A stretch of 64,000 nucleotides of DNA from Rhizobium sp. CCGE531 (lineage in GTDB: Bacteria > Pseudomonadota > Alphaproteobacteria > Rhizobiales > Rhizobiaceae): assembly GCF_003627795.1 (NCBI RefSeq), contig NZ_CP032684.1:1775001-1839000 (forward strand), written 5' to 3'. The notes beneath the pieces are model-generated. The model saw only the letters and a program-made list of their open reading frames with translations. It searched no databases and had not been told where the DNA came from. The position numbers and the translations under genes are program-made. Positions 1 to 64,000 of the stretch are shown one piece after another (position 1 is the stretch's first letter; each line of letters starts with the position of its first letter).

Positions 1-949
1 TCGCTTCGCGCCACATCTTCTCGAAGATGCCATAAACGTCGGAGCACGCCATTCCAGGGCGGATCTGCCGGGCAAGATCAATCGTCAGAGAGCGTACATC
101 AGTGTAGGTCTTTGTTTCCCATTCATGAGGTTCACCTGCGCGCGCGATGCGATTGCGATCGGCCGGATAGCCTCCATAGGTCGCGCGGAAATCGGTCCAA
201 ACATAGTGGCCTTCCTCAAGCTTGCGGTCCTTCGCCGTCCGGCCATAGGCGAAATCACCCTTAGAAAACAACATCGCGATCTGGTCTGTGTTTTCTGCCC
301 CGTTAAGAAAGGTCTGAGCCTGCATGAGATAATACAGCTCGTATTCCGTCATGCCGATGCGAGCCTGCGCGATTGCTTGGTCGAAGGCGGAATTCACGAT
401 TTCAAATGCCGTGCGCTTGAGATCGGCCTCGAATCTCGATTTGATCAATCGAACCCTCCATATCGCATCCGTCGCGGTCTCGACCCTTCTGTCGACCGAA
501 AGGGTGTTGAGGACGTCGATCAGAGCCAACGAGCCGCGGCCGAACATGTCCTGGCCATAATCGATGGCGATGTGGCGCGGGCCTTGGGTGTTTTCGCCAA
601 TCCAGTCCGAGATTGCCTTAACCGCTTCAGCGAGATAGCCATCATAATAGCGGGCCGAGAAAATTCGCGGTTTCATTTCGATCGTCGGCGCTTCGCCAAG
701 GCTCCCGATCACCACAAAGTCATTCACCGAAATAATTGCGAACAGGGGACGCGGTTTAGAATCCCAAGACAGTTCCTGGTAATCGGTGAAATAGTCGACA
801 TTCTTCTTGTCGGTTAGAACAACGATATCGAGTTGCGAAGCCGCCATCTCCCGACGAATGTTCGTGAGCCGCTGGCTAAGTTCAGCCTCTGGCACAGCGG
901 GAGCAGGGAGTCTGAAAGTGGAGGGAATCTGAAGGTGCGGAAGGATCAT
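1..949 (-). CDS. M24 family peptidase-like hydrolase, C-terminus off window
   Basis: Reading the minus strand from an ATG at 949 gives an uninterrupted frame of about 316 codons that runs off the left edge. It matches, over its whole visible length, the M24 (creatinase/Xaa-Pro aminopeptidase) protein at 7514-8725: both have a TDxKNVxYFTDY stretch near residue 45 and the metal-ligand segment TDFRATYGGYPADRNR near residue 260. The remaining His and Glu ligands lie outside the window. The start overlaps the stop of the upstream gntR gene by four bases (ATGA), which indicates translational coupling. M24 members of this kind hydrolyse C-N bonds in dipeptides, creatine or ectoine-like cyclic amino acids; the substrate here is unknown. 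The frame looks functional; completeness cannot be judged. Confidence 0.85.
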   Translation of the reverse strand, partial: MILPHLQIPSTFRLPAPAVPEAELSQRLTNIRREMAASQLDIVVLTDKKNVDYFTDYQELSWDSKPRPLFAIISVNDFVVIGSLGEAPTIEMKPRIFSARYYDGYLAEAVKAISDWIGENTQGPRHIAIDYGQDMFGRGSLALIDVLNTLSVDRRVETATDAIWRVRLIKSRFEADLKRTAFEIVNSAFDQAIAQARIGMTEYELYYLMQAQTFLNGAENTDQIAMLFSKGDFAYGRTAKDRKLEEGHYVWTDFRATYGGYPADRNRIARAGEPHEWETKTYTDVRSLTIDLARQIRPGMACSDVYGIFEKMWREA

Positions 950-1689
950 TTTTTTGACTTCAACTGATGTTTAGATTTCGGATTGGATGGAACATTGAGT
1001 GAGCACGCAAGCCGGTCGAATGGCGCCTGCAGAACACCAAAAATCGTGACGTTCCGCTTATCCGTCGTTATTTTGTAGAGACGGCGTAGCATCGGATATC
1101 CATTTGGGACGCCGAAGACTTCGGCAGCTTGCCCTGCGGCTGGCGCTGCATCTATGATGTGAGAGGTGCCTGTGATCTTAAAATCGTGGCGCTCCAGCGC
1201 GTTGGTTACGAACTGCTCGCCGAATTCATCGACGATGTCGCTATCGACATCTGAGGATAGATATGTCGCATCATAGACGATAGGAACGTCGTCGCCGAAG
1301 TAGACCATCTTGCGGACACAAAGCATCGCTTCTTTCGGTGGATTGAATACCTGTAAGGTCGTGTCAGCTATCTTTTCCCTGGTGATTGACAGCAGCCGTA
1401 TGGAGGCATTGTCAAACGGAGACATCCATCCCTCAAGGTCCAGCAGAAAGCGTTGGTGGTCCTTAACAAAGGTGCCCTTTCCAGTAACTGCTGTTAGCGC
1501 GCCAACAGCCTGCAGATCACGCAGCGCACGCTTGACCGTGATCGGACTGACGCCAAATTCCTCACTCAACATCGCCGTGGATGGGATCGGCGCTTCCGAC
1601 TGATAGGTGCCGTTCCGAATCCGATCTAATATCTCTTCGCGGACCGACTCGTGCAGCGACGCCGATGTCCGCAAGCGTGATTGAACCAT
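946..1689 (-). CDS. GntR family transcriptional regulator, HutC/UTRA type
   Basis: A 247-residue regulator. An N-terminal winged helix (about residues 10-75) carries the typical PST.MLSEEFGVSPITVKRAL segment and a G.GTFV wing; the C-terminal half is a UTRA ligand-binding domain ending in the usual P.LRRLY strand. I place the start at 1689 rather than 1716 because a GGAG Shine-Dalgarno sequence lies seven bases upstream of 1689, inside the longer reading. The gene is divergent from the ABC transporter operon at 1845 and translationally coupled to the M24 gene at 949, so it probably controls one or both in response to their substrate. It is clearly paralogous to the GntR at 24859-25590. Confidence 0.9.
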   Translation of the reverse strand: MVQSRLRTSASLHESVREEILDRIRNGTYQSEAPIPSTAMLSEEFGVSPITVKRALRDLQAVGALTAVTGKGTFVKDHQRFLLDLEGWMSPFDNASIRLLSITREKIADTTLQVFNPPKEAMLCVRKMVYFGDDVPIVYDATYLSSDVDSDIVDEFGEQFVTNALERHDFKITGTSHIIDAAPAAGQAAEVFGVPNGYPMLRRLYKITTDKRNVTIFGVLQAPFDRLACSLNVPSNPKSKHQLKSKK

Positions 1690-1784
1690 TACTCTTCTCC
1701 ATTCTGTGCAATCCAATACGGCAACTTAGAAAAGTTTGATTCTCAACCGTTTTCAACACATGGCCAACCCAAGCGCATTCTCGG

Positions 1785-1812
1785 TTGACATAGTTAGTAT
1801 ACCTAGTATAGA
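1785..1812 (+). promoter_or_regulatory. Likely promoter and operator of the ABC transporter operon
   Basis: TTGACA at 1785-1790 and TATAGA at 1807-1812 are 16 bases apart, a good sigma-70 pair upstream of the binding-protein gene at 1845. The spacer contains the self-complementary hexamer GTATAC (1797-1802) flanked by TAGT-like halves, a plausible site for the divergent GntR protein. A similar TTGACAT...TATACC arrangement occurs at 10671 upstream of ocd. Site assignment is by eye. Confidence 0.5.
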
Positions 1813-1844
1813 AAACGGCTGTCGTCAACCGAAGGGGAACGAAA

Positions 1845-2735
1845 ATGCAGAATACAAAAATCTTCAGAAGAGCCATCTTGATCGGTGGTGCCGTGCTTGC
1901 GATGGCCAGTGCGGGAGTGCCTAGTGGGCGTGCCGACGAACTGGCGGATCGCGTCCTAAGTGAAGGCAAAATCACCATTGGAATACATAACCAAGCGCCT
2001 TGGGGATATGTTGACAAGGATGGTGAGGTGACAGGTGTCGGGCCCGATATGATCAAGGCTGTGTTGGGGCCGTTGGGTGTCAAGAAGGTCGATTTCGTCG
2101 CTATGGACTGGGATGCATTGATCCCAAGCCTGATGTCCAAGCGGATTGACGTTGTGGCTTCCGGGATGGCCGTTACCGAAGAGCGATGCAAGCAGGTCGT
2201 CTTCAGTAATCCGGACCTGGTGATTGGCGACGGCGTGATGGTTCTTGCAGGGAATCCGCACAACATCCACAGCTACGATGATGTTGCCAAAAACCCCGAT
2301 CTGATCATGGGCGGCGGCCGCGGTAGTTCCAACACCGAGAACGCCATCAAAGCCGGCATCCCGAAGGATCGTATGATCATGTTTCAGGACACTCAATCGT
2401 CCGTCGCGGCTCTGCTGGCTGGACGTATTCAGGCGGACACAGAGTCCATGGGAACCGCCATCAACACCGTGAATGATCCCAAGCTTAAGGGCAAGCTCGA
2501 GCTCGCGCAGCCTTTCACCGGGCTTGTACTGGAGAACGGCAAACAGGCAGCAAACTATGCAGCGATCGCCTTCAGACCTGAGGACACAAAATTGCGCGAC
2601 CTCTATAATGAAAGCTTGGAAAAATTAAAGGCTGAAGGAGCGGTCTCGAAGATCTTCGTGAAGAACGGCTTCAGCGAAAAAGCGGTCGCCCCAGCTGGCA
2701 TTACTCCAAAGAGCCTCTACGCCGACTGCAAATAA
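1845..2735 (+). CDS. Amino-acid ABC transporter substrate-binding protein, EhuB-like
   Basis: A 296-residue periplasmic solute-binding protein of family 3. Residues 1-30 form a signal peptide (RR, then a hydrophobic stretch and cleavage near GRADE). The mature protein has the family pattern KITIGIHNQAPWGY, then D...VASGM.VTEERC and the GGRGSSNTENA loop of the second lobe. By remembered similarity it is closest to EhuB, the ectoine/hydroxyectoine receptor of Sinorhizobium meliloti, in segments such as ERC..V.FS.P and the GNP.....YDDVA.NPD loop. The start has a GGGGA ribosome site. It opens a run with two permeases and an ATPase, so it is the specificity component of this importer. An ectoine-type or other polar amino-acid ligand is inference. 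Confidence 0.9.
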   Translation: MQNTKIFRRAILIGGAVLAMASAGVPSGRADELADRVLSEGKITIGIHNQAPWGYVDKDGEVTGVGPDMIKAVLGPLGVKKVDFVAMDWDALIPSLMSKRIDVVASGMAVTEERCKQVVFSNPDLVIGDGVMVLAGNPHNIHSYDDVAKNPDLIMGGGRGSSNTENAIKAGIPKDRMIMFQDTQSSVAALLAGRIQADTESMGTAINTVNDPKLKGKLELAQPFTGLVLENGKQAANYAAIAFRPEDTKLRDLYNESLEKLKAEGAVSKIFVKNGFSEKAVAPAGITPKSLYADCK

Positions 2736-2761
2736 GTTGCGCATAAAAGGAAGCAGGGCGA

Positions 2762-3409
2762 ATGACTCTCTTCGAAATTCTCTCGAGCATATATGAAGGT
2801 CTCGGGGTGACGGTCACGATCACCGCTCTCGGTCTGCTGTATGCAATACCGTTCGCCCTGCTTGCTGGTGTGCTCCAGCACTTTTCAACGGGTACCGCGC
2901 GGTGGTTCATTACCGCAGTCATAGAGTTTTGGCGCAGTTCTCCAGCTATCGTCCTTCTCTATGCCTTCTATTATTCACTCCCGGCGTTCGATATCTACTT
3001 GTCCGCAACGACGGTGGGCGCAATGGTGCTCGGACTCAATGCTGGCGCATACAGCAGCCAATCCGTGCGCGCCGCATTGCAGGCAATCAGTCGCGGTCAA
3101 TGTGAGGCTGGACTGGCCTTGGGGCTACGGCGGTTTACCGTACTCCGCCTCATTGAATTGCCGCAAGCCATATCAGCGATGATCCCGACCTTCATCAATG
3201 ATGCAATCCAGTTAATCAAAGGAACATCTTTAGTTTCGCTTATAACTCTGACAGACATGACCTATCGGGCTAAGCAAATAGCACAGCTTAGCTATGATCC
3301 GTCGGGCATATATTCTGGACTTTTACTGTCGTACCTCATAATCTGCTATCCAGTTACAATACTTGGCAGATATCTGGAAAAATCCCAAGAAAAAAAGAGG
3401 TTGAGATAA
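2762..3409 (+). CDS. Amino-acid ABC transporter permease (first)
   Basis: A 215-residue inner-membrane permease of the HisM/GlnP type with about five hydrophobic segments. The characteristic EAA loop appears near residue 115 as GQCEAGLALGLRRF followed by LPQAI, the surface that contacts the ATPase. An AGGAAG Shine-Dalgarno element precedes the ATG. The gene lies 26 bases after the binding protein and its stop abuts the start of the second permease, so the two are co-translated and likely form the heterodimeric channel. EhuC would be the corresponding subunit if the system is an ectoine-type importer. Confidence 0.9.
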   Translation: MTLFEILSSIYEGLGVTVTITALGLLYAIPFALLAGVLQHFSTGTARWFITAVIEFWRSSPAIVLLYAFYYSLPAFDIYLSATTVGAMVLGLNAGAYSSQSVRAALQAISRGQCEAGLALGLRRFTVLRLIELPQAISAMIPTFINDAIQLIKGTSLVSLITLTDMTYRAKQIAQLSYDPSGIYSGLLLSYLIICYPVTILGRYLEKSQEKKRLR

Positions 3410-4084
3410 ATGGATTTCGATTTCGGCTTTGCGGCAAACATTATTCCGAGAATCCTGGAAGGGATTTGGAATACCCTTCTAGTTGCAATTCTCAGCTTTG
3501 CGGGCGCAGCGACTTTGGGATTTATTTGGGAACTACTGCGACGCTCCCACTGGATCGTCCGCCCGATTGCACAATTTGTCATCGACGCAATCCGCTCCAC
3601 GCCAGTGTTGGTACAAATATACTTTCTGTTTTTCGTGCTTCCATACTACGGAATCGTATTGCCGGCTATGTTCGTTGGGGTTTTTGGGTTGAGCTTTTAC
3701 TTCTCAGGCTATTTGTCTGAAGTTTTCAAAGCCGGAATCGACGCCGTACCGGTTGGACAAGCCGAAGCGGCTGAGAGTTTGGGTATTGGGTGGGGCGACA
3801 CGGTGAGATTCGTCATTGCGCCGCAAATGCTCCGCAACATCGCGGCTCCTATGGGTGCTTATTCTATCGCGATTTTGAAGTCTACGCCGCTTCTGGCTGT
3901 AATTGCCGTACCAGAAATGCTCGGCAGCGCCCTGGACGTAGCATCCGAGACTTATCGCTACGCTGAGCCCATGATGGTTGTGGGGATCTTGTTCATCATC
4001 TTGTCGCTCATGGCGGTTGCGCTGGTGAGCCGATTGGAACGACGTCTTGGGCTGGGACACGCATCGAAACTAAAAAGCGCCTGA
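3410..4084 (+). CDS. Amino-acid ABC transporter permease (second)
   Basis: A 224-residue HisQ/HisM-type permease that begins at the base directly after the previous stop codon. It has about five transmembrane segments and the EAA coupling loop ([13 protein letters not shown], then a PQ motif) near residue 115-140. It pairs with the preceding permease; both share the [12 protein letters not shown] / WRSSPAIVLLYAF type segment that marks polar amino-acid importers. Nothing is missing compared with the usual 210-230 residues. It would correspond to EhuD in an ectoine-type importer. Confidence 0.9.
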
Positions 4085-4104
4085 TAGGCGCCGGGAGGAA
4101 TAAC

Positions 4105-4896
4105 ATGGTACTAAATTCAGCGGAGAAGATAACGAATTTCAGCCAAGCCCCCTCGGCAGTCGCTCCCGCAGTAGTTCTAATTGAAAACGTATCGAAGTGG
4201 TATGGAGCGTTTCAAGTCCTCCGCGACGTAAGCCTGGATGTGAAGCTCGGCGAACGCATTGTTATCTGCGGACCGTCGGGTTCCGGTAAATCGACATTGA
4301 TCCGTTGCATCAATCAACTGGAAAAGCACCAAAAGGGTAGGATCGTCGTTAACGGCACCGAATTGCGTGCCGGGATGAGAGGATTGGCCGAGGTACGCCG
4401 TGAGGCCGGGATGGTTTTCCAGCAATTCAATCTCTTTCCGCATTTGACCGTGATCGATAACTGTACCTTGGCCTTGATGCGGGCGCGGAAAATGTCGCGG
4501 GATGCAGCCGAAAAAATCGCGATGGAAAATCTCGACCGGGTACGAATACCCGAGCAGGCCCGCAAGTACCCGAGCCAACTTTCAGGCGGTCAGCAGCAGC
4601 GTGTTGCGATTGCGCGCGCGCTGTGCATGAAGCCCAAGATCATGCTGTTCGATGAGCCTACGTCGGCACTTGACCCGGAGATGGTCAAGGAAGTCCTTGA
4701 GGTCATGACTAGGCTCGCTAGCGAAGGCATGACGATGATATGTGTGACGCACGAGATGGGATTTGCGCGTGAAGTCGCAGACCGCGTCGTTTTCATGGAT
4801 GGCGGCGAAATTATCGAGCAGGGGACGCCCGCCCGTTTCTTCGATCACCCTGAGCATGAGCGAACCAAGCGATTTCTTGGGCAACTGGTTCACTGA
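4105..4896 (+). CDS. Amino-acid ABC transporter ATP-binding protein (GlnQ type)
   Basis: A 263-residue ATPase with all ABC motifs in order: Walker [10 protein letters not shown] near residue 56, the Q-loop QQFNLFPH, the signature LSGGQQQR, Walker [14 protein letters not shown] and the switch histidine in VTHEMGFA. The GGGAGGAA ribosome site fits the ATG. It follows the two permeases by 20 bases and completes a four-gene polar amino-acid importer with the protein at 1845. An N-terminal extension of about 25 residues before the domain (rich in Ala, Ser and Val) is a small departure from GlnQ. Confidence 0.93.
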
Positions 4897-4944
4897 CATA
4901 GTTGCCACTAGGTCGTCGAACGGTAGCAGACACAGGAGATCGAG

Positions 4945-7362
4945 ATGCGGGATGTTGTCTTAAATGGTAGCGAGCCAGATCGCGTTGCTCTTTATCACGT
5001 GATCGAACGCAAGCTCCTGTGGCTGTCGTGCTGGATGATTGACCAGGCGAACCGTCGAGAAAAGATCGACGGCGTCAAAGTCGGCGGACATCAGGCTTCA
5101 TCGGCGTCGATGGTATCGATCATCACGGCGCTTTACTGTGCCGTCCTGCGTCCTGAAGACCGCGTTGCGGTCAAGCCACACGCCTCGCCTGTCTTTCACG
5201 CACTTCAATATCTTGCCGGCAACCAGACACGGGAAAAGCTCGAGAATTTTCGAGGATATGGCGGCGCGCAGTCTTATCCGAGCAGGACCAAGGATGTCGA
5301 CGACGTGGACTTTTCCACTGGTTCCGTCGGTCTCGGAGTCGCGATAACGACGTTCGCATCCCTTGTGCAGGATTATGTTCACGCGCGGAGCTGGGCAGCA
5401 GCGAACCAACCAAAGGGTAGGATGGTGGCGCTGGTCGGGGACGCAGAACTCGATGAGGGCAACATATATGAGTGCCTGCAGGAGGGTTGGAAACACAATC
5501 TTCGAAATTGCTGGTGGATCATCGACTACAACCGACAGAGCCTCGACGGTGTGGTGCGCGAGGGCCTTTATGAGCGGATTGAAACGGTTTTCCGCGCCTT
5601 TGGCTGGGATGTCGTGACGCTTAAATATGGCGCATTGCAACGCGCCGCATTTCAGGAACGGGGTGGCGACGCACTCAAAGCTTGGATCGACGCTTGCCCC
5701 AATCAACTCTATTCCGCGCTGACGTTCCAGGGAGGAGCCGCCTGGCGCAAGCGACTGACGGACGAGATCGGTGATCAAGGCGACGTGACTGCATTGCTGA
5801 ACAAACGCGACGATCAAGCGCTTGCGGCTTTGATGGAAAATCTCGGCGGTCACTGCCTTTCCACTCTGGTCGACACGTTCAACGCCATCGACCATGATCG
5901 CCCGACTACGTTCATTGCCTACACGGTCAAAGGATGGGGCACACCGCTCGCCGGCCATAAGGATAACCATGCTGGTTTGATGACCGAAGCCCAGATGGAT
6001 TTGTTCAAGAAGGCCATGAACATCCGTGATGGTCACGAGTGGGGCATGGCCGAAGGGCTCGGGGTCGAAGGAACAGCGTTGTGTCAATTCATCGCAGCGA
6101 TACCGTTTTTCGCCGCCGGACGTCGGCGTCACGCCGGACCAGATATCTCGGTCACCCGCGATGCGGTTCCGATACCCTCGTCAGCGGGAGACAGCATTTC
6201 CACCCAAGCAGCGTTCGGCAAGATCCTGGACGCCATTGCGAAATCCGACAGCGAATTAGCAGACCGCATCGTCACGACATCGCCGGACGTCACCGTCTCC
6301 ACAAATCTCGGTCCCTGGGTCAATCGCCGACAATTGTTCGCCCGCACGGAATTGGCGGATACATTTCGCGCCGAGCGGGTGCCCAGCGCCCAAAAGTGGA
6401 CATTCACACCGCAAGGCCAGCATATCGAACTCGGCATCGCCGAGATGAACCTGTTTCTTTTGCTCGGCGCAATGGGGCTCTCTCATTCGCTTTTCGGCGA
6501 ACGACTGATCCCGATCGGAACGGTGTACGATCCGTTCGTCTCTCGTGGCCTCGATGCGTTAAACTATGCCTGTTACCAAGACGCGCGGTTCATGATCGTG
6601 GGCACGCCGTCTGGTGTAACTTTGGCGCCGGAGGGCGGCGCTCACCAGTCGATCGCAGCTCCCTTGATAGGCATGAGTCAAGACGGGCTGGCCAGCTTCG
6701 AACCTGCATTTGCCGACGAATTGGCAGCCATCATGACGTGGGCCTTCGACTATATGCAGCGAGACGGCGAGGGGGATCCCAATGAACGCACATGGCTTCG
6801 CGACGAAACCGGCGGGGCGGTTTATTTGCGACTGTCGACGCGTCAACTCGAACAGCCGAGACGTCCGTATGATTCAGCCTTTAAACAAGGCGTGATAGAT
6901 GGCGCCTATTGGTTGCGGGAGCCCGGCCCCAACTGTGATCTCGTTATTGCCTACCAGGGGACGGTGGCAAGCGAAGCAATTGCGGCTGCGGGCATGATTG
7001 GCGACATACGCCGTGACATAGGCGTTCTTGCAGTCACCTCGGCTGATCGGCTCAATGCGGGCTGGCAGGCGGCGATGCGAGCACGCGCGCGTGGCCATGT
7101 GGATGCGGCTGGACATATTGAGCGCCTGCTTGCGCCGCTGCCGCGCCACGCTGCGATTGTGACCGCCATCGATGGTCATCCGGCAACGCTCTCCTGGCTG
7201 GGTGGGGTTATCGGCCACCGCACTCATAGTCTGGGCGTTGAGCATTTTGGCCAGACCGGCACGGTCGCCGACCTCTATCGCCATTTTGGTCTCGACGCCG
7301 CCAACATCGCCGAAGTGGCTACTAACCTTACACCGGGGCGTCGAACTGGCAGAGCGGCATAA
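4945..7362 (+). CDS. AceE-like thiamine-diphosphate 2-oxoacid dehydrogenase E1 / transketolase-like
   Basis: An 805-residue protein with the fold order of homodimeric pyruvate dehydrogenase E1 (AceE) and transketolases. The thiamine-diphosphate motif is GDAELDEGN near residue 165, closed by DYNRQSLDG about 27 residues later, as in AceE where LQRLDG is found. The pyrimidine-domain segment follows after residue 490 (GQHIELGIAEMN), with a C-terminal transketolase domain containing TSADRLNAGW and GHP..LSWLGG. Canonical AceE is about 890 residues, so this is a shorter variant. It lies 48 bases after the importer ATPase and is followed by an M24 hydrolase, so it probably processes a keto acid released from the imported compound. 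No lipoyl E2 or E3 gene is nearby, leaving the acceptor unknown. Confidence 0.8.
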   Translation: MRDVVLNGSEPDRVALYHVIERKLLWLSCWMIDQANRREKIDGVKVGGHQASSASMVSIITALYCAVLRPEDRVAVKPHASPVFHALQYLAGNQTREKLENFRGYGGAQSYPSRTKDVDDVDFSTGSVGLGVAITTFASLVQDYVHARSWAAANQPKGRMVALVGDAELDEGNIYECLQEGWKHNLRNCWWIIDYNRQSLDGVVREGLYERIETVFRAFGWDVVTLKYGALQRAAFQERGGDALKAWIDACPNQLYSALTFQGGAAWRKRLTDEIGDQGDVTALLNKRDDQALAALMENLGGHCLSTLVDTFNAIDHDRPTTFIAYTVKGWGTPLAGHKDNHAGLMTEAQMDLFKKAMNIRDGHEWGMAEGLGVEGTALCQFIAAIPFFAAGRRRHAGPDISVTRDAVPIPSSAGDSISTQAAFGKILDAIAKSDSELADRIVTTSPDVTVSTNLGPWVNRRQLFARTELADTFRAERVPSAQKWTFTPQGQHIELGIAEMNLFLLLGAMGLSHSLFGERLIPIGTVYDPFVSRGLDALNYACYQDARFMIVGTPSGVTLAPEGGAHQSIAAPLIGMSQDGLASFEPAFADELAAIMTWAFDYMQRDGEGDPNERTWLRDETGGAVYLRLSTRQLEQPRRPYDSAFKQGVIDGAYWLREPGPNCDLVIAYQGTVASEAIAAAGMIGDIRRDIGVLAVTSADRLNAGWQAAMRARARGHVDAAGHIERLLAPLPRHAAIVTAIDGHPATLSWLGGVIGHRTHSLGVEHFGQTGTVADLYRHFGLDAANIAEVATNLTPGRRTGRAA

Positions 7363-7513
7363 CGATCTGACATCGTCTCCATCTGCGAAGCCAGCGTCGA
7401 CTGGCTTCGCCACAACACCTCTCAGCGGCAGTGCCCTTAATAGCCTACCCTGTGCATATTTTGCAGCACGATCAGCCTCCATGCATGACTGATCTCGCCT
7501 GAAGGAGAATTCA

Positions 7514-8725
7514 ATGCCACTTGACTTGCGTTTGCCCTCGCGTCCTATCACCCTTAACGCGAGGCCATTGCTGCCCGCCCCAATTGTACCAAGCGATGAA
7601 CTGGAAGCGCGGCTCAGCCGTACGCGAGCCGCAATGAGTCGCTGCGAAACCGATGTCTTGATTCTCACGGACGAAAAGAACGTTCGCTACTTCACCGACT
7701 ACCGGACGCTCTCATGGACCTATCATGCTCGTCCGGTGTTGGCCGTGCTGACACTCGAACGGTTGCTCGTCTTCGGCAGTCTGGGGGAACTGCGGCTGAT
7801 GGAAAGCGTGCCGCGTCCATTCTCGCCGATTGCCTATGACGGCTATCTACCCGGGGCGGTCGACGCCATTGTAGATCAGATTTCCGCCATGCCCGCCTCA
7901 TCTCGCCGACGGATCGCTGTCGACTACGGCCCCGATATGTTCGGTCGCGGATCGCTCTACTTGATCGATCGGTTGAAACAAATCGCATCCGACGAGTCTG
8001 TTCGAAGCGCGACTGATATCTTGTGGCAGATACGACTGATCAAGACGCCGTTCGAAGCAGAAATGAAGAAGGTCGCCCTCGCCATCGTGAATGACGCATT
8101 TGATCAGGTGATTGGAAATGCCTATGCCGGCATCTCGGAGTTTGAGCTTTGCCAAATGATGCAAGCCCAGATCTACCTCAATGGGGCGGAAAGTGCGGAT
8201 CCGATCGCGATGCTGTTCAGCGACGGTGACTTCTTTTATGGCCGCACACCGTCGGATCGGAAGTTGAAAGAAGGTCACTACATCTGGACGGACTTTCGCG
8301 CCACCTACGGGGGGTATCCTGCAGATCGCAATCGAATCGCGCGATGCGGCGAGCCGTCGGATTGGGAAATCGCGACATACAAGAGTGTCCGATCGCTAAC
8401 GATCGAGCTTGTCAATGGCATCAGGCCCGGCCTTCGCTGCTGTGACATTTACAGCAATTTTCAGCGCCTTTGGAAGGAAGCTGATCTTGGCCAAATATAC
8501 GGGCACGTCTCGCGCATAGGACACGGCGGCGGACTCGATGTCACGGAACCGCCATCGATTTCGGCGGCCGACCAGACCGTGATAGAGCCGGGGATGATTT
8601 TCCACCTCGAACCGAAGCTTGAAAAGAACGGCGCGGTGTTCCAGTTTGAAGAGGTCGTATTCGTTCGTGATGGCGGGGTTGAGTTTCTTAGTGACCTATC
8701 ACCCGAACGGATTCCGGTCGTTTAG
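7514..8725 (+). CDS. M24 family metallopeptidase-like hydrolase
   Basis: A 403-residue creatinase/aminopeptidase-P-fold protein. The N-terminal creatinase-N domain covers roughly residues 30-165. The pita-bread domain has the five expected metal ligands: Asp in WTDFRATYGG (about 258), Asp in PADRNR (about 268), His in GHGGG (about 336), Glu in HLEP (about 365) and Glu in FEEV (about 379). AAGGAG precedes the ATG. M24 members include Xaa-Pro aminopeptidase, creatinase and ectoine hydrolase (DoeA/EutD). With an EhuB-like importer upstream an ectoine-like substrate is possible, but the sequence cannot settle it. It is paralogous to the truncated gene at 1-949. Confidence 0.88.
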   Translation: MPLDLRLPSRPITLNARPLLPAPIVPSDELEARLSRTRAAMSRCETDVLILTDEKNVRYFTDYRTLSWTYHARPVLAVLTLERLLVFGSLGELRLMESVPRPFSPIAYDGYLPGAVDAIVDQISAMPASSRRRIAVDYGPDMFGRGSLYLIDRLKQIASDESVRSATDILWQIRLIKTPFEAEMKKVALAIVNDAFDQVIGNAYAGISEFELCQMMQAQIYLNGAESADPIAMLFSDGDFFYGRTPSDRKLKEGHYIWTDFRATYGGYPADRNRIARCGEPSDWEIATYKSVRSLTIELVNGIRPGLRCCDIYSNFQRLWKEADLGQIYGHVSRIGHGGGLDVTEPPSISAADQTVIEPGMIFHLEPKLEKNGAVFQFEEVVFVRDGGVEFLSDLSPERIPVV

Positions 8726-9123
8726 ACCAGCCAGCGGTCAATAGGCGCAGCGTCCAACTCATGGTCTCTCCACGTCCCTCCACGATAGCTTGCAGGTCGT
8801 CGGCCGGATTTTACGAATGGGTTCAGCCGAACGGCCGCTGGAGAGATCGGGCGTCAGTGGCGAAGTCGATGGGGTGCCGACGCACCGTCATCACTGAATA
8901 GTGTAAGCGTGACAACAGCGCTTCGGGCTCCGCGGTGGCCAAATTTTTTCGCCTGGCAGGCTATTTTTACCGCTCCGCCTGTACCCGGCACCATTGTGGA
9001 CGACGTGATGCCTCTCAACGCTGCACCTGAAATTTCGAGTTACCACGTGCCTTTTTGGACGTAGCGTTTATCCCCAAACCAAAGGACTACGTCTTTAGGA
9101 GAGCAAAACGGCTCGTTCGACGG
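8726..9123. other. Gene-free spacer of about 400 bases
   Basis: The M24 gene (plus) and the MmgE/PrpD gene (minus) converge here. No credible frame was found. A weak stem (GACGTAG near 9058, CTACGTC near 9087, with a long loop) may mark transcription ends but is not convincing as a terminator. A minus-strand stretch around 8850-8930 reads like the tail of a decayed protein, possibly from a mobile element; I could not name it. Confidence 0.4.
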
Positions 9124-10551
9124 CTATTCAGCTCTTAACAGGCAATACAAATCGTCCAAGGAATTCAGGTGATCTATGTTCATTATCGTCTTGATGATGT
9201 GCGAAGTATTTTTCTCGATCGCCGAGCCCCGAAGGTTTCGTGCGAACTTTTCCGCGACATCATTCATGCTAAAAGGCCTCCGCCAGTGGCCCGGAGGCCA
9301 TTCGACCGTCGTGGTAAAGCTCCGTCCGTCCCTGGTGTGGAGAATTATTGTCGATAAATATTGGTCATGCTTCCAGAATGCCTCTTCCGCGACTGGATCA
9401 AGCTCAACATCAATTCTCTGCATGAGTTCAGCCACGCGGTTATTTCTCATGAGCGACGGCGAATACCACTCTCTGCCGACTTCAACTGAGAGAAGCGCCA
9501 TAGCCGATACATATTCAATGGACAGCTGAGCATCGATATCGCTGGCTGGAGCCTTGTCCGAAAACCATTCCGTTATTCTCGAAAAACTTCTGATTTTCAG
9601 CTTTTCAAGATTTTCGGGATCGATGTTATGCTCCTTCACGAGGCTGGAAACCCCGTCAATTGTGGTATGGAGGAACGCGCAGCTCGGATACGGTTTTAAC
9701 GACGATTCTCTAGTGCGCCAAACCTCCCCCAAATCGGCAGAAAGCTGAGCGGGTTCGAATTGATCCGACCCGATGATCTTGGCGAAGCCCCTTTCGGGGT
9801 CGCTCAACATCGCAAATGGGCCGACAATATCGCGGCGAGCGCAGAGTGCTGCGTCAATCCCTCCAAGCGCCATCTGACCATAATTTGCCTTGAGAGCGTG
9901 TGCCGGTCGACCATATTGCACATACCAGAGGGGAAGGGAGGTATTGGCGCCCGCGTGTCCGAGGGCGGATCGGAATTGCTCTTCAGATCCGCCCGACACC
10001 ACCATGGCCGCCGCTCCAGCCGCGATTCCGTGCCATGCGTGGTAGACCGCGAAACGGCGGTAAACATCCGGGGTGGCCTGAGTTGCGTCGTGAACCCGCA
10101 ATCCTGCCTCATATCCAGCTACAACTCCTGCAAGGAAGCGCTTGGGTGTTGATTTGAGGTACTCCGCCATCGCGAGTGCCGCAGGTATCACGGTTGCGCT
10201 TGGATGCCCGGCGGCGACGTCTTCATAATCAAGTACGTCAGAGAGCCAGGCATTTAATTTTGTAGCCATTGATGGGGAAAGTTGAAGGCGAGTGCCGGGA
10301 ACGCAACACCCGCCCGTGTCTTCTCCAGCTTGGTACGCGGCCAATAACTTCTCACCTAGAGGAGTGTCCGTTCCGGCGACGATACATCCGATCGTGTCCA
10401 GCGTGATGAGCTTGGCATGCTTCAGCACATCGACTGGTATGCTTTCGTATCTAAGTTCTGTCAGGAACTTCGCCAAAAGACCAGCGTCGTTGTGAGCGGC
10501 GCCGCGGGGAAAGAGGATGTGTTCAACTGACGATAGCGCACCCACTGACAT
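9124..10551 (-). CDS. MmgE/PrpD family protein
   Basis: A 475-residue member of the MmgE/PrpD family (2-methylcitrate dehydratase, cis-aconitate decarboxylase, iminodisuccinate epimerase relatives). Recognised by LDTIGCIVAGTDTPLGE near residue 50, the DVLDYEDVAAGHPSATVIPAALA segment around residue 110 that contains the active-site Asp and His, the GYEAGLRV helix and the late KPYPSCAFLHTTIDG segment. Length is normal. AAGGAAA lies just before the ATG. It is divergent from ocd with a 306-base spacer and has no partner such as PrpB or PrpC nearby, so the reaction is open; dehydration or epimerisation of a small di- or tricarboxylate is the family norm. Confidence 0.88.
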   Translation of the reverse strand: MSVGALSSVEHILFPRGAAHNDAGLLAKFLTELRYESIPVDVLKHAKLITLDTIGCIVAGTDTPLGEKLLAAYQAGEDTGGCCVPGTRLQLSPSMATKLNAWLSDVLDYEDVAAGHPSATVIPAALAMAEYLKSTPKRFLAGVVAGYEAGLRVHDATQATPDVYRRFAVYHAWHGIAAGAAAMVVSGGSEEQFRSALGHAGANTSLPLWYVQYGRPAHALKANYGQMALGGIDAALCARRDIVGPFAMLSDPERGFAKIIGSDQFEPAQLSADLGEVWRTRESSLKPYPSCAFLHTTIDGVSSLVKEHNIDPENLEKLKIRSFSRITEWFSDKAPASDIDAQLSIEYVSAMALLSVEVGREWYSPSLMRNNRVAELMQRIDVELDPVAEEAFWKHDQYLSTIILHTRDGRSFTTTVEWPPGHWRRPFSMNDVAEKFARNLRGSAIEKNTSHIIKTIMNIDHLNSLDDLYCLLRAE

Positions 10552-10670
10552 AATTTTCCTTTCTTAAGCGGAACGAAGTGACCTACCGTTCCGACCAGAG
10601 ACCCTCATGGAAAGTGAACGGTGGCTAACCGTGCCGCCCTTTTCCCAAGCGCACAGCAGCTCTCCACCCA

Positions 10671-10702
10671 TTGACATACCTGTTATACCAGGTCTACATA
10701 AT
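10671..10702 (+). promoter_or_regulatory. Promoter/operator candidate upstream of ocd
   Basis: TTGACA at 10671-10676 is followed by ACCTGTTATACCAGGT (10678-10693), an inverted repeat with ACCTG/CAGGT arms around a TTATAC centre, then an AT-rich TACATAAT that could hold the -10 box. It lies about 160 bases before the ocd start and faces it. The palindrome is a good operator candidate. Which regulator (LysR at 13951 or a GntR) would bind is not known. Confidence 0.45.
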
Positions 10703-10857
10703 CTCGCCGTGGCACGCAACTTGAATTTTGCCTCCGCGTTTTAGAAAGCGTGACCGATAACAAGAGGTCATTCGCGAGTTCGAACACCGCCGGGCGGTAC
10801 CTGTTTTGATTCTGTCTGGCGAAGCCTGATGGGCACTCGAAGGAGCTATTTAAAGTC

Positions 10858-11931
10858 ATGCAAGACAAACTGAACGTTGTTCCCTTCATCAGCGTCGATC
10901 ATATGATGAAGCTGGTGCTTGCAACCGGTGTCGAACGCTTCCTCGTCGAGCTTGCCGCCTATATCGAGGAGGACTTCCGCCGCTGGGAGTGCTTCGACAA
11001 GACGCCGCGTGTCGCCTCTCACAGCGCCGAAGGCGTCATCGAGCTGATGCCGACCAGTGATGGCGAGACCTACGGCTTCAAATACGTCAACGGCCATCCC
11101 AAGAACACCCGTTCCGGTCGCCAGACGGTCACCGCTTTCGGCGTGCTTGCCGATGTCGGCAACGGCTATCCGATGCTCTTGACCGAGATGACGATCCTGA
11201 CGGCGCTCAGGACCGCGGCGATGTCGGCCGTCGCTGCCAAGTACCTGGCACCGAAGGGCGCCCGTACCATGGCGATGATCGGCAACGGGGCGCAGTCGGA
11301 ATTCCAGGCCATCGCCTTCAAGGCGATCCTCGGCGTCGACAAGCTGCGGCTTTACGACATCGATCCATCCGCGACGGCTCGCTGCCGGAAGAACCTTGCC
11401 GGCATGGGTTTCGAGATTATGGCCTGCGCCTCCTCGCAGGAAGCGGTCGAAGGCGCCGAGATCGTCACCACCGTCACCGCTGACAAGCAGAATGCGACGA
11501 TCCTCACCGACAACATGGTCGGCCCCGGCATTCACATCAACGCCGTTGGCGGCGACTGCCCCGGCAAAACCGAGCTTCACGGCGACATCCTGCTGCGCTC
11601 CGATATCTTCGTCGAATACCCGCCGCAGACGCGCATCGAAGGCGAGATCCAGCAGCTCGCTCCGGACCACCCGGTTGTCGAGCTTTGGCAGGTGATCGCC
11701 GGCAAGGCGGCCGGCCGTTCGGGCGAGCGTCAGATTACGCTGTTCGACTCCGTCGGCTTCGCCATCGAGGATTTTTCGGCGCTGCGCTATGTGCGCGACT
11801 GCCTCAAGGACACCGGCCTTTATGAAGAACTCGATCTGCTCGCCGATCCCGACGAGCCGCGCGATCTCTTCGGCATGATCCTGCGCGCGGCAAAAGCGGC
11901 TTCCACACCTCAAAAGATCGGAGCGCTCTGA
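10858..11931 (+). CDS. ocd: Ornithine cyclodeaminase
   Basis: A 357-residue protein of the ornithine cyclodeaminase/mu-crystallin family, which converts L-ornithine to L-proline and ammonia using tightly bound NAD. Seen here: the substrate-binding N-terminal part with YGFKYVNGHPKN, the Rossmann motif IGNGAQSEFQ near residue 142, and the NAVGGDCPGKTEL segment whose Asp is the catalytic acid in Agrobacterium Ocd. The length equals that of the Agrobacterium enzyme. AAGGAG stands 13 bases before the ATG. Its stop shares one base with the start of ctlX (TGATG), so the two are one transcription unit. The reverse strand carries long spurious frames typical of high-GC genes. Confidence 0.95.
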   Translation: MQDKLNVVPFISVDHMMKLVLATGVERFLVELAAYIEEDFRRWECFDKTPRVASHSAEGVIELMPTSDGETYGFKYVNGHPKNTRSGRQTVTAFGVLADVGNGYPMLLTEMTILTALRTAAMSAVAAKYLAPKGARTMAMIGNGAQSEFQAIAFKAILGVDKLRLYDIDPSATARCRKNLAGMGFEIMACASSQEAVEGAEIVTTVTADKQNATILTDNMVGPGIHINAVGGDCPGKTELHGDILLRSDIFVEYPPQTRIEGEIQQLAPDHPVVELWQVIAGKAAGRSGERQITLFDSVGFAIEDFSALRYVRDCLKDTGLYEELDLLADPDEPRDLFGMILRAAKAASTPQKIGAL

Positions 11932-12893
11932 TGAGCAGACAGTCCGTTCAGGCCCCCAGGGGCGTCGTGATGATCCGGCCGCATCATTTTACGCCGAATC
12001 CGATGACCGCCGCCGACAACGCGTTTCAGTCCAATGACGAAAAGCGGGCCGCCGCAGCGGTCGCCAGCGCCGCCTACGATGAGGTAACGCGCATGGCGGA
12101 AGGCCTCGCCGAGGCTGGCGTCGCCGTCCATGTCTTTGAGGACCGGACGGTTGCAACGCCCGACTCCGTCTTCCCCAACAATTGGTTCTCGACCCATTCC
12201 GGCGGCCACGTTGCGGTCTATCCGATGTACTCGCCCAATCGGCAGAAAGAGCGTCGCGGTGACGTGATCGAGATGCTCAAGACCGAGTACCGCGTGCAGG
12301 ATGTCATCGATTATTCCGGCCTTGAGAAAGACCATGTCTATCTTGAAGGCACCGGCGCTATGGTCCTCGATCACATCGGCCGGGTCGCCTACGCGGTGCG
12401 CTCCAACCGTACCAACGAAGTGGCGCTGGAGCGCTTCTGCACGCACTTCAACTTCGAGCCGATGGTCTTCGACGCCGTCGATCGCAGCGGCCAGCCGATC
12501 TATCACACCAACGTGCTGATGTGCGTCGGGACCGATTTCGCTTTGCTTGGAACGCAGATGGTTCGCGATCTTCGGCGCCGGCAGGAAGTTGTCGACAGGC
12601 TCAGGGAAACCGGCCGCGAGGTCATCGAGGTTTCCATCGAGCAGATCGAGAATTTTGCCGGCAATGCCATCGAGCTGGAGGGCGGCGACGATCGCGTGCT
12701 GGCGCTGTCGGCGCGCGCCCACGCAGCCCTGTATCAGGAACAGATAGCGGCGATTGAGCACTCCGCCAAGCTCTTGCCGTTCGACGTCTCGACCATCGAA
12801 CTCGCCGGCGGCTCGGTGCGCTGCATGCTCGCGGGCATTCACCTGTCACGGCGCACTCCGCAGACGGAACATCTCCTATTAGCGGCCGAATGA
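11931..12893 (+). CDS. ctlX: CtlX-type citrulline hydrolase (guanidino-modifying superfamily)
   Basis: A 320-residue member of the amidinotransferase/deiminase superfamily, CtlX branch (COG4874). Visible family segments are VMIRPHHFTPNPMTAADN at the start, PDSVFPNNWFSTH near residue 80, YLEGTGAMVLDH near 138, the histidine in IYHTNVLMCVG near 190 and the catalytic cysteine in GGSVRCMLAGIHL near 305. CtlX of Francisella is a citrulline ureidase giving ornithine, ammonia and CO2; that activity would feed Ocd directly. Start overlaps the ocd stop. Arginine deiminase-like activity remains an alternative. Confidence 0.85.
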   Translation: MSRQSVQAPRGVVMIRPHHFTPNPMTAADNAFQSNDEKRAAAAVASAAYDEVTRMAEGLAEAGVAVHVFEDRTVATPDSVFPNNWFSTHSGGHVAVYPMYSPNRQKERRGDVIEMLKTEYRVQDVIDYSGLEKDHVYLEGTGAMVLDHIGRVAYAVRSNRTNEVALERFCTHFNFEPMVFDAVDRSGQPIYHTNVLMCVGTDFALLGTQMVRDLRRRQEVVDRLRETGREVIEVSIEQIENFAGNAIELEGGDDRVLALSARAHAALYQEQIAAIEHSAKLLPFDVSTIELAGGSVRCMLAGIHLSRRTPQTEHLLLAAE

Positions 12894-12934
12894 GCGCGCG
12901 CGCAGTCGAACATTGGAACTAAGGACAACCAACA

Positions 12935-13738
12935 ATGTCGCAGACCAGATCAGTCTATGAGTTCAACTCGGCAATCGTCCGGGAACCATCCACCTCCGTT
13001 ATCAATGGCCTGCGCGCCAACGATCGCGGCGGCCCGACTTACGACGGCGTGAAGGTCGAGCACGACGCCTACATTGCGGCGCTACGCAATGCCGGTGTCG
13101 AGGTCACAGTGCTTCCGCCGCTTGAGGACTTCCCGGACTCCATCTTCGTCGAGGACCCGGCACTTGTGTTCACCAACGGCGCCATCCTGCTCCGGCCGGG
13201 CACCCGGAGCCGAGCCGAGGAAACTGCCGAACTTGCGCCGGTGCTGCGCGAGATGTTCGAGACCGTTCTTGAACTGCCCGCAACGGGCCAGGCGGACGGC
13301 GGCGACATCATGTATACCCCGAAAGGCCTGCTGATCGGCCTCTCCGACCGCACTGATAAGGATGGTGCCGAGGGACTTGTCGCCTGCATCGAAAAGCTTG
13401 GTGGACAGGCTCAGATTGCCGAGACTCCGAAAGGCGTTTTGCACTTCAAGACAGGCTCCTCGCTGCTTGACGACGAGACTGTGATCGCGACGGCCGCCCT
13501 TGCCGATGCTGCTGTCTTCGAAGGGTTTCGCAAGTTCGTCGTTCCAGAAGGTGAAGAGCCGGCGGCGAATGTGCTCCGGGTGAACGATGTCGTCTTCGCC
13601 AGCGCCAACCACCCACGCACGCTCGAGAGGCTCGACAACGAGGGCTACAGGGTCGTGCCGCTGAAGACGGCCGAGATCGAGAAGATCGACGCTGGGCTCT
13701 CCTGTATGTCGCTGCGGTGGTATCGCAACGGCAGATAG
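12935..13738 (+). CDS. ddaH: Dimethylarginine dimethylaminohydrolase (DDAH) family protein
   Basis: A 267-residue enzyme of the DDAH family, which hydrolyses N-omega-methylated arginines to citrulline and methylamines. Seen: the substrate-binding acid pair in SIFVEDPALVF near residue 70, GQADGGDIMY near 117, the catalytic histidine in GVLHFKTGSSL near 170 and the nucleophile cysteine in LSCMSLR near 257. Length matches bacterial DDAH (about 255-275). It lies 41 bases after ctlX with AAGGACAA as ribosome site, completing an ocd-ctlX-ddaH operon. A plain arginine deiminase or other guanidino substrate cannot be excluded. Confidence 0.87.
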   Translation: MSQTRSVYEFNSAIVREPSTSVINGLRANDRGGPTYDGVKVEHDAYIAALRNAGVEVTVLPPLEDFPDSIFVEDPALVFTNGAILLRPGTRSRAEETAELAPVLREMFETVLELPATGQADGGDIMYTPKGLLIGLSDRTDKDGAEGLVACIEKLGGQAQIAETPKGVLHFKTGSSLLDDETVIATAALADAAVFEGFRKFVVPEGEEPAANVLRVNDVVFASANHPRTLERLDNEGYRVVPLKTAEIEKIDAGLSCMSLRWYRNGR

Positions 13739-13950
13739 GCCGACACAAGTTCGAATACCGGAGATGCCGCTCCATTCCCCAGGTGCCGCCGCTGGCAAGT
13801 GCCTCCGGCATATGGCCTCTTGGTGGATGAGGGCTTGGTGGGCGGCTTTTTCCCAGCCTCCTCCCGAGGAGCCCCTTATCGGAGTGATCTCAATGTGGAA
13901 ACGACGACGAGGCTGTCGATCGTAAACAAGAATAATTGTGAGGAAGAGAG

Positions 13951-14838
13951 ATGGACCTTCGCCATCTTCGGTATGTCGTAGCGGCGGCCCGCAACGGGAG
14001 CTTCAGTGCGGCGGGTCATGAGTTGAACGTCCGCCAGCCGATCATAAGCAAGCGCATTCGAGAGTTGGAGGACGAGCTTGGTGTCTTTCTGTTCGACCGC
14101 GCCACATCGGGGGCGCGGCTCACACCGACAGGCGAAGAATTCGTGGTCGGCGCCCGGCGTATCATCGAGGCATTTCAGCGGCTCTCCGAACGGGCGAGGG
14201 CACGCGGCGCCGGCAAGACCGGACGTCTGGTGGTCGGCTTTTATAAGTCGATGTCATCGGGATGCTTTCGTACAGCCTTGAAGACCTTTCGGAGCAAGTT
14301 CCCTGGCGTCGAGGTGGAACTGCTGGAGGCTTCCTATATCGAGCTCAAGGCCGGCGTGATGTCTGGTACGATCGATTTCGCCATCGTTCTCGGCGACACA
14401 GGCAGGACCGAGCTTCTGGATTCGATGCCGCTTTGGGCGGCGCAAATAATGGTGGCCCTGCCGAAAGACCACGCGCTGGCCGAGAAGGCAACCGTCTATT
14501 GGTCCGAACTAAAGGGCGAGCGGTTTCTTGTGCCTCACGATGATCCTGGTCCCGACATCCGCAATATCATCCTTAGTCATCTCGCAGCACCTTCCGATCA
14601 TCCGGAGATCATCACGCGGCAGCTGAGCCGGGAAAGCATCCTGGGCGAGGTCGCGAGCGGGCAGGGGATCAGCCTGCAGTGCGAAAACACGCAGCCTGTC
14701 CTCGGGCAGGGCGTTGTCCTTCGGCCCGTGCATGATGGCAACGGCGGCGTCCGGCTCGGCTACATCGCCTGCTGGCGGCCGGACAATTCCAACCCGGTTA
14801 TCAAGAACTTCTTCGAAATCTTCCGTTTTGTCGATTGA
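13951..14838 (+). CDS. LysR family transcriptional regulator
   Basis: A 295-residue LysR regulator: winged helix-turn-helix at residues 1-60 (NGSFSAAGHELNVRQPIISKRIRELEDELG) and a periplasmic-binding-protein-like effector domain after residue 90. GAGGAAG precedes the ATG. It lies 212 bases downstream of ddaH on the same strand, so it might regulate the arginine operon, yet its 3' end sits directly against trb sequence. The last ~30 bases and the junction to trb are also recognisable at about 28643-28680, which says the gene belonged to a LysR-trbB arrangement. The effector is unknown. Confidence 0.88.
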   Translation: MDLRHLRYVVAAARNGSFSAAGHELNVRQPIISKRIRELEDELGVFLFDRATSGARLTPTGEEFVVGARRIIEAFQRLSERARARGAGKTGRLVVGFYKSMSSGCFRTALKTFRSKFPGVEVELLEASYIELKAGVMSGTIDFAIVLGDTGRTELLDSMPLWAAQIMVALPKDHALAEKATVYWSELKGERFLVPHDDPGPDIRNIILSHLAAPSDHPEIITRQLSRESILGEVASGQGISLQCENTQPVLGQGVVLRPVHDGNGGVRLGYIACWRPDNSNPVIKNFFEIFRFVD

Positions 14839-15016
14839 GTCAACGGCTGCCACGCGTCAGCCAGCGAACGCGCCTACGACGGCGCAAGTATTTTACGAAC
14901 GCTTACGCCCGTCCACGACGCCCAGGATTCTCTTGTTGCTGAGCGCTTATTTCTGCCTTTCTTGAATGTCTCCGTCGCGATCCGCCGCCTGGCCGATCGC
15001 CGGAAGCGGGGACCAC

Positions 15017-15916
15017 ATGCCGGGACGTCACCATCAGAACCAGGAAGCGATCTCGCGCGGCGCGCGCATGCTGCGCACGGGCCTGCTATCGCGCGACATC
15101 TCGAAGACCCGGCCGTGGTTGAGGTCATGCTGAATCCGGACGGCCGCCTCTGGGTCGACCGGTCGAGAGAAGGGCTGGCAGACACCAGCGAGACATTGCC
15201 TGCCGCCGACGGTGAACGAATTGTCCGTCTCGTCGCCCACCACGTCGGCGCCGAGGTTCGTCCTGGAAGCCCCGCGTTTCCGTGGAACTTCCAGAAACCG
15301 GCGAGCGCTGCGAGGGCCTGCTTCCGCCCCGTGGTCGCTGCCACCACCTTCGCGATTCGCAAACCCGCCGTCGCCGTCTTCACGCTTTCCGACTACATCG
15401 CGGCCGAAATCATGGCCGACGCGCAGGCCGATGTCCTGCAGATCGCGGTCGAGCGGCGGAAGAACATCCTCGCCGCCGCCGGCACTTCCACCTGCAAGAC
15501 GACGTTGACCAATGCTCCTGGCCGAAGTCGCCAAGTCTTCCGATCTCGTCAAATCGTCGCTGCGTCTCAGACCCGACCACATCCCCATCGGCGAGGTACG
15601 TGGCGCTGAAGCACTCGATCTCCTCAAGGCCTGGGCACCGACCACCCGGGCGGCATCGGCACCATTCACGCCAATTCCGCAATCGGCGCACTCCGGCGCC
15701 TCCAATAGCTGGTGGAGGAAGCGGTGGTCACGGTGCCCCGGGCGATGATCGCCGACACCATCGACCTGATTGCCGTGCTCTCCGGCCGCGGCATTGCCCG
15801 TCGGCTTGCCGAGATCGCGTTTGTCGACGGGCTCGATCCGGTGACCAGCGACTACCGCACCTGCGGCACATCCCCCAACCGACCGCCAACCGCTTCCGAG
15901 AGGAGAAGAGGAATGA
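15017..15916 (+). pseudogene. trbB: Decayed trbB (conjugal transfer ATPase)
   Basis: Base-by-base comparison with the intact trbB at 28854-29861 shows the same gene with several frameshifts (the first near 15080), a Walker A lysine loop changed to TSTCKTT, and a 96-base in-frame deletion between two TCCGATC repeats (29385 and 29481 in the intact copy) that removed Walker B. The start context AAGCGGGGAC-N-ATG is retained. It cannot encode a working VirB11-type ATPase. The sequence divergence from the intact copy is well over that of a recent duplication. Confidence 0.9.
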
Positions 15917-16020
15917 CCGTGTCCGCCATGTCCCGATTTCGCCAGTCCCGCCGTCAGTTCATGCGGGCGACAGCGTTCCTGTCCATCTTCGAAATGACAG
16001 CGCTGCCGGCGTATGCCTCC
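15913..16020 (+). pseudogene. trbC: Truncated trbC 5' end
   Basis: The first ~36 codons align with trbC at 29858 (arginine-rich start, then a signal-like hydrophobic run ending MTALPAYAS against MTALPAHAS). After about 16020 similarity stops abruptly; the frame happens to continue to a stop at 16236 with unrelated residues. The ATGA overlap with the trbB relic is retained. This point is the right-hand breakpoint of the old trb copy. Confidence 0.8.
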
Positions 16021-16149
16021 GCCTTTTGTCATGCGTATGCGCGGTGCAAATTGCTAACGGAAGCCGGACTTTGCTGCGAGGATCGGAGCTGGTGTATTAC
16101 TCAGAACGCAAACGAACTCGTTATATTGTTGTATTCGTTAGGATATCCT

Positions 16150-17031
16150 TCATATCGAAACCAAATCAATCAACCCAGTTTTGTCCCCCTTCAAGCGATA
16201 ATGCCGTCCAGATTCGATCGGCAGAGGTTCGCGTAAAGGGTGGAAAGCCATTGGCCAATGGCTCTTCAGATCTCTAGAAGTGACAAGGAACTTCCCAAAA
16301 TATGCATCGAAATATGAGGTCATTCCGTGGCAGAGGCCGGAGCTGTGGGCGATGACACGGTGTTCAACCGGATTCAGGGCGTTTGGATTTAGATAGTCAT
16401 AGTTCCTAAAATGAATAGTTGGCGAGAGGCGCACAAAATCATGCTGCATCTGGGTAACCGTGAAGTATGCACGTTCGGCAAACAGGTTAAACCCAGAAAG
16501 ATCAACCCCGCATTGGTCAAACACAGAATTTTCCTCAAAAGCTTGTACGTCACTGCATAGAAACCCGAATTGCTGAACCCGATCTGGTATGACAACTGTA
16601 GTAGGACTGGCGATTTGGCGGATGTCCTCCGCGATCGCCTCAAAGCCCTCACCAACGACTCCTGCGTCTAATGTCTCTGTGAAGATGATGTCAGGTGCCG
16701 AAGGAAGGTCGCCGTCTAAGATTGCTTGCCTTGAGGATTTTGCAATCACAGCAATGCAATCCTGCAAATGATTGGCGTGTATAATCTGCCGCGCAGTGTC
16801 CGCAATTCGCTCATCCATCTCGCATGTGAATACTCTTCGAGCCCCATATCTGGCGAAGAGCATCGCCGGAAGGCCGGCGCCAGTTCCGATTTCAACAACA
16901 GTCTTCCCAGTGACATTGCAAGATGCAATAGCTGCCTCTATTGCTGTATTTCGTGCGGGGTCCCGCATCATTTTGAAATGCCACCTGGGCACTTTCACAT
17001 ACGCGTCAGCGGGTGATTTGATTTCATTCAT
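16150..17031 (-). CDS. PRMT-like (arginine methyltransferase type) SAM-dependent methyltransferase
   Basis: A 293-residue class I methyltransferase. Motif I is VVEIGTGAGLPAMLF near residue 45, followed by the acidic ribose ligand in VFTCEMDERIA. The segment IIFTETLDAGVVGEGF near residue 115 has the spacing of the double-E loop of protein arginine methyltransferases, most like PRMT7 (two Glu around FD/LD..LIGE). A beta-barrel-like C-terminal half with a MTSYFDAYF segment is also in keeping. Homologues in rhizobia are often labelled L11 methyltransferase, but the double-E loop argues for guanidino chemistry. Composition is lower in GC than the neighbouring trb DNA. The start overlaps the stop of an 81-codon upstream frame (ATGA). 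Confidence 0.75.
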   Translation of the reverse strand: MNEIKSPADAYVKVPRWHFKMMRDPARNTAIEAAIASCNVTGKTVVEIGTGAGLPAMLFARYGARRVFTCEMDERIADTARQIIHANHLQDCIAVIAKSSRQAILDGDLPSAPDIIFTETLDAGVVGEGFEAIAEDIRQIASPTTVVIPDRVQQFGFLCSDVQAFEENSVFDQCGVDLSGFNLFAERAYFTVTQMQHDFVRLSPTIHFRNYDYLNPNALNPVEHRVIAHSSGLCHGMTSYFDAYFGKFLVTSRDLKSHWPMAFHPLREPLPIESGRHYRLKGDKTGLIDLVSI

Positions 17032-17273
17032 TTCGGTACTCCCAGAAGGTGTAACGCTGTCTCGTGAACCGCGATCGAGAACGGCCAGATCGGCGTGTGT
17101 GAGCTACAAAGCTTCCACAACGCCTCATTCAAACTGAAAACAAGCTGTTCTCGCTTAGGCTCGACCTTCGCGCGGCCGTTCCGGCTCGAGAAGGAAGCAG
17201 CAATAATCGTACCAAGCATACAGATTGTAGGACATCTCCACCCAAAATCCTGGGGGAGTTGTAGCGCCCCCAA
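17028..17273 (-). CDS. Small hypothetical protein upstream of the methyltransferase
   Basis: An 81-residue frame whose stop overlaps the methyltransferase start by four bases. The C-terminal half (KREQLVFSLNEALWKLCSS and on) looks like ordinary helical protein, with Trp, His and Leu at helical spacing; the first ~20 residues are less convincing and the true start may be a later ATG near codon 19. No family recognised. The coupling to the next gene is the main support. Confidence 0.4.
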   Translation of the reverse strand: MGALQLPQDFGWRCPTICMLGTIIAASFSSRNGRAKVEPKREQLVFSLNEALWKLCSSHTPIWPFSIAVHETALHLLGVPK

Positions 17274-17734
17274 GTTGGGCGCGCCGCCGTGCCTGGTGCT
17301 GGAACTTGTATTCGAGCCTTAGCGCATGCTCAGCTACCTGCTAAAGTGTCTACCGCACCCTTATCGCAAGCCTCTCGGACTGTTGAAGGCTCAGGCTACG
17401 GAGCCCTCGATGTCCACCTTCGTATGAGTCGTTCATGGCTTCTCCTGTCCCAACAATTGGCCGATCTCCAACAAGGTTGCGCCGGAGCGGACAAACGAGG
17501 CGGCAAAGATAGGGCCTATTCTAGTGGAGGGCAGGCGTAGCCGCCAATTCAGGCACAGTCGAGCGCCAAATCGGCGATCACCGTGACGGCGCTGCGCGAG
17601 AGACCACGCAGCCCTAGGCGCCGTAACTGGATCTTCGCAGTGCAGCGCGGGCCAATCGTGCCACCGTCATGCTCACCCTCGTTGTGACCTGTCGTCCAGC
17701 GACGTTGATCAGAAAGCATGGCTCGGAGCATATG
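17274..17734. other. Stretch without recognisable gene
   Basis: About 460 bases between the methyltransferase unit and the recombinase relic. Only short overlapping frames on both strands, none with a family signature or a fitting ribosome site. Given its neighbours it is probably insertion-sequence debris or spacer. Confidence 0.4.
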
Positions 17735-18226
17735 CTAAGCGCCGGTCTTCCTGTCGCCAGCCGCATGGTGCGCTACGAGATACCTCGATGACGCCTCAGC
17801 CGTACCTGGACTAGTGCCCGTCCATAGTGTGCTGCGAACGTGACGTTCGACATCCTCGGGCATTGTTTTCGACGCGCGCGGTATGGGGAACGCAAAGCGG
17901 GCGACTCGAAGCGGAGCCACGCGGTGGCGGTCTGAACGATCAGTTGTCGCGACCATCGTTCATCTCCCGCCCGACCTTGGGCAAGCTGATGGGCGGCCCA
18001 CCTTTGGGCCCGCTGAGAGAATATCCTGAGGCGTGACAGGCCTGTCATGCGGAAGATCGATCCATCGGGCGACGATCAGGAGTTCTCTGGCAGTCCGCAG
18101 CAAGGTGGCATGCGCAACCACATCCCCTGTGGCGCGATGCACAAGATAGCGCTGTCGCTCGTCAGCTGCCGGACCTGCTTGATGACGTACCAGAACCTTA
18201 GGGTAATTGAAGAGCGCGTCGAACAT
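17735..18226 (-). pseudogene. Relic of a tyrosine recombinase (RIT-type integrase)
   Basis: From an ATG at 18226 the minus strand reads MFDALFNYPKVLVRHQAG and then PAADERQRYLVHRA...HATLLRTARELLIVARWIDL, the typical N-terminal (core-binding) part of the integrases found as triplets in RIT elements. After about 18010 this continues in another frame as QRAQRWAAHQLAQGRAG...QTATAWLRF, so at least one frameshift is present, and the catalytic domain with R-H-R-Y is missing. It is a dead fragment. Identification is from memory of family wording, not from a search. Confidence 0.55.
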
Positions 18227-18565
18227 GATCGGAACTCCGGGTTGATGAGGAGGTTCGACCACTATCGGTCCGCTAATTATTATGTGGCGCGCGAAAGCGC
18301 CTTCACGGCGGAAACGCTGGGCGCCGCGCTCGAGCGCCACATCCGATGCGAACAGCTCGCCCAGTTCGATTGTCGCCGCCGCGCCCGCCTTGCCCCCAAA
18401 TCTCTTCGGAGCCTATGAATCACGCCCAAGGCTCGGCGGCGAGCGACTTCTTCAATAGATGGGGTGATTGGGGTCTCAGCCGCGCCTAACTGCGGGCGGC
18501 TACTCCTGTCGGGATGTGGGAGCGTGGTCGATGTGAATCGCCACAAACATCGGGAAGTAGCAGCC

Positions 18566-19691
18566 ATGAAGTATTTTGCCGGACTTGACGTGTCTTTGGA
18601 AGAGACCGCGATTTGCGTCATCGATGAGAGCAGTCGGATCGTGAAGGAAACACGAGCGGCAAGCGAACCGCAGGCTTTGTCCGATGCGTTGCGGAAACTC
18701 GATCTGCCGCTGGATCGCATCGGCTGGAAGCGTGCTCGCTGACGGCCCTGGCTTCACCATGGATAGTGTGCCGAAGGCCTGCCTGCGATCTGTATCGAGA
18801 CGCGCCAGGCCAACGCGGCCATGAAGACGATGCCCAACAAGACCGATCGCAACGATGCCCGCGCGCTCGCGCAGATCATGCGCATGGGCTGGTATCGGCA
18901 GGTGCATGTGAAGAGCCGGCAATGCCGGTTGTGGCGCGCGCTGTTGGTGGCCCGCCCCACGGTGCTGAACGAGATGCGCAGGATAGAGAACGTGGTACGC
19001 GCCATCCTGCGCGAGGCTGGTGTCAAGCTTGGCAGGCCCTCGCGCACTGCCTTTGCTAATGGTGTGCGCGAGCTGGCAGACGCCGAGGCGATGGTGATGG
19101 TCGAGCCGCTGCGTTCGATCCTCGGCTCCATGCTCAAGGAGTTCGCCCGCCTGACAAAGCAGGTTCTCGACATCGTGCGCAAGGAGGGAAGAAGTCTGTC
19201 GGCGACTGATGAGCGCGCCCGGCGTCGGGCCGATCACCGCGCTCACCTTCCGCGCCACGATCGACCGGCCGGAGCGTTCGGTCAGCAGCGCGACAATCCG
19301 GGAGAGAGGTCTCACCTTGATCGCAGCGCCGCATCGGCTCCTCGCGGGCAGTGGGAGCGCATCTGGGCCTGACGCCGGCGCGATACCAGTCCGGTGAAAC
19401 CGACATACCGGGCAGAGTCAGCTGCTGCCGCGACGAACTCGCCCGCACTGCCCTCTACGAGGCAGCACATTCGCTGCTCGTGCGCTCGAGGAAATGGTCG
19501 AGCTTGTGTGCCTGGGGCATGAACATCGCCAAACGCCGCGGCATGGCGCGAGCCCGCGTGGCGGTAGCCCGCAAGCTGGCCGTCATCCTGCACCGCATGT
19601 GGGCCGACGGAACCGAATTCCGCTTTGGAAAGGAAGCCGCCGGTCCGCATCGACATGAACAAGGAACAAAGGGACAAATACGAACACAGAC
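18566..19691 (+). pseudogene. IS110 family transposase, frameshifted, main part
   Basis: Three frames in succession give an IS110 (DEDD) transposase: MKYFAGLDVSLEETAICVID at the start with the first Asp, then CIETRQANAAMKTMPNKTDRNDARALAQIMRMGWYRQVHVKS, later the C-terminal [20 protein letters not shown] and [17 protein letters not shown]. Frameshifts near 18742 and between 19200 and 19370 break it. An IS66 element is inserted at 19692, after which the tail resumes at 24603. Confidence 0.85.
19684..19691. repeat. Left target-site duplication of IS66-A (ACACAGAC)
   Basis: Identical to 24603-24610. Eight bases is the standard duplication length for the IS66 family. Confidence 0.95.
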
Positions 19692-19713
19692 GTAAGCGAC
19701 AAGCCGGGGCCGT

Positions 19714-21224
19714 TCAGGCGGCGTAGTTCCATGGCATGAGCGCGTCGATTTCACTGCTGGGCCATCCATTCGCAAGGCGCTCAAGCGTCTGGGTCAACCA
19801 AGCTTGCGGATCGACTGCATTCATCTTTGCCGTTTGCAGGAGCGTCGCGATGGTCGCCCAAGTCCGGCCGCCACCGTCGCTTCCAGCGAATAGACTATTT
19901 TTTCTCGTGATCGCTTGGGGTCTGATTGCTCGCTCGACTATGTTGGAGTCGAGTTCGATGCGGCCGTCGGTCAGGAAGCGCTCGAAGATGTCTCGACGCG
20001 AGATGGCATACCGCAGAGCTTCGGCGAGTTTGGATTTTCCAGAGACCCGTGGCAGGGTCGCCTGCCAGAGAGTGAAGAGGTCACGGACGATCGCTGCGGA
20101 GATCTCCTGGCGTGCAGCGACACGAGCTTCAGGGCTTTGGCCGCGCACACGCTCCTCGATCTCCCATAACCTCGCCATACGCTCGACGGTGTCTGTAGCG
20201 ACCTTCGAGCTCTTTGCGACATGCAACTCGTAGAACTTTCTCCGGCTGTGCGACCAACAGCCGGCCAGGATGGCGCTGTCATTGCCTCCATCTTTCCGGA
20301 CGAGCTTGTTATAAGCGGCATATCCGTCGACCTGCAGGATTCCACGATAGCCGCTCAGGTGTCGTGCGACACACTCGGTGGCTCGACTGTCCTCGAAGCG
20401 ATAGGCTACCATCGGTGGACCGCTGCCCCCAAAAGTCCGGTCATCCCTGGCATACGCCCATAGCCATGCCGTCTTCGCTGATCGGCGAGGATATTGAGCT
20501 CGAACCCCAGCTTGCCCATCCATTGAGCCATCAGCTTGCGGTCGAGTTCGACCTTGTCGCGTGCGTAGATGGCTTCCTGGCGATAGAGTGGCAGCCCGTC
20601 GGCATATTTGGAAACGGCGATCTGGGCCAGAAGTGCTTCCGTCGGAATGCCACCTTCGATGATATGTGCCGGAGCCGCCGCCTGGACGACACCATCCTCG
20701 TTCCTAAAGGCATACTTCGGCCGGCGGGTGACGATGACACGGAACTTCGCTGCCACGACATCCAGCCGCTCGGAGACGTCTTCTCCAATCAGGATTTTGG
20801 TCTTACCTGCATGTTCTGGAAGCTCTTCCGGTTCGATCACGACCTCGACGCGCTCAAGATGAGGCGCAAAGCCCTTGCGTGGCCGCGGAGCGCGTTTGCT
20901 GTCCGCGCTACCGCGGCCTTTCGTGACCTGAGCCTTGATCGTCGCAATGCCGGTCTCGATCTCTTCGAAGACAAAGGCATGCTGCTCGTCATCGACGGTG
21001 GATGATGCAAGCCTTTCCGAGCGTCGGCCAAATCGGGCGCGATCGAAAGCCTTCAGGATCTGCGTCAGCCGCTCGATGCGCTCATCGGCGTCCGCGTTGC
21101 GGGCCTCTAGATCGTCAACCTGCTTCTCCAAAGCCTCGACGCGGGCTGCTTTTGCGGCCATGGCAAGAACCATGGCTTTGAGAGCCTCTACATCATCCGG
21201 GAGCTCAATCTCGGGCCGCGTCAT
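19714..21224 (-). pseudogene. tnpC: IS66-A tnpC transposase with frameshifting deletion
   Basis: The N-terminal part (21224 to about 20475) carries the coiled LPDDVEALKAM region and the zinc-binding-like stretch; the C-terminal part (about 20475 to 19714) resumes in another frame at TAWLWAYARDDRTFGGSGPP. Against the intact tnpC of IS66-B some 82 bases are missing at the junction. They contained the ADET...PTLAPG segment with the first Asp of the DDE triad. The later Asp (QVDGYAAYN) and Glu (ELDSNIVERAIRP) are present. The transposase is inactive. Confidence 0.92.
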
Positions 21225-21298
21225 GGGTATGATCAGAGCATATTTTGCCGCGCTCCGCCCATGCTTTCAGGGACCTGATTCACTTCGCCGCAGCGGTT

Positions 21299-21643
21299 TT
21301 ACCCAACAATCTCGGGAGGCTTCACCGGCGTGGATCGAACCCGCTTCCAGTCCATTCCGTCGACTAAAGCCAGAAGCTGGGCATGATTGAGCTGGACGCG
21401 ATGATGGCCGATCCGGGGCCAGCAGAACTGGGCTTTTTCCAGCCGCTTCGCATAGAGGCAAACGCCGGAGCCATCCCACCACACGATCTTGACTCGGTCT
21501 GCTCTCTTGGCCCGAAAGACATAAAGTGCACCGTTGAACGGATCACTGCCAGCATCCCGTACCAGCGAAAGCAAGCTGTCCGGCCCCTTTCGGAAGTCGA
21601 TGGGATGGCTCGCAAGAAAGACCTTCACGCCGGACGGGATCAT
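21299..21643 (-). CDS. tnpB: IS66-A TnpB accessory protein
   Basis: A 114-residue IS66 Orf2 protein with the hallmark F.ASHPIDFRKGPDSL near the start and GALYVFRAKRADRVKIVWWDGSG in the middle. Complete. Its start overlaps the tnpA stop by four bases. Its exact role in IS66 transposition is not settled. Confidence 0.93.
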   Translation of the reverse strand: MIPSGVKVFLASHPIDFRKGPDSLLSLVRDAGSDPFNGALYVFRAKRADRVKIVWWDGSGVCLYAKRLEKAQFCWPRIGHHRVQLNHAQLLALVDGMDWKRVRSTPVKPPEIVG

Positions 21644-21900
21644 GCCGACCGCACCGCTCGGATCACCCGCTGCAGGTGTGCTTCGCCGATATCTGCGTCG
21701 GCCCGGATAACGACGTCGCCGATGATAAGCTCGATCATCGCACGTGTGCCAATCGTCCCAGTCTCCGTCTGACCAGCCCGATCTTGCGAGGAGGATCGTT
21801 GTCCGTCACGAGCATCACGACGCCAGCCAAATAGCTGCGAGGGATGTATGCCGATGCGATGCGCAATGGCTGAGACGCTTGCGCCGGGCTCCATTGCCTC
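21640..21900 (-). pseudogene. tnpA: IS66-A tnpA, 3' portion cut by IS66-B
   Basis: From EAMEPGASVSAIAHRIGIHPSQLFGWRR onward the frame is a normal IS66 Orf1 (TnpA/IS3-type helix-turn-helix protein). The 5' codons are displaced to 24385-24482 by IS66-B. An ATG inside IS66-B could give an accidental fusion of 101 residues, which lacks the native N-terminus. Confidence 0.9.
21893..21900. repeat. Left target-site duplication of IS66-B (ATTGCCTC)
   Basis: Identical to 24385-24392, flanking the inner IS66 element. Confidence 0.95.
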
Positions 21901-21977
21901 GTAAGCGCATAGGCGACCCCACGTAGCATCCAGATAGAAAATCACTCATTTTCAGCATGAATCATGCTGGGAATCCT

Positions 21978-22361
21978 ATGAGTGAAGATATGAATCATGG
22001 TCGTACGTTCGAAATTCTGACGGCGGAGCCGGTGCGAACGCGGCGGAAACCGAAGTCGTGGTCAGATGAGGCGAAAGCTCTGATCCTGGAACAAGCGCTG
22101 GCTCCGGGCGCGAATGTCTCTGCGGTCGCGCGTGCCCATGGAATGGACCCGTCGCAGCTCTTTGGATGGCGGCGAGTAGCCCTCGCATCTGGTTCGGTTC
22201 AGCGCCTGAGAGCAACCGAAAACGATGAGGCGTTTACTCGTTTCGAGGCGGTGCGGACGGACACTGTCGAGATCCAGGTGGGCGACACGACACTTCGCGT
22301 CAGCGCTTCGATCGATCCGGCGCTGCTGAGCGGCATTGTCAGGGCGGTACGGCAAGCATGA
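21978..22361 (+). CDS. tnpA: IS66-B TnpA
   Basis: A helix-turn-helix protein of about 127 residues: RRKPKSWSDEAKALILEQALAPGANVSAVARAHGMDPSQLFGWRR is the DNA-binding portion in two adjacent segments (residues ~20-65). The start could also be 21957; I prefer the in-frame ATG at 21978. Its stop overlaps tnpB by four bases. Confidence 0.9.
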   Translation: MSEDMNHGRTFEILTAEPVRTRRKPKSWSDEAKALILEQALAPGANVSAVARAHGMDPSQLFGWRRVALASGSVQRLRATENDEAFTRFEAVRTDTVEIQVGDTTLRVSASIDPALLSGIVRAVRQA

Positions 22362-22702
22362 TCGCTTCGGGTGTCGTGGTCTATGTGTCGTGCCAACCGG
22401 TCGACTTCCGCAAAGGCGCTGCGTCGTTGATGGCCCTGGTGCGGGATGGCGGCCTCGACCCCTTTAGCGGTGCTCTTTATGTATTCCGCTCAAAACGGGC
22501 AGACCGGATCCGCATTGTCTGGTGGGACGGCAGTGGGGTCTGCCTTTACGCAAAAATACTCGAGGAAAATGGCTTCTGCTGGCCTGTCCCGTCTGCTGCC
22601 CGCGTCCGTCTCGACCATGCGCAATTAATGGCACTTCTGGCCGGAATGGATTGGAAAAAGATCCGCTCCGCCAAGGTGCGGCGGCCACTTTCGATCGGCT
22701 GA
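22358..22702 (+). CDS. tnpB: IS66-B TnpB
   Basis: A 114-residue IS66 Orf2 protein with V..SCQPVDFRKGAASLMAL and GALYVFRSKRADRIRIVWWDGSG. Complete and of the same length as the TnpB of IS66-A, with about two thirds of positions alike by eye. Confidence 0.94.
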   Translation: MIASGVVVYVSCQPVDFRKGAASLMALVRDGGLDPFSGALYVFRSKRADRIRIVWWDGSGVCLYAKILEENGFCWPVPSAARVRLDHAQLMALLAGMDWKKIRSAKVRRPLSIG

Positions 22703-22777
22703 TGACGATGTGCGGCAAGATGAATCATGTTGCTGTAAGTGTTGGGAAATCGGCTGATTTTATGCTCTATTACGCGC

Positions 22778-24376
22778 ATGGTTTTACCCGGTCCCGACCT
22801 TCCTGACGACGTCGATGCGCTGAAAGCGATGATCATCGCTTTGAACGCAGAGAAGGCTGCGACTGACGCCGAAATTGCCCGAATGAAGGCTGTCCAACAG
22901 AAAGCCGACGAGCGGATCACCACTTTGACGGCGATCTTGAAGGTTTTGCAGCGGGCCCAAAACGGTACACGCTCCGAGCGACTGCGGCTGGCGATAAACG
23001 ACGAGCAGATAGACTTCGCTTTTGAGGAGGTCGAGACTGGCCTTGCGGCGATTGATAGCGAACTCGGCCAAGTGGGCAAAGAGCGGCCAAAAAGGGAGGC
23101 GCGGCCTCGCAAAGGTTTTGCCGCCCATCTCGAACGCATCGAGGAAGTGATTGAGCCGGAGATCCCCGACGACTGCCAAGGCTTGGAAAAGGTTCTGATC
23201 GGTGAAGACCGATCCGAGCGGCTCGACGTCATACCGCCGAAGTTCAGGGTCATCGTCACACGCCGCCCGAAATATGCGTTCCGCGAACGTGACGGCGTGC
23301 TGCAGGCTTTGGCACCCCCGCATATCATCGAAGGTGGGCTGCCGAGCGAACGGTTGCTGGCTTATATTGCTGTGTCGAAATATGCCGACGGCCTTCCGCT
23401 CTACCGGCAGGAGGCGATCTATCTGCGCGACAGCGTGGTTCTCAGCCGCTCTTTGATGGCCCAATGGATGGGGCATCTGGGCTTCGAGCTGCGGATCTTG
23501 GCGGATTACATCTTGGAGCGTATCAAAGCCAGTGAGAGGATATTTGCAGACGAGACGACCTTGCCGACGCTGGCTCCCGGCTCTGGTAGAACGATGAAGG
23601 CGTGGTTATGGGCCTACGCTTGCGATGACCGACCGTTTGGCGGGTCTGGCCCGCCGATGGTTGCCTATCGCTTCGAAGACAGCAGGGGTGGCAAGTGTGT
23701 CGCGCGTCATCTCGCCGGGTTTAGTGGCATCCTGCAAGTGGATGGGTACTCGGCTTATACCAGCATGCTCAAGGAGCGCGGCAAGTCCGGCAGCAATGAA
23801 ACGATCAAGCTGGCCGGATGCTGGGCACATTTACGCCGAAAGTTCTACGAGCTGCATGTCGGCGGCATTAATGACGCTGCAACGGCGTCGATCACAGCGA
23901 TGACGGGGCTTTGGAAGGTTGAAGACGAGATCCGCGGCAGTGATGCCGAAACGCGCGCGAGGCGCCGTCAGGAGACGTCCGCTGGCATCGTCGCCGATCT
24001 CTTCCACTTGTGGGAGAAGGAACTCTCCAAAGTCTCCGGAAAGTCCAAGACTGCTGAGGCGATACGCTACGCCCTGACACGCCGGGAGGCGCTGGAGCAC
24101 TTCTTGACGGACGGTCGCGTCGAAATCGACTCCAACATCGTCGAGCGTGCCATCCGGCCCCAAACCATTACGAGGAAGAATAGCCTCTTTGCCGGTAGCG
24201 AGGGAGGCGGAGAGACATGGGCGACGATCGCCACACTTCTACAGACGGCAAAAATGAACAACGTCGATCCGCTTGCCTGGCTATCTCAAACGCTCACCCG
24301 CATCGCAAATCGCTGGCCAGCCGCTGATATTGAGCTGCTCATGCCATGGAACTTCAACGCCAACGCTACCGGCTAA
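22778..24376 (+). CDS. tnpC: IS66-B TnpC transposase
   Basis: A 532-residue DDE transposase from the ATG at 22778; an upstream in-frame start at 22739 is less likely because the family protein begins at the LPDDVDALKAM helix. Order: coiled-coil N-terminus, the F..H.....V...P zinc-binding-like domain, then catalytic Asp in ADETTLPTLAPG, Asp in LQVDGYSAY and Glu in EIDSNIVERAIRP, closing with LLMPWNF. All three catalytic residues are present, so the element may be mobile. Confidence 0.94.
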   Translation: MVLPGPDLPDDVDALKAMIIALNAEKAATDAEIARMKAVQQKADERITTLTAILKVLQRAQNGTRSERLRLAINDEQIDFAFEEVETGLAAIDSELGQVGKERPKREARPRKGFAAHLERIEEVIEPEIPDDCQGLEKVLIGEDRSERLDVIPPKFRVIVTRRPKYAFRERDGVLQALAPPHIIEGGLPSERLLAYIAVSKYADGLPLYRQEAIYLRDSVVLSRSLMAQWMGHLGFELRILADYILERIKASERIFADETTLPTLAPGSGRTMKAWLWAYACDDRPFGGSGPPMVAYRFEDSRGGKCVARHLAGFSGILQVDGYSAYTSMLKERGKSGSNETIKLAGCWAHLRRKFYELHVGGINDAATASITAMTGLWKVEDEIRGSDAETRARRRQETSAGIVADLFHLWEKELSKVSGKSKTAEAIRYALTRREALEHFLTDGRVEIDSNIVERAIRPQTITRKNSLFAGSEGGGETWATIATLLQTAKMNNVDPLAWLSQTLTRIANRWPAADIELLMPWNFNANATG

Positions 24377-24384
24377 CCGCTTAC

Positions 24385-24392
24385 ATTGCCTC
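24385..24392. repeat. Right target-site duplication of IS66-B (ATTGCCTC)
   Basis: Second copy of the 8-bp repeat at 21893-21900. Confidence 0.95.
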
Positions 24393-24482
24393 AGCCACAG
24401 CCCGCGCTTTAAAATCATCGGACCAGCGGCGCCGAAATTGCCGTGGGGCGCCCTCAAGCCGTTCCGGAACAGCCTCGATCAT
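24385..24482 (-). pseudogene. tnpA: IS66-A tnpA, displaced 5' end
   Basis: From an ATG at 24482 the minus strand reads MIEAVPERLEGAP, then RRRWSDDFKARAVAEAMEP, which joins exactly through the duplicated 8 bases to the tnpA part at 21640-21900. This proves that IS66-B split a formerly intact gene. Confidence 0.9.
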
Positions 24483-24602
24483 ATGGAAGTTTCTAGTTCC
24501 AGAGCTAGGCGCAGACATAGAAGCTCACAGTTTGTGAATCGTCTGTCCGCAATACAGCGGCCAACGCTACTGACGCCAGATGGGGTCAGCTTGTCGCTTA
24601 CA

Positions 24603-24610
24603 CACAGACG
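24603..24610. repeat. Right target-site duplication of IS66-A (ACACAGAC)
   Basis: Second copy of the 8-bp repeat at 19684-19691. Confidence 0.95.
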
Positions 24611-24671
24611 TTCGCCCGAGAGGGTGATCCGGATCGTTCCCGTGGGAACGTTAGCAAGGCGATCTCGTTAG
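24603..24671 (+). pseudogene. IS110 transposase tail beyond IS66-A
   Basis: Begins with the right copy of the target duplication (24603-24610). Joined to 19691, one frame reads on through RSPERVIRIVPVGTLARRSR to a stop at 24671, in keeping with an IS110 C-terminus; another frame stays open further. Which is native is unclear because the gene is already frameshifted. Confidence 0.6.
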
Positions 24672-24858
24672 CTGGCACGATCCTGGGCGAATTCTCCGAG
24701 GTCGTTCAACAGATTGAGATGCCTCGCTCTCCTAACCCCATCATGCGGCGGCTGCGCGCCGACCGCGAAGAGAGCGAGTGGCCCGCGGGGCGACGTGATC
24801 CGGATGACAGGAAAAGCTTAACCTCATCGACCCCAATCAGAGAAGCCTGCTAGCGTCC

Positions 24859-25590
24859 CTACCGCGACCACTGGGTATCGCTAGCTCGCTGGTGCAACGC
24901 CAGCCGGTCGAATGGGGACACGGAAACTCCAAAGACTGAGAAGCGAGGATTGCTGCTTGGCAAGTGATACAAGCGTCGGAGTGTTGGATATCCAACGCTA
25001 ATTCCGAATGCCTCCCGTGCTTCGATCGAGGCTGGCGCGGCATCTATAAGCAGTCTCGGCCTGTGAAACTCTGTTCCTTGCTCTCGCAATATCTCGCTTA
25101 CCAGCCTGTGGCCGAACTCGTCAACAGCCTTGTCAGTCAAGGAAAGCGGCATAAAGGAAGTATCAAGCATGATGGGCGTTCCGTCGGCTGATATGATTGT
25201 TCGTAAACAAAGCATTGCTCCACATGGAGGTTTGAACACACTCAAGGCAGGAATTCTAATTCTCTCTCTTGTTACTGAAATCAACTGAATCCTAGGTTTT
25301 AGCCGCACGCGCTGAGGTTCAGTGAGTTCGCTGAGGAAGAAGTCGAGGTTGCAAAGCATCCTACAGCTCTCTCGCACAAAGGTTCCGAGCCCTGGACTCG
25401 TTCGCAATATTCCAGCTCGCTGAAGGTCTTGGAGCGCTCGCTTGATAGTTATGGCACTTACTTTGAAATCTCTCGCCAACTCAGCAGTAGATGGCAGCTG
25501 CTGCCCTGTCTTATAGTGGTTTGCGAAGACGCGCTGCATGATCTCTTCTCGGATCTTCTCGTGTAGCGGCCTATGGACACTCCGCGGCAT
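24859..25590 (-). CDS. GntR family regulator, HutC/UTRA type, paralogue of 946-1689
   Basis: A 243-residue GntR protein: winged helix with LPSTAELARDFKVSAITIKRALQDLQ (residues ~30-60) and G.GTFVRE wing, then a UTRA domain with P.L.VFKPP.GAMLCLR and YPTLRRLYHL. I use the ATG at 25590, preceded by GGGAG; a longer reading from 25650 is possible. It aligns end to end with the GntR at 946-1689 including the late FGV...PFDRLA segment. It lies downstream of the PLP/GNAT gene on the same strand and likely controls the kinase-PLP unit. Confidence 0.88.
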   Translation of the reverse strand: MPRSVHRPLHEKIREEIMQRVFANHYKTGQQLPSTAELARDFKVSAITIKRALQDLQRAGILRTSPGLGTFVRESCRMLCNLDFFLSELTEPQRVRLKPRIQLISVTRERIRIPALSVFKPPCGAMLCLRTIISADGTPIMLDTSFMPLSLTDKAVDEFGHRLVSEILREQGTEFHRPRLLIDAAPASIEAREAFGISVGYPTLRRLYHLPSSNPRFSVFGVSVSPFDRLALHQRASDTQWSR

Positions 25591-25775
25591 TCGGCAAGCT
25601 CCCAAAAGTTGCGTGAATCTGACCCTGGTCTGGTTTCTGAGCAACACCATGTTTGCGACAGCTAAACGCGCCTGCGACGTAAAGCTCGCCTCCCGTAAGG
25701 CTGGTACTCACCAGTGCCAGCAAGACACACGGTCGGGAAACACGATGCGCTCGTTTAGAGCTCACGTTCATTTCC

Positions 25776-27395
25776 CTAAACCAATTCTAGTTCGAAGATG
25801 TTTTGAGTCCCTGCCGGGCCCTGATAAGTAACGTCTGTATCTCGAAAGCCCGCATTGAGATATACGAGCCTGGCAGTCACGTTGCGGACATTGACGCCCA
25901 GCATGAGTCGTTTGATGGACGGCCGATTCGCCAAAATCCATTGCGCGGCAAGTTGAGCGGCCGCCCTGCCATACCCATTGCCCTGGTATGCCCGGCCCAC
26001 CCGGAGACTGTGCAGAGTGAAAACCTGCGGCGGCGCCCATTCCGGAACGGCCGCTCCCTCGCGGAGGATAAAAAAGCCAACAGTTTCATCGCGGGCCACT
26101 ATAGCGAAAGCGTGATGCAGCCCAGGTGTCGAGGCATTTCGAAGCTCTAAAAAGGATGCTTCTAGAGGATCGACAAATTGTTCTTGCTCGGCCTCCAACT
26201 GTAGATGGGCAACTTTCGAATGGTCAAAGGGAGATAGCTCCTGCAACGTCGTTACCGGATGGGCGTCAGCCGCTTCGGCGCTAAGTGGGAGCGTGTCGGA
26301 TTCGAGAGTGAGTCGATTGACCGGTTGTCGGTGTGGGCTCACTGATTGGCTAGATAAACGTTCGATGCTGCCCGAGAGTACATCACGGAGTGTTCGTCTC
26401 CCCCAAGGATAGGAGGACCAAGCCGTCAATTCTTCTGTGGGAGCCGCGACTTCAACTGGTTGTTGCCGCAGGCTCCCAGACCAGTTAGGAACAGTTGAGA
26501 GCCACTCTTCATCATATACAGTTTCGACGTACCTGTGACCTTCATCAGGAAAGATAGCAACGACTTTCTTTTCGGGATTCTTGCGAGACCACCAATCGGC
26601 GACCTTATATGCCGCACCGCTTGTCGGGCCCATGTATAGCGAGTGATCCCGAAGAAGCTCGTGAGTTGCATCAAAAACCTCGGCGGGCGTTACCCAATGA
26701 ACTTCATTGAAGTGGCTGTGATTAACATTAGACGGAATGATCTCACCCCCTAGCCCGCTAAGATCTTCTTGCGTACCGATTGGTTGCCCAAACAGAACGG
26801 AATTTGGAGTATCAACTCCAACGACATGCAAATCGGGGAAGGGGACCCTCAGGAACTTGGACGTGCCGCACATGGAGCCCCCCGAGCCTACGGGACCAAC
26901 CAAGCAGTCGATCTTTCCCAGTCGGTGGATAAGCTGTTCGGCGAATTTGGCGTATGAGAGCGGGTTATCCGGGTTGGAGTATTGGGAAGGCCAATAGCTA
27001 TTGGGTGTCATTTTTAGGAATTCCGCGAGTCGGTTCAACCGCGCCTGTTGAATTCCACCGGTGAGCGCGGGCTCCTTGACAATTTCTACGTGTGCGCCAA
27101 GCCGCATAAGCCGCCTATGAAGGTGTCGGTCGAGCCCCCAGTCGCTAACCAGTATACATTTGTAACCATGCTGTACCGCAAGCATAGCCAACGCAAGACC
27201 GAAAGTGCCGGACGAGGACTCGCAGATTGTGGCGCCTGGTTTCAGTAATCCTCGCTCCACTGCTCGCTCAAGGATGAACCGCGCAGGGAGCAGTTTCATA
27301 AGAAAGAAGCTGGCGCCATACAGACCATCGCTTAACTTAGCGATTCGGGGATTCTCGAAATCCTCAAGATTCCGCATTAAAGTTCGGTTCGACAC
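25776..27395 (-). CDS. Fusion: cysteine-synthase-like PLP enzyme plus GNAT acetyltransferase
   Basis: A 539-residue two-domain protein. Residues 1-320 resemble fold-type II PLP enzymes (CysK/SbnA): a lysine in FFLMKLLPARFIL near residue 34 stands where the PLP lysine is expected, SSSGTFGLALAML matches the phosphate/substrate loop, GPVGSGGSMCG the PLP-phosphate loop, and GPTSGAAY the late loop. After a variable linker, residues 420-539 form a GNAT domain with the acetyl-CoA motif RVGRAYQGNGYGRAAAQLA and a final NAGF. GGAG precedes the ATG. It follows the GHMP kinase by 23 bases. By family logic it could replace or eliminate an O-phospho group on an amino acid made by that kinase, then acetylate the product; this is inference. 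Confidence 0.8.
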   Translation of the reverse strand: MSNRTLMRNLEDFENPRIAKLSDGLYGASFFLMKLLPARFILERAVERGLLKPGATICESSSGTFGLALAMLAVQHGYKCILVSDWGLDRHLHRRLMRLGAHVEIVKEPALTGGIQQARLNRLAEFLKMTPNSYWPSQYSNPDNPLSYAKFAEQLIHRLGKIDCLVGPVGSGGSMCGTSKFLRVPFPDLHVVGVDTPNSVLFGQPIGTQEDLSGLGGEIIPSNVNHSHFNEVHWVTPAEVFDATHELLRDHSLYMGPTSGAAYKVADWWSRKNPEKKVVAIFPDEGHRYVETVYDEEWLSTVPNWSGSLRQQPVEVAAPTEELTAWSSYPWGRRTLRDVLSGSIERLSSQSVSPHRQPVNRLTLESDTLPLSAEAADAHPVTTLQELSPFDHSKVAHLQLEAEQEQFVDPLEASFLELRNASTPGLHHAFAIVARDETVGFFILREGAAVPEWAPPQVFTLHSLRVGRAYQGNGYGRAAAQLAAQWILANRPSIKRLMLGVNVRNVTARLVYLNAGFRDTDVTYQGPAGTQNIFELELV

Positions 27396-27418
27396 ATCTG
27401 TTCTCCAAAGGTTGGATT

Positions 27419-28300
27419 TCAGTGAGGGATGATTGAGGACTCAAAACCCGAGATTCTCAGGTCATGCCTTGCAAGCTCTACGTTTCCCGCGCTCTTCTCT
27501 TTCGTTGGGTCGAACATCAGGCCAACAACTGTTCCGCTGTGTGCGACCTGTATACCAACTGCACCATGACGAGCGCCGATCGCTTCGATCTCGTGCAGCC
27601 TCGGTTTTCTCAGGAACCTCTCATTGATCCGGGCGCTTGCCGTGGCAACTCGGCCAAGCAGATCGAGATCGGAAGCTTCGAGCGCTTTCCGCAGGGCACT
27701 CCGCAGCGGGCGGAAGAGTTCAATCTCGGAGGAGCTATATCGCGCAGACTTGAATGCCAACGTATCAATGGTTTGGCCGGCTGCCGTATCGACGCTGATC
27801 AGGTCTATGGGAGGGAGCGGGTTCCTGAATGCCTCGATCACCTTGCCCTCGCGTTGCGCGAAGAGCACAGCCACCTGCGAAAACAATGTAGAATCGCATG
27901 CCATTTCGGCACGCACCGCGATTTCCATCACAATGTCGGGCGTTGGCGGGCTGTGCAGAGAATCAAAAACTGCCAAGATGCTGGCTAGTACATCAGCAGT
28001 GGACGAACCCATGCCGCGTCCAATGGGAATGTTGCTGGCAATGGCCAGGTGCCCACCGGTCCCGCCTCTCCCAAGCGTTTCGAGCGAGAGTTCTACGGCC
28101 AGCTTTGACTTTTTGCGATGTATGGGCGTGACCGACACTCCGGCTTCATCCCGCGGCCTAAATTCTGCCTTCGAGTTGAGGTGGCGGCATGGCAACGAAA
28201 TGAGACCTCGGTGCAGGTTTCCTTCCCAGTCCTCAAAAACGCCCTGGATGAGCTCGCCATGGTGTCCGATAGCCTCACCGTGTCCTTCCACAATACGCAT
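27419..28300 (-). CDS. GHMP kinase, PduX-like (L-threonine kinase type)
   Basis: A 293-residue GHMP-superfamily kinase. The N-terminus GHGEAIGHHGELIQGVF and the SLPC strand resemble PduX, the L-threonine kinase of cobalamin synthesis; the ATP loop is IPIGRGMGSSTADV near residue 90; a late GAVGIQVAHSGTVVGLMF matches GHMP motif 3. The start is the ATG at 28300 with GGGAAG upstream (a TTG at 28315 is the alternative). No cobalamin gene is near. Its partner, the PLP/GNAT fusion 23 bases downstream, suggests that its O-phospho-amino acid is an intermediate for a PLP-dependent step. Confidence 0.8.
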   Translation of the reverse strand: MRIVEGHGEAIGHHGELIQGVFEDWEGNLHRGLISLPCRHLNSKAEFRPRDEAGVSVTPIHRKKSKLAVELSLETLGRGGTGGHLAIASNIPIGRGMGSSTADVLASILAVFDSLHSPPTPDIVMEIAVRAEMACDSTLFSQVAVLFAQREGKVIEAFRNPLPPIDLISVDTAAGQTIDTLAFKSARYSSSEIELFRPLRSALRKALEASDLDLLGRVATASARINERFLRKPRLHEIEAIGARHGAVGIQVAHSGTVVGLMFDPTKEKSAGNVELARHDLRISGFESSIIPH

Positions 28301-28667
28301 GATTGGTCTTCCCAACAGCTAGGCGCTCAATCTTCTGGTCCAGGGTAAATGAACGTGGCGATCAAAAAGCACTGGGCGCTATTATTCGTGGAACACGGTA
28401 CTGCAAATGTCGTGCCAACTATGAGTGTAGAGCTGAGGAGGGGCCGAGATGATAATCTTCAATGGTTAGAGTAGGAGCGAGAACACCAGTGATAACCACA
28501 GTGTCGCATAGTCGACAAATCGGACGTTGGTGTCAGTTGCTTTTGTTTCCCAGGAGTTCCACGAAATCCATTCGTGAGGATGCGTTAGCGCGAGCTTGAA
28601 GGCCTTCCGATGGAAGTTTCGGTGGAGCTGTTGAGGCACGATCGACCTTCCGTCGAAACTTTCCGTT
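28301..28667. other. Spacer with a stub of the LysR 3' end
   Basis: Upstream region of the kinase gene. No gene seen up to about 28640. From 28643 to 28680 the sequence (TCGAAAC.TTTCCGTT.TGTCGACTAA) aligns with the last codons and stop of the LysR gene at 14810-14838, so the same LysR-trb junction once existed here. Confidence 0.5.
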
Positions 28668-28802
28668 GTGTCGACTAAATCGCCGCCTGCCACGCATCTG
28701 CGAACGCGCATACGGCAGCGCAAGTATTTTTACGAGCGCTTACGCCAGGCTACGACGCGCTCGATTATCTTGTTGCTGATCGCATATTTCTACCTTTCTT
28801 GA
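28668..28802 (+). CDS. Possible 44-residue membrane peptide before trbB
   Basis: A GTG-started frame: a basic N-terminal half (HLRTRIRQRKYFYERLRQ) followed by a hydrophobic segment (SIILLLIAYFYLS) and stop. The same DNA precedes the trbB relic at 14850-14965 but with an indel that breaks the frame. No ribosome site of note. It may be a genuine small protein or simply conserved leader DNA. Confidence 0.3.
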   Translation: MSTKSPPATHLRTRIRQRKYFYERLRQATTRSIILLLIAYFYLS

Positions 28803-28853
28803 TTGTCCCCGTCGCGATCCGCCGCCTGGCCGATCGCCGGAAGCGGGGACATC

Positions 28854-29861
28854 ATGTCGGGACACCATCACCAGAACCAGGAAGCGATGTCGCGCGGCGC
28901 GCGCATGCTGCGCACCGCGCTCGGGACGTCGATCGCCCGTCACCTCGAAGACCCTGCCGTCGTCGAGGTAATGCTCAATCCGGACGGCCGGCTCTGGATC
29001 GACCGTCTAAGGGATGGGCTTGCTGACACCGGCGAGACATTGCTCGCCGCCGACGGAGAACGCATCGTCCGTCTTGTCGCCCACCACGTTGGCGCCGAGG
29101 TGCATCCCGGGAACCCACGTGTCTCGGCGGAGCTTCCGGAAACCGGCGAGCGCTTTGAAGGCTTGCTTCCTCCCGTCGTTTCGGCAGCCACCTTCGCCAT
29201 CCGCAAACCGGCGGTCGCCGTCTTCACGCTCTCCGACTATGTCGATGCCGGGATCATGACCGAGGCCCAGGCAGATGTGCTGCGCCTCGCGGTCGAACGG
29301 CGCAAGAACATCCTCGTCGCCGGCGGCACCTCCACCGGCAAGACGACGCTCACCAATGCGCTGCTCGCCGAAGTCGCCAAGTCTTCCGATCGGGTGGTGC
29401 TGATCGAGGACACGCGCGAGCTGCAATGCGCCTCGCCGAACCTCGTGTCGCTCCGAACCAAGGACGGCGTCGCCTCGCTGTCCGATCTGGTCAAATCGTC
29501 CTTGCGCCTCAGGCCCGACCGCATTCCGATCGGCGAGGTGCGTGGCGCCGAAGCGCTCGATCTCCTGAAAGCCTGGGGCACAGGCCATCCGGGTGGCATC
29601 GGCACCATTCACGCCAATTCCGCAATCGGTGCGCTGCGGCGGCTAGAACAACTGGTTCAGGAAGCGGTCGTCACGGTGCCCCGGGCGGTGATCGCCGACA
29701 CCATCGACCTCATTGCCGTGCTCTCCGGCCGCGGCGTTGCCCGCCGGCTTGCCGAGATCGCGTTTGTCGACGGGCTCGATCCGGTGACCGGCGACTACCG
29801 CACCCTCAACGCCCACCTTCCTCCCGATCACCAACCGCTCCCGAAAGGAGAAGACACATGA
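28854..29861 (+). CDS. trbB: Conjugal transfer ATPase TrbB
   Basis: A 335-residue VirB11/TrbB hexameric ATPase of the type IV secretion apparatus, acting at the cytoplasmic face of the inner membrane. Seen: [16 protein letters not shown] near residue 40, Walker [11 protein letters not shown] near 158, the Asp box [11 protein letters not shown] near 180, Walker B region [22 protein letters not shown] in two adjacent parts, and the His box [10 protein letters not shown]. The ATG at 28854 (CATCATGTCGGG after GGGGAC) is preferred to an upstream TTG at 28803. Overlaps trbC by ATGA. First gene of the operon. Confidence 0.96.
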
Positions 29862-30202
29862 CCTTGCCCGCAGCTTTTCTATTTGAGAGAGCCCGCCGAC
29901 GTCTCATTTTGGCGACCACGCTGGCCTCCATCACGTTGATGACTGCGCTGCCCGCGCATGCCTCCGGTTCGTCCATGCCCTGGGAGGAACCACTCGAAAA
30001 AATCCTCGAAAGCATCGAGGGGCCAGTCGCCAAGATCGTCGCGGTGATCATCATCATCGCCACGGGCCTCGCACTTGCGTTCGGCGATACCTCCGGCGGC
30101 TTCCGCCGGCTGATCCAGATCGTTTTCGGCCTGTCGATCGCTTTTGCGGCGTCGAGCTTCTTCCTCTCCTTCTTCTCCTTCGGCGGCGGGGCTTTGGTCT
30201 GA
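29858..30202 (+). CDS. trbC: Conjugal transfer pilin TrbC
   Basis: A 114-residue TrbC/VirB2 pilin precursor. A long signal segment ends at PAHASGSSMPWEEP; two hydrophobic helices follow (IVAVIIIIATGLALAFG and LIQIVFGLSIAFAASSFFLS). TrbC pilins of this type are processed and may be cyclised. AAAGGAG stands before the ATG. Couples to trbB (ATGA) and to trbD (TGATG). Confidence 0.94.
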   Translation: MTLPAAFLFERARRRLILATTLASITLMTALPAHASGSSMPWEEPLEKILESIEGPVAKIVAVIIIIATGLALAFGDTSGGFRRLIQIVFGLSIAFAASSFFLSFFSFGGGALV

Positions 30203-30483
30203 TGGCGGCGTTCGGCTCTGAACATGATGAGATCCGCGGCTATTACGCACCGGTCCGCCGCGCGCTGACTGAGCAAATCCTGCTTGGCGGTGCGCCGCGG
30301 GCGGTCGCGATCGTCAACGGCACACTCGCCGGCGCCGTCGGTCTCGGGCTTCGCCTCTGGCTTGCCGGACTGGCAATCTGGGCGATCGGCCATTTCGCGG
30401 CGGTCTGGGCGGCGAGGCGCGACGCGCAGTTCGTCGATGTCGGCCGCCGGCACCTGCGCTATCCGGCGCATCTTGGCGTGTGA
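30202..30483 (+). CDS. trbD: Conjugal transfer protein TrbD
   Basis: A 93-residue VirB3-like inner-membrane protein. It starts in the trbC stop, has the EIRGYYAPVRRALTEQILLGGAPR start of TrbD in two adjacent parts, one to two hydrophobic segments (AIVNGTLAGAVGLGLRLWLAG) and a basic tail. It lies between the pilin and the VirB4-type ATPase as in all trb operons. Confidence 0.93.
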   Translation: MAAFGSEHDEIRGYYAPVRRALTEQILLGGAPRAVAIVNGTLAGAVGLGLRLWLAGLAIWAIGHFAAVWAARRDAQFVDVGRRHLRYPAHLGV

Positions 30484-30492
30484 GGTCCGACG

Positions 30493-32997
30493 ATGTTGAA
30501 CCTTGCCGAATACCGAAAGAAGAATGCCGGCCTCGCCGATTTCCTGCCCTGGGCGGCGCTCATTGCCCCCGGCGTCGTCCTCAACAAGGATGGCTCGTTC
30601 CAACGGACCGCGCGATTTCGCGGGCCCGACCTCGATAGCGCCACGCCAGCAGAACTCGTGGCAACGACTGCACGCCTCAACAACGCGCTCCGCCGTCTCG
30701 GCTCCGGTTGGGCCGTCTTCGTCGAGGCGCAGCGCAATCCCGCCAATGACTATCCCGAGAGCCTGTTTGCCGACGCGGCCTCCGCCCTGGTCGATGTCGA
30801 GCGGCGTGAGCAGTTCGAGGAAAGCGGCTTGTTGTTCGAGAGCAGCTATTTCCTCAACTTCGTCTGGCTGCCGCCGGCCGAAGAAGCCTCACGCATGGAG
30901 GCCTTGCTCTATGAAGGGCGCGAACGCTCCGGTGTCGATCCATGGGAGCTGTTGAAAGGTTTTGTCGACCGCACCGACCGGGTGCTGCATCTCTTCGAAG
31001 GCTTCGTGCCGGAAGCCGGCTGGCTCGGAGATGAGGAGACGCTGACCTACCTGCATTCGACCGTTTCGGTATCACGCCACCGCGTGCGGGTGCCAGAAAC
31101 GCCCATGCATCTCGATGCGCTGCTCGCCGACCAGCCGCTGGCCGGCGGTTTGGAGCCGCGGCTCGGCGACGTCCATCTGCGCACGCTGACGGTGATCGGA
31201 TTTCCGACCATCACCTTTCCCGGCATTCTCGATGATCTCAACCGGCTCGCCTTCTCCTACCGCTGGTCGACACGCGCAATCATGCTCGACAAGACGGACG
31301 CGACGCGCCTTGTCACCAAGATCCGGCGGCAGTGGTTCGCCAAGCGCAAATCGATTGCTGCGATCCTAAAAGAGGTGCTCACCAACGAACAGTCTGTACT
31401 CGTCGATTCCGATGCCGCGAACAAAGCGAACGAGGCCGATGCCGCGCTGCAGGACCTTGGTACCGACCAGATCAGCGAAGCCTACGTTACCGCCACCGTC
31501 ACTGTCTGGGACGCCGATGCGCGCATCGCCGAGGAAAAGCTGCGGCTCGTCGAGAAGATCGTCCAGTCCCACGATTTCACCTGCATCGCAGAAACCGTCA
31601 ATGCGATCGAGGCCTGGCTCGGCAGCCTTCCCGGCCATGTCTACGCCAATGTCCGCCAGCCGCCGATCTCGACGCTGAACCTCGCCCATATGATCCCGCT
31701 CTCGGCGGTCTGGGCCGGGCCGGAGCGCGATGAGCATCTCGATGCGCCGCCGCTCTTCTACGCCAAAACCGAAGGGGCGACGCCGTTCCGCTTTTCGCTG
31801 CATGTCGGTGATGTCGGCCATACGATGGTGGTCGGTCCGACCGGTGCCGGCAAATCCGTGCTCCTGGCGCTGATGGCGCTGCAGTTCCGTCGCTATAAGC
31901 ATAGCCAGGTCTTCGCCTTCGACTTCGGCGGTTCAATCCGGGCGGCGACACTCGCCATGGGTGGCGACTGGCAGGATCTCGGCGGTTCGATCTCGGATGG
32001 TACATCGTTTCTCAACATGGTGGCGCTGCAGCCGCTCGCCGGCATCCATGACACGCCGGAACGCGCCTGGACGGCCGACTGGCTGGTCGACATCTTGATC
32101 CGCGAAGGTGTGCCGATCACACCGGAGGTCAAGGAGCATCTCTGGACCGCACTGACCTCGCTTGCCTCCGCGCCTGTTGCCGAGCGCACCATCACCGGCC
32201 TGACCGTGCTGTTGCAGTCGACGACGCTCAAGCAGGCGCTTCGGCCCTATTGCATCGGCGGTCCTTATGGCCGTCTGCTCGATGCGGAGATGGAATGGCT
32301 CGGCAATGCCTCCGTCCAGGCATTCGAAACCGAAGGCCTGATCGGGACGGGGGCAGCCTCTGCTGTGCTCGCCTATCTTTTCCATCGCATCGAGGCGCGC
32401 TTCGATGGTCGCCCGTCGCTGCTCATTATCGACGAGGGTTGGCGGGCGCTCGACGACGGCGGCTTTGCCCAGAAGATCAAGGAATGGCTGAAGACGCTGC
32501 GCAAGAAGAATGTCAGCGTGGTGTTCTCTTCCCAGTCGCTTGCCGACATCGAAGCCTCACCGATCGCACCGGTGCTGGTCGAAAGCTGCCCGACACGCAT
32601 CTTCCTCGCCAACGAGCGCGCTGTCGAACCCCAGATCACGCACGTCTACCGTCAGTTTGGCCTCAACGACCGGCAGATCGAGATCGTCGCCCGTGCGACG
32701 CCGAAGCGTGACTATTACTGCCAGTCCCGGCGCGGCAACCGGCTCTTCGAGCTGGGCTTGGGCGCGGTGGCGCTGGCGCTGTGCGCCGCCTCCGATAAGG
32801 CCGCCCATGCGGCGATGAATAACCTCGTCGAAGACGGCGAACGGCCCCGCTTCCTGGAAGTCTGGCTTGCTGCCCGCGGCCTCTCCTGGGCCGCCGGTCT
32901 CGTGCCAGTCCTCGCCAATGTCGCCGTGCCCGCTGAAACCGATGCCGGTGACCAAATTCCAATCCAGCCATCCCCTGAAGAGGAGACCATTCGATGA
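30493..32997 (+). CDS. trbE: Conjugal transfer ATPase TrbE (VirB4 type)
   Basis: An 834-residue VirB4-family ATPase that energises pilus assembly. Walker A VVGPTGAGKSVLL is near residue 450, Walker B SLLIIDEGWRALDDG near 642, and the SSQSLADIEAS motif follows. Full length for TrbE (about 810-850). Ends with an ATGA overlap with trbJ. A coherent frame with no damage seen. Confidence 0.96.
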   Translation: MLNLAEYRKKNAGLADFLPWAALIAPGVVLNKDGSFQRTARFRGPDLDSATPAELVATTARLNNALRRLGSGWAVFVEAQRNPANDYPESLFADAASALVDVERREQFEESGLLFESSYFLNFVWLPPAEEASRMEALLYEGRERSGVDPWELLKGFVDRTDRVLHLFEGFVPEAGWLGDEETLTYLHSTVSVSRHRVRVPETPMHLDALLADQPLAGGLEPRLGDVHLRTLTVIGFPTITFPGILDDLNRLAFSYRWSTRAIMLDKTDATRLVTKIRRQWFAKRKSIAAILKEVLTNEQSVLVDSDAANKANEADAALQDLGTDQISEAYVTATVTVWDADARIAEEKLRLVEKIVQSHDFTCIAETVNAIEAWLGSLPGHVYANVRQPPISTLNLAHMIPLSAVWAGPERDEHLDAPPLFYAKTEGATPFRFSLHVGDVGHTMVVGPTGAGKSVLLALMALQFRRYKHSQVFAFDFGGSIRAATLAMGGDWQDLGGSISDGTSFLNMVALQPLAGIHDTPERAWTADWLVDILIREGVPITPEVKEHLWTALTSLASAPVAERTITGLTVLLQSTTLKQALRPYCIGGPYGRLLDAEMEWLGNASVQAFETEGLIGTGAASAVLAYLFHRIEARFDGRPSLLIIDEGWRALDDGGFAQKIKEWLKTLRKKNVSVVFSSQSLADIEASPIAPVLVESCPTRIFLANERAVEPQITHVYRQFGLNDRQIEIVARATPKRDYYCQSRRGNRLFELGLGAVALALCAASDKAAHAAMNNLVEDGERPRFLEVWLAARGLSWAAGLVPVLANVAVPAETDAGDQIPIQPSPEEETIR

Positions 32998-33764
32998 CCC
33001 GATCTGTTTTCCGCACCGGCCATGCCGGCCGCACACTCGCCATTGCGTTTGCCACCACGATGCTGGCGCCCATAGTTGCCGTCACGGCTCTGCCGAGGCC
33101 GGCCCATGCGCTGATCGTCTTCGATCCGAAGAACTATACGGAAAACCTGCTGTCGGCTGCACGCGCGCTGGAGCAGATCAACAACCAGATCACCTCACTC
33201 CAGAACGAAGCGCAGATGCTGATCAACCAGGCCCGCAATCTGACCAGCCTGCCGACGTCGATGCTTTCTCAGATCGAGGGCAATTTCTCCGAGATGAAAA
33301 GCCTGCTCGATCAGGCCGAGCAGCTTGCCTACAACGTCCAAAACATCGATCAGCAGTTCAGCACTACCTACGAGACCTTCGCCACCAGTAAGAACAACGA
33401 CCAGCTTGTGACGTCGGCGCGCGAACGCTGGCAGCAGTCGGTCACGGCCTTCGAGGATTCCCTGAAGACGGGCGCCGTCGCCGTCAATGGCATCGCCAGC
33501 ACCCAGGCGCAGACTTCTACCTTGGTCACCGCCAGCCAGTCCGCCGTCGGCGTTCTGCAGGCGGCTCAGGCCGGCAACCAGCTGCTCGCGGTGCAGGCGA
33601 AGCAAATGTCCGATCTCACCGCCATGCTGGCTGCGCAGGGCAGGGCGGAAGCGCTCGAGAAGGCGCGCGAAGCCGCTGCCCAGGAGCAGGCGCGCGAGCA
33701 GTTCAGCCGCTTCATGACCGGCACCGCCTATAGCCCGTCCAGCGTCCAGATGTTCCATCAGTAG
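32994..33764 (+). CDS. trbJ: Conjugal transfer protein TrbJ
   Basis: A 256-residue VirB5-like protein. Signal peptide about residues 1-37 (cleavage near AHALIVFDP), then the TrbJ stretch NYTENLLSAARALEQINNQI and long Gln-rich alpha-helical segments (SLQNEAQMLINQARNL; AKQMSDLTAMLAAQGRAEAL). Minor pilus-tip protein of the periplasm. Start overlaps the trbE stop. Confidence 0.94.
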   Translation: MTRSVFRTGHAGRTLAIAFATTMLAPIVAVTALPRPAHALIVFDPKNYTENLLSAARALEQINNQITSLQNEAQMLINQARNLTSLPTSMLSQIEGNFSEMKSLLDQAEQLAYNVQNIDQQFSTTYETFATSKNNDQLVTSARERWQQSVTAFEDSLKTGAVAVNGIASTQAQTSTLVTASQSAVGVLQAAQAGNQLLAVQAKQMSDLTAMLAAQGRAEALEKAREAAAQEQAREQFSRFMTGTAYSPSSVQMFHQ

Positions 33765-33777
33765 GGAGCTTCCGACC

Positions 33778-34095
33778 ATGGATCTCAAGATCGCCGCCCG
33801 GATGACCGCTGTGCTTGCCATTGGAGCAGGACTGACCGCGACGCTCATGGCGATGAGCCAACGACAGGGACCGGAAGAGACCCCCGTCTTCCGGTCGCTG
33901 GATCCGGGCGGCGAGCCTCAGATCGACGGGACCCGACAGGAACTGCTGCGCTGCCGTGACCTCGGTCCCGAAGCGCTCAAGGACAAAGCCTGCCTGAAAG
34001 CCTGGATGGAAAGCCGCCGCCGCTTCCTGAAACCTGCAGAGTCCGACCGGCCGACGGCGCCGGCATCGAGTGCCGGTGGCACGGTGAAGCCATGA
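33778..34095 (+). CDS. trbK: Putative entry exclusion protein TrbK (TrbK-alt type)
   Basis: A 105-residue protein with one N-terminal hydrophobic segment (MTAVLAIGAGLTATLMAM) and a short periplasmic part with two cysteines (LLRCRDLG...KDKACLKAW). It has no lipobox, unlike RP4 TrbK, and fits the TrbK-alt family regularly found between trbJ and trbL. Entry exclusion is presumed by position. Stop overlaps trbL by ATGA. Confidence 0.85.
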   Translation: MDLKIAARMTAVLAIGAGLTATLMAMSQRQGPEETPVFRSLDPGGEPQIDGTRQELLRCRDLGPEALKDKACLKAWMESRRRFLKPAESDRPTAPASSAGGTVKP

Positions 34096-35447
34096 ACAAT
34101 GTCGGCATCATCGATCGCTTCCTGGAGACCTTCACCTCCTATATCGATTCCGGCTTCGGCCTGCTCGGCAGCGAAGTCACGTTCCTCTCTTCGACGCTGA
34201 TCGCGATCGACATTGTGCTGGCCGGCCTCTTCTGGGCGTGGGGTGCGGATGAAGATGTCATCCAGCGTCTCGTGAGGAAGACCCTCTATATCGGCTTCTT
34301 CGCCTACATCGTCGGCAACTTCAACAATCTCGCGCGGATCGTTTTCGAGAGCTTTTCCGGTCTTGGTCTGAAGGCGGCTGGCGCCTCGCTCTCGAGCACC
34401 GAGCTCCTGCAGCCCGGCCGCGTTGCCCAGGTCGGTATCGATGCCGGCAATCCGATCCTGCAGGCCGCCGGTGACCTGATGGGGTATGTCAGCTTCTTCG
34501 AGAACTTTGTGCAGATCTTCGTGCTCTTGACCGCTTGGGTGATTGTGCTTGTCGCCTTCTTCATCCTGGCAGTCCAGATCTTCGTCACGCTGATCGAGTT
34601 CAAGCTCACCACGCTTGCCGGCTTCGTGCTGATCCCCTTCGCGTTCTTCAACAAGACCGCGTTCCTCGCCGAGAAGGTGCTCGGCAATATCGTCGCCTCC
34701 GGCGTCAAGATCCTCGTGCTCGCCATCATCGTCGGCATCGGCTCGCGTCTCTTCAGTGAATTCACCGCCGGGTTTTCCGATCAGCCGACGATCTCCGAGG
34801 CGCTGTCGCTGGTGCTCGGCGCGCTAGCGCTGATGGGCCTGTCGATCTTCGGACCAGGGATTGCCACTGGCCTCGTCTCCGGCGCACCGCAGCTTGGCGC
34901 GGGGGCAGCGGTCGGAACCGGTCTTGCGGCCGCGGGGCTTGGTGCCGCCGGCTATGTCGGCGCCCGCGCGGGCATCGGTGCGGCGGCCGGCGCCGTCGGT
35001 GGGGCGATGCGGGGAGGGGCTGCCGTCGCCGGTGGCGCCAGCACCGCCTACGGCCTCGCCAGCGCCTCCTCCGATGCTGGCAGCGCCGGGCGCGCCGCGG
35101 CAGGTTTCGCTGGTATGGCCAAGGCCGGCGCCGGCTTTGTGATGAGCAAGGCGAAAGAAGCCACCGGCCGGTCCAGCGAAACGCTGCGGTCGAGCTACGG
35201 GGCAGGGCAGTCGGCCGCCTGGAAGGCCACGGGCGGCGGCAACGATGTCGGTGCCGGCGTGGCAGGTGCTGCGGGCGAGAGTGCAGGCGGAGCCGCGCAA
35301 TCCGCGTCGCCACCGGCCTGGGCCGAGCGCATGCAGCGCAAACAAGCCTTCCAGCATGGTGTCAGCACTGCCGCCCACTCCGTCCGCTCCGGCGATCACG
35401 GCGGCGGTTCCATGTCCGTTTCCCTCAATCAGGATGACCACAGATGA
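34092..35447 (+). CDS. trbL: Conjugal transfer protein TrbL
   Basis: A 451-residue polytopic VirB6-like inner-membrane protein. About six hydrophobic segments lie in residues 30-260, followed by a Gly/Ala-rich tail (GAAGYVGARAGIGAAAGAVG type repeats) that is typical of TrbL. ATGA overlaps at both ends (trbK, trbF). The repetitive tail makes large open frames on other strands and frames; none is credible. Confidence 0.94.
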   Translation: MNNVGIIDRFLETFTSYIDSGFGLLGSEVTFLSSTLIAIDIVLAGLFWAWGADEDVIQRLVRKTLYIGFFAYIVGNFNNLARIVFESFSGLGLKAAGASLSSTELLQPGRVAQVGIDAGNPILQAAGDLMGYVSFFENFVQIFVLLTAWVIVLVAFFILAVQIFVTLIEFKLTTLAGFVLIPFAFFNKTAFLAEKVLGNIVASGVKILVLAIIVGIGSRLFSEFTAGFSDQPTISEALSLVLGALALMGLSIFGPGIATGLVSGAPQLGAGAAVGTGLAAAGLGAAGYVGARAGIGAAAGAVGGAMRGGAAVAGGASTAYGLASASSDAGSAGRAAAGFAGMAKAGAGFVMSKAKEATGRSSETLRSSYGAGQSAAWKATGGGNDVGAGVAGAAGESAGGAAQSASPPAWAERMQRKQAFQHGVSTAAHSVRSGDHGGGSMSVSLNQDDHR

Positions 35448-36129
35448 ACCCGTTCAAACGCGCCTCCGTGCGCTATGCCCGAGCGCCAGAGCCCGAAACA
35501 CCCTACAGACGAGCCGCCCAAGTCTGGGACGAGCGGATCGGCTCCGCCCGCGTCCAGGCGAGAAACTGGCGGCTGATGGCTTTCGGCTCGCTGCTGCTCG
35601 CCGGCGGTTTTGCCGCGGCGCTGATCTGGCAATCGACACGCGGAACCGTCGTTCCGTGGGTCGTGCAGATCGACAGGATTGGCGAGGCACAGGCGGTGGC
35701 GCCGGCAATCGCCGACTATCACCCGACCGATCCGCAGATCGCCTGGCATCTCGCCCGCTTCATCGAAAACGTCCGCTCGATCCCGGCCGATGCCGTGATC
35801 GTGCGGCAGAACTGGCTCAGCGCCTACGAGTTCACGACCGATCGCGGCGCCGTGGCGCTCAACGACTACGCCCGCGCCAACGACCCGTTCACCAAGGTCG
35901 GCAAGGTGCAGGTCGCCGTCGATGTCTCCTCCGTCATCCGCGCCTCGCCCGAGAGCTTTCGCGTCGCCTGGGTCGAGCGCCGCTACGAGAACGGGCAACT
36001 GTCCACCACCGAGCGCTGGACCGCCATCCTCACCGTCGTGATCGAACTGCCGCGCACCGCCGACAAGCTGCGCGCCAATCCGCTCGGTGTCTACGTCAAC
36101 GCCATCAACTGGTCGAAGGAGCTTTCGCA

Positions 36130-36133
<4 letters not shown>
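35444..36133 (+). CDS. trbF: Conjugal transfer protein TrbF
   Basis: A 229-residue VirB8-like protein: short cytoplasmic N-terminus with PETPYRRAAQVWDERIG, a single membrane helix (LMAFGSLLLAGGFAAALIW) and a periplasmic NTF2-like domain ending LGVYVNAINWSKEL. Scaffold linking inner and outer membrane parts. ATGA overlap with trbG. Confidence 0.95.
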
Positions 36134-37190
<1,057 letters not shown>

Positions 37191-37194
<4 letters not shown>

Positions 37195-38387
37195 CAGGTC
37201 CGTCCGATCTTAAGGCGGAGTTCCGGCTGCGGCCGGAGCCGGCGCGCGTCACCCGCCTGTCGCGAAAGGTGCTGATCGGTCTCGGCGCCGTATCGAGCCT
37301 CGCTATCGCTGCGGCCCTGTTTTTTGCGCTCGACACCGGCCGGCGTGGCAATCAGACGCCGGATGAACTCTACAACACCGAAAACCGTACGCCGGCAGAC
37401 GGGCTCGCCAATCTGCCGAAAGACTATACCGGCATCCCGAAACTGGGACCGGCGCTCCCCGGCGACCTCGGCCGCCCGATCCTCAAGGCGCAAGAGGAAG
37501 GCAAGCCCGTCGTTGTACCAACCATCCAGACGCCGCGCGTCGATCCGGAGGAGCAGCGGCGCTTGGCCGAAATCGAAGCCGCGCGTCTCGCCAAGCTGTT
37601 TACCGACAGCCGTGGCGAGAACGCCGACAATCAGGCGCTCGATACGCGCAAGAGCGCGACCGACCCCAATGCTGTGCTGACGCAGCCTGATGCCACGCCG
37701 CCGCTCGACGCGGGCTCAGCCCAGAACATGCAGGACCGCAAGCTCGCCTTCGTCAATGCCGAAGCCGACCGGCAAACTGTCAGTCCGGATCGCGTTCAGG
37801 AAAAATCCTCTCCCTTTATTTTGCAGGCCGGATCTGTGATTGCCGCTGCCCTGATCACCGGCATCAAGTCCGATCTGCCGGGCTCGATCACCGCTCAGGT
37901 CACGGAAAACGTCTATGACAGCCCAACCGGCGCGCACCTGCTTATTCCGCAGGGCGCGAGACTGATCGGTCAGTATGACAGCCAGGTCGCCTTCGGGCAG
38001 TCGCGCGTGCTGCTCGTCTGGAACCGCGTCGTCATGCCGGATGGCACGTCCATCGTGCTCGAGCGCCTGCAGGGGGCTGATCCGCAAGGCTTCTCCGGGC
38101 TCGAGGACGAGGTCGATTATCATTGGGCGCAGCTGTTCAAGGCGGCTGTGCTTTCAACCCTGCTCGGTGTCGGCACGCAGATCGGCAGCGACGACCAGGA
38201 AAGCGAAATCGCGCAGGCGATACGGGAAAGCGCGCAGGGGACGGCGTCGAATGTCGGCCAGCAAATCGTCAGCCGGCAACTCAATATCCAGCCGACGCTC
38301 ACGATCCGGCCAGGTTTTCCGGTCCGCGTTATCGTGAATCGCGATCTTGTGATGCAGCCCTATGGAGCCGCGAAGGTGCCGACATGA
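37191..38387 (+). CDS. trbI: Conjugal transfer protein TrbI
   Basis: A 398-residue VirB10-like protein. One inner-membrane helix near residue 30 (VLIGLGAVSSLAIAAALFF), a Pro-rich periplasmic linker, then the VirB10 beta-barrel domain with LQAGSVIAAALITGI, PQGARLIGQYDSQV and the C-terminal RPGFPVRVIVNRDL. Spans from inner to outer membrane. ATGA overlaps at both ends. Confidence 0.95.
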
Positions 38388-38638
38388 CCAAGTTGAAGCT
38401 CTCCACCATTCCGGATGATAAGCCCGTGAAGCTAACCGTAGAACTGCCAGCGGCGGTGTTTCGGGATCTGCAGGCCTATGCGGCGATTTTGGCGAAGGCA
38501 AACGGGGAGGCCACCGCACCGGAGCCAGCTAAACTGATTGTGCCGATGATCGATCGGTTTATGTCCAGTGATCGGGATTTTAGAAAAGCGAAGCGAAGTT
38601 ACCCCATCCAGCCGAAGAACAGAGCTCCCGCAACATGA
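38384..38638 (+). CDS. DUF2274 domain protein
   Basis: An 84-residue protein, MTKLKLSTIPDDKPVKLTVE... with LPAAVFRDLQAYAAILA, that matches the small DUF2274 family found immediately after trbI in Tn4371-like and rhizobial elements. Ribbon-helix-helix-like composition is possible but not clear. It ends the trb operon and faces the defence run head to head (70-base gap). Function unknown. Confidence 0.85.
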   Translation: MTKLKLSTIPDDKPVKLTVELPAAVFRDLQAYAAILAKANGEATAPEPAKLIVPMIDRFMSSDRDFRKAKRSYPIQPKNRAPAT

Positions 38639-38708
38639 TGGTCGCGATTGCCTTTTGGCCGCGGCTTTCCTCGCGCAAAAAAACCGACATAGAAAGGGAC
38701 TTGGCCAA

Positions 38709-41700
38709 TCAACTATCAGCGAACTGAGCGGTTAGATTCGATTCAGCCGCTGGCTTGAGTGAAATCTGTAGGTCGGCTAATTCTGTAACCACATCATACT
38801 CGAAGCCTGAAAACAAGTTGATCAATTCATCTTGGCGGGGCTGACCGAATGCCAATCGATAGGTCGCCAGTGATTTCTTCAAGCTGTCGTAGCGCTCGAC
38901 CTCTCTGCTGAAAGGGGGGATGAGTACAACGCGTTGAATTTTTTCTTCGCCGGGGTACAGCCAGAAAGGCACGATATCGCCAGCGTGGCCCTCGGAGATC
39001 TCTAGCTTCCGGGCGGCCTCGAACATGCCCTCCCACGGTGCGATATGACCATCCTCGCTCAGGGCGAAATCGCCGAACCTGGCAGCAATGTTGCGCCGGA
39101 CAGCATGGTTTTTGAACCGATGAACCCGACCTTCCCGCTGCTCGATGTCGACGGGATTACGCGGCAGGTTCCAGTGGACGATCCTGGCACAATAGGGGTG
39201 GAAATCCAGCCCCTCTTGGCCAATGGAAGTCGTCGCCAGAACAAACGGACGAAAAGGCGATTTGAACGCAGCCTGCACGAGCGTCGTGCGGCGAACGCCC
39301 TTCTCATCCTCTGCTTTTGTCGCAAATCGCATCGCAAAACGCGCACGCACCTCGAATGTCTTGTCGTGCAAGCGGGAGCGCCCAGCGGTCCAGTGATCAA
39401 GCGTTATCTGAGCCGGCCGCAAGGCAACGACTTCGACGAGCTTCGTAGCAATCAGGGCTGCTCGTTTGTCCGCTACCAGTTCGACGCCACGCTCAGCTTC
39501 AAGTACGAGTTGGAGATACTCATCCAAGACTGCCGATAAGTCGTGCCCTGCGGCATGCGCAATGATCTGGCGCCAATAATTCAGGGGCGAAGTTTCCTCC
39601 AACAATGCCCGGCTTTCTGCCTGATTATACAGTGTCCGGAAGCCGAGAGCGATCGAGACTGACGCTTCGAGAAGAGCAGGATGGTCTAGTGGTAGTTCCG
39701 GACATAGACGGCCAAGTGCTCGAAGAGCACAGGTTGCCGGTGATCCAAGGGCAAAGTCCGCGAGTTTGTGATAGATATCTCGGACATCGTGATCGTCCGA
39801 GTGATCTTCGGCTTCGAGCGCGTTCGTGAGCACCTCAATGGTGCGTGCCATAGCCCCGTGTTCCTCGTGACCATCGTGCTCAATAGCACCCACCCTGCTC
39901 CAGTCCACGCTCCTTCCCAGATTGTCTTCCAAATTGAGGGGGAGGAGTCGGTCGGATTTCCCGGATAGACGCGATAGTTGCTCCTCGTCGATGCGCTCGG
40001 TAAGCACTCCAACCGCCTGGCGGCGCAGCTCATCATAGCTTGTCGCACGTCCAAGCTGGCGTTCCATTGCCAAGGGGTCTACCCAAGCCGCCAGAGTAGG
40101 GGACGGGCATAGCATTGGCATCATCTCCTCGATGCCAATTGGGCGGCTGGTGCGGCTAACGAGATCGCCTGTCATGCCCATGCGACGGCTTGCTTCATGC
40201 GACAGAAGCGCAGCGATCGCGTCTGGAACCATGGACCAGTCTGAAAATATGAGCGACTTCGTTGCCGGGACCTGCTCTCCGTATGATGGGCGAGACGGTG
40301 GAAGCCACAACGCGCGATCAAGTCCATGCTCGAAGGCTGTGTCGGCCACCACGCGCATCCTCGCGTTTCTCAGCGGAACCTCTGCATAAGTCTCAACCTG
40401 CTCCTTGCTGATGAGGAACGGAGCAGCCGCCTTGATCGCGCTGCGCAGTTCGCTGGAGGGCTGCAGTTTCAGCGCCTGCAGTTTCTGACGAAGCTTGTAG
40501 TCGCGCATGAAATTGAGCAGGTATGGCGACGACTTCCAATACTCGACGATACCCGGCGCGCTGACGATGGCCGCCACCTGGCCAATAGCCTTCGCCTCCT
40601 TGAGATCCTCCGTCTCGATTGTCAGTTCTGGTTTGGTTTCCTTGACCAGAGCGTTGCGGTCGTCGGTGGAATCCACGCGCTCGGTCCGGGCGATGACCTC
40701 GCCCAGAATGTGCTGGACCCGGTCGCGCTGGACACGGGCGTGAACCCTCGTCTCGGGCATTGCCTGCAACGCACGGCGGAAGCCTTTAAGCTCCCGTTCG
40801 AGTTCTTTAATCCGCACCTCACCATCTTCCTCCCCGAACAGGAAGCGCATGGTACGCAAGAAATCACCGTAGTGATCGCCCTCTTCCGGATCGTCACTGT
40901 TCAATGTCAGCATGCGGTATGGTGTAGCTGATAGCAGCAACAGGCGCGCTTTCGAGCCGTCAGCGCCGGAGTAGGAAAAGAGAGCACGAGCGAGCTCCGC
41001 CGCGGCGGCCTTTTCGGGCGCCGACTGCTCATCGTGCTCGTGCAGCAGGTCGGCAAACCGCTGAAATTCGTCAAGGATTATCAAATCCGGACTCAAGGCA
41101 TCAACACAAATCCGAGCCAGGATACGGCGCAACTCTCCGATCATGACCGCCGGCCGCTGATCAGGAGGATAAATTGGACTCTTTTTGCTCCTAGCCAATT
41201 CCGAGGCGGCACGAATTCGCATTATGAAATCGTCTGCGACAGCCACGTTGAAAATCCTGGCGATTTCTTCAGATATTTTCTGACCACGCATCCAGTCGGT
41301 CCAGCCTGGCCAGTTTTCGGCATCGACACCGCCGCGGAAAACCCGCTGTATGCCCTTGTGTCGAATGCCGATCCTCTTCCTCAGCATCTCGTAAATGAGT
41401 GCGCGCTCCTTTGCGGTACCGAGCGATGACTTCAGATCAAGTGCGGTTCCCGGGGTGAGACTGATCAGATTTATGGGTCGGGAGGCAATTCCGCCGTCCT
41501 TCTCGATTTCCAGTGGCAGCAAGGTTAGGCGGGTGTTCAACGGTTTTGTCGCCGAACCGATGACGTTGAGCGACTTGATGTTCTGCTCGGCGATCGCCTG
41601 GTTTGAGCAAATGTAGACGACGTCGATACGATCAACCTTGCCGGTCAGCTCTTCAATCGCCTTCGCAATGACGCCTCGGGCCACCATGGTCTTGCCTAGA

Positions 41701-41831
41701 CCAACCTCATCGGCCACGAGAAACTGCCTCGTCGTCCGCGGGTCGGTGAAAAGACGTCGAAACACATAGTTGACCGTGGCCCGCTGAAAGGGCTTGAGCA
41801 GCGTCAGATGCTCGTCTGCTTGATAGGTCAT
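38709..41831 (-). CDS. Snf2/DEAD-like superfamily 2 helicase
   Basis: A 1040-residue SF2 helicase. Start at 41831 because it overlaps the upstream stop by ATGA; a longer reading exists. Motifs: Q-like LLKPFQRATVNYVF, motif I ADEVGLGKTMVARG near residue 40-50, motif II LIILDEFQRF near 270, motif III LLSATPYRML, and in the C-terminal lobe TTSIGQEGLDFH, HWNLPRNPVDIEQREGRVHRF (motifs V and VI, cited in parts). Over 300 residues between the lobes are unassigned. Last gene of a three-gene group with a PLD-like nuclease and DUF6361. Translocation on DNA (or RNA) is expected; a role in phage or plasmid defence is inference from partners. Confidence 0.85.
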   Translation of the reverse strand: MTYQADEHLTLLKPFQRATVNYVFRRLFTDPRTTRQFLVADEVGLGKTMVARGVIAKAIEELTGKVDRIDVVYICSNQAIAEQNIKSLNVIGSATKPLNTRLTLLPLEIEKDGGIASRPINLISLTPGTALDLKSSLGTAKERALIYEMLRKRIGIRHKGIQRVFRGGVDAENWPGWTDWMRGQKISEEIARIFNVAVADDFIMRIRAASELARSKKSPIYPPDQRPAVMIGELRRILARICVDALSPDLIILDEFQRFADLLHEHDEQSAPEKAAAAELARALFSYSGADGSKARLLLLSATPYRMLTLNSDDPEEGDHYGDFLRTMRFLFGEEDGEVRIKELERELKGFRRALQAMPETRVHARVQRDRVQHILGEVIARTERVDSTDDRNALVKETKPELTIETEDLKEAKAIGQVAAIVSAPGIVEYWKSSPYLLNFMRDYKLRQKLQALKLQPSSELRSAIKAAAPFLISKEQVETYAEVPLRNARMRVVADTAFEHGLDRALWLPPSRPSYGEQVPATKSLIFSDWSMVPDAIAALLSHEASRRMGMTGDLVSRTSRPIGIEEMMPMLCPSPTLAAWVDPLAMERQLGRATSYDELRRQAVGVLTERIDEEQLSRLSGKSDRLLPLNLEDNLGRSVDWSRVGAIEHDGHEEHGAMARTIEVLTNALEAEDHSDDHDVRDIYHKLADFALGSPATCALRALGRLCPELPLDHPALLEASVSIALGFRTLYNQAESRALLEETSPLNYWRQIIAHAAGHDLSAVLDEYLQLVLEAERGVELVADKRAALIATKLVEVVALRPAQITLDHWTAGRSRLHDKTFEVRARFAMRFATKAEDEKGVRRTTLVQAAFKSPFRPFVLATTSIGQEGLDFHPYCARIVHWNLPRNPVDIEQREGRVHRFKNHAVRRNIAARFGDFALSEDGHIAPWEGMFEAARKLEISEGHAGDIVPFWLYPGEEKIQRVVLIPPFSREVERYDSLKKSLATYRLAFGQPRQDELINLFSGFEYDVVTELADLQISLKPAAESNLTAQFADS

Positions 41832-43690
41832 TTTCGGGTGCCCTTGGTCGTCGCGAGCGGCGCAAAGCTGGCCCACAACTTTAGAAAATCTTCGGGGACG
41901 ATGCTCTTGCCCGTGTCGGGGTCTCTCAGGTGTTCAATAAGCTGATCGATCTCAGCAAGCTCGTCACCAGCGAGCGCCAGAGCCCGCACCATTGGCTCCA
42001 GCAGCGCGTTTCCACCTTGACCAAGGCGTCGAAGCCACTGACCCTCGCCTGCCTTATCGCTCTCCAGGAAACTGCCTTCACCCAAACTTCCGAGAAGCAT
42101 GCTCAGATAGCGGAAGAAGTTCTCGACATTGGCTATGTGCGCGCGCAGCACTGCAGCGTCCCGTCCGTCGGGCAGGCCAATGAGCCGGGCGCCCAGAGTG
42201 AATGCAATCGACACACCCGTTTCCTCGTCCCGGAGCCGCATCCCCAGCCAACGCGTGACATAGCTCAACGGAACAGAGCTGACAGCCATCCTCGCGGCTG
42301 TACCACAGAGCAGCGGCGCTACGTCGTAGCCCTGTTCATTGGCAACCGTGATTGGCCGAATGAAACATTTCACGCCCGCTGGAATTTCAATCGGCGCTGT
42401 GTTGCCGGCAACGGCCAGTTCAAGGCCAACCCCTTCAGCCAATTGTGTACAGTGGAGATCGAGCGGCAGGGCTGAGATCTTGGTGCGTAATTTCTCGAGG
42501 ACCTTTTCAGCAAGGGCAGTAGCGTCCTGCTCGACTGGCGCTGACGGCACGTAGGGCGTCAAAAGGCGCTGAAACCCGTCCGAGAATAGTGTCTCTGCAA
42601 TGGAACCCATTCGGCTTTTGGGACCATCAAGGGTCGCCATGACTTCCACGTTTTGCGTCCGACCGCCCTGGGCAGGCACCAGTGCAGCAGATGTTGCGTT
42701 GGCAGAGCCAAGGTGGATATGCAGACGGGAGCCACGTTCGACGATGTACACCTTGGCATGCAGACCTTCGAGATCGGTGGCCCCTGGGTCGTCACGATCT
42801 TCTTCCTCATATCGTGTCGCCCGGTCATCTAGCGTCTGTATCTCAAAATGCTTGCGAACGTCAGGCTTGATGCAGTCTAGCTCCTCAGCGCGAGCGACAA
42901 GCTGACAGGCGGAGGGTTGGTCGTAACCCTGGGAGAGGCGTGTAAGCGCGTTACCGCTGACGAAAGGCGACAGGATAGCAAGGCGATCACCCTTTTGCGG
43001 AGCCCATACGCTTGAATTCAGACCATTGACAGCAAAGCTAACCTTGGTCGCCCCCGCAGGGAGATCCTCCCAGGTGCAGCGCTCTAGGTCGCGCAATAGC
43101 GATGGAAGAAATTTTGGCGCCGCCGGACGAGTGGCCGAATTTGCCAGGCCCGGAAGGGCACGAAGAAGCTGCGCAATCGGTTCATTGTCATCATTGACAT
43201 GTTCTTGAACCTTGCCATCGAGGCAAAGAGCCAAATCCCAGCACCTGTCATTCGTCAGATTTCGGGAAAGAACCGCAAGCCGTATACGCGTAGGCTGCCC
43301 CTCGCGCTCAGGTTTGAAACGAATGCACCAAAGTTTGGGATGGAAAGCACCGCCGCCTGGAGCCGAAACCTCGATGATCGTCTTCTCGTACAGTGCCGTC
43401 AGCCGTGCTGCATTCGGGCGAGCCTCCTTAATGCGGCCCCGATCACAGTAAATAGCCATTTTGCCGGCCATTCGCTCTACGCTTTGCAGCAAAGCCAGCG
43501 GGCTTCGCATCATCTCGTCGCGGTTTTCGGCATCTCGAAAAACGATTGTGATTGGAATGGTGAGGGCAGTTTCGAAATCGAGAGAGTAGGTCGTCGCTAC
43601 GGCGTTGTCGAACTGGTATTGATCGGGCGCCCGCATGAGTGCCGTGTAGAGCTGACGATTTTCAGGGTGAAAGGCGGGTTCAGCCGGCAT
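41828..43690 (-). CDS. Phospholipase D-like nuclease family protein
   Basis: A 620-residue protein with two HKD-type half-sites: FHPKLWCIRF...LAVLSRNLTND around residue 120-155, and LHAKVYIVERG...HLGSANATSAAL around residue 310-345. Both have the His-x-Lys and the following Asn of the PLD superfamily, in which the pair builds one nuclease site. The start ATG at 43690 overlaps the DUF6361 stop by eleven bases; a longer reading to 43786 lies mostly inside DUF6361. Pairing of a PLD-like protein with an SF2 helicase is seen in several anti-phage systems (DISARM drmC, Mokosh), but no DUF1998/drmB is here. Confidence 0.82.
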   Translation of the reverse strand: MPAEPAFHPENRQLYTALMRAPDQYQFDNAVATTYSLDFETALTIPITIVFRDAENRDEMMRSPLALLQSVERMAGKMAIYCDRGRIKEARPNAARLTALYEKTIIEVSAPGGGAFHPKLWCIRFKPEREGQPTRIRLAVLSRNLTNDRCWDLALCLDGKVQEHVNDDNEPIAQLLRALPGLANSATRPAAPKFLPSLLRDLERCTWEDLPAGATKVSFAVNGLNSSVWAPQKGDRLAILSPFVSGNALTRLSQGYDQPSACQLVARAEELDCIKPDVRKHFEIQTLDDRATRYEEEDRDDPGATDLEGLHAKVYIVERGSRLHIHLGSANATSAALVPAQGGRTQNVEVMATLDGPKSRMGSIAETLFSDGFQRLLTPYVPSAPVEQDATALAEKVLEKLRTKISALPLDLHCTQLAEGVGLELAVAGNTAPIEIPAGVKCFIRPITVANEQGYDVAPLLCGTAARMAVSSVPLSYVTRWLGMRLRDEETGVSIAFTLGARLIGLPDGRDAAVLRAHIANVENFFRYLSMLLGSLGEGSFLESDKAGEGQWLRRLGQGGNALLEPMVRALALAGDELAEIDQLIEHLRDPDTGKSIVPEDFLKLWASFAPLATTKGTRK

Positions 43691-44852
43691 CGGCGAGTTC
43701 TCCAAGATAGTTTTTGGAAATTCCCCACCTGAAATCGAGACGCGCGTCGCCGGAGGCGCCCGACCACCTCTCCAGCGGTGCATCATGCAAAAGCCGCGCC
43801 TTCAATCGCTTGAGGCTTTGTTCTCGAAGCTTCAAGAGGTCGATGGCGGAACTATCGGTTTCCAGGTACCTTGCCCCCTCTCGGGCTATCGATACCCATG
43901 CTCGGATAAAGTCTCGGGACGGTTTCGTCAGAGTGTGGCTGGTCGTTCCAATCAGGCTAAAGAGATCGTCTAGATCCCAGCTGTTCAAGTCGAGGAATTC
44001 GAGGTTGGTCTTCCAATCGTCGAGACGCGAGCGGTAATGCTCTATCAGCGCCGGTGCATCACCGTGCTTCTTCGCGTGCGGTCGCTCTGCGGCACGCAGC
44101 GCTAGCAAGAGATTGTAGAGCAAGCTTGCGCCATACATCACGCCGGAAAATCTCTCCGCGTGGCGCAATAGCGCGCGATTGGGCTTTGAGATGGTGCTCT
44201 CGCTCACCTGCCATGGCCAATCCTGGCTGAAGGACTTGCCCGTCGCAGCCAGTTCATTCAGCAGGCTCGGCTTCGCGTTACTGGCGATGCGGTCGCGCAG
44301 GAAGTCCGCTTCCTTCGGCGTCAAAGCGAATGTTGCCTCCTCAAACAGATTTGCAGGCGCCTTTGGCAGGCTTGATGACCAAAGCTTAAGGTCGTGATCC
44401 TTGAAAATTTCAGGACCATAGGACAGGAAGGTTGCCTGCGAACCCATCATGGTGCGGATACCAAGACTGTTCAGACCCGCCCAGTACACACTTGAGGCAA
44501 GTCGCTTGAGGTCTCGGCCGGCATCACGGCCGATCACACCGACAGTCTCACCGCCGCGAAGCAACGCTTCGCTCAGCCGAAATTCAAGATCGCGCGCAAT
44601 ATTCGTCCGTTCTGCCTGCGTTGCCTTGCGGCTTTGCGCCTCGCAATAGGTCCACGGAATGAACAGCATATAGCGCAGCCGTGTCTGGATGGTGCTGGTC
44701 CCTGGAAAAAGAAGATCGGCAAGGCCATCGCGCACGGTTCCTAAACCCAACTCGTCGCGAGCTTCCGGTTGTTTGAAGAGATCGATGAGCGTTTGAGCGC
44801 GTCGACGTTCCTCCGGGTCGAAATCAATCCAAGCAAGGTAGGACATGTGCAT
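43680..44852 (-). CDS. DUF6361 family protein
   Basis: About 390 residues; the start is uncertain (ATG at 44852 or 44846, or a GTG at 44906). The opening MSYLAWIDFDPEERRRAQTLIDLFKQ and the segment TRLRYMLFIPWTYCEAQ are the family pattern. It is mainly alpha-helical by composition with no catalytic motif I can name. DUF6361 proteins are regularly next to PLD-like and helicase genes in mobile islands, and here the reading overlaps the PLD gene. Function unknown; possibly a structural or sensing subunit of the helicase-PLD complex. Confidence 0.75.
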   Translation of the reverse strand: MHMSYLAWIDFDPEERRRAQTLIDLFKQPEARDELGLGTVRDGLADLLFPGTSTIQTRLRYMLFIPWTYCEAQSRKATQAERTNIARDLEFRLSEALLRGGETVGVIGRDAGRDLKRLASSVYWAGLNSLGIRTMMGSQATFLSYGPEIFKDHDLKLWSSSLPKAPANLFEEATFALTPKEADFLRDRIASNAKPSLLNELAATGKSFSQDWPWQVSESTISKPNRALLRHAERFSGVMYGASLLYNLLLALRAAERPHAKKHGDAPALIEHYRSRLDDWKTNLEFLDLNSWDLDDLFSLIGTTSHTLTKPSRDFIRAWVSIAREGARYLETDSSAIDLLKLREQSLKRLKARLLHDAPLERWSGASGDARLDFRWGISKNYLGELADAG

Positions 44853-44957
44853 CCGTCTGGGCAGTAAGTTAAAATCGGCGGCTCGCTCCTGCGGCGGTGT
44901 TGTCACCGCTAAGAAACCAGCCGAACAGGCATTCCGCAGGCTGCGGTGATCTCGTCG

Positions 44958-47900
44958 TCAAGATGGCGGCAGGGGCGCCTTTGGGGGATTAACGGCGATT
45001 ACGGTCGCGCTCGTCATCAGCACGATCAGGCCCAGCTCGGCACCTGTCATTTCGAGATAGGCATGAACCTGGTCCCGGTACTGGTCCAGTGTCTTTGCAT
45101 CTGGATCCACATCGCTCTTCCAATCGACCACCACGACAGGGCGACCTTCGTGGTTGACCGTAAGAGCATCCGCGATGCCTGCCGTTGCGACAATTTCATT
45201 GTCTTCTGCACGGAGGGCATAAACGGGAAACTCGGCAAGCAGACTTGACCGCAGGGGCGCGATTTCCGGCAGCGCCAGCGTCCGGCTAACGCAGCCGCCC
45301 AGTTCTTCCGGCACGAGTCCGGCGGCCGAATTGGCGACCGGAACCTTGCCGAGCGCGCGGATAAGTTCTTCGGCGCGCGTGGCGAGCGCCGCGGGCCCGT
45401 CGTCGGTTTCGCCGGTCAAGACTTCTTCCATCAGCTTATGCAGGATAAGCCCGCGCTCGCGACCACCCTGCGGGGAGGCGGGTGTTTCGAGCTCGGTCGG
45501 CGCACCTTGGTCTGATCCGCTCCAGATATCCGGTTCCTCTTCCTGCAGTATCGCCCCGGCCGCATTCTCGTCGCGGCTTGGCGCAAGCCATGTCAAGCGC
45601 ATTTGCCGATCGGCGATCGCGCCGGCCTCGGCGGCGAAGGCCTCGCGCGTCTGGTCGTTGCTCGGGCCGCCACTGACCACAACGGGATCCGGCGGCAGGT
45701 GCGACGCGTCCAGCGCGGCGAGCGCTGCGATCGACAAGTCGACGAGACTGATCCATGCCGATTTTGAAGGCGTCACGTCGAGTCGCGGAAGAACCAGTAA
45801 CTCTCTGGCACGCGTCGCGGCGACATACCAGAGACGTACGCGTTCACGGTCGAGCTCGTCCTTTTCTGCCTGCCGCGCGGTCTCATAGCCGGTCGGCGGG
45901 ACCCCGAGAATTGGGCAGTAGAACGTATCGTTCTGCCGGTCGATCACCGCGCTGTCCGGCGGCATCACACCGGTCATTGTGTTGATGGGAATGACGATCG
46001 GCCATTCGAGGCCCTTGGCCGCGTGCATGGTGAAGAGCGCGACGGCTTCTTCCTGAGCGTCTGGCCGGCCCTCGACGGCGCGGGCCTCGTCGGTCCAAGC
46101 CGCGGTCATCGCCTCGGAGAATGCCCGCAAGCCGCGGACCGGATAGTTCGTCGACAGATTGAGATAGAGATCGACATTGGCGAGCGCGCGCTCGGCCTGG
46201 CCGCGGTGTCGTTCGAGGAGGATAGGACGCACGCGCAATACATCTATGGCCTGCGAAAGAAGCGCGTGTGGTGTTGTGCCGTTGCTACGCCGATGAAGCG
46301 CCTGCAGCTTTTGAAGCACGTCGCGAGCTACAAGATGACCGATATCCGCCGGATCGACGCCAAGATCGAGACGAGGAATCCGGTTGGGTTCGTCCTTCGA
46401 GCGCGGCAAGGTCCAGCTGATGTCCAGCAGCTCTTCTTCACTCAGCCCGACAAGTGGGCCGCGCAATAGCGCACCCAGTGCCAGGGTGTCACGGCGATCT
46501 GCCAGCACGCGGGTCAGCGCAATGAGATCCTGAATCTCCTGCCGGCGGAAAAGGCCCTTGCCAGCCTGTGTCGCCACCGGAATGCCCCGCCGCTCCAGCG
46601 CCTCTTCATAGCGCCACAGGTCCGCGCCGGTCGGGGCAAGGAGAGCGATATCGCCAGGCTGACACAGCCGGTCCTCACTACTTTTTCGGTCGAAAATGTG
46701 GTGGCTGCCGATTAAGCGGGCGCACAGTTCGGCCACGGCATCGGCTTCCGCGTCACGCTGCTGTTCGGCGCTGGCCTTGCCGTCTGCGTCCGCGACTGCA
46801 ATGTCGAGGGCGGCGACGCAAAGGCCTTCGCCGCGATCGTTGTGGAAAGGGTCGAGCGCCGTGAAGCCGGGTTGTCCATCCGCTGACAGGATCGCCTCGA
46901 AGCGCTCGTTGACGAATGTGAGGATCGAGGCGCAGGAGCGGAAATTGGTCGAGATTGACACCAGGCCGTCTGCATCCCGTGCCGCGAAGGCCGCGCGCGC
47001 CTGGACATAGGCCCCGACGTCTGCGCCGCGAAAGCGATAAATTGCTTGCTTCGGGTCGCCAACAACGAAGAGCGCGCCGGGACGAATCCGAAAGCTGGTC
47101 CAATCCTGAGCCTCGTCTGCAGCATCGCCACACAGGCGCCAGAAGATTTCCGCCTGCAGGGGGTCTGTATCCTGAAACTCATCCACGAGAACGCGGGCGT
47201 AGCGCTGTCCAAGCGCCTGCCGTACCGCCTCGTGGTCTCGGAGCAGATCACGGGCAGCGTATATGAGGTCATCAAAATCGAGCTGGGCGCTGGCGCGCTT
47301 GCGCTCTCGGTAGCGTTCCAGGATTGGTCTTGCCTCATCGATAAGCGTCGCGAGCACCTGGCCGGACGCGGCCTGTAGAAGCGCGGTCCAGGCGGCGCAG
47401 CAGGCATCAAAAAGGCTCTCTGCAGCATCATTCAGCCGGTCGCCGTCGGCCTTGGAAAGCCCTGCCTGCTTCGCCGCGGCCACCCATTTGCCCTTCTTGC
47501 GATAAGATGAAAAGCCGCCAGCCTTGGTGCACAGATCGGGATGGGGGCGTGAGACTAACAGTCCGACGAGACCTGCAGGCGTTGATGCATCAGCTGAATT
47601 TGGCAAGCGCGTCGCCATTTCGGAAAAGCGAGCCGCGTAGACCTCGGTCTCCGGCTCGGTGACGCCGGCTGCCCGCATGAAGGCAGAGAGGCTATCGGCC
47701 GTTTGGCGAAATGCCTGCAAATGCTGGGCAAGTGCTGTTACCGCTGGCGCGACGAGGCTCCTGCGTCGGCGCAAAGCTTCGGCGATCTTATGCATGAGCG
47801 CCACGGTCTCGCCAGGACTGTGCAACACCATTTCGGCGAGGATCCCACTCTGATTGCCCGACAAGCGTTCTCGCAGCCAGTCATCGACAATTTCGAGAAA

Positions 47901-48356
47901 GGTGAGATCCGCCTGGTTGCGGTCCATGACGGTTGCACCGGGATCGATATCCGCCTCGGCAGGGTAGGGCTTGATTAAACGCTGACAGAAGCCGTGGATG
48001 GTCGAGCAGGTGATCTCGTCGATGGCCGCGCTCGCGACGATGAGGTTCTCGCGCTGCGCTTGCGACAGTCCGTTCGGCAGCCCGACGCGGAGTTCGGGCG
48101 CAATGCGACCTGCGGCGAGATCGGTGACGAAGTCCCGCACGCGGGAAAGGAGTTCACTCGCGGCGAGTTCCGTGAACGTAACTGCCGCGATAGCGCGCGG
48201 TGCAACACCCTGCGCCAGCATGACTGCGATGCGCCCTGCCATGACCGCGGTCTTGCCCGAACCCGCGCCGGCTTCAACCAGGATCGAACGGTCGTGTCCG
48301 CTGATGGCATCGCGCCTGGCGTCATCGTCCTTGAGAATTCTCTGCATGGTATCCAT
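44958..48356 (-). CDS. AddA-like UvrD helicase with C-terminal nuclease
   Basis: A 1132-residue SF1 helicase-nuclease. The start at 48356 shares a base with the previous stop (TAATG). Walker A EAGAGSGKTAVMAGR at about 28-40; TFTELAASEL (Ia); VLVDEFQDTDPLQAEIF (II); VVGDPKQAIYRFRGAD (III); LFTMHAAKGLEWPIVI (V); LWYVAATRARELL (VI). The last 170 residues carry a RecB-type nuclease: RGLILHKLMEEVL, then GIADAL and VVVVDWKSDVDP with the D-x-K catalytic pair. That is the AddA plan. It sits with an AddB-like gene inside the mobile region, separate from any chromosomal addAB. Confidence 0.88.
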   Translation of the reverse strand: MDTMQRILKDDDARRDAISGHDRSILVEAGAGSGKTAVMAGRIAVMLAQGVAPRAIAAVTFTELAASELLSRVRDFVTDLAAGRIAPELRVGLPNGLSQAQRENLIVASAAIDEITCSTIHGFCQRLIKPYPAEADIDPGATVMDRNQADLTFLEIVDDWLRERLSGNQSGILAEMVLHSPGETVALMHKIAEALRRRRSLVAPAVTALAQHLQAFRQTADSLSAFMRAAGVTEPETEVYAARFSEMATRLPNSADASTPAGLVGLLVSRPHPDLCTKAGGFSSYRKKGKWVAAAKQAGLSKADGDRLNDAAESLFDACCAAWTALLQAASGQVLATLIDEARPILERYRERKRASAQLDFDDLIYAARDLLRDHEAVRQALGQRYARVLVDEFQDTDPLQAEIFWRLCGDAADEAQDWTSFRIRPGALFVVGDPKQAIYRFRGADVGAYVQARAAFAARDADGLVSISTNFRSCASILTFVNERFEAILSADGQPGFTALDPFHNDRGEGLCVAALDIAVADADGKASAEQQRDAEADAVAELCARLIGSHHIFDRKSSEDRLCQPGDIALLAPTGADLWRYEEALERRGIPVATQAGKGLFRRQEIQDLIALTRVLADRRDTLALGALLRGPLVGLSEEELLDISWTLPRSKDEPNRIPRLDLGVDPADIGHLVARDVLQKLQALHRRSNGTTPHALLSQAIDVLRVRPILLERHRGQAERALANVDLYLNLSTNYPVRGLRAFSEAMTAAWTDEARAVEGRPDAQEEAVALFTMHAAKGLEWPIVIPINTMTGVMPPDSAVIDRQNDTFYCPILGVPPTGYETARQAEKDELDRERVRLWYVAATRARELLVLPRLDVTPSKSAWISLVDLSIAALAALDASHLPPDPVVVSGGPSNDQTREAFAAEAGAIADRQMRLTWLAPSRDENAAGAILQEEEPDIWSGSDQGAPTELETPASPQGGRERGLILHKLMEEVLTGETDDGPAALATRAEELIRALGKVPVANSAAGLVPEELGGCVSRTLALPEIAPLRSSLLAEFPVYALRAEDNEIVATAGIADALTVNHEGRPVVVVDWKSDVDPDAKTLDQYRDQVHAYLEMTGAELGLIVLMTSATVIAVNPPKAPLPPS

Positions 48357-51010
48357 TATTCCGCCTCCCACACCAGAGCGACTTCGCCAAGCCGCTGGGT
48401 CGCGGCGGATTGCTTGCGTTTGCAGTAGGTGGCGCTGGCATTGGCCGGCAGAGCGAAAGCTAGATCGTCATAATCGCTGCCCGTATCCGGACCGGGCAAG
48501 GCGGCGCCACTCGCAAATGCACTTCGCGCCGCCCGCAGATGCTGGACAATTTCCGTCAGCGTGGCTTCTGGATCATCGAGCTGAAGGTCGATCGCTTCGC
48601 GCGGATAAAGCAGTGATGCGCTGATCGCTACATGATCGCCCAACAGCGCCTTCACAGCGAAAGCGTAGAGGCAGCGCTGGAGTTCGCGTCCGCCGTTCAG
48701 CCGAATTTCGCCTTTGGGAAGCTTTCCGGTCTTATAGTCGCGAACCAGCGCCCGGCTTCCGTCGCCGGCAATATCGAGCCGATCGATGTAGCCGGCGATG
48801 CAAAACCCAGTGTCTGGAATTGCCACGGGCAAGGTGGCATCCCAAGGTAGCTCTGCCGTCGACTTGGGTTCTGACCCACCAAAGGGCACTTCGCCATAGG
48901 AACGGCTGCCCGGCAGATGCACGTCGCCATAGGCAAGCGCCTGACCAGCCAGAAGGCGAACGTCAGCAAGTGTTCGGCCCCATATGACATTGGGGGGAAC
49001 GGGGCGTTCGCTTTCCCAGTCGATCGCGACCGCGTCCACAGCCTCGGCCACGGCTCTCTCGATGGCGGACGCATTGGCGGAAGCCAGACCACCGGCCATT
49101 TCAAGAGCCCGCAATGCGCGATCAAGCACCAAGTGAATGAGGTCGCCGGCCGCAAGCGCATCAAGCACCAGCGGTTCAGCGCTGCTTTGCGGCGACTTCC
49201 AGCCGAACGCGTAGCGCCAAAGAAAACCGAGCGGGCTGCGCAGCAGGGTTTTCAGCGAACTGGCCGACTGGGTCCGCGCGAGAATAGCGAGAATGAGTGG
49301 ATGATCAGGCTGGACGAGGCCATCATGAGCGGTGATGTCGGCCGTGCGCCAGTCCCGCCAGCAGCTGCGGGCGCCGATCGCCTGAGGATCAGCGGCAAAC
49401 TCCCGCGGGCGAGCCATCAGTCGGTCGGTTTCGCTGAAGGCATGCTCAGGAATTGCGTTGCGGCGCAGATAAGCTTCATCGCCGTAGGCGGCAAACAACG
49501 GGCTGCGGCCGAGTAAACGGCCGTCGCTGTCACGACGGGCGCGGGAAAGCACCACCTCACGGGAGGTGGTCGCAAGGATCGTTTCGAAATCCCTGCGATC
49601 GGCGAGGCTGACGGGAAGAGGGTCAAGGTCGCCAGTCGGGATGATGTGATCGGGTATCAGCCTGTCTTCAGCAATCCCGCGCGGCCAACGCGAAGAGTTG
49701 AGCCCGATCAGCCGAACGAAGCGTCGAGGCGATGCGGCAAGCGCGCTTGCCGGCATCCACGCGACCGACACGCAGGCCTGCAGCCCGTCGTCCTGCTTCA
49801 ATGCATCAAGGGTGGCGTCAACGGACGTGGCAGGCCCGGCAAGCAGCGCCTTGCGCCAGATGGACAGCGCCCTGCCTTTGAGGAAAACCTCGCCTATCTC
49901 CTTTGCGGCATCTGGTCCCTTGGCCAGTAACTCAACCACTGCCCGCAACGCTGATACGTGATCCGTGCCATCGGGCCAATCTTCCGGCTTGAGTCGTGCG
50001 AGCAGACGATTCCACGCGGCAGCTGTCGATAAGGGCGCATCGCTCGGCAGCACTCGCAGCCATCCGTCGGGAAGACCAGACAGCGGCGTCGATTCTCGGC
50101 ACAGCGAAGCCAAGCGGCGCAGACGTGATTGCGTGAGCCCGCGCACGACGACGTCGGCAAGTGCCGCAGCCGCCTGTCCCTCGCGCGTCGCGACGGCGCC
50201 AACGCCGTGAACGAAATGCAGGTCGAGATTGGCGTCGGCGCGCAAGGCCAGGAAGTGGTCGTCATAATCGGCCGGAGAAGCCGTCGCGATGGCGATTTCG
50301 GAAGGCGAGATGCCCGCGGCGAGCAAGGCACGCGCCCAGCGCATCGCCTCAATAGCTTCGTGGTAGGCGGTCGCGCAACTAATGGAACGGACAGCCGGCT
50401 CTTCGATCCTACCATGGGCGACGGTCACGCCGCAATCGCCGAGCCAGGCCGGAACGGAGCGCGGTCCGGCCGTCCATCGCACCGGGATGCGCTCGGCAAG
50501 CTGCTTGACCAGCGGACGCCAGCACGGAGACAGTTCCGTCAGACCGACGATTTCGAGGTCGCCGAAAATCGCCGGTGCGTGAGCAATGCGGCTGCTTGCA
50601 ATGCCGACGATGTCGACGGGGCGCATCATTCCGTCCGGAAGTTGCGCAAGGACCGCAGCCTCCAGTCCAGCCATGGCGCCAAGACGCGGATGGTCGCCTG
50701 CCCGAGCTGCGAGTTCGATGCCTGCGCGCCATGCCTTGTGCAGCGAGTCGGCCGCCGCGCCAATCATGCCCGGCAGCATCTTGATGCTTTCGAGTTCGCC
50801 CATCGACGTTTCTGGCAAAACCACCTGGATGGCCGTGCGCAGGCTTTCCTCGTCAATCGGCCGGGCGAAGCCGCCTGCAAGTCGCACAGCGGCTTGCTCA
50901 AAAGACATGATCTGGAGGCCGTGACGACCGTCTCGCGCCGCCGCAAGCCGGGCTTCCCGCATAGCGAGGCGGCCATGGACGACAAGTGTTGACCGACTTA
51001 CAGTGGTCAT
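48356..51010 (-). CDS. AddB-like PD-(D/E)XK nuclease family protein
   Basis: An 884-residue partner of the AddA-like gene. Start chosen at 51010 because AGGAAAGG lies just upstream, within an alternative longer reading. N-terminal half is a degenerate helicase-like fold (no Walker A visible), as in AddB. The C-terminal nuclease is seen as RSPLGFLWRYAFGW, then GDLIHLVLDRAL, and catalytic CIAGYIDRLDIAGDG...LVRDYKTGKLPKG. The iron-sulphur cysteines of canonical AddB are not obvious. The pair overlaps at TAATG and must be made together. Confidence 0.82.
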   Translation of the reverse strand: MTTVSRSTLVVHGRLAMREARLAAARDGRHGLQIMSFEQAAVRLAGGFARPIDEESLRTAIQVVLPETSMGELESIKMLPGMIGAAADSLHKAWRAGIELAARAGDHPRLGAMAGLEAAVLAQLPDGMMRPVDIVGIASSRIAHAPAIFGDLEIVGLTELSPCWRPLVKQLAERIPVRWTAGPRSVPAWLGDCGVTVAHGRIEEPAVRSISCATAYHEAIEAMRWARALLAAGISPSEIAIATASPADYDDHFLALRADANLDLHFVHGVGAVATREGQAAAALADVVVRGLTQSRLRRLASLCRESTPLSGLPDGWLRVLPSDAPLSTAAAWNRLLARLKPEDWPDGTDHVSALRAVVELLAKGPDAAKEIGEVFLKGRALSIWRKALLAGPATSVDATLDALKQDDGLQACVSVAWMPASALAASPRRFVRLIGLNSSRWPRGIAEDRLIPDHIIPTGDLDPLPVSLADRRDFETILATTSREVVLSRARRDSDGRLLGRSPLFAAYGDEAYLRRNAIPEHAFSETDRLMARPREFAADPQAIGARSCWRDWRTADITAHDGLVQPDHPLILAILARTQSASSLKTLLRSPLGFLWRYAFGWKSPQSSAEPLVLDALAAGDLIHLVLDRALRALEMAGGLASANASAIERAVAEAVDAVAIDWESERPVPPNVIWGRTLADVRLLAGQALAYGDVHLPGSRSYGEVPFGGSEPKSTAELPWDATLPVAIPDTGFCIAGYIDRLDIAGDGSRALVRDYKTGKLPKGEIRLNGGRELQRCLYAFAVKALLGDHVAISASLLYPREAIDLQLDDPEATLTEIVQHLRAARSAFASGAALPGPDTGSDYDDLAFALPANASATYCKRKQSAATQRLGEVALVWEAE

Positions 51011-51176
51011 GATGTTTCCTTTCCTCATCAACCCGTTTCCCGGTCGGTTTCGCTGTGCCGTCGGACCGCGCGAACGCCCGCTTTTCAGGCCGCACGGTCC
51101 TTCTTACGAGGTACAAGCAACGGTTTGGAAGTAGACTTTGGCGCGATATGCTTGCGCCGCAATGTAACTCACAGGT

Positions 51177-51620
51177 TTATTGCTTAGGTGCTGATATCCA
51201 CGTCCAAATCCGTTGCCAGATACCGCGCTGGGGCGTTGCCGGAGCGGTATGGGCAGGAGGTTCGACCTTTGCCGGCTGGCCGTAGAAACGCTCCTTAGCG
51301 GCGCGATCGCGACGACGCTCAGCTTCGACCTGTTCCTCGCTCCACGGGCCTGCTTCGATAATCTTGCTTCGATCGATCACATAATGTGACCGGCACTTCA
51401 GCGTCCAATTACCGATCGACGGACGAAGGGAGATGGTTTCGCCGTCGAATGTCATCTTCCAGTCCGTCGGTGTGAAGGGGACGATCACTTCCTCGCCGCA
51501 GCCGCAGCAACAACTATGGGCTGACGTCGCATAGTCCATCGACACGTAGAGGACACCAGCCTGCAGACGCTCGGGAATATGTTCGACGAAGCGGTGCTCA
51601 AGTCGTTGGTACCGGATCAT
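51177..51620 (-). CDS. DUF6527 family Cys-rich protein
   Basis: A 147-residue protein; the ATG at 51620 overlaps the E1 stop (ATGA). Conserved-looking metal-site residues: HSCCCGCGEEVIVPF (Cys37-41) and, 35 residues later, WTLKCRSHYVI (Cys76, His79), an arrangement suited to a zinc-binding treble-clef or ribbon. TPTDWKMTFDGETISLRPSIG is the family core. It is the constant third member of multi-ubiquitin/E1 loci of this type, so an E3-like or substrate-handling role is a fair hypothesis, not an observation. The Pro/Ala tail is disordered. Confidence 0.75.
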   Translation of the reverse strand: MIRYQRLEHRFVEHIPERLQAGVLYVSMDYATSAHSCCCGCGEEVIVPFTPTDWKMTFDGETISLRPSIGNWTLKCRSHYVIDRSKIIEAGPWSEEQVEAERRRDRAAKERFYGQPAKVEPPAHTAPATPQRGIWQRIWTWISAPKQ

Positions 51621-52789
51621 GCGAGGTCTCCGTTGATCAGCATGTTGCCGTCGGTCGTGTAGGTGCAGTGGTGTTCCTGCTCCAGATCGCGATAGAAGCC
51701 GCGGATCTTCTTCCACTTCACCACCGCGAGAACGGCATTGAGTGCGTTGAGGTCGGCCACCTGGATGTTGGAGGCGTAGATGTCCTTGGCGCCGCCGCCC
51801 ACAAAGGAAATGCGCTGCGGCACGTGATCCCGCTTTTCGGGCGTGCTGGCGGTCACCCGCAGGATGCCACCCAGCGAGCCTTCATCAAGCTCAAGACCCA
51901 TCCCGACATCGATGAAACCGGCGCCGATTGCCTGGAGTTTCTCCACGATCGACTGCTTGGCCTCACCCGCATCAAGGGAAAGGAACGCGAAGGTCACGCC
52001 GTCGAGAAGGTGGAGGTTGTCAGCGTTCAGAGCGACATCGTTCGCTACGATGTTGCGGTGCATGCGACTGTAAATGCGCTTGAGATATTCGACCTTCTTG
52101 GGCGCGTCCCGGAGCTCGTCCAGGCTGGGAGCACCTGGCGCGCGGAACGCATTGTGGGTGAGAAATTCATCGCTGTCGAAGATCCGGATTTCGCAAACCG
52201 GTGTTTTCGCGACAAGGTCGAGAATGTAGCCGCCCGTGCCGCCGAGCCCGATAATGGCGATGCGCTCGCCCACGAGCCGTCCTGTCAACGCGCCGATACC
52301 AACGCGGTCGGAGGCGGTCTCGACGTAGTTGAACACGCTCTCTTCCTCCTGTTCGGGCTCGCGAAAGGTGCGTGCGGTCGAACCGGGCTTCAGCACTGCC
52401 GCCGGCCCCGCGATGATGTTCGCGTAGCTTGTCATCTTATGGTGATAGTCCGCATAGCCGCCTTCCGGCTTGCTTGAGAAGCTGTGCGTTGCCTTCAAAC
52501 CATGGCCAAGGTTGAAGGCGCCGCTCACGTGCGAAATCCCTTCAATTCGAACGCCATCGGCATGGCAAGGGAAATCACCGTCCCAGTGAACGACATGCGT
52601 GTCCGGCGTACGTGTCTGATCTCCGGCCAATGTAAGGCTGGAGATTAAGGTGCCGATGCGCAGCTGTCGGCGCTCGTCGACATAAGGGATCTCGCGCATT
52701 ACGAGATAGCCGCCCTGCTGCTGGACGAAGTAGCCTTCGTCCAGCAGGCGCTTGAGGTCTGGATTACGATTGAACAGTGCGCGTGACAT
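51617..52789 (-). CDS. E1-like ThiF adenylyltransferase with N-terminal DUF6791/E2-like region
   Basis: A 390-residue protein. Residues 165-390 are a ThiF/E1 Rossmann domain: ERIAIIGLGGTGGYILDL (nucleotide loop at 180-186), the acidic pair in IRIFDSDEF (205-207), N213 and R216 of HNAFRAPG, then the usual crossover. Residues 1-160 match the domain placed before such E1s (DUF6791) and contain VVHWDGDFPCHADGV with Cys75 and SFSSKPEGGYADYHHK, which may be an E2-like site. Start at 52789 overlaps the multi-ubiquitin gene by 26 bases. It should activate the C-terminus of the neighbouring ubiquitin-like protein with ATP. Confidence 0.83.
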   Translation of the reverse strand: MSRALFNRNPDLKRLLDEGYFVQQQGGYLVMREIPYVDERRQLRIGTLISSLTLAGDQTRTPDTHVVHWDGDFPCHADGVRIEGISHVSGAFNLGHGLKATHSFSSKPEGGYADYHHKMTSYANIIAGPAAVLKPGSTARTFREPEQEEESVFNYVETASDRVGIGALTGRLVGERIAIIGLGGTGGYILDLVAKTPVCEIRIFDSDEFLTHNAFRAPGAPSLDELRDAPKKVEYLKRIYSRMHRNIVANDVALNADNLHLLDGVTFAFLSLDAGEAKQSIVEKLQAIGAGFIDVGMGLELDEGSLGGILRVTASTPEKRDHVPQRISFVGGGAKDIYASNIQVADLNALNAVLAVVKWKKIRGFYRDLEQEHHCTYTTDGNMLINGDLA

Positions 52790-53519
52790 TAAATACCGTA
52801 CCCTTCTTCTTGACATCGACAGAGCCGCCGGCTCCGAGTTCTCCGGCATGGGGGGCCGACGCCGCGTGCCGATAAGTCATCGAGAAGACGACATTCGGCT
52901 CGTGCTGACCCGGAAAGGCGAGCTGGACGACCTGCTCGAACGCCACCGTCCGAGCGTCCACCGTGCGGCGGCGCGAATTGACGATGATCTCAAAGGTCAC
53001 GGGCGGCTTGGGCGCGGTGATGAAACGCTCGATGCCAGCGACCGTCAGGTCGTCCAGCTCGTTCTGTTCGATCAAGCGATCTTCGCCGCCCGGAACTTCG
53101 AGGAATACCGCCTCGTTGTCTCCCGGCTTGGCCAGTCCATAAAGGACCGCACCGCTGATGACGGGCTTGCCCCAGCGCATTTCGTCGTCGTTGAGGGTCA
53201 GCTTGAATTCGCGATCCGACTGGAAAGCAATGAAGCGCTCAGCCCCGCGCTCGCGCAGGTCAAAGGGTTCATTCAAGCGTACATCCTCGAATTCGCCCGA
53301 CGGCAAGATCGCAAAGAGGCTGTAGCCGTGCCGAGCATCGAGAGACGCGGCCTCCAGCACCTGCCGGCCGAGCGGCACGGGATCGCTCACATGACGCTGT
53401 TGAAAATTGAGGTCGCCCTCAGCAAGGAGAAACCGATATCCCCGCGCCGGTCGAAGCGCCCGGCCTTCGCGCAGGGCGTCTCCGACATCGTCATATTCAA
53501 GAAGTTCTTCCGTAGTCAT
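52764..53519 (-). CDS. Multi-ubiquitin domain protein
   Basis: A 251-residue protein built of three beta-grasp-like repeats of about 70 residues, each opening with an alternating hydrophobic strand and closing with a short ERF/VFNV strand: about 27-97 (YRFLLAEGDLNF ... ERFIAF), 100-170 (REFKLTLNDDEMRWGKPVISG ... ERFITA) and 172-251 (TFEIIVNSRRRTVDA ... TVFNVTRTVQS). This fits the bacterial multi-ubiquitin family. The C-terminus is not a bare diglycine, so processing or a different attachment mode would be needed. It begins the E1/DUF6527 subunit group and overlaps the E1 gene. Confidence 0.8.
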   Translation of the reverse strand: MTTEELLEYDDVGDALREGRALRPARGYRFLLAEGDLNFQQRHVSDPVPLGRQVLEAASLDARHGYSLFAILPSGEFEDVRLNEPFDLRERGAERFIAFQSDREFKLTLNDDEMRWGKPVISGAVLYGLAKPGDNEAVFLEVPGGEDRLIEQNELDDLTVAGIERFITAPKPPVTFEIIVNSRRRTVDARTVAFEQVVQLAFPGQHEPNVVFSMTYRHAASAPHAGELGAGGSVDVKKKGTVFNVTRTVQS

Positions 53520-53600
53520 ACGTTGGGTCCTTATGTTTTCGCCGCGGCGACGCCGCGGCTCTAAGGATCCAATCGGAGCGACATTCGCCGACCGGTAAGG

Positions 53601-56600
53601 TCAGGCAAACTTTTTTTTCAGCGGCCCTTGCGGGGTCGAACCACAGATGAAGAAAGCGGGACAGTTCGGGCATGTGAATGAGGAAACCGTGGCAGGAAAC
53701 CGCCCCCCGCGAATTTCGCCTAGAAACTTTGCAAGCTTGTCTCTACGCCCCGACAATTCACGATCGGACAGGGATAGGGGATGCGCTTCAATGTCCGAAA
53801 GGTGGACCAACTCTGCGACGGCGCCCGGGAAGGCCTGCTTGACGGCGAGGATTAGGGCCGCGGCCCCGACATCCTTGCCCTCGGTGGATCGCATGTGACC
53901 TGTTCCAATGCGGCGAACCGCGCGGACTCCATCGGGTCGCACCAGCACCTCGTCCGGCTCGACGAGGATTTCCTCACCTCCAACTATGAGACTGACTGCG
54001 GTGCGCACCTCGAAGACCGCTCCCGCGCGGCTGGACAAAAAGAAGCGCAGCATCGCCATGGCGAGATCGAGGAATTCCGCACGATAACCATGATCGGAAA
54101 GCCCTTGGCTGACGAAGGCTGCTTCCGCTCGATCTTGCAGCTCCCGCTCCGAAAGAGACAAGCCGGACGCGACCACCGCCCCAACCACCGAGCGGACTGC
54201 CTCATGCAGCTGCATGAAGGCAGTCGTGGTTCGACGTCCACCGACCTGAAGGACATGCGTGTAGAAAAAGCGACGTGGACATGACTCATAAAGAGCGATT
54301 TGCGGTCCGCTAAAGCGAAGCCGCCCGTCGACGATCATTTCAACGCTCTGCGCGTCTGGGGCCGGGGGAAGGGGGCGAGCTGGCATGATCGTGCGGCGCA
54401 TCAACGTGGTCCCGAGGCGGTCGAGGAACGGCGAGAGTGGCCGATTGTGCCCATTGCTTTTCTCTGTCGGTGCATAGAGGAACAGGCGGTTGCGAGCGCG
54501 TGACAACGCAACATAGAAGAGGCATTCCTGCTCCTCAGCTTGGCCGGCCCGGAATGCATCCAGGGCGCTGCCGTCCGCGCCAGTGATCATGCCCGTCGGC
54601 GCCGGGCACGGTGGAGCCTGCGGCGTCCGTGGGATTGTATCGCTGTTAAGTCCAAGGATATGCACAGCTTCGAATTCCAGGCCCTTGGCGCCGTGGATCG
54701 TCATCAGTCGCACGCCGTCGAGATGCTGTGCTGCTGCCGGCAGCTGTCGCAGGTCGCGGTCGTCGCCCAGGCGCACCAGTCTGCGCACGCGGTCGAGCAG
54801 GCGCGTGACAGGCAGCCCGCGTCCCGAGGGTTGTACGCGCACGAAATTCAGGAACTGCCAGATCGCAATACCGCGTGTGCGATCGCCGAGGTCCGACGAT
54901 GCTCCGAGACGTGCCGTAATCTGCGTGCGATCGAGAAGCAGCGTCGCGAGTATTGTCCACGGCGAGGCGGCGTCGCCGAATCCATCCAGAGCAACAGCCA
55001 AGTTCCCCAGCGCCCGACGGCCTGCCTCGCTCAATTCTGGGATGGAGGCGAGACTCTGCAGCCAACTTGCCGGAGCGGGATCTGTTGCTCTCAAATAGGC
55101 GAACACAGCCGCGACGTCCGCGAAAGACATAGCGAAATCCGGCCAGCATGCGATGCGAACAAGGCCCATGGCGCGCCGGTCGACGAGTATCGAGAGGAGT
55201 GCAAGCAGGTCCTTGACCTCCCCTCGCTCGAACAGGCTGCCAAGGAAGAGAACCGGCACACCGAGCCGCTCAAGATCTTGCCCTATCCTGGACAGCTTTT
55301 CATTGCCCGTGCACAAGACCACCTGATCGCGATAGGCATGCCCCTCGCGTCGCAGTTCCTCGATCACCTCTGCCAGAGCGACCTGCTGTTCTTCGGCTCG
55401 CCGAACCGTGTGCAGTTCCGGCGGATGACCATTGACGCCTCGCTCCGCATCAAGGCCGCTATCTGCATCACCAGCTCGCATCTTCATGGCGAAATTGGAA
55501 AAGCTGGTCGTGATCTCTGGTACCGAGCGATAGTTGCGCTTCAATCGACCGCGTTTGCCCCCGGCGAAGTCTTCCTTCCCGAAGCGTGTCATGTTGAACG
55601 ATGACGCTCCCCGAAACCGATAGATCGACTGCTTGGCGTCGCCGACCACCCAGAGATTATCGCCATCGGGGCGTATCGCGCTCAGCAATCTCACGCTGCT
55701 GCGATTGACGTCCTGATATTCGTCGACAAGGACGTGATCGTACTGCGCCTGGAGTGTCGCGCGGATAGGCGCATCCTTCTCGAGCAGTTGAACCGGTAGC
55801 GCGACAAGGTCGCCAAAGTCGACACAGTTCGAATTGCGCTTGAGCTGCTCATAGGCCGCGTAGACGCGCGCGACTTCGACGGCGCGCTCTGCCGCTTCGC
55901 GTGCCTCCGGATCACTCGCCTTTGACAGCATGGCGTCGGCGAGCACTGCATAGGTGTCGGCATCGACCACCTCATCCTTGGCTCTCGACACGGCAACCAG
56001 CATATCGGCGATGATCTGGGTGGGATCATAAAGATTGCGATAGTGAGAAAGCCTCAGGCGCGGAAACTCCTCCTCAAGGAGCTCGACCGCTTCGGTTCGA
56101 TCCATCATCCGCGGGTCTTTCGGCAGGCCGAGTTCCGCATAAAACCGACGAATGATATCGAGGCCGAAGGCGTGAAAGGTACCGATCCACATTGCGGCGG
56201 CTGCCTCGGGCCGCTTGCGTGCGATCCTTTCGGCCATTTCCCCCGCCGCCTTGTTCGAGAAGGTCAGGAGCAAGATACGCCTCGGATCAACGCCGTCTTC
56301 CAGAAGGCCTTCGACGCGCGCAACCAAGGTTTGGGTCTTGCCCGTGCCGGGGCCCGCTTCGAGCAGGTAAGCTTCGCCGCGATGTGCCGCTGCCGCCGCT
56401 TGCAGAGGATTCAACGACCGTGCCGCATGCGCTGCCTCGGTCGTTGACGGCACCGGCGGCAGGAGCAAGGCATCGAATAGCTGTTGCGCGACGACCTCGA
56501 ATGGTGCGCCGAGCTTCGTGGAAATCTCGGCCGCCGACAGGCCCTCGTCGATATGAAGTGCCCGCGCGACGTTGCGCGGGAGCAGCAGCTCGCGAGCGAA

Positions 56601-57002
56601 CAAATCCATCTGAACTTCGCGGCGCTGTTTTCGCCCATAGTCGACAACCCGATCAATGCCGACCGGTGACGGCTCGGCGGGGCGAGCTGGATCGATTGCC
56701 GGCACAGGCGCATCATCTGGATCGTCGCCAAGTTCGACATGTCCAATCTCGTGCGCAACAAGGAAAGCTCTTTCGAACAAAGAACCAACGTTCTCATGAA
56801 GGATCAGGTCGTCGGCGGCTATGAGGGTCGCGCGACCGCCGTTGAGCACAGCCGCACCTGCCGCAGTAGGCTCAATGTCGATCCCCCGTCGCTTTGCCTC
56901 GGCGACAACCAAGTCATATGGTGACCAGGGATCGACTCCGGATTCGACCAGATGAGCGTGAAGCTCGGCGGCGACTTGCCTGGCAAGCTCCACGCTTTCC
57001 AT
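53601..57002 (-). CDS. Fusion: IrrE-type metallopeptidase, UvrD helicase and degenerate RecB-like nuclease
   Basis: A 1133-residue fusion. Residues 1-180: ImmA/IrrE zinc peptidase with LVAHEIGHVELG (His84, Glu85, His88) and MDLFARELLLP. Residues 200-880: SF1 helicase with LLEAGPGTGKTQTLVARV (Walker A ~216-223), TFSNKAAGEMAERI, VLVDEYQDVNRSS, VVGDAKQSIYRFRGA, LMTIHGAKGLEFEAVHI and LFYVALSRARNRLFLY. C-terminal 200 residues: RecB-like fold with iron-sulphur-type cysteines (YESCPRRFFY and FTCPNCPAFFICG), but where D-Y-K is expected the text is VRRIGTGHM, so the nuclease site looks lost. A protease joined to a helicase suggests regulated activation, as ImmA/IrrE peptidases cleave repressors. Confidence 0.83.
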   Translation of the reverse strand: MESVELARQVAAELHAHLVESGVDPWSPYDLVVAEAKRRGIDIEPTAAGAAVLNGGRATLIAADDLILHENVGSLFERAFLVAHEIGHVELGDDPDDAPVPAIDPARPAEPSPVGIDRVVDYGRKQRREVQMDLFARELLLPRNVARALHIDEGLSAAEISTKLGAPFEVVAQQLFDALLLPPVPSTTEAAHAARSLNPLQAAAAAHRGEAYLLEAGPGTGKTQTLVARVEGLLEDGVDPRRILLLTFSNKAAGEMAERIARKRPEAAAAMWIGTFHAFGLDIIRRFYAELGLPKDPRMMDRTEAVELLEEEFPRLRLSHYRNLYDPTQIIADMLVAVSRAKDEVVDADTYAVLADAMLSKASDPEAREAAERAVEVARVYAAYEQLKRNSNCVDFGDLVALPVQLLEKDAPIRATLQAQYDHVLVDEYQDVNRSSVRLLSAIRPDGDNLWVVGDAKQSIYRFRGASSFNMTRFGKEDFAGGKRGRLKRNYRSVPEITTSFSNFAMKMRAGDADSGLDAERGVNGHPPELHTVRRAEEQQVALAEVIEELRREGHAYRDQVVLCTGNEKLSRIGQDLERLGVPVLFLGSLFERGEVKDLLALLSILVDRRAMGLVRIACWPDFAMSFADVAAVFAYLRATDPAPASWLQSLASIPELSEAGRRALGNLAVALDGFGDAASPWTILATLLLDRTQITARLGASSDLGDRTRGIAIWQFLNFVRVQPSGRGLPVTRLLDRVRRLVRLGDDRDLRQLPAAAQHLDGVRLMTIHGAKGLEFEAVHILGLNSDTIPRTPQAPPCPAPTGMITGADGSALDAFRAGQAEEQECLFYVALSRARNRLFLYAPTEKSNGHNRPLSPFLDRLGTTLMRRTIMPARPLPPAPDAQSVEMIVDGRLRFSGPQIALYESCPRRFFYTHVLQVGGRRTTTAFMQLHEAVRSVVGAVVASGLSLSERELQDRAEAAFVSQGLSDHGYRAEFLDLAMAMLRFFLSSRAGAVFEVRTAVSLIVGGEEILVEPDEVLVRPDGVRAVRRIGTGHMRSTEGKDVGAAALILAVKQAFPGAVAELVHLSDIEAHPLSLSDRELSGRRDKLAKFLGEIRGGRFPATVSSFTCPNCPAFFICGSTPQGPLKKKFA

Positions 57003-57003
57003 A

Positions 57004-57588
57004 TCACTCGGCCTGTATCAGAAGCTCGGCCCGCTTCTCATCGGAGACGCCAGCGTCGATCAGAACTCTCTCGAAGGATACTTGCTCGCCCGCGCTCGGC
57101 TTGCCATCCGCCTTATAGCTGCGAGCTGCGGACAACGGTGCCGTTCCCCAGGACATCTGCAGTTGGGAAAGTGAGCAGCGCATCGCCTCTGCCAGCCTCC
57201 CGAGGAACCTATTCGGAATACTCAGCAGTGACACCCGCCGTTCACGCAACGCGGTGATGACCTGGCGCGGGACATCCAGGTGGTGAGCAACAGCGCGCCA
57301 ATCGTCGGCTGTCAGAGCCGCAAAAGGATCTGGTCCGGCCGCTGGCGCTGGTAAAGCCTTCGCGTGTTGCGACCAGGCGGCGTCGATCAGCTCCTTATCC
57401 GCGGCGGAGAGCGGTGCGTCATCTTCCGAAGTTTCACGGCTCAACTCGCGCGACAAGTCAACGAGTTCGGCGGCGTGTTCCGGATAAAGCCGCAGGTAGC
57501 GCTCGAGGGTCGAGCGATCTGGCTCGCTTTCGACTGCGAATGCATCAAGCACGGCCTCACGAGAGGGGCGTTCGCCAGCCGGGCTCAT
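57004..57588 (-). CDS. Hypothetical protein coupled to sigma-like gene
   Basis: A 194-residue protein with YLRLYPEHAAELVDLSREL near residue 30-48 and a possible helix-turn-helix around WRAVAHHLDVPRQVITALRE (residues ~97-116), followed by RFLGRLAEAMRCSLSQL. This looks like a divergent regulator of the XRE kind but I do not recognise a named family. It overlaps the upstream gene (ATGA) and ends one base before the IrrE/UvrD gene, so it is a fixed member of the operon and could be the target of the IrrE-type peptidase. Confidence 0.65.
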   Translation of the reverse strand: MSPAGERPSREAVLDAFAVESEPDRSTLERYLRLYPEHAAELVDLSRELSRETSEDDAPLSAADKELIDAAWSQHAKALPAPAAGPDPFAALTADDWRAVAHHLDVPRQVITALRERRVSLLSIPNRFLGRLAEAMRCSLSQLQMSWGTAPLSAARSYKADGKPSAGEQVSFERVLIDAGVSDEKRAELLIQAE

Positions 57589-58436
57589 TGCTGTTCCCCG
57601 TCAGTCAGAGCCAACCGCAATGCTGCAATCGCTTTGTCGCGATAAGTCCGGATCGTCTTTTCGGAGCGGCCCAATGCTTTGGAGATGGTCATGACGTCTG
57701 GCTCCTTGGAATCTATGGGAAAGCCCTCTTTCAGCATGTGTATGATCCTGATTTGTTCTGGTGGTAGAGCTTCAATCGCCGCATCCAGACGCGACCGGTA
57801 AAACGGCTCGTCGATTTCCGGTGCGGCAAAAGGATCATAGACGCCGGCGGCTCTTTCCACCTCCGCGGTCGGTTCACCGCTCTCCTCGTCGTATTCGATA
57901 GATTGGGATCTGTTCTCGTCTCGCCAAGCCTGTTCCTGAGCATCGCGTCGCAAGCTAGCAACAGCGCCATCGAACCGGACTTCGAAATAGTCGAGTTGGT
58001 CGACATATGATGCGCGGTCCGCAGAAAGCATTTCTACGAAGCGGCTGAAGACTTTGTCACGGACCACGCTGCGCGTCAGCGATTCAGTCTTTCCGTCGGA
58101 GCTTTCCGATTTAGGCACGCTGCGAAGCACCCGCTCCATGAGAATACGATAGAGCCCCTCGAACCAGGTCTCGTTATTGTCGTGACGGCTTGCGCGAATG
58201 AAATGCACAAGGCACTCGCTCGGAACGTAGCCTGGGTCGGAGCGCTTCGTGATTGCGGCTCGGCTGATGAGCTCGCTGCGCGGGAGGACCGCCAGTTCGC
58301 CGATGAAGGCCTCTATCTTCGGGTCCCTTTTGTAGAGTTCGCCGTTGAGACTTCGTTTGCGTAGTGGGACCACGACTGCCTCCGCAGCCCCGCATGCCTC
58401 GTGTACCATATCGGGAGCTTTCTCCAGCTGGTTCAT
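57585..58436 (-). CDS. Sigma-70 region 4-like DNA-binding protein
   Basis: A 283-residue protein. The C-terminal 65 residues read DAAIEALPPEQIRIIHMLKEG then ISKALGRSEKTIRTYRDKAIAALR, a region-4/LuxR-type helix-turn-helix as in ECF sigma factors. The N-terminal two thirds (helical, charged) have no clear region 2, so it may be a sigma-like activator rather than a full sigma factor. ATG at 58436 preferred over a GTG at 58451. First of a tight group with the 194-residue protein and the IrrE/UvrD fusion; a likely regulator of the island. Confidence 0.65.
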   Translation of the reverse strand: MNQLEKAPDMVHEACGAAEAVVVPLRKRSLNGELYKRDPKIEAFIGELAVLPRSELISRAAITKRSDPGYVPSECLVHFIRASRHDNNETWFEGLYRILMERVLRSVPKSESSDGKTESLTRSVVRDKVFSRFVEMLSADRASYVDQLDYFEVRFDGAVASLRRDAQEQAWRDENRSQSIEYDEESGEPTAEVERAAGVYDPFAAPEIDEPFYRSRLDAAIEALPPEQIRIIHMLKEGFPIDSKEPDVMTISKALGRSEKTIRTYRDKAIAALRLALTDGEQQ

Positions 58437-58567
58437 CGTGCCGCCCCGCACGCTCTCGTTCCGGCGCGCGTGTGGGTGCGTGCATCATCGAGCATTGCGT
58501 CCCCATGAGGAGGATTGTGAAAGATCATGCCATGCACTGTTTTATCCTCCAACGCATCGCTCAGGTG

Positions 58568-59101
58568 CTAGCCGCCAATCACATCTACGAGCGCGGCAGA
58601 TTGCCCTGGCTTACCATGAAGCCAAACCTCGACACGTGGCCTCACTTCCAACCGGTCAGCAATTTCCCGTACGAGTCGCTCAGGATATAAGCCATAGAAC
58701 AAATACAACCCGCGTTCATAGCCAACTTCGGTCTGGAATACTGAGAGCGTGACCAGATCCTTTGCGATCCCGCGCGGATTTTTTACCGCGTTGTCCCCCG
58801 GCTTCACTTCAATCACAGCATGGTTTCGCCCCATGTATCCCGGGACGTGCACAAGCAGGTCAGGAATCGACATGTCTGCACCAAGTCTATGAAGTATAGG
58901 GTGGCCGCGCTTGTCTACTTCGCCATTAAGTACGAAATCGGTTTGGTCCTGCGTCGGCCACTGTATTCTGAGCTGGTGGTAAAGTTCGTAGCAGTAAACG
59001 CGCTCTCCGTAGATTGGCCCCCCGCCGTCAACTGGCAAGCTGAAGAAGTGCGATTCGATTCGTCCAGTGGCTGTGGCAATTATTTCATCAAGTTGCTGCA
59101 T
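58568..59101 (-). CDS. Small PD-(D/E)XK-like protein
   Basis: A 177-residue protein. The segment SIPDLLVHVPGYMGRNHAVIEVKPG near residues 76-100 (quoted in part: PDLLVH, then AVIEVK) has the PD...E-x-K arrangement of restriction-type nucleases, with YELYHQLR as a preceding helix. Length is that of a bare nuclease fold. It lies between the sigma-like gene and the divergent type IIG gene. Function not known; possibly a stand-alone endonuclease. Confidence 0.6.
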   Translation of the reverse strand: MQQLDEIIATATGRIESHFFSLPVDGGGPIYGERVYCYELYHQLRIQWPTQDQTDFVLNGEVDKRGHPILHRLGADMSIPDLLVHVPGYMGRNHAVIEVKPGDNAVKNPRGIAKDLVTLSVFQTEVGYERGLYLFYGLYPERLVREIADRLEVRPRVEVWLHGKPGQSAALVDVIGG

Positions 59102-59401
59102 ATGGTTTCACCAAAAGCCGTCGTCGGTTCTTGGAGTTACGCATAGCTGACAACTAGGGACAGTCCGTTGCAACTCCAAGGACGCAAAAAGCAAGCTACC
59201 GTCCGCCACCGGATTGCGAAAAAGTATGAAGGTGCTGCATTGCGTCCGCGCTCGATCGGAAGGCGTTGAGCGAACCTCAGAATTTCGGCTTGCACCCGGA
59301 TAAGCGGGGGATAGCACCGGATAAGGATCAATAAGGCGCGCACGAATCCTTCACTTAGGCTATCGATTATCGAGCAGAAGATTGATTGGGCAGAAGAGTT
59401 A
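59102..59401. other. Divergent intergenic region
   Basis: Three hundred bases between the PD-(D/E)XK-like gene (minus) and the type IIG gene (plus). A short direct repeat CCGGATAA occurs at about 59296 and 59319 with GCGGGGGATAG between; possible operator pair for the plus-strand gene. No small gene is convincing. Confidence 0.35.
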
Positions 59402-62400
59402 ATGATCGAAAGTGTCTTTCAGGGCAGTCTTTTTACCAGCGATTTTCTTACGCAGTCGATTGTCGGTAATGCGGACTGGAAAAGTGTCAATGATCATGAC
59501 GTAGACGCGTTGGCGGCAGACTTAGTTGCCGCTTTCTCGTCCTTTCCAATTGGGCAGACGCCTAACGAAACCCGAACTGAAGACGATTTGATCTGGCCCA
59601 TTCTCCGGCGGTTGGGCTGGAGTCACGCTATGCGCCAGCAAAACCTGACCGTCAAAGGCAGGGATGATGTGCCGGATGGCCTGCTGTTTGCCGATGCGGC
59701 AACGAAGACCCAAGCAGATCGCTTTCCCGAAGAGTGGAGGCGTTATCAATTTGGCCTCGCAATAGTTGAATCGAAACGCTGGCGCCGACCGCTCGATCGC
59801 CAATCGGGCCGGCGGGGTGAGGAGCTTGCGCCATCAACACAGATGCTCCGCTACCTGCGGCGTGTTGACGATTTGACAACTGGCAACCTACGGTGGGGCA
59901 TTCTCACGAACGGCGGAAGGTGGCGACTTTATTACTCCGGCGCCCGATCGGTCTCCGAGCAGTTCTTCGAAATTGACCTTGCTGCCCTTCTTGGAATCCC
60001 AGGGTCTGGCGACAACCCTGTCGTGCTTGATAGCGAATTACGCCGGCATGCTCTTCGAGTTTTCGCTTTGGTGTTTCGAAGGGAAGCGTTTCTGCCTTCC
60101 GCGACCGATCCGCGGACTTTCCATTTTCGCGCCCTCGAAGAAGGCAAATTCTACGAAGAGCGCGTCGCTGCCGACCTGTCGAACCTGGTATTCGACCATA
60201 TCTATCCATTGTTGGCGCGTTCAATAGCCAACAGCGCAGCGGATGCCCCGCTGCAGGATGTACGAGAAGCGGCACTGATCCTTCTCTATCGGCTGCTATT
60301 TATCCTCTATGCGGAGGACCGTAACCTGCTCCCTGTAAACGATCGTCGATATGACGACTATGGATTGCGCGATCGTGTTCGGCTCGATGTCGGCGACCGC
60401 AAAGACAGGGGTGACACCTTCTCGACGACGGCAGCACGCTACTGGTCCGTGCTCGACGATTTGTGCCGCGCTATTGATGAAGGTGACTCGTCAATCGGGC
60501 TACCACCATACAATGGCGGCCTATTCGATTCCGAACGCACTCCACTGTTACGCCGGGTGCGCCTTTCCGATTCCATAATTGCGGAGGTGATCGACAAGCT
60601 CTCCTTCGAGAGAACTGACGGCGCCCGCAAGTATATCAACTATCGTGACTTAACGGTGCAACAGCTCGGCTCGATTTACGAACGGCTCCTCGAACATGAG
60701 GTCATCAGGGACGGCGACGTCGTCAATATCCGCCCCAACATATTCGCACGTAAGAGTTCAGGCAGCTACTACACGCCAGATGATCTTGTTGCTCTCATTA
60801 TCCGCGAGACCCTGGAGCCGTTGATCGAAGCGCGTCTGACCGCGTTTCGGGAGAAGGCCCAAGAGTTGGCAGCAACGGACCAGGACGAAGGACGCAAGCT
60901 GGGCATCCTAAGGCGGTTCGACCCGGCTGAGAAATTGCTCGATCTCAAAATCTGCGATCCGGCCATGGGCTCAGGGCACTTTCTGGTGAGCCTTGTCGAC
61001 TACATGGCCGATCAGGTCATCACCGCCATGGCCGAGACCGAAACTATCGTCGAGTGGGCAGACTATATCTCACCGCTCGCCGACCGGATCGAAGGCATCC
61101 GCAGCACGATTCTCGGCCACGCGGAAGAGCGTAGATGGACCGTCAATCCTGAACAGCTCGATGATCGTCACATCATCCGCCGCATGGTCCTCAAGCGGAG
61201 TGTCTACGGTGTCGACAAGAACCAGATGGCCGTAGAGCTTGCTAAGGTCGCACTTTGGCTGCACAGCTTCACGGTAGGCGCGCCGCTGTCGTTCCTCGAC
61301 CACCATCTTCGCTGCGGCGATAGCCTTTTCGGTTCTTGGGTCAAAACCGGCATCGAAAAAGCCAAGGCGTATGGTAGCCCGCTACTGCTTCATGAGCCGG
61401 TTAAGACGGCGCTTGGGTCAGCGGCCTCGATGCAGACCATCGAAGGCCTACCGGATGCGGAGATCGCAGAAGCGCACCGCTCGCAGGAAATCTTCGAAGG
61501 CGTCCAGGTGATGACGGCGCCGCTGAACGCGTTCCTTTCGTTGCTTCATGCGATTGAATGGCAGGACTTGAAAGGGAAGGACAACGCGAAGGCAATCCAA
61601 GGCTTTTTCGACGGCTCTTTCGGAGACCCCGTTGAGATAGCGCTTGGCAGACGAAAGCCGCAGGTCCGCGACGACTATGGTCGGCGATTCGTCGAGATAC
61701 TTGCCGCAGCTCGCGAACTGATCACCGAAGAACGCTTTCTCCACTGGCAAGTAGCGTTTCCGGGCGTATGGGGAGACTGGGCAAACGACGGTCTAGCTGG
61801 CGGGTTCGACGCGATTATCGGGAATCCGCCGTGGGACCGAATGAAATTGCAGCAGGTCGAGTGGTTTGCCGCACGTCGACGCGAAGTCGCGCTGGCTCAG
61901 AAGGCGGCAGACCGTAAGAAAATGGTTGCGGAGCTGGAAGGCACCGGTGATCCGCTTACGGCAGACTTCAAGAAAGCCAGTGCGCGTGCTGAGATGGCTG
62001 TCAAGATCGCTCGTAAGTCAGGTAACTATCCACTATTGTCAGGCGGCGACGTGAATATTTATTCGTTGTTCGTTGAACGGGCTCTGTCGCTCGTCAAAGA
62101 CAGCGGGATGGTGGGCCTTCTCACGCCTATCGGAATTGGAGCGGACAAGACCGCTGCAGAATTTTTCTCATTTATAAGTGAATCTAAGCGAGTCAAAGCG
62201 TTTTTGTCATTTGAGAACAAGAGTGGGTGGTTGTTTCGGGATGTACACCACGAAGATCAGCCTACAATAATAGTATTGAGCGGCGGCGAGCGATTATTCG
62301 AGAAATTCAAATACGCTGTCAAATTGACGGAGTTGCCAGAGGATGGGTCTTCTCGCCTTTCATATATTGATAGTGAAGACTGCCGCCGCGTAAATCCGAA

Positions 62401-63469
62401 CACTGGTACCGTGCCGATTTATCGTGCTTCTCAATCGGGCGATCTGCTTAGTCAAATTTATGCTCGCCTTCCGATTCTGGTTGAGCGTGAGGGCAATACG
62501 GAAATCAAAGTCTGGCCAGTGAAATATGCCACGATGTTTCACATGACTAGCGCTTCAGGTCTGTTTCGCACAAAGCAGGAATTGATTGAGAATGAAGGCG
62601 GCTATCCCTTAGGCGGGCAAGTTTACGGAACCTCTTCAGGTAAATGGTTGCCTCTGTTCGAGGGGAAAATGATATCAAATTTCAATCACCGCTACGCCGG
62701 TGTGCGGGCAAACAGCGGCAGCGTCAGCGGACAGGGCGTGGCTGTTCACTCAAGCGTGAAGGAATTGCAAGATCCTGATTTTGTCCCGGAGCCGCGATAC
62801 TGGGTTGCCGAGTCCAAGATGAAATTTGCGGAAGAGTATGTTCTAGCGTTCAATGATGTATGCAATACCAACAACAAAAGGAGCCTAATTGCCGCTCTCG
62901 TGCCGCGCAGCGGATATGGGAATAAGCTGCCGATTTTGGCGCCAGTCGGAGATTTTGGTGCTTCTGACGCTGCGCTACTCCTGGGAAATCTTTGTTCAAT
63001 AGTATGCGACTTCACAGCTCGCCAGAAAATTCAAAGTAGGAATCTTAACAAGTATATTCTTGAACAACTTCCTGTTGTTCCCTCCCCTTGGTATCAAGAC
63101 GTGATGTTCGGCGATAAAACCGCGGGGCAGATTGTGCGGGAAGCTGTATTAGAATTAACCTACACAGCGTACAATATGGCGTCATTCGCTCGTGACTTAG
63201 GGCATGTCAATGAGTCCGGCGAAACGCAGCGGCCGTTCGCATGGAACGAGGAAAGACGGCTTAAGCTAAGGGCGAAGTTAGATGCCGTTTTCTTCCACCT
63301 ATATGGCATCAAGGACCGTGATGATGTTCGTTACATCTATTCCACCTTTCCAACGCTGGAACGCGCGGAGAAGGAGGCTTATCAGGGCCGATATCGATCT
63401 CGCGAACTTTGCTTGGCTTACATGAACGCGCTCGTCGCCGGCGACCCAGATGCGGACATAGCGCTATGA
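59402..63469 (+). CDS. Type IIG-like restriction enzyme/adenine methyltransferase (Eco57I class)
   Basis: A 1355-residue single-chain restriction-modification type protein. Residues ~60-130 hold a nuclease site: DVPDGLLF with Asp92 and AIVESKRW with Glu123 and Lys125. The gamma-class N6-adenine methyltransferase domain has motif I CDPAMGSGHFLV near residue 519 and motif IV IIGNPPWDRMK near 807. GVDKNQMAVELAKVALWLH is also present. The following ~350 residues (from about base 62150) form the probable target-recognition region and have visibly lower GC than the rest. It should both methylate and cut; BREX PglX is the main alternative for such large methylases, but no BREX partner genes are here and the N-terminal nuclease site is present. 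Confidence 0.82.
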   Translation: MIESVFQGSLFTSDFLTQSIVGNADWKSVNDHDVDALAADLVAAFSSFPIGQTPNETRTEDDLIWPILRRLGWSHAMRQQNLTVKGRDDVPDGLLFADAATKTQADRFPEEWRRYQFGLAIVESKRWRRPLDRQSGRRGEELAPSTQMLRYLRRVDDLTTGNLRWGILTNGGRWRLYYSGARSVSEQFFEIDLAALLGIPGSGDNPVVLDSELRRHALRVFALVFRREAFLPSATDPRTFHFRALEEGKFYEERVAADLSNLVFDHIYPLLARSIANSAADAPLQDVREAALILLYRLLFILYAEDRNLLPVNDRRYDDYGLRDRVRLDVGDRKDRGDTFSTTAARYWSVLDDLCRAIDEGDSSIGLPPYNGGLFDSERTPLLRRVRLSDSIIAEVIDKLSFERTDGARKYINYRDLTVQQLGSIYERLLEHEVIRDGDVVNIRPNIFARKSSGSYYTPDDLVALIIRETLEPLIEARLTAFREKAQELAATDQDEGRKLGILRRFDPAEKLLDLKICDPAMGSGHFLVSLVDYMADQVITAMAETETIVEWADYISPLADRIEGIRSTILGHAEERRWTVNPEQLDDRHIIRRMVLKRSVYGVDKNQMAVELAKVALWLHSFTVGAPLSFLDHHLRCGDSLFGSWVKTGIEKAKAYGSPLLLHEPVKTALGSAASMQTIEGLPDAEIAEAHRSQEIFEGVQVMTAPLNAFLSLLHAIEWQDLKGKDNAKAIQGFFDGSFGDPVEIALGRRKPQVRDDYGRRFVEILAAARELITEERFLHWQVAFPGVWGDWANDGLAGGFDAIIGNPPWDRMKLQQVEWFAARRREVALAQKAADRKKMVAELEGTGDPLTADFKKASARAEMAVKIARKSGNYPLLSGGDVNIYSLFVERALSLVKDSGMVGLLTPIGIGADKTAAEFFSFISESKRVKAFLSFENKSGWLFRDVHHEDQPTIIVLSGGERLFEKFKYAVKLTELPEDGSSRLSYIDSEDCRRVNPNTGTVPIYRASQSGDLLSQIYARLPILVEREGNTEIKVWPVKYATMFHMTSASGLFRTKQELIENEGGYPLGGQVYGTSSGKWLPLFEGKMISNFNHRYAGVRANSGSVSGQGVAVHSSVKELQDPDFVPEPRYWVAESKMKFAEEYVLAFNDVCNTNNKRSLIAALVPRSGYGNKLPILAPVGDFGASDAALLLGNLCSIVCDFTARQKIQSRNLNKYILEQLPVVPSPWYQDVMFGDKTAGQIVREAVLELTYTAYNMASFARDLGHVNESGETQRPFAWNEERRLKLRAKLDAVFFHLYGIKDRDDVRYIYSTFPTLERAEKEAYQGRYRSRELCLAYMNALVAGDPDADIAL

Positions 63470-63834
63470 GCAAGCCAATAAAGGCGAGAGCCTTCAATGC
63501 GCTGAAGTCGAAACGACCATCTGTCGTCGATCCAACTACCGTCAAGACTATTGATGCCTGATCGCGGCATCGATGAGCCTGCCAACGCTGGCCGATTACG
63601 CCGCGAGTCTTGCCAAACGCAGTTCGACCAAACACAGGGATCGTTGGTTGCGAGCCATCGCAACCAACGATCCCTGTGAGCCCTTCGAAGCACCCGCCAC
63701 GGAGGCTTGCTTTTTCGGAGCCGTTCTTCAGCGATTGGTATGCGGCGTCCACGCCCCATCGATTTTTCAGTTGCAGTGATCTGAGGTTGATCTACGGGCC
63801 GTCAAATGAGCTCACCGAAGAGTACCTGACGAGC
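63470..63834. other. Spacer between the type IIG gene and IS66 fragment
   Basis: About 365 bases. Contains the perfect hairpin described separately and only small overlapping frames on both strands that run through it; none has a family signature. Confidence 0.4.
63633..63678. repeat. Perfect inverted repeat, 21-base arms and 4-base loop
   Basis: Arms 63633-63653 (CACAGGGATCG...) and 63658-63678 (...CGATCCCTGTG) are fully complementary around the loop GCCA. It could act as a bidirectional terminator (no T-run follows), a recombination or replication site, or be a small palindromic repeat unit. Confidence 0.9.
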
Positions 63835-64000
63835 TCATTGTGAGGCCTTGATGCGGGCGGCGTAGGCCCAGGGCATGAGGGCATCGATGTCTTTTGCTAG
63901 GTGGCCGTTTGCGAGGCTGACGAAGAGATCGCACAGATAGGCGTAGGGTTCAACGCTGTTCATTTTACAAGTGCCGATCAGGCTGGCAAACCGGGCCCAG
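63835..64000 (-). CDS. tnpC: IS66 family TnpC transposase, C-terminus, continues off window
   Basis: The minus strand reads WARFASLIGTCKMNSVEPYAYL, then LANGHLAKDIDALMPWAYA and a stop (63835-63837). This is the C-terminal end of an IS66 TnpC (compare LLMPWNF and ALMPWNYAA in the other two). Only about 54 codons are visible. It is a third IS66 lineage, different from elements A and B. Confidence 0.85.
   Translation of the reverse strand, partial: WARFASLIGTCKMNSVEPYAYLCDLFVSLANGHLAKDIDALMPWAYAARIKASQ

What the first reader, a model, noticed from the sequence alone, without database searches (positions are those of the whole stretch)
38709..58436. A 20-kb co-directional run joins ubiquitin-like conjugation, three helicases and several nucleases
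Seen: eleven minus-strand genes from 58436 to 38709, several linked by ATGA, TAATG or direct overlaps, gaps of at most ~170 bases. They encode a sigma-like protein, a small unknown, IrrE/UvrD fusion, multi-ubiquitin, E1/ThiF, DUF6527, AddB-like, AddA-like, DUF6361, PLD-like and Snf2-like proteins. Established: multi-ubiquitin/E1 loci, PLD-helicase pairs and UvrD/RecB nucleases each occur in anti-phage or mobile-element settings. Inference: the run may work as one composite system in which protein modification regulates or tags the nuclease-helicase parts. I know of no named system with exactly this content.
Basis: partly seen in the sequence, partly recalled or inferred. Interest (0 to 1): 0.8.

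Follow-up and report, generated by a model that had tools for sequence, protein, structure and literature searches.

The report
Mobile three-module DNA defence cassette
A mobile stretch of bacterial DNA strings together a ubiquitin-like protein-tagging operon, a DNA-end-chewing enzyme pair and a candidate anti-virus trio; each also occurs without the others, but tagging operons and the chewing pair meet in several different arrangements, which hints that they may work together.

Summary
The run is real: eleven adjacent minus-strand genes, 58436-38709, beside Trb conjugation genes. It is three separately mobile modules. (A) A six-gene ubiquitin-like block: sigma-like, small protein, IrrE-UvrD, three-domain polyUb, E1 with DUF6791, DUF6527; its core fits Iyer type 6e. 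(B) An AddB/AddA-like pair, additional to the host's own AddAB. (C) ZacABC, a PADLOC candidate system. The order recurs in 12 loci of at least six genera (seven of the 12 checked at three marker genes only), and dN/dS is 0.05-0.22 for all genes. Elsewhere the modules assort: 38 of 49 Ub loci lack B downstream; B also adjoins Shango, BREX/WYL or Gabija; C occurs alone. B-C usually lies beside a divergent WYL gene, not found near the run. Ub operons meet B in at least four arrangements; the E1 tree needs 7 gains or losses of B. Against this, only 2 of 20 non-own AddB loci in genome samples carry a Ub operon. Corrections: the IrrE-UvrD nuclease domain has lost a catalytic acidic residue (42 of 42), and the polyUb ends in a conserved Ser, not Gly. 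Best reading: a damage-responsive Ub-like controller coupled to DNA-end processing and a PLD-helicase effector. Architecture shown; mechanism inferred.

The parts
57585..58436 (-). sigma/response-regulator-like HTH protein, module A gene 1
   Evidence: weak HTH_36; relatives annotated sigma-70 or response regulator
57004..57588 (-). small 194-aa protein of unknown fold, module A gene 2 (proposed repressor or anti-sigma, inferred)
   Evidence: no Pfam hit; aligned
53601..57002 (-). IrrE/M78 metallopeptidase - UvrD helicase - degenerate PDDEXK domain with four Cys, module A gene 3
   Evidence: Pfam; invariant HE.GH, MDLFARE, GTGKT, DEYQD and four Cys in 42 sequences; acidic residue of D-x-K absent in 42 of 42
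52764..53519 (-). three-domain polyubiquitin-like protein ending ...FNVTRTVQS, module A gene 4
   Evidence: Multi_ubiq E 3.5e-58; C-terminus conserved; PDB relatives 9cd2, 8u38, 9d5b, 9d59
51617..52789 (-). E1-like: DUF6791 domain fused to a ThiF-like adenylation domain, module A gene 5
   Evidence: Pfam (ThiF below its cut-off); conservation; best solved-structure sequence match MccB, E 0.005
51177..51620 (-). DUF6527, predicted metal-binding (CCCGCG ... CRSHY), module A gene 6
   Evidence: Pfam; conservation
48356..51010 (-). AddB-like protein, module B (nuclease motif kept, no conserved Cys)
   Evidence: PDDEXK_1 E 4e-16; G.IDR.D ... DYK.G in at least 97% of 47 sequences
44958..48371 (-). 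AddA-like helicase-nuclease, module B (ORF start; true start may be slightly inside)
   Evidence: UvrD + PDDEXK_1; addA_alphas 278 bits, below the 861-bit cut-off; motifs in at least 97% of 43 sequences
43680..44852 (-). ZacA (DUF6361), module C
41828..43690 (-). ZacB, PLD-like protein with HPK, HAK and GSANAT motifs, module C (start inferred from the relative)
   Evidence: PADLOC ZacB 541 bits; motifs kept in 15 aligned sequences
38709..41831 (-). ZacC, SF2-type helicase, module C (start inferred from the relative)
   Evidence: PADLOC ZacC 1030 bits; GLGKT, DEFQ, SATPY, EQREGR kept in 13 aligned sequences

Best explanation
The run is a composite, mobile-element-borne DNA-defence cassette made of three modules that also occur apart. 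SHOWN: module A (six-gene Ub-like block), module B (AddAB-like pair) and module C (ZacABC) assort separately; B-C is a common unit, in five of six sampled non-own loci beside a divergent WYL gene; in the Rhizobiaceae-type composite, module A lies upstream of AddB, where that WYL gene lies elsewhere; and Ub operons meet AddAB-like pairs in at least four arrangements that differ in order or AddAB lineage. INFERRED: module A is a damage- or DNA-end-responsive controller. IrrE-UvrD engages abnormal DNA with its helicase and Cys-cluster pseudo-nuclease, its M78 peptidase cleaves the small second protein, and the sigma-like protein then drives the operon. The E1 adenylates the unusual Ser terminus of polyUb and, perhaps through the near-invariant Cys75 and DUF6527, attaches it to a partner such as the helicases or AddAB. 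AddAB-like then processes phage or plasmid DNA ends, replacing a host AddAB that invaders inhibit or marking host ends as self, while ZacABC destroys the unlicensed DNA.
For: All six module A genes present (at least 70% covered) in 47 of 49 loci with at least 6 kb upstream, across alpha-, beta- and gammaproteobacteria. Arrangements: Ub6>AddAB>Zac (window), Ub6>AddAB of a 42%-identity lineage (L021), AddAB>Zac>Ub (L107), AddAB>Ub (L106), Shango>AddAB ... Ub (L064). E1 tree: AddAB label needs 7 gains or losses, 6 forced by starred branches. AddB tree: Ub-linked AddBs fall in several clades, beside Shango-, BREX/WYL- or WYL-Zac-linked ones. AddB-Zac: 5 of 6 non-own strong-ZacB genomes also have AddB, against 8 of 384 genomes, P 5e-9; adjacency seen in two (G175, G271), contigs separate in three. 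Nucleases and the PLD keep their motifs; M78 and UvrD motifs are invariant. The host has a canonical AddAB elsewhere. dN/dS 0.05-0.22. Precedents: RecBCD protects self DNA from Gabija and is antagonised by phage (PMC12407980, passages); WYL repressor of a defence island (PMC9122601, abstract).
Against: No experiment. Only 2 of 20 non-own AddB loci with assessable context in the genome samples carry a Ub operon, and genome-level co-occurrence of E1 and AddB has only P 0.005. The 7 changes on the E1 tree are gains or losses, so the number of gains is not fixed; against shuffles (mean 14.6, 0 of 500 as low) the label is clustered by descent. AbiE-type genes recur beside the Ub block at least as often (18 loci, 9 changes; 15 loci, 6 changes), so recurrence does not prove cooperation. 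A gap of 118-198 bases separates DUF6527 from AddB in the 11 loci measured; one transcript is not shown. Window versus L055 has dS 0.06-0.10 for AddB/ZacA/ZacB but 0.21-0.45 for module A, so the halves recombine apart. Protease target, adenylation of Ser and any conjugate are guesses.
Confidence: 0.42

Rival explanations
1. Chance pile-up: an ICE cargo hot spot holding three independent defence systems (type 6e Ub-like, AddAB-like, ZacABC) that do not cooperate.
For: Each module occurs without the others or with other partners. A caspase-helicase gene (11 of 49 loci) or an integrase occupies the same downstream place in other loci. AbiE genes also recur upstream. Only 2 of 20 non-own AddB loci carry a Ub operon.
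Against: A gene pair found in 9 of 385 genomes of the class meets Ub operons in several orders and lineages; order kept in 12 loci with low dN/dS. B-C is a common unit.
Confidence: 0.38
2. AddAB-like is chiefly an element-maintenance or anti-anti-recombination enzyme (repair and transfer of the ICE or plasmid), with the Ub block regulating conjugation stress rather than phage defence.
For: In the plasmid collection, 40 of 64 records with AddB are predicted conjugative (chromosomes were not in that search); the window run abuts trb genes.
Against: Close same-strand association with ZacABC and Shango, and divergent WYL/BREX, in several loci.
Confidence: 0.15
3. Module A is a non-conjugating signalling system: the E1 makes an acyl-adenylate or modified C-terminus (MccB-like), and polyUb acts as an oligomeric scaffold or toxin.
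For: 58 of 59 polyUb rows end in the same Ser motif; the other, L058, is a truncated frame. No Cys of the adenylation domain is invariant in 48 E1 sequences. Best solved-structure sequence match is MccB, E 0.005.
Against: Cys75 in DUF6791 is kept in 47 of 48 sequences, so a thioester is quite possible; the MccB match is weak and limited to residues 190-279.
Confidence: 0.2

Closest known systems
Iyer et al. 2006 operon type 6e (polyUbl / E1 with 'domain X' / metal-binding Y), PMC1779556
   Same: Two or three tandem Ub domains, E1 with a non-JAB N-terminal domain in a subset, metal-binding protein (passages)
   Different: Its main text has 0 hits for helicase and sigma factor and 0 for UvrD; here sigma-like, small and IrrE-UvrD genes are constant partners, and AddAB-Zac is attached in the window
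ZacABC (PADLOC-DB candidate)
   Same: All three proteins in order, 392-1030 bits
   Different: Here preceded by AddAB and Ub blocks; a search of the held papers for ZacA/ZacB/ZacC gave one unrelated paper
AddAB / RecBCD
   Same: SF1 helicase-nuclease plus partner nuclease, adjacent genes
   Different: Far below the AddA equivalog cut-off, no AddB family match at this locus, no conserved Cys in AddB-like, extra to host AddAB
Shango and BREX-1/WYL islands with AddAB
   Same: The same AddAB-like family lies after SngABC, or divergent from WYL-BREX
   Different: The upstream partner is a Ub-like block in the window
Gabija (GajAB)
   Same: UvrD-type helicases resemble GajB models; GajAB lies directly beside AddAB in L082
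   Different: A GajA query found nothing in the window; none among the PADLOC hits shown (two lists capped at 25)
Bil / Bub / CBASS type II conjugation
   Same: Bacterial E1 and Ub-like proteins; polyUb matches BilA structure 8u38 by sequence
   Different: No JAB gene found in the window, no Pfam E2 match; C-terminus is Ser, not Gly. The main features of Bil and Bub are recalled or from passages

Membership tests
Iyer type 6e polyUbl operon | tandem Ub-like domains | tested here: met
   three Multi_ubiq stretches, E 3.5e-58
Iyer type 6e polyUbl operon | E1 with JAB or domain X at the N-terminus | tested here: met
   DUF6791 + ThiF-like, no JAB match; that DUF6791 is domain X is my inference
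Iyer type 6e polyUbl operon | metal-binding protein Y | tested here: met
   DUF6527 with conserved CCCGCG and CRSHY; identity with Y inferred
Iyer type 6e polyUbl operon | inactive E2/RWD-like domain | tested here: inconclusive
   no Pfam E2 match; structure prediction never ran, machine busy (the last try)
Bil/Bub conjugation pathway | JAB deconjugase gene | tested here: not met
   no JAB match by Pfam among the eleven genes or by tblastn of one JAB in the window
Bil/Bub conjugation pathway | E2 protein | tested here: inconclusive
   no Pfam E2 match; folds of DUF6791 and the small protein unknown
Bil/Bub conjugation pathway | C-terminal Gly on the Ub-like protein | tested here: not met
   58 of 59 rows end in the Ser motif; L058 truncated
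ZacABC | ZacA, ZacB, ZacC adjacent and in order | tested here: met
ZacABC | phage protection | not testable with these tools
   bench assay needed
AddAB | AddA above the equivalog cut-off | tested here: not met
   277.7 bits against 860.75
AddAB | AddB family match | tested here: not met
   TIGR02786 matches only the host copy at C1:30737-33868
AddAB | two nuclease domains with catalytic motifs | tested here: met
   DYK.G and DWKSD kept in at least 97% of 47 and 43 sequences
AddAB | AddB Fe-S cysteines (recalled feature) | tested here: not met
   no Cys conserved in 97% of 47 AddB-like sequences
Shango | SngA, SngB, SngC | tested here: not met
   no Sng match in the window by tblastn at E 1e-3
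Gabija | GajA plus GajB | tested here: not met
   tblastn finds GajB-like helicase similarity only

The most novel reading that the evidence does not exclude
A bacterial Ub-like pathway with a Ser-ended polyUb, whose E1 has its only near-invariant Cys in the DUF6791 domain, directly controls or tags a DNA-end-processing AddAB-like complex: protein modification coupled to DNA-end sensing as a defence switch, assembled more than once in evolution.
Probability: 0.25. Interest if true: 0.85.

Novelty: new variant of a known kind. Interest (0 to 1): 0.6.

Why it matters
It points to an AddAB-like helicase-nuclease pair as a shared neighbour of several defence systems (Shango, BREX/WYL islands, Gabija, Zac, Ub-like operons), and to Ub-like operons as one of its recurrent partners. 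If the coupling is real, bacterial ubiquitin-like modification acts on DNA-end processing. The natural set of module combinations makes this testable by building the modules singly and together in laboratory strains. The conserved Ser terminus of polyUb is a separate chemical question.

Tried and rejected
Rejected: 'eleven genes as one obligate system', because modules assort elsewhere. Not adopted as leading, but close: 'pure chance pile-up' (0.38). Not usable: the promoter and terminator scan; counts are at shuffle level (3 against mean 4.0; 15 against 15.9). Rejected as real neighbours: clusters 6 and 7, antisense of polyUb and E1. Seen by eye only: an inverted repeat in the DUF6527-AddB gap. 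Literature: DUF6361, DUF6527 and DUF6791 in 0 papers; ZacA/B/C in one unrelated paper; of 25 listed of 44 papers holding two of Shango, AddAB and anti-phage, none holds both Shango and AddAB; (15 of 146 listed) showed no use of AddAB-like or RecBCD-like. Two papers that would bear on the Ub chemistry (PMC12885553, PMC12145246) are not held. Structure prediction never ran.
Full report
Observation. The eleven minus-strand genes are present and close-packed. Pfam and PADLOC give their identities: sigma-like (weak), small unknown, IrrE-UvrD-PDDEXK, polyUb with three domains, E1 (DUF6791 + ThiF-like), DUF6527, AddB-like, AddA-like, ZacA (DUF6361), ZacB (PLD-like) and ZacC (helicase). They abut a plus-strand set of Trb conjugation genes. 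An Eco57I/type IIG-like methylase lies upstream on the other strand.

Conserved order. E1, AddB and ZacB lie in the same order and spacing in eight plasmid records (Rhizobium sullae, R. etli, R. phaseoli, Agrobacterium tumefaciens F2, A. fabrum, two Shinella, Mesorhizobium L-2-11). For R. phaseoli (L062) all eleven genes are annotated in order. Three genome contigs (L006, L007, L055) carry them too, ZacC cut by the locus edge. With the window that is 12 loci, seven of them checked at the three marker genes only. Nei-Gojobori dN/dS of the window against L006, L007, L055 and L062 is 0.05-0.22 (ZacC against L062 only). dS is of one order against L062 (0.23-0.53) and L007 (0.58-1.26). Against L055 it is 0.06-0.10 for AddB, ZacA and ZacB, 0.24 for AddA and 0.21-0.45 for module A, so the halves can be exchanged.

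Module A. Of 56 genome loci found by the E1, 49 have at least 6 kb upstream, and 47 of these show all six genes at 70% coverage or more; in at least three of the 47 (L020, L057, L058) some genes are in pieces. The two others (L024, L025) lack sigma-like and small, L025 most of IrrE-UvrD too. The loci span alpha-, beta- and gammaproteobacteria; a Bacteroidetes contig has polyUb, E1 and DUF6527 (L060). The polyUb-E1-DUF6527 core fits Iyer 2006 type 6e (passages), whose main text has no hit for helicase or sigma factor. Seen here: 58 of 59 polyUb rows end in the motif [FI]NV[TS].T..S, L058 being a truncated frame. That paper says some newly found families have neither Gly nor another highly conserved residue at the C-terminus; whether it meant this family I cannot tell. 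In 48 E1 sequences no Cys is invariant; Cys75 in DUF6791 is kept in 47, Cys375 in 38, Cys199 in 4. IrrE-UvrD keeps M78 and UvrD motifs and four Cys (42 sequences); the PDDEXK motif II Asp is kept in 42 of 42, the acidic residue of D-x-K in none, the Lys in 2.

What follows module A. Of 49 loci with at least 3.5 kb downstream, 11 have the AddB-like gene (L031, a shorter one, makes a twelfth), 3 of these have Zac, and 11 have a caspase-helicase gene. A neighbour-cluster control on the E1 tree counted AddB in 16 loci with 6 changes and AddA in 16 with 7, caspase-helicase in 13 with 3, integrase in 14 with 4, ZacA and ZacB in 6 with 2, but AbiE-like clusters in 18 with 9 and in 15 with 6. The AbiE names come from position against annotated L062. 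AddAB is a recurrent accessory, not the only one.

Modules B and C elsewhere. In 385 genomes of the class, own included, 9 have AddB at E 1e-20, one of them only a fragment; 7 have the E1 domain; 11 have ZacB at E 1e-10, 7 of them below 1e-100. Without the own genome, 5 of 6 strong-ZacB genomes have AddB (P 5e-9) and 2 of 6 E1 genomes have AddB (P 0.005), these two within 15 kb. Of the five, ZacB and AddB are adjacent in G175 and G271 and on separate contigs in G060, G065 and G288. In 397 genomes of the order, own included, 13 have AddB at E 1e-40. Context could be judged for 20 non-own loci of both samples (three of them on contigs of only 11-16 kb); two were dropped (G288:C170, a 3.9 kb contig, and the G366 fragment). 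Of the 20: a divergent WYL-type gene close to AddB in 12 (two more weak matches), ZacABC directly downstream in 6, another DEAD helicase in 5, Shango in 1, a Ub operon in 2. Of the 6 with Zac, 5 have the WYL gene. No WYL match was found in the fetched flanks of the two Ub-joined loci; in the window the only one is a weak 55-residue match at 28929-29084 (E 2e-4) inside the T2SSE-like gene, 10 kb beyond the run. Among hand-picked plasmid loci AddAB also adjoins Shango, BREX-1, GajAB, an R-M-like set, an NTase-E1-JAB set (L070) and a JAB-type Ub operon (L081), or none of these; PADLOC confirms SngABC and GajAB. These were chosen for diversity and give no frequencies.

Joining of Ub operons and AddAB. 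The AddB tree (59 rows, 47 different; L021 and L031 left out for coverage) puts Ub-linked AddBs in several places: the window clade, L026, the L023/24/25/29 group beside BREX/WYL-linked rows, L027/L038 beside a WYL-Zac row, L107 beside a WYL-Zac row, and L106, L081, L070, L064 (several of the deep rows have long branches and some forks are weak). The E1 tree (68 rows, 17 labelled AddAB-linked) needs 7 changes, 6 forced by starred branches; these are gains or losses, and against shuffles (mean 14.6) the label is clustered. What a single join with losses cannot explain is the difference in arrangement: window type Ub6>AddAB; L021 with an AddAB of 42% identity; L106 AddAB>Ub; L107 AddB-AddA-ZacA-ZacB-ZacC-polyUb-E1-DUF6527 on one strand with an E1 of 37% identity; L064 Shango>AddAB with a Ub operon about 2 kb after AddA, a toxin-antitoxin pair between.

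Enzymes. Motifs of AddB-like (47 sequences) and AddA-like (43) are kept in at least 97%, those of ZacB (15) and ZacC (13) in all. The host carries a canonical AddAB at C1:27190-33868.

Mechanism, inferred. A composite cassette in which module A takes the place that a WYL gene holds elsewhere, AddAB-like handles DNA ends, and Zac is the effector. Precedents: RecBCD shields self DNA from Gabija, and phages that block it are targeted (PMC12407980, a preprint, passages); the WYL protein BrxR represses a defence island (PMC9122601, abstract); DNA-damage-driven controllers of Bub and other operons exist, though phage protection by Bub is said there to be undemonstrated (PMC13373217, passages). None shows the present coupling.

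Limits. No structure prediction ran. One transcript is not shown; the promoter and terminator scan was at chance level. Two recent papers on bacterial Ub-like proteins could not be read, so the novelty of the Ser terminus is unproven. The 'chance pile-up' rival stays close behind the best explanation.

Noticed in passing
window 59402-63469 (+): A 1355-aa Eco57I/type IIG-like methylase (DrmMI-like, 268 bits) upstream of the run; orthologues, cut by the locus edge, sit at the same place in L006 and L007.
   Followed up: partly
window 58568-59101 (-): A 177-aa protein without Pfam or PADLOC hit just upstream of the sigma-like gene, kept in L006 and L007; some other relatives have AbiE-type genes there.
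   Followed up: partly
L008-L012, L033, L040, L042, L056, L057: The Ub block is followed by a 1035-aa caspase-like-helicase gene (my reading of the sequence, not searched in a family library) and then a tyrosine-type integrase in most.
   Followed up: partly
G000:C4:477485-477676 and 447417-447620: Two further Multi_ubiq matches elsewhere in the own genome.
   Followed up: no
window 51020-51170: A short inverted repeat in the DUF6527-AddB gap looks conserved with changes on both sides among L006, L007, L055, L062; seen by eye.
   Followed up: no
L142, L144, L148, L150: A second, more distant ZacABC lineage (about 25-38% identity, partial matches) lies next to AddAB + DEAD helicase; in G618 (L144/L145) BREX-1 genes lie on the other side.
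   Followed up: no
L075, L140, L144: A short Ala/Ser-rich open frame seems to end just before AddB in several WYL-type loci (seen by eye).
   Followed up: no
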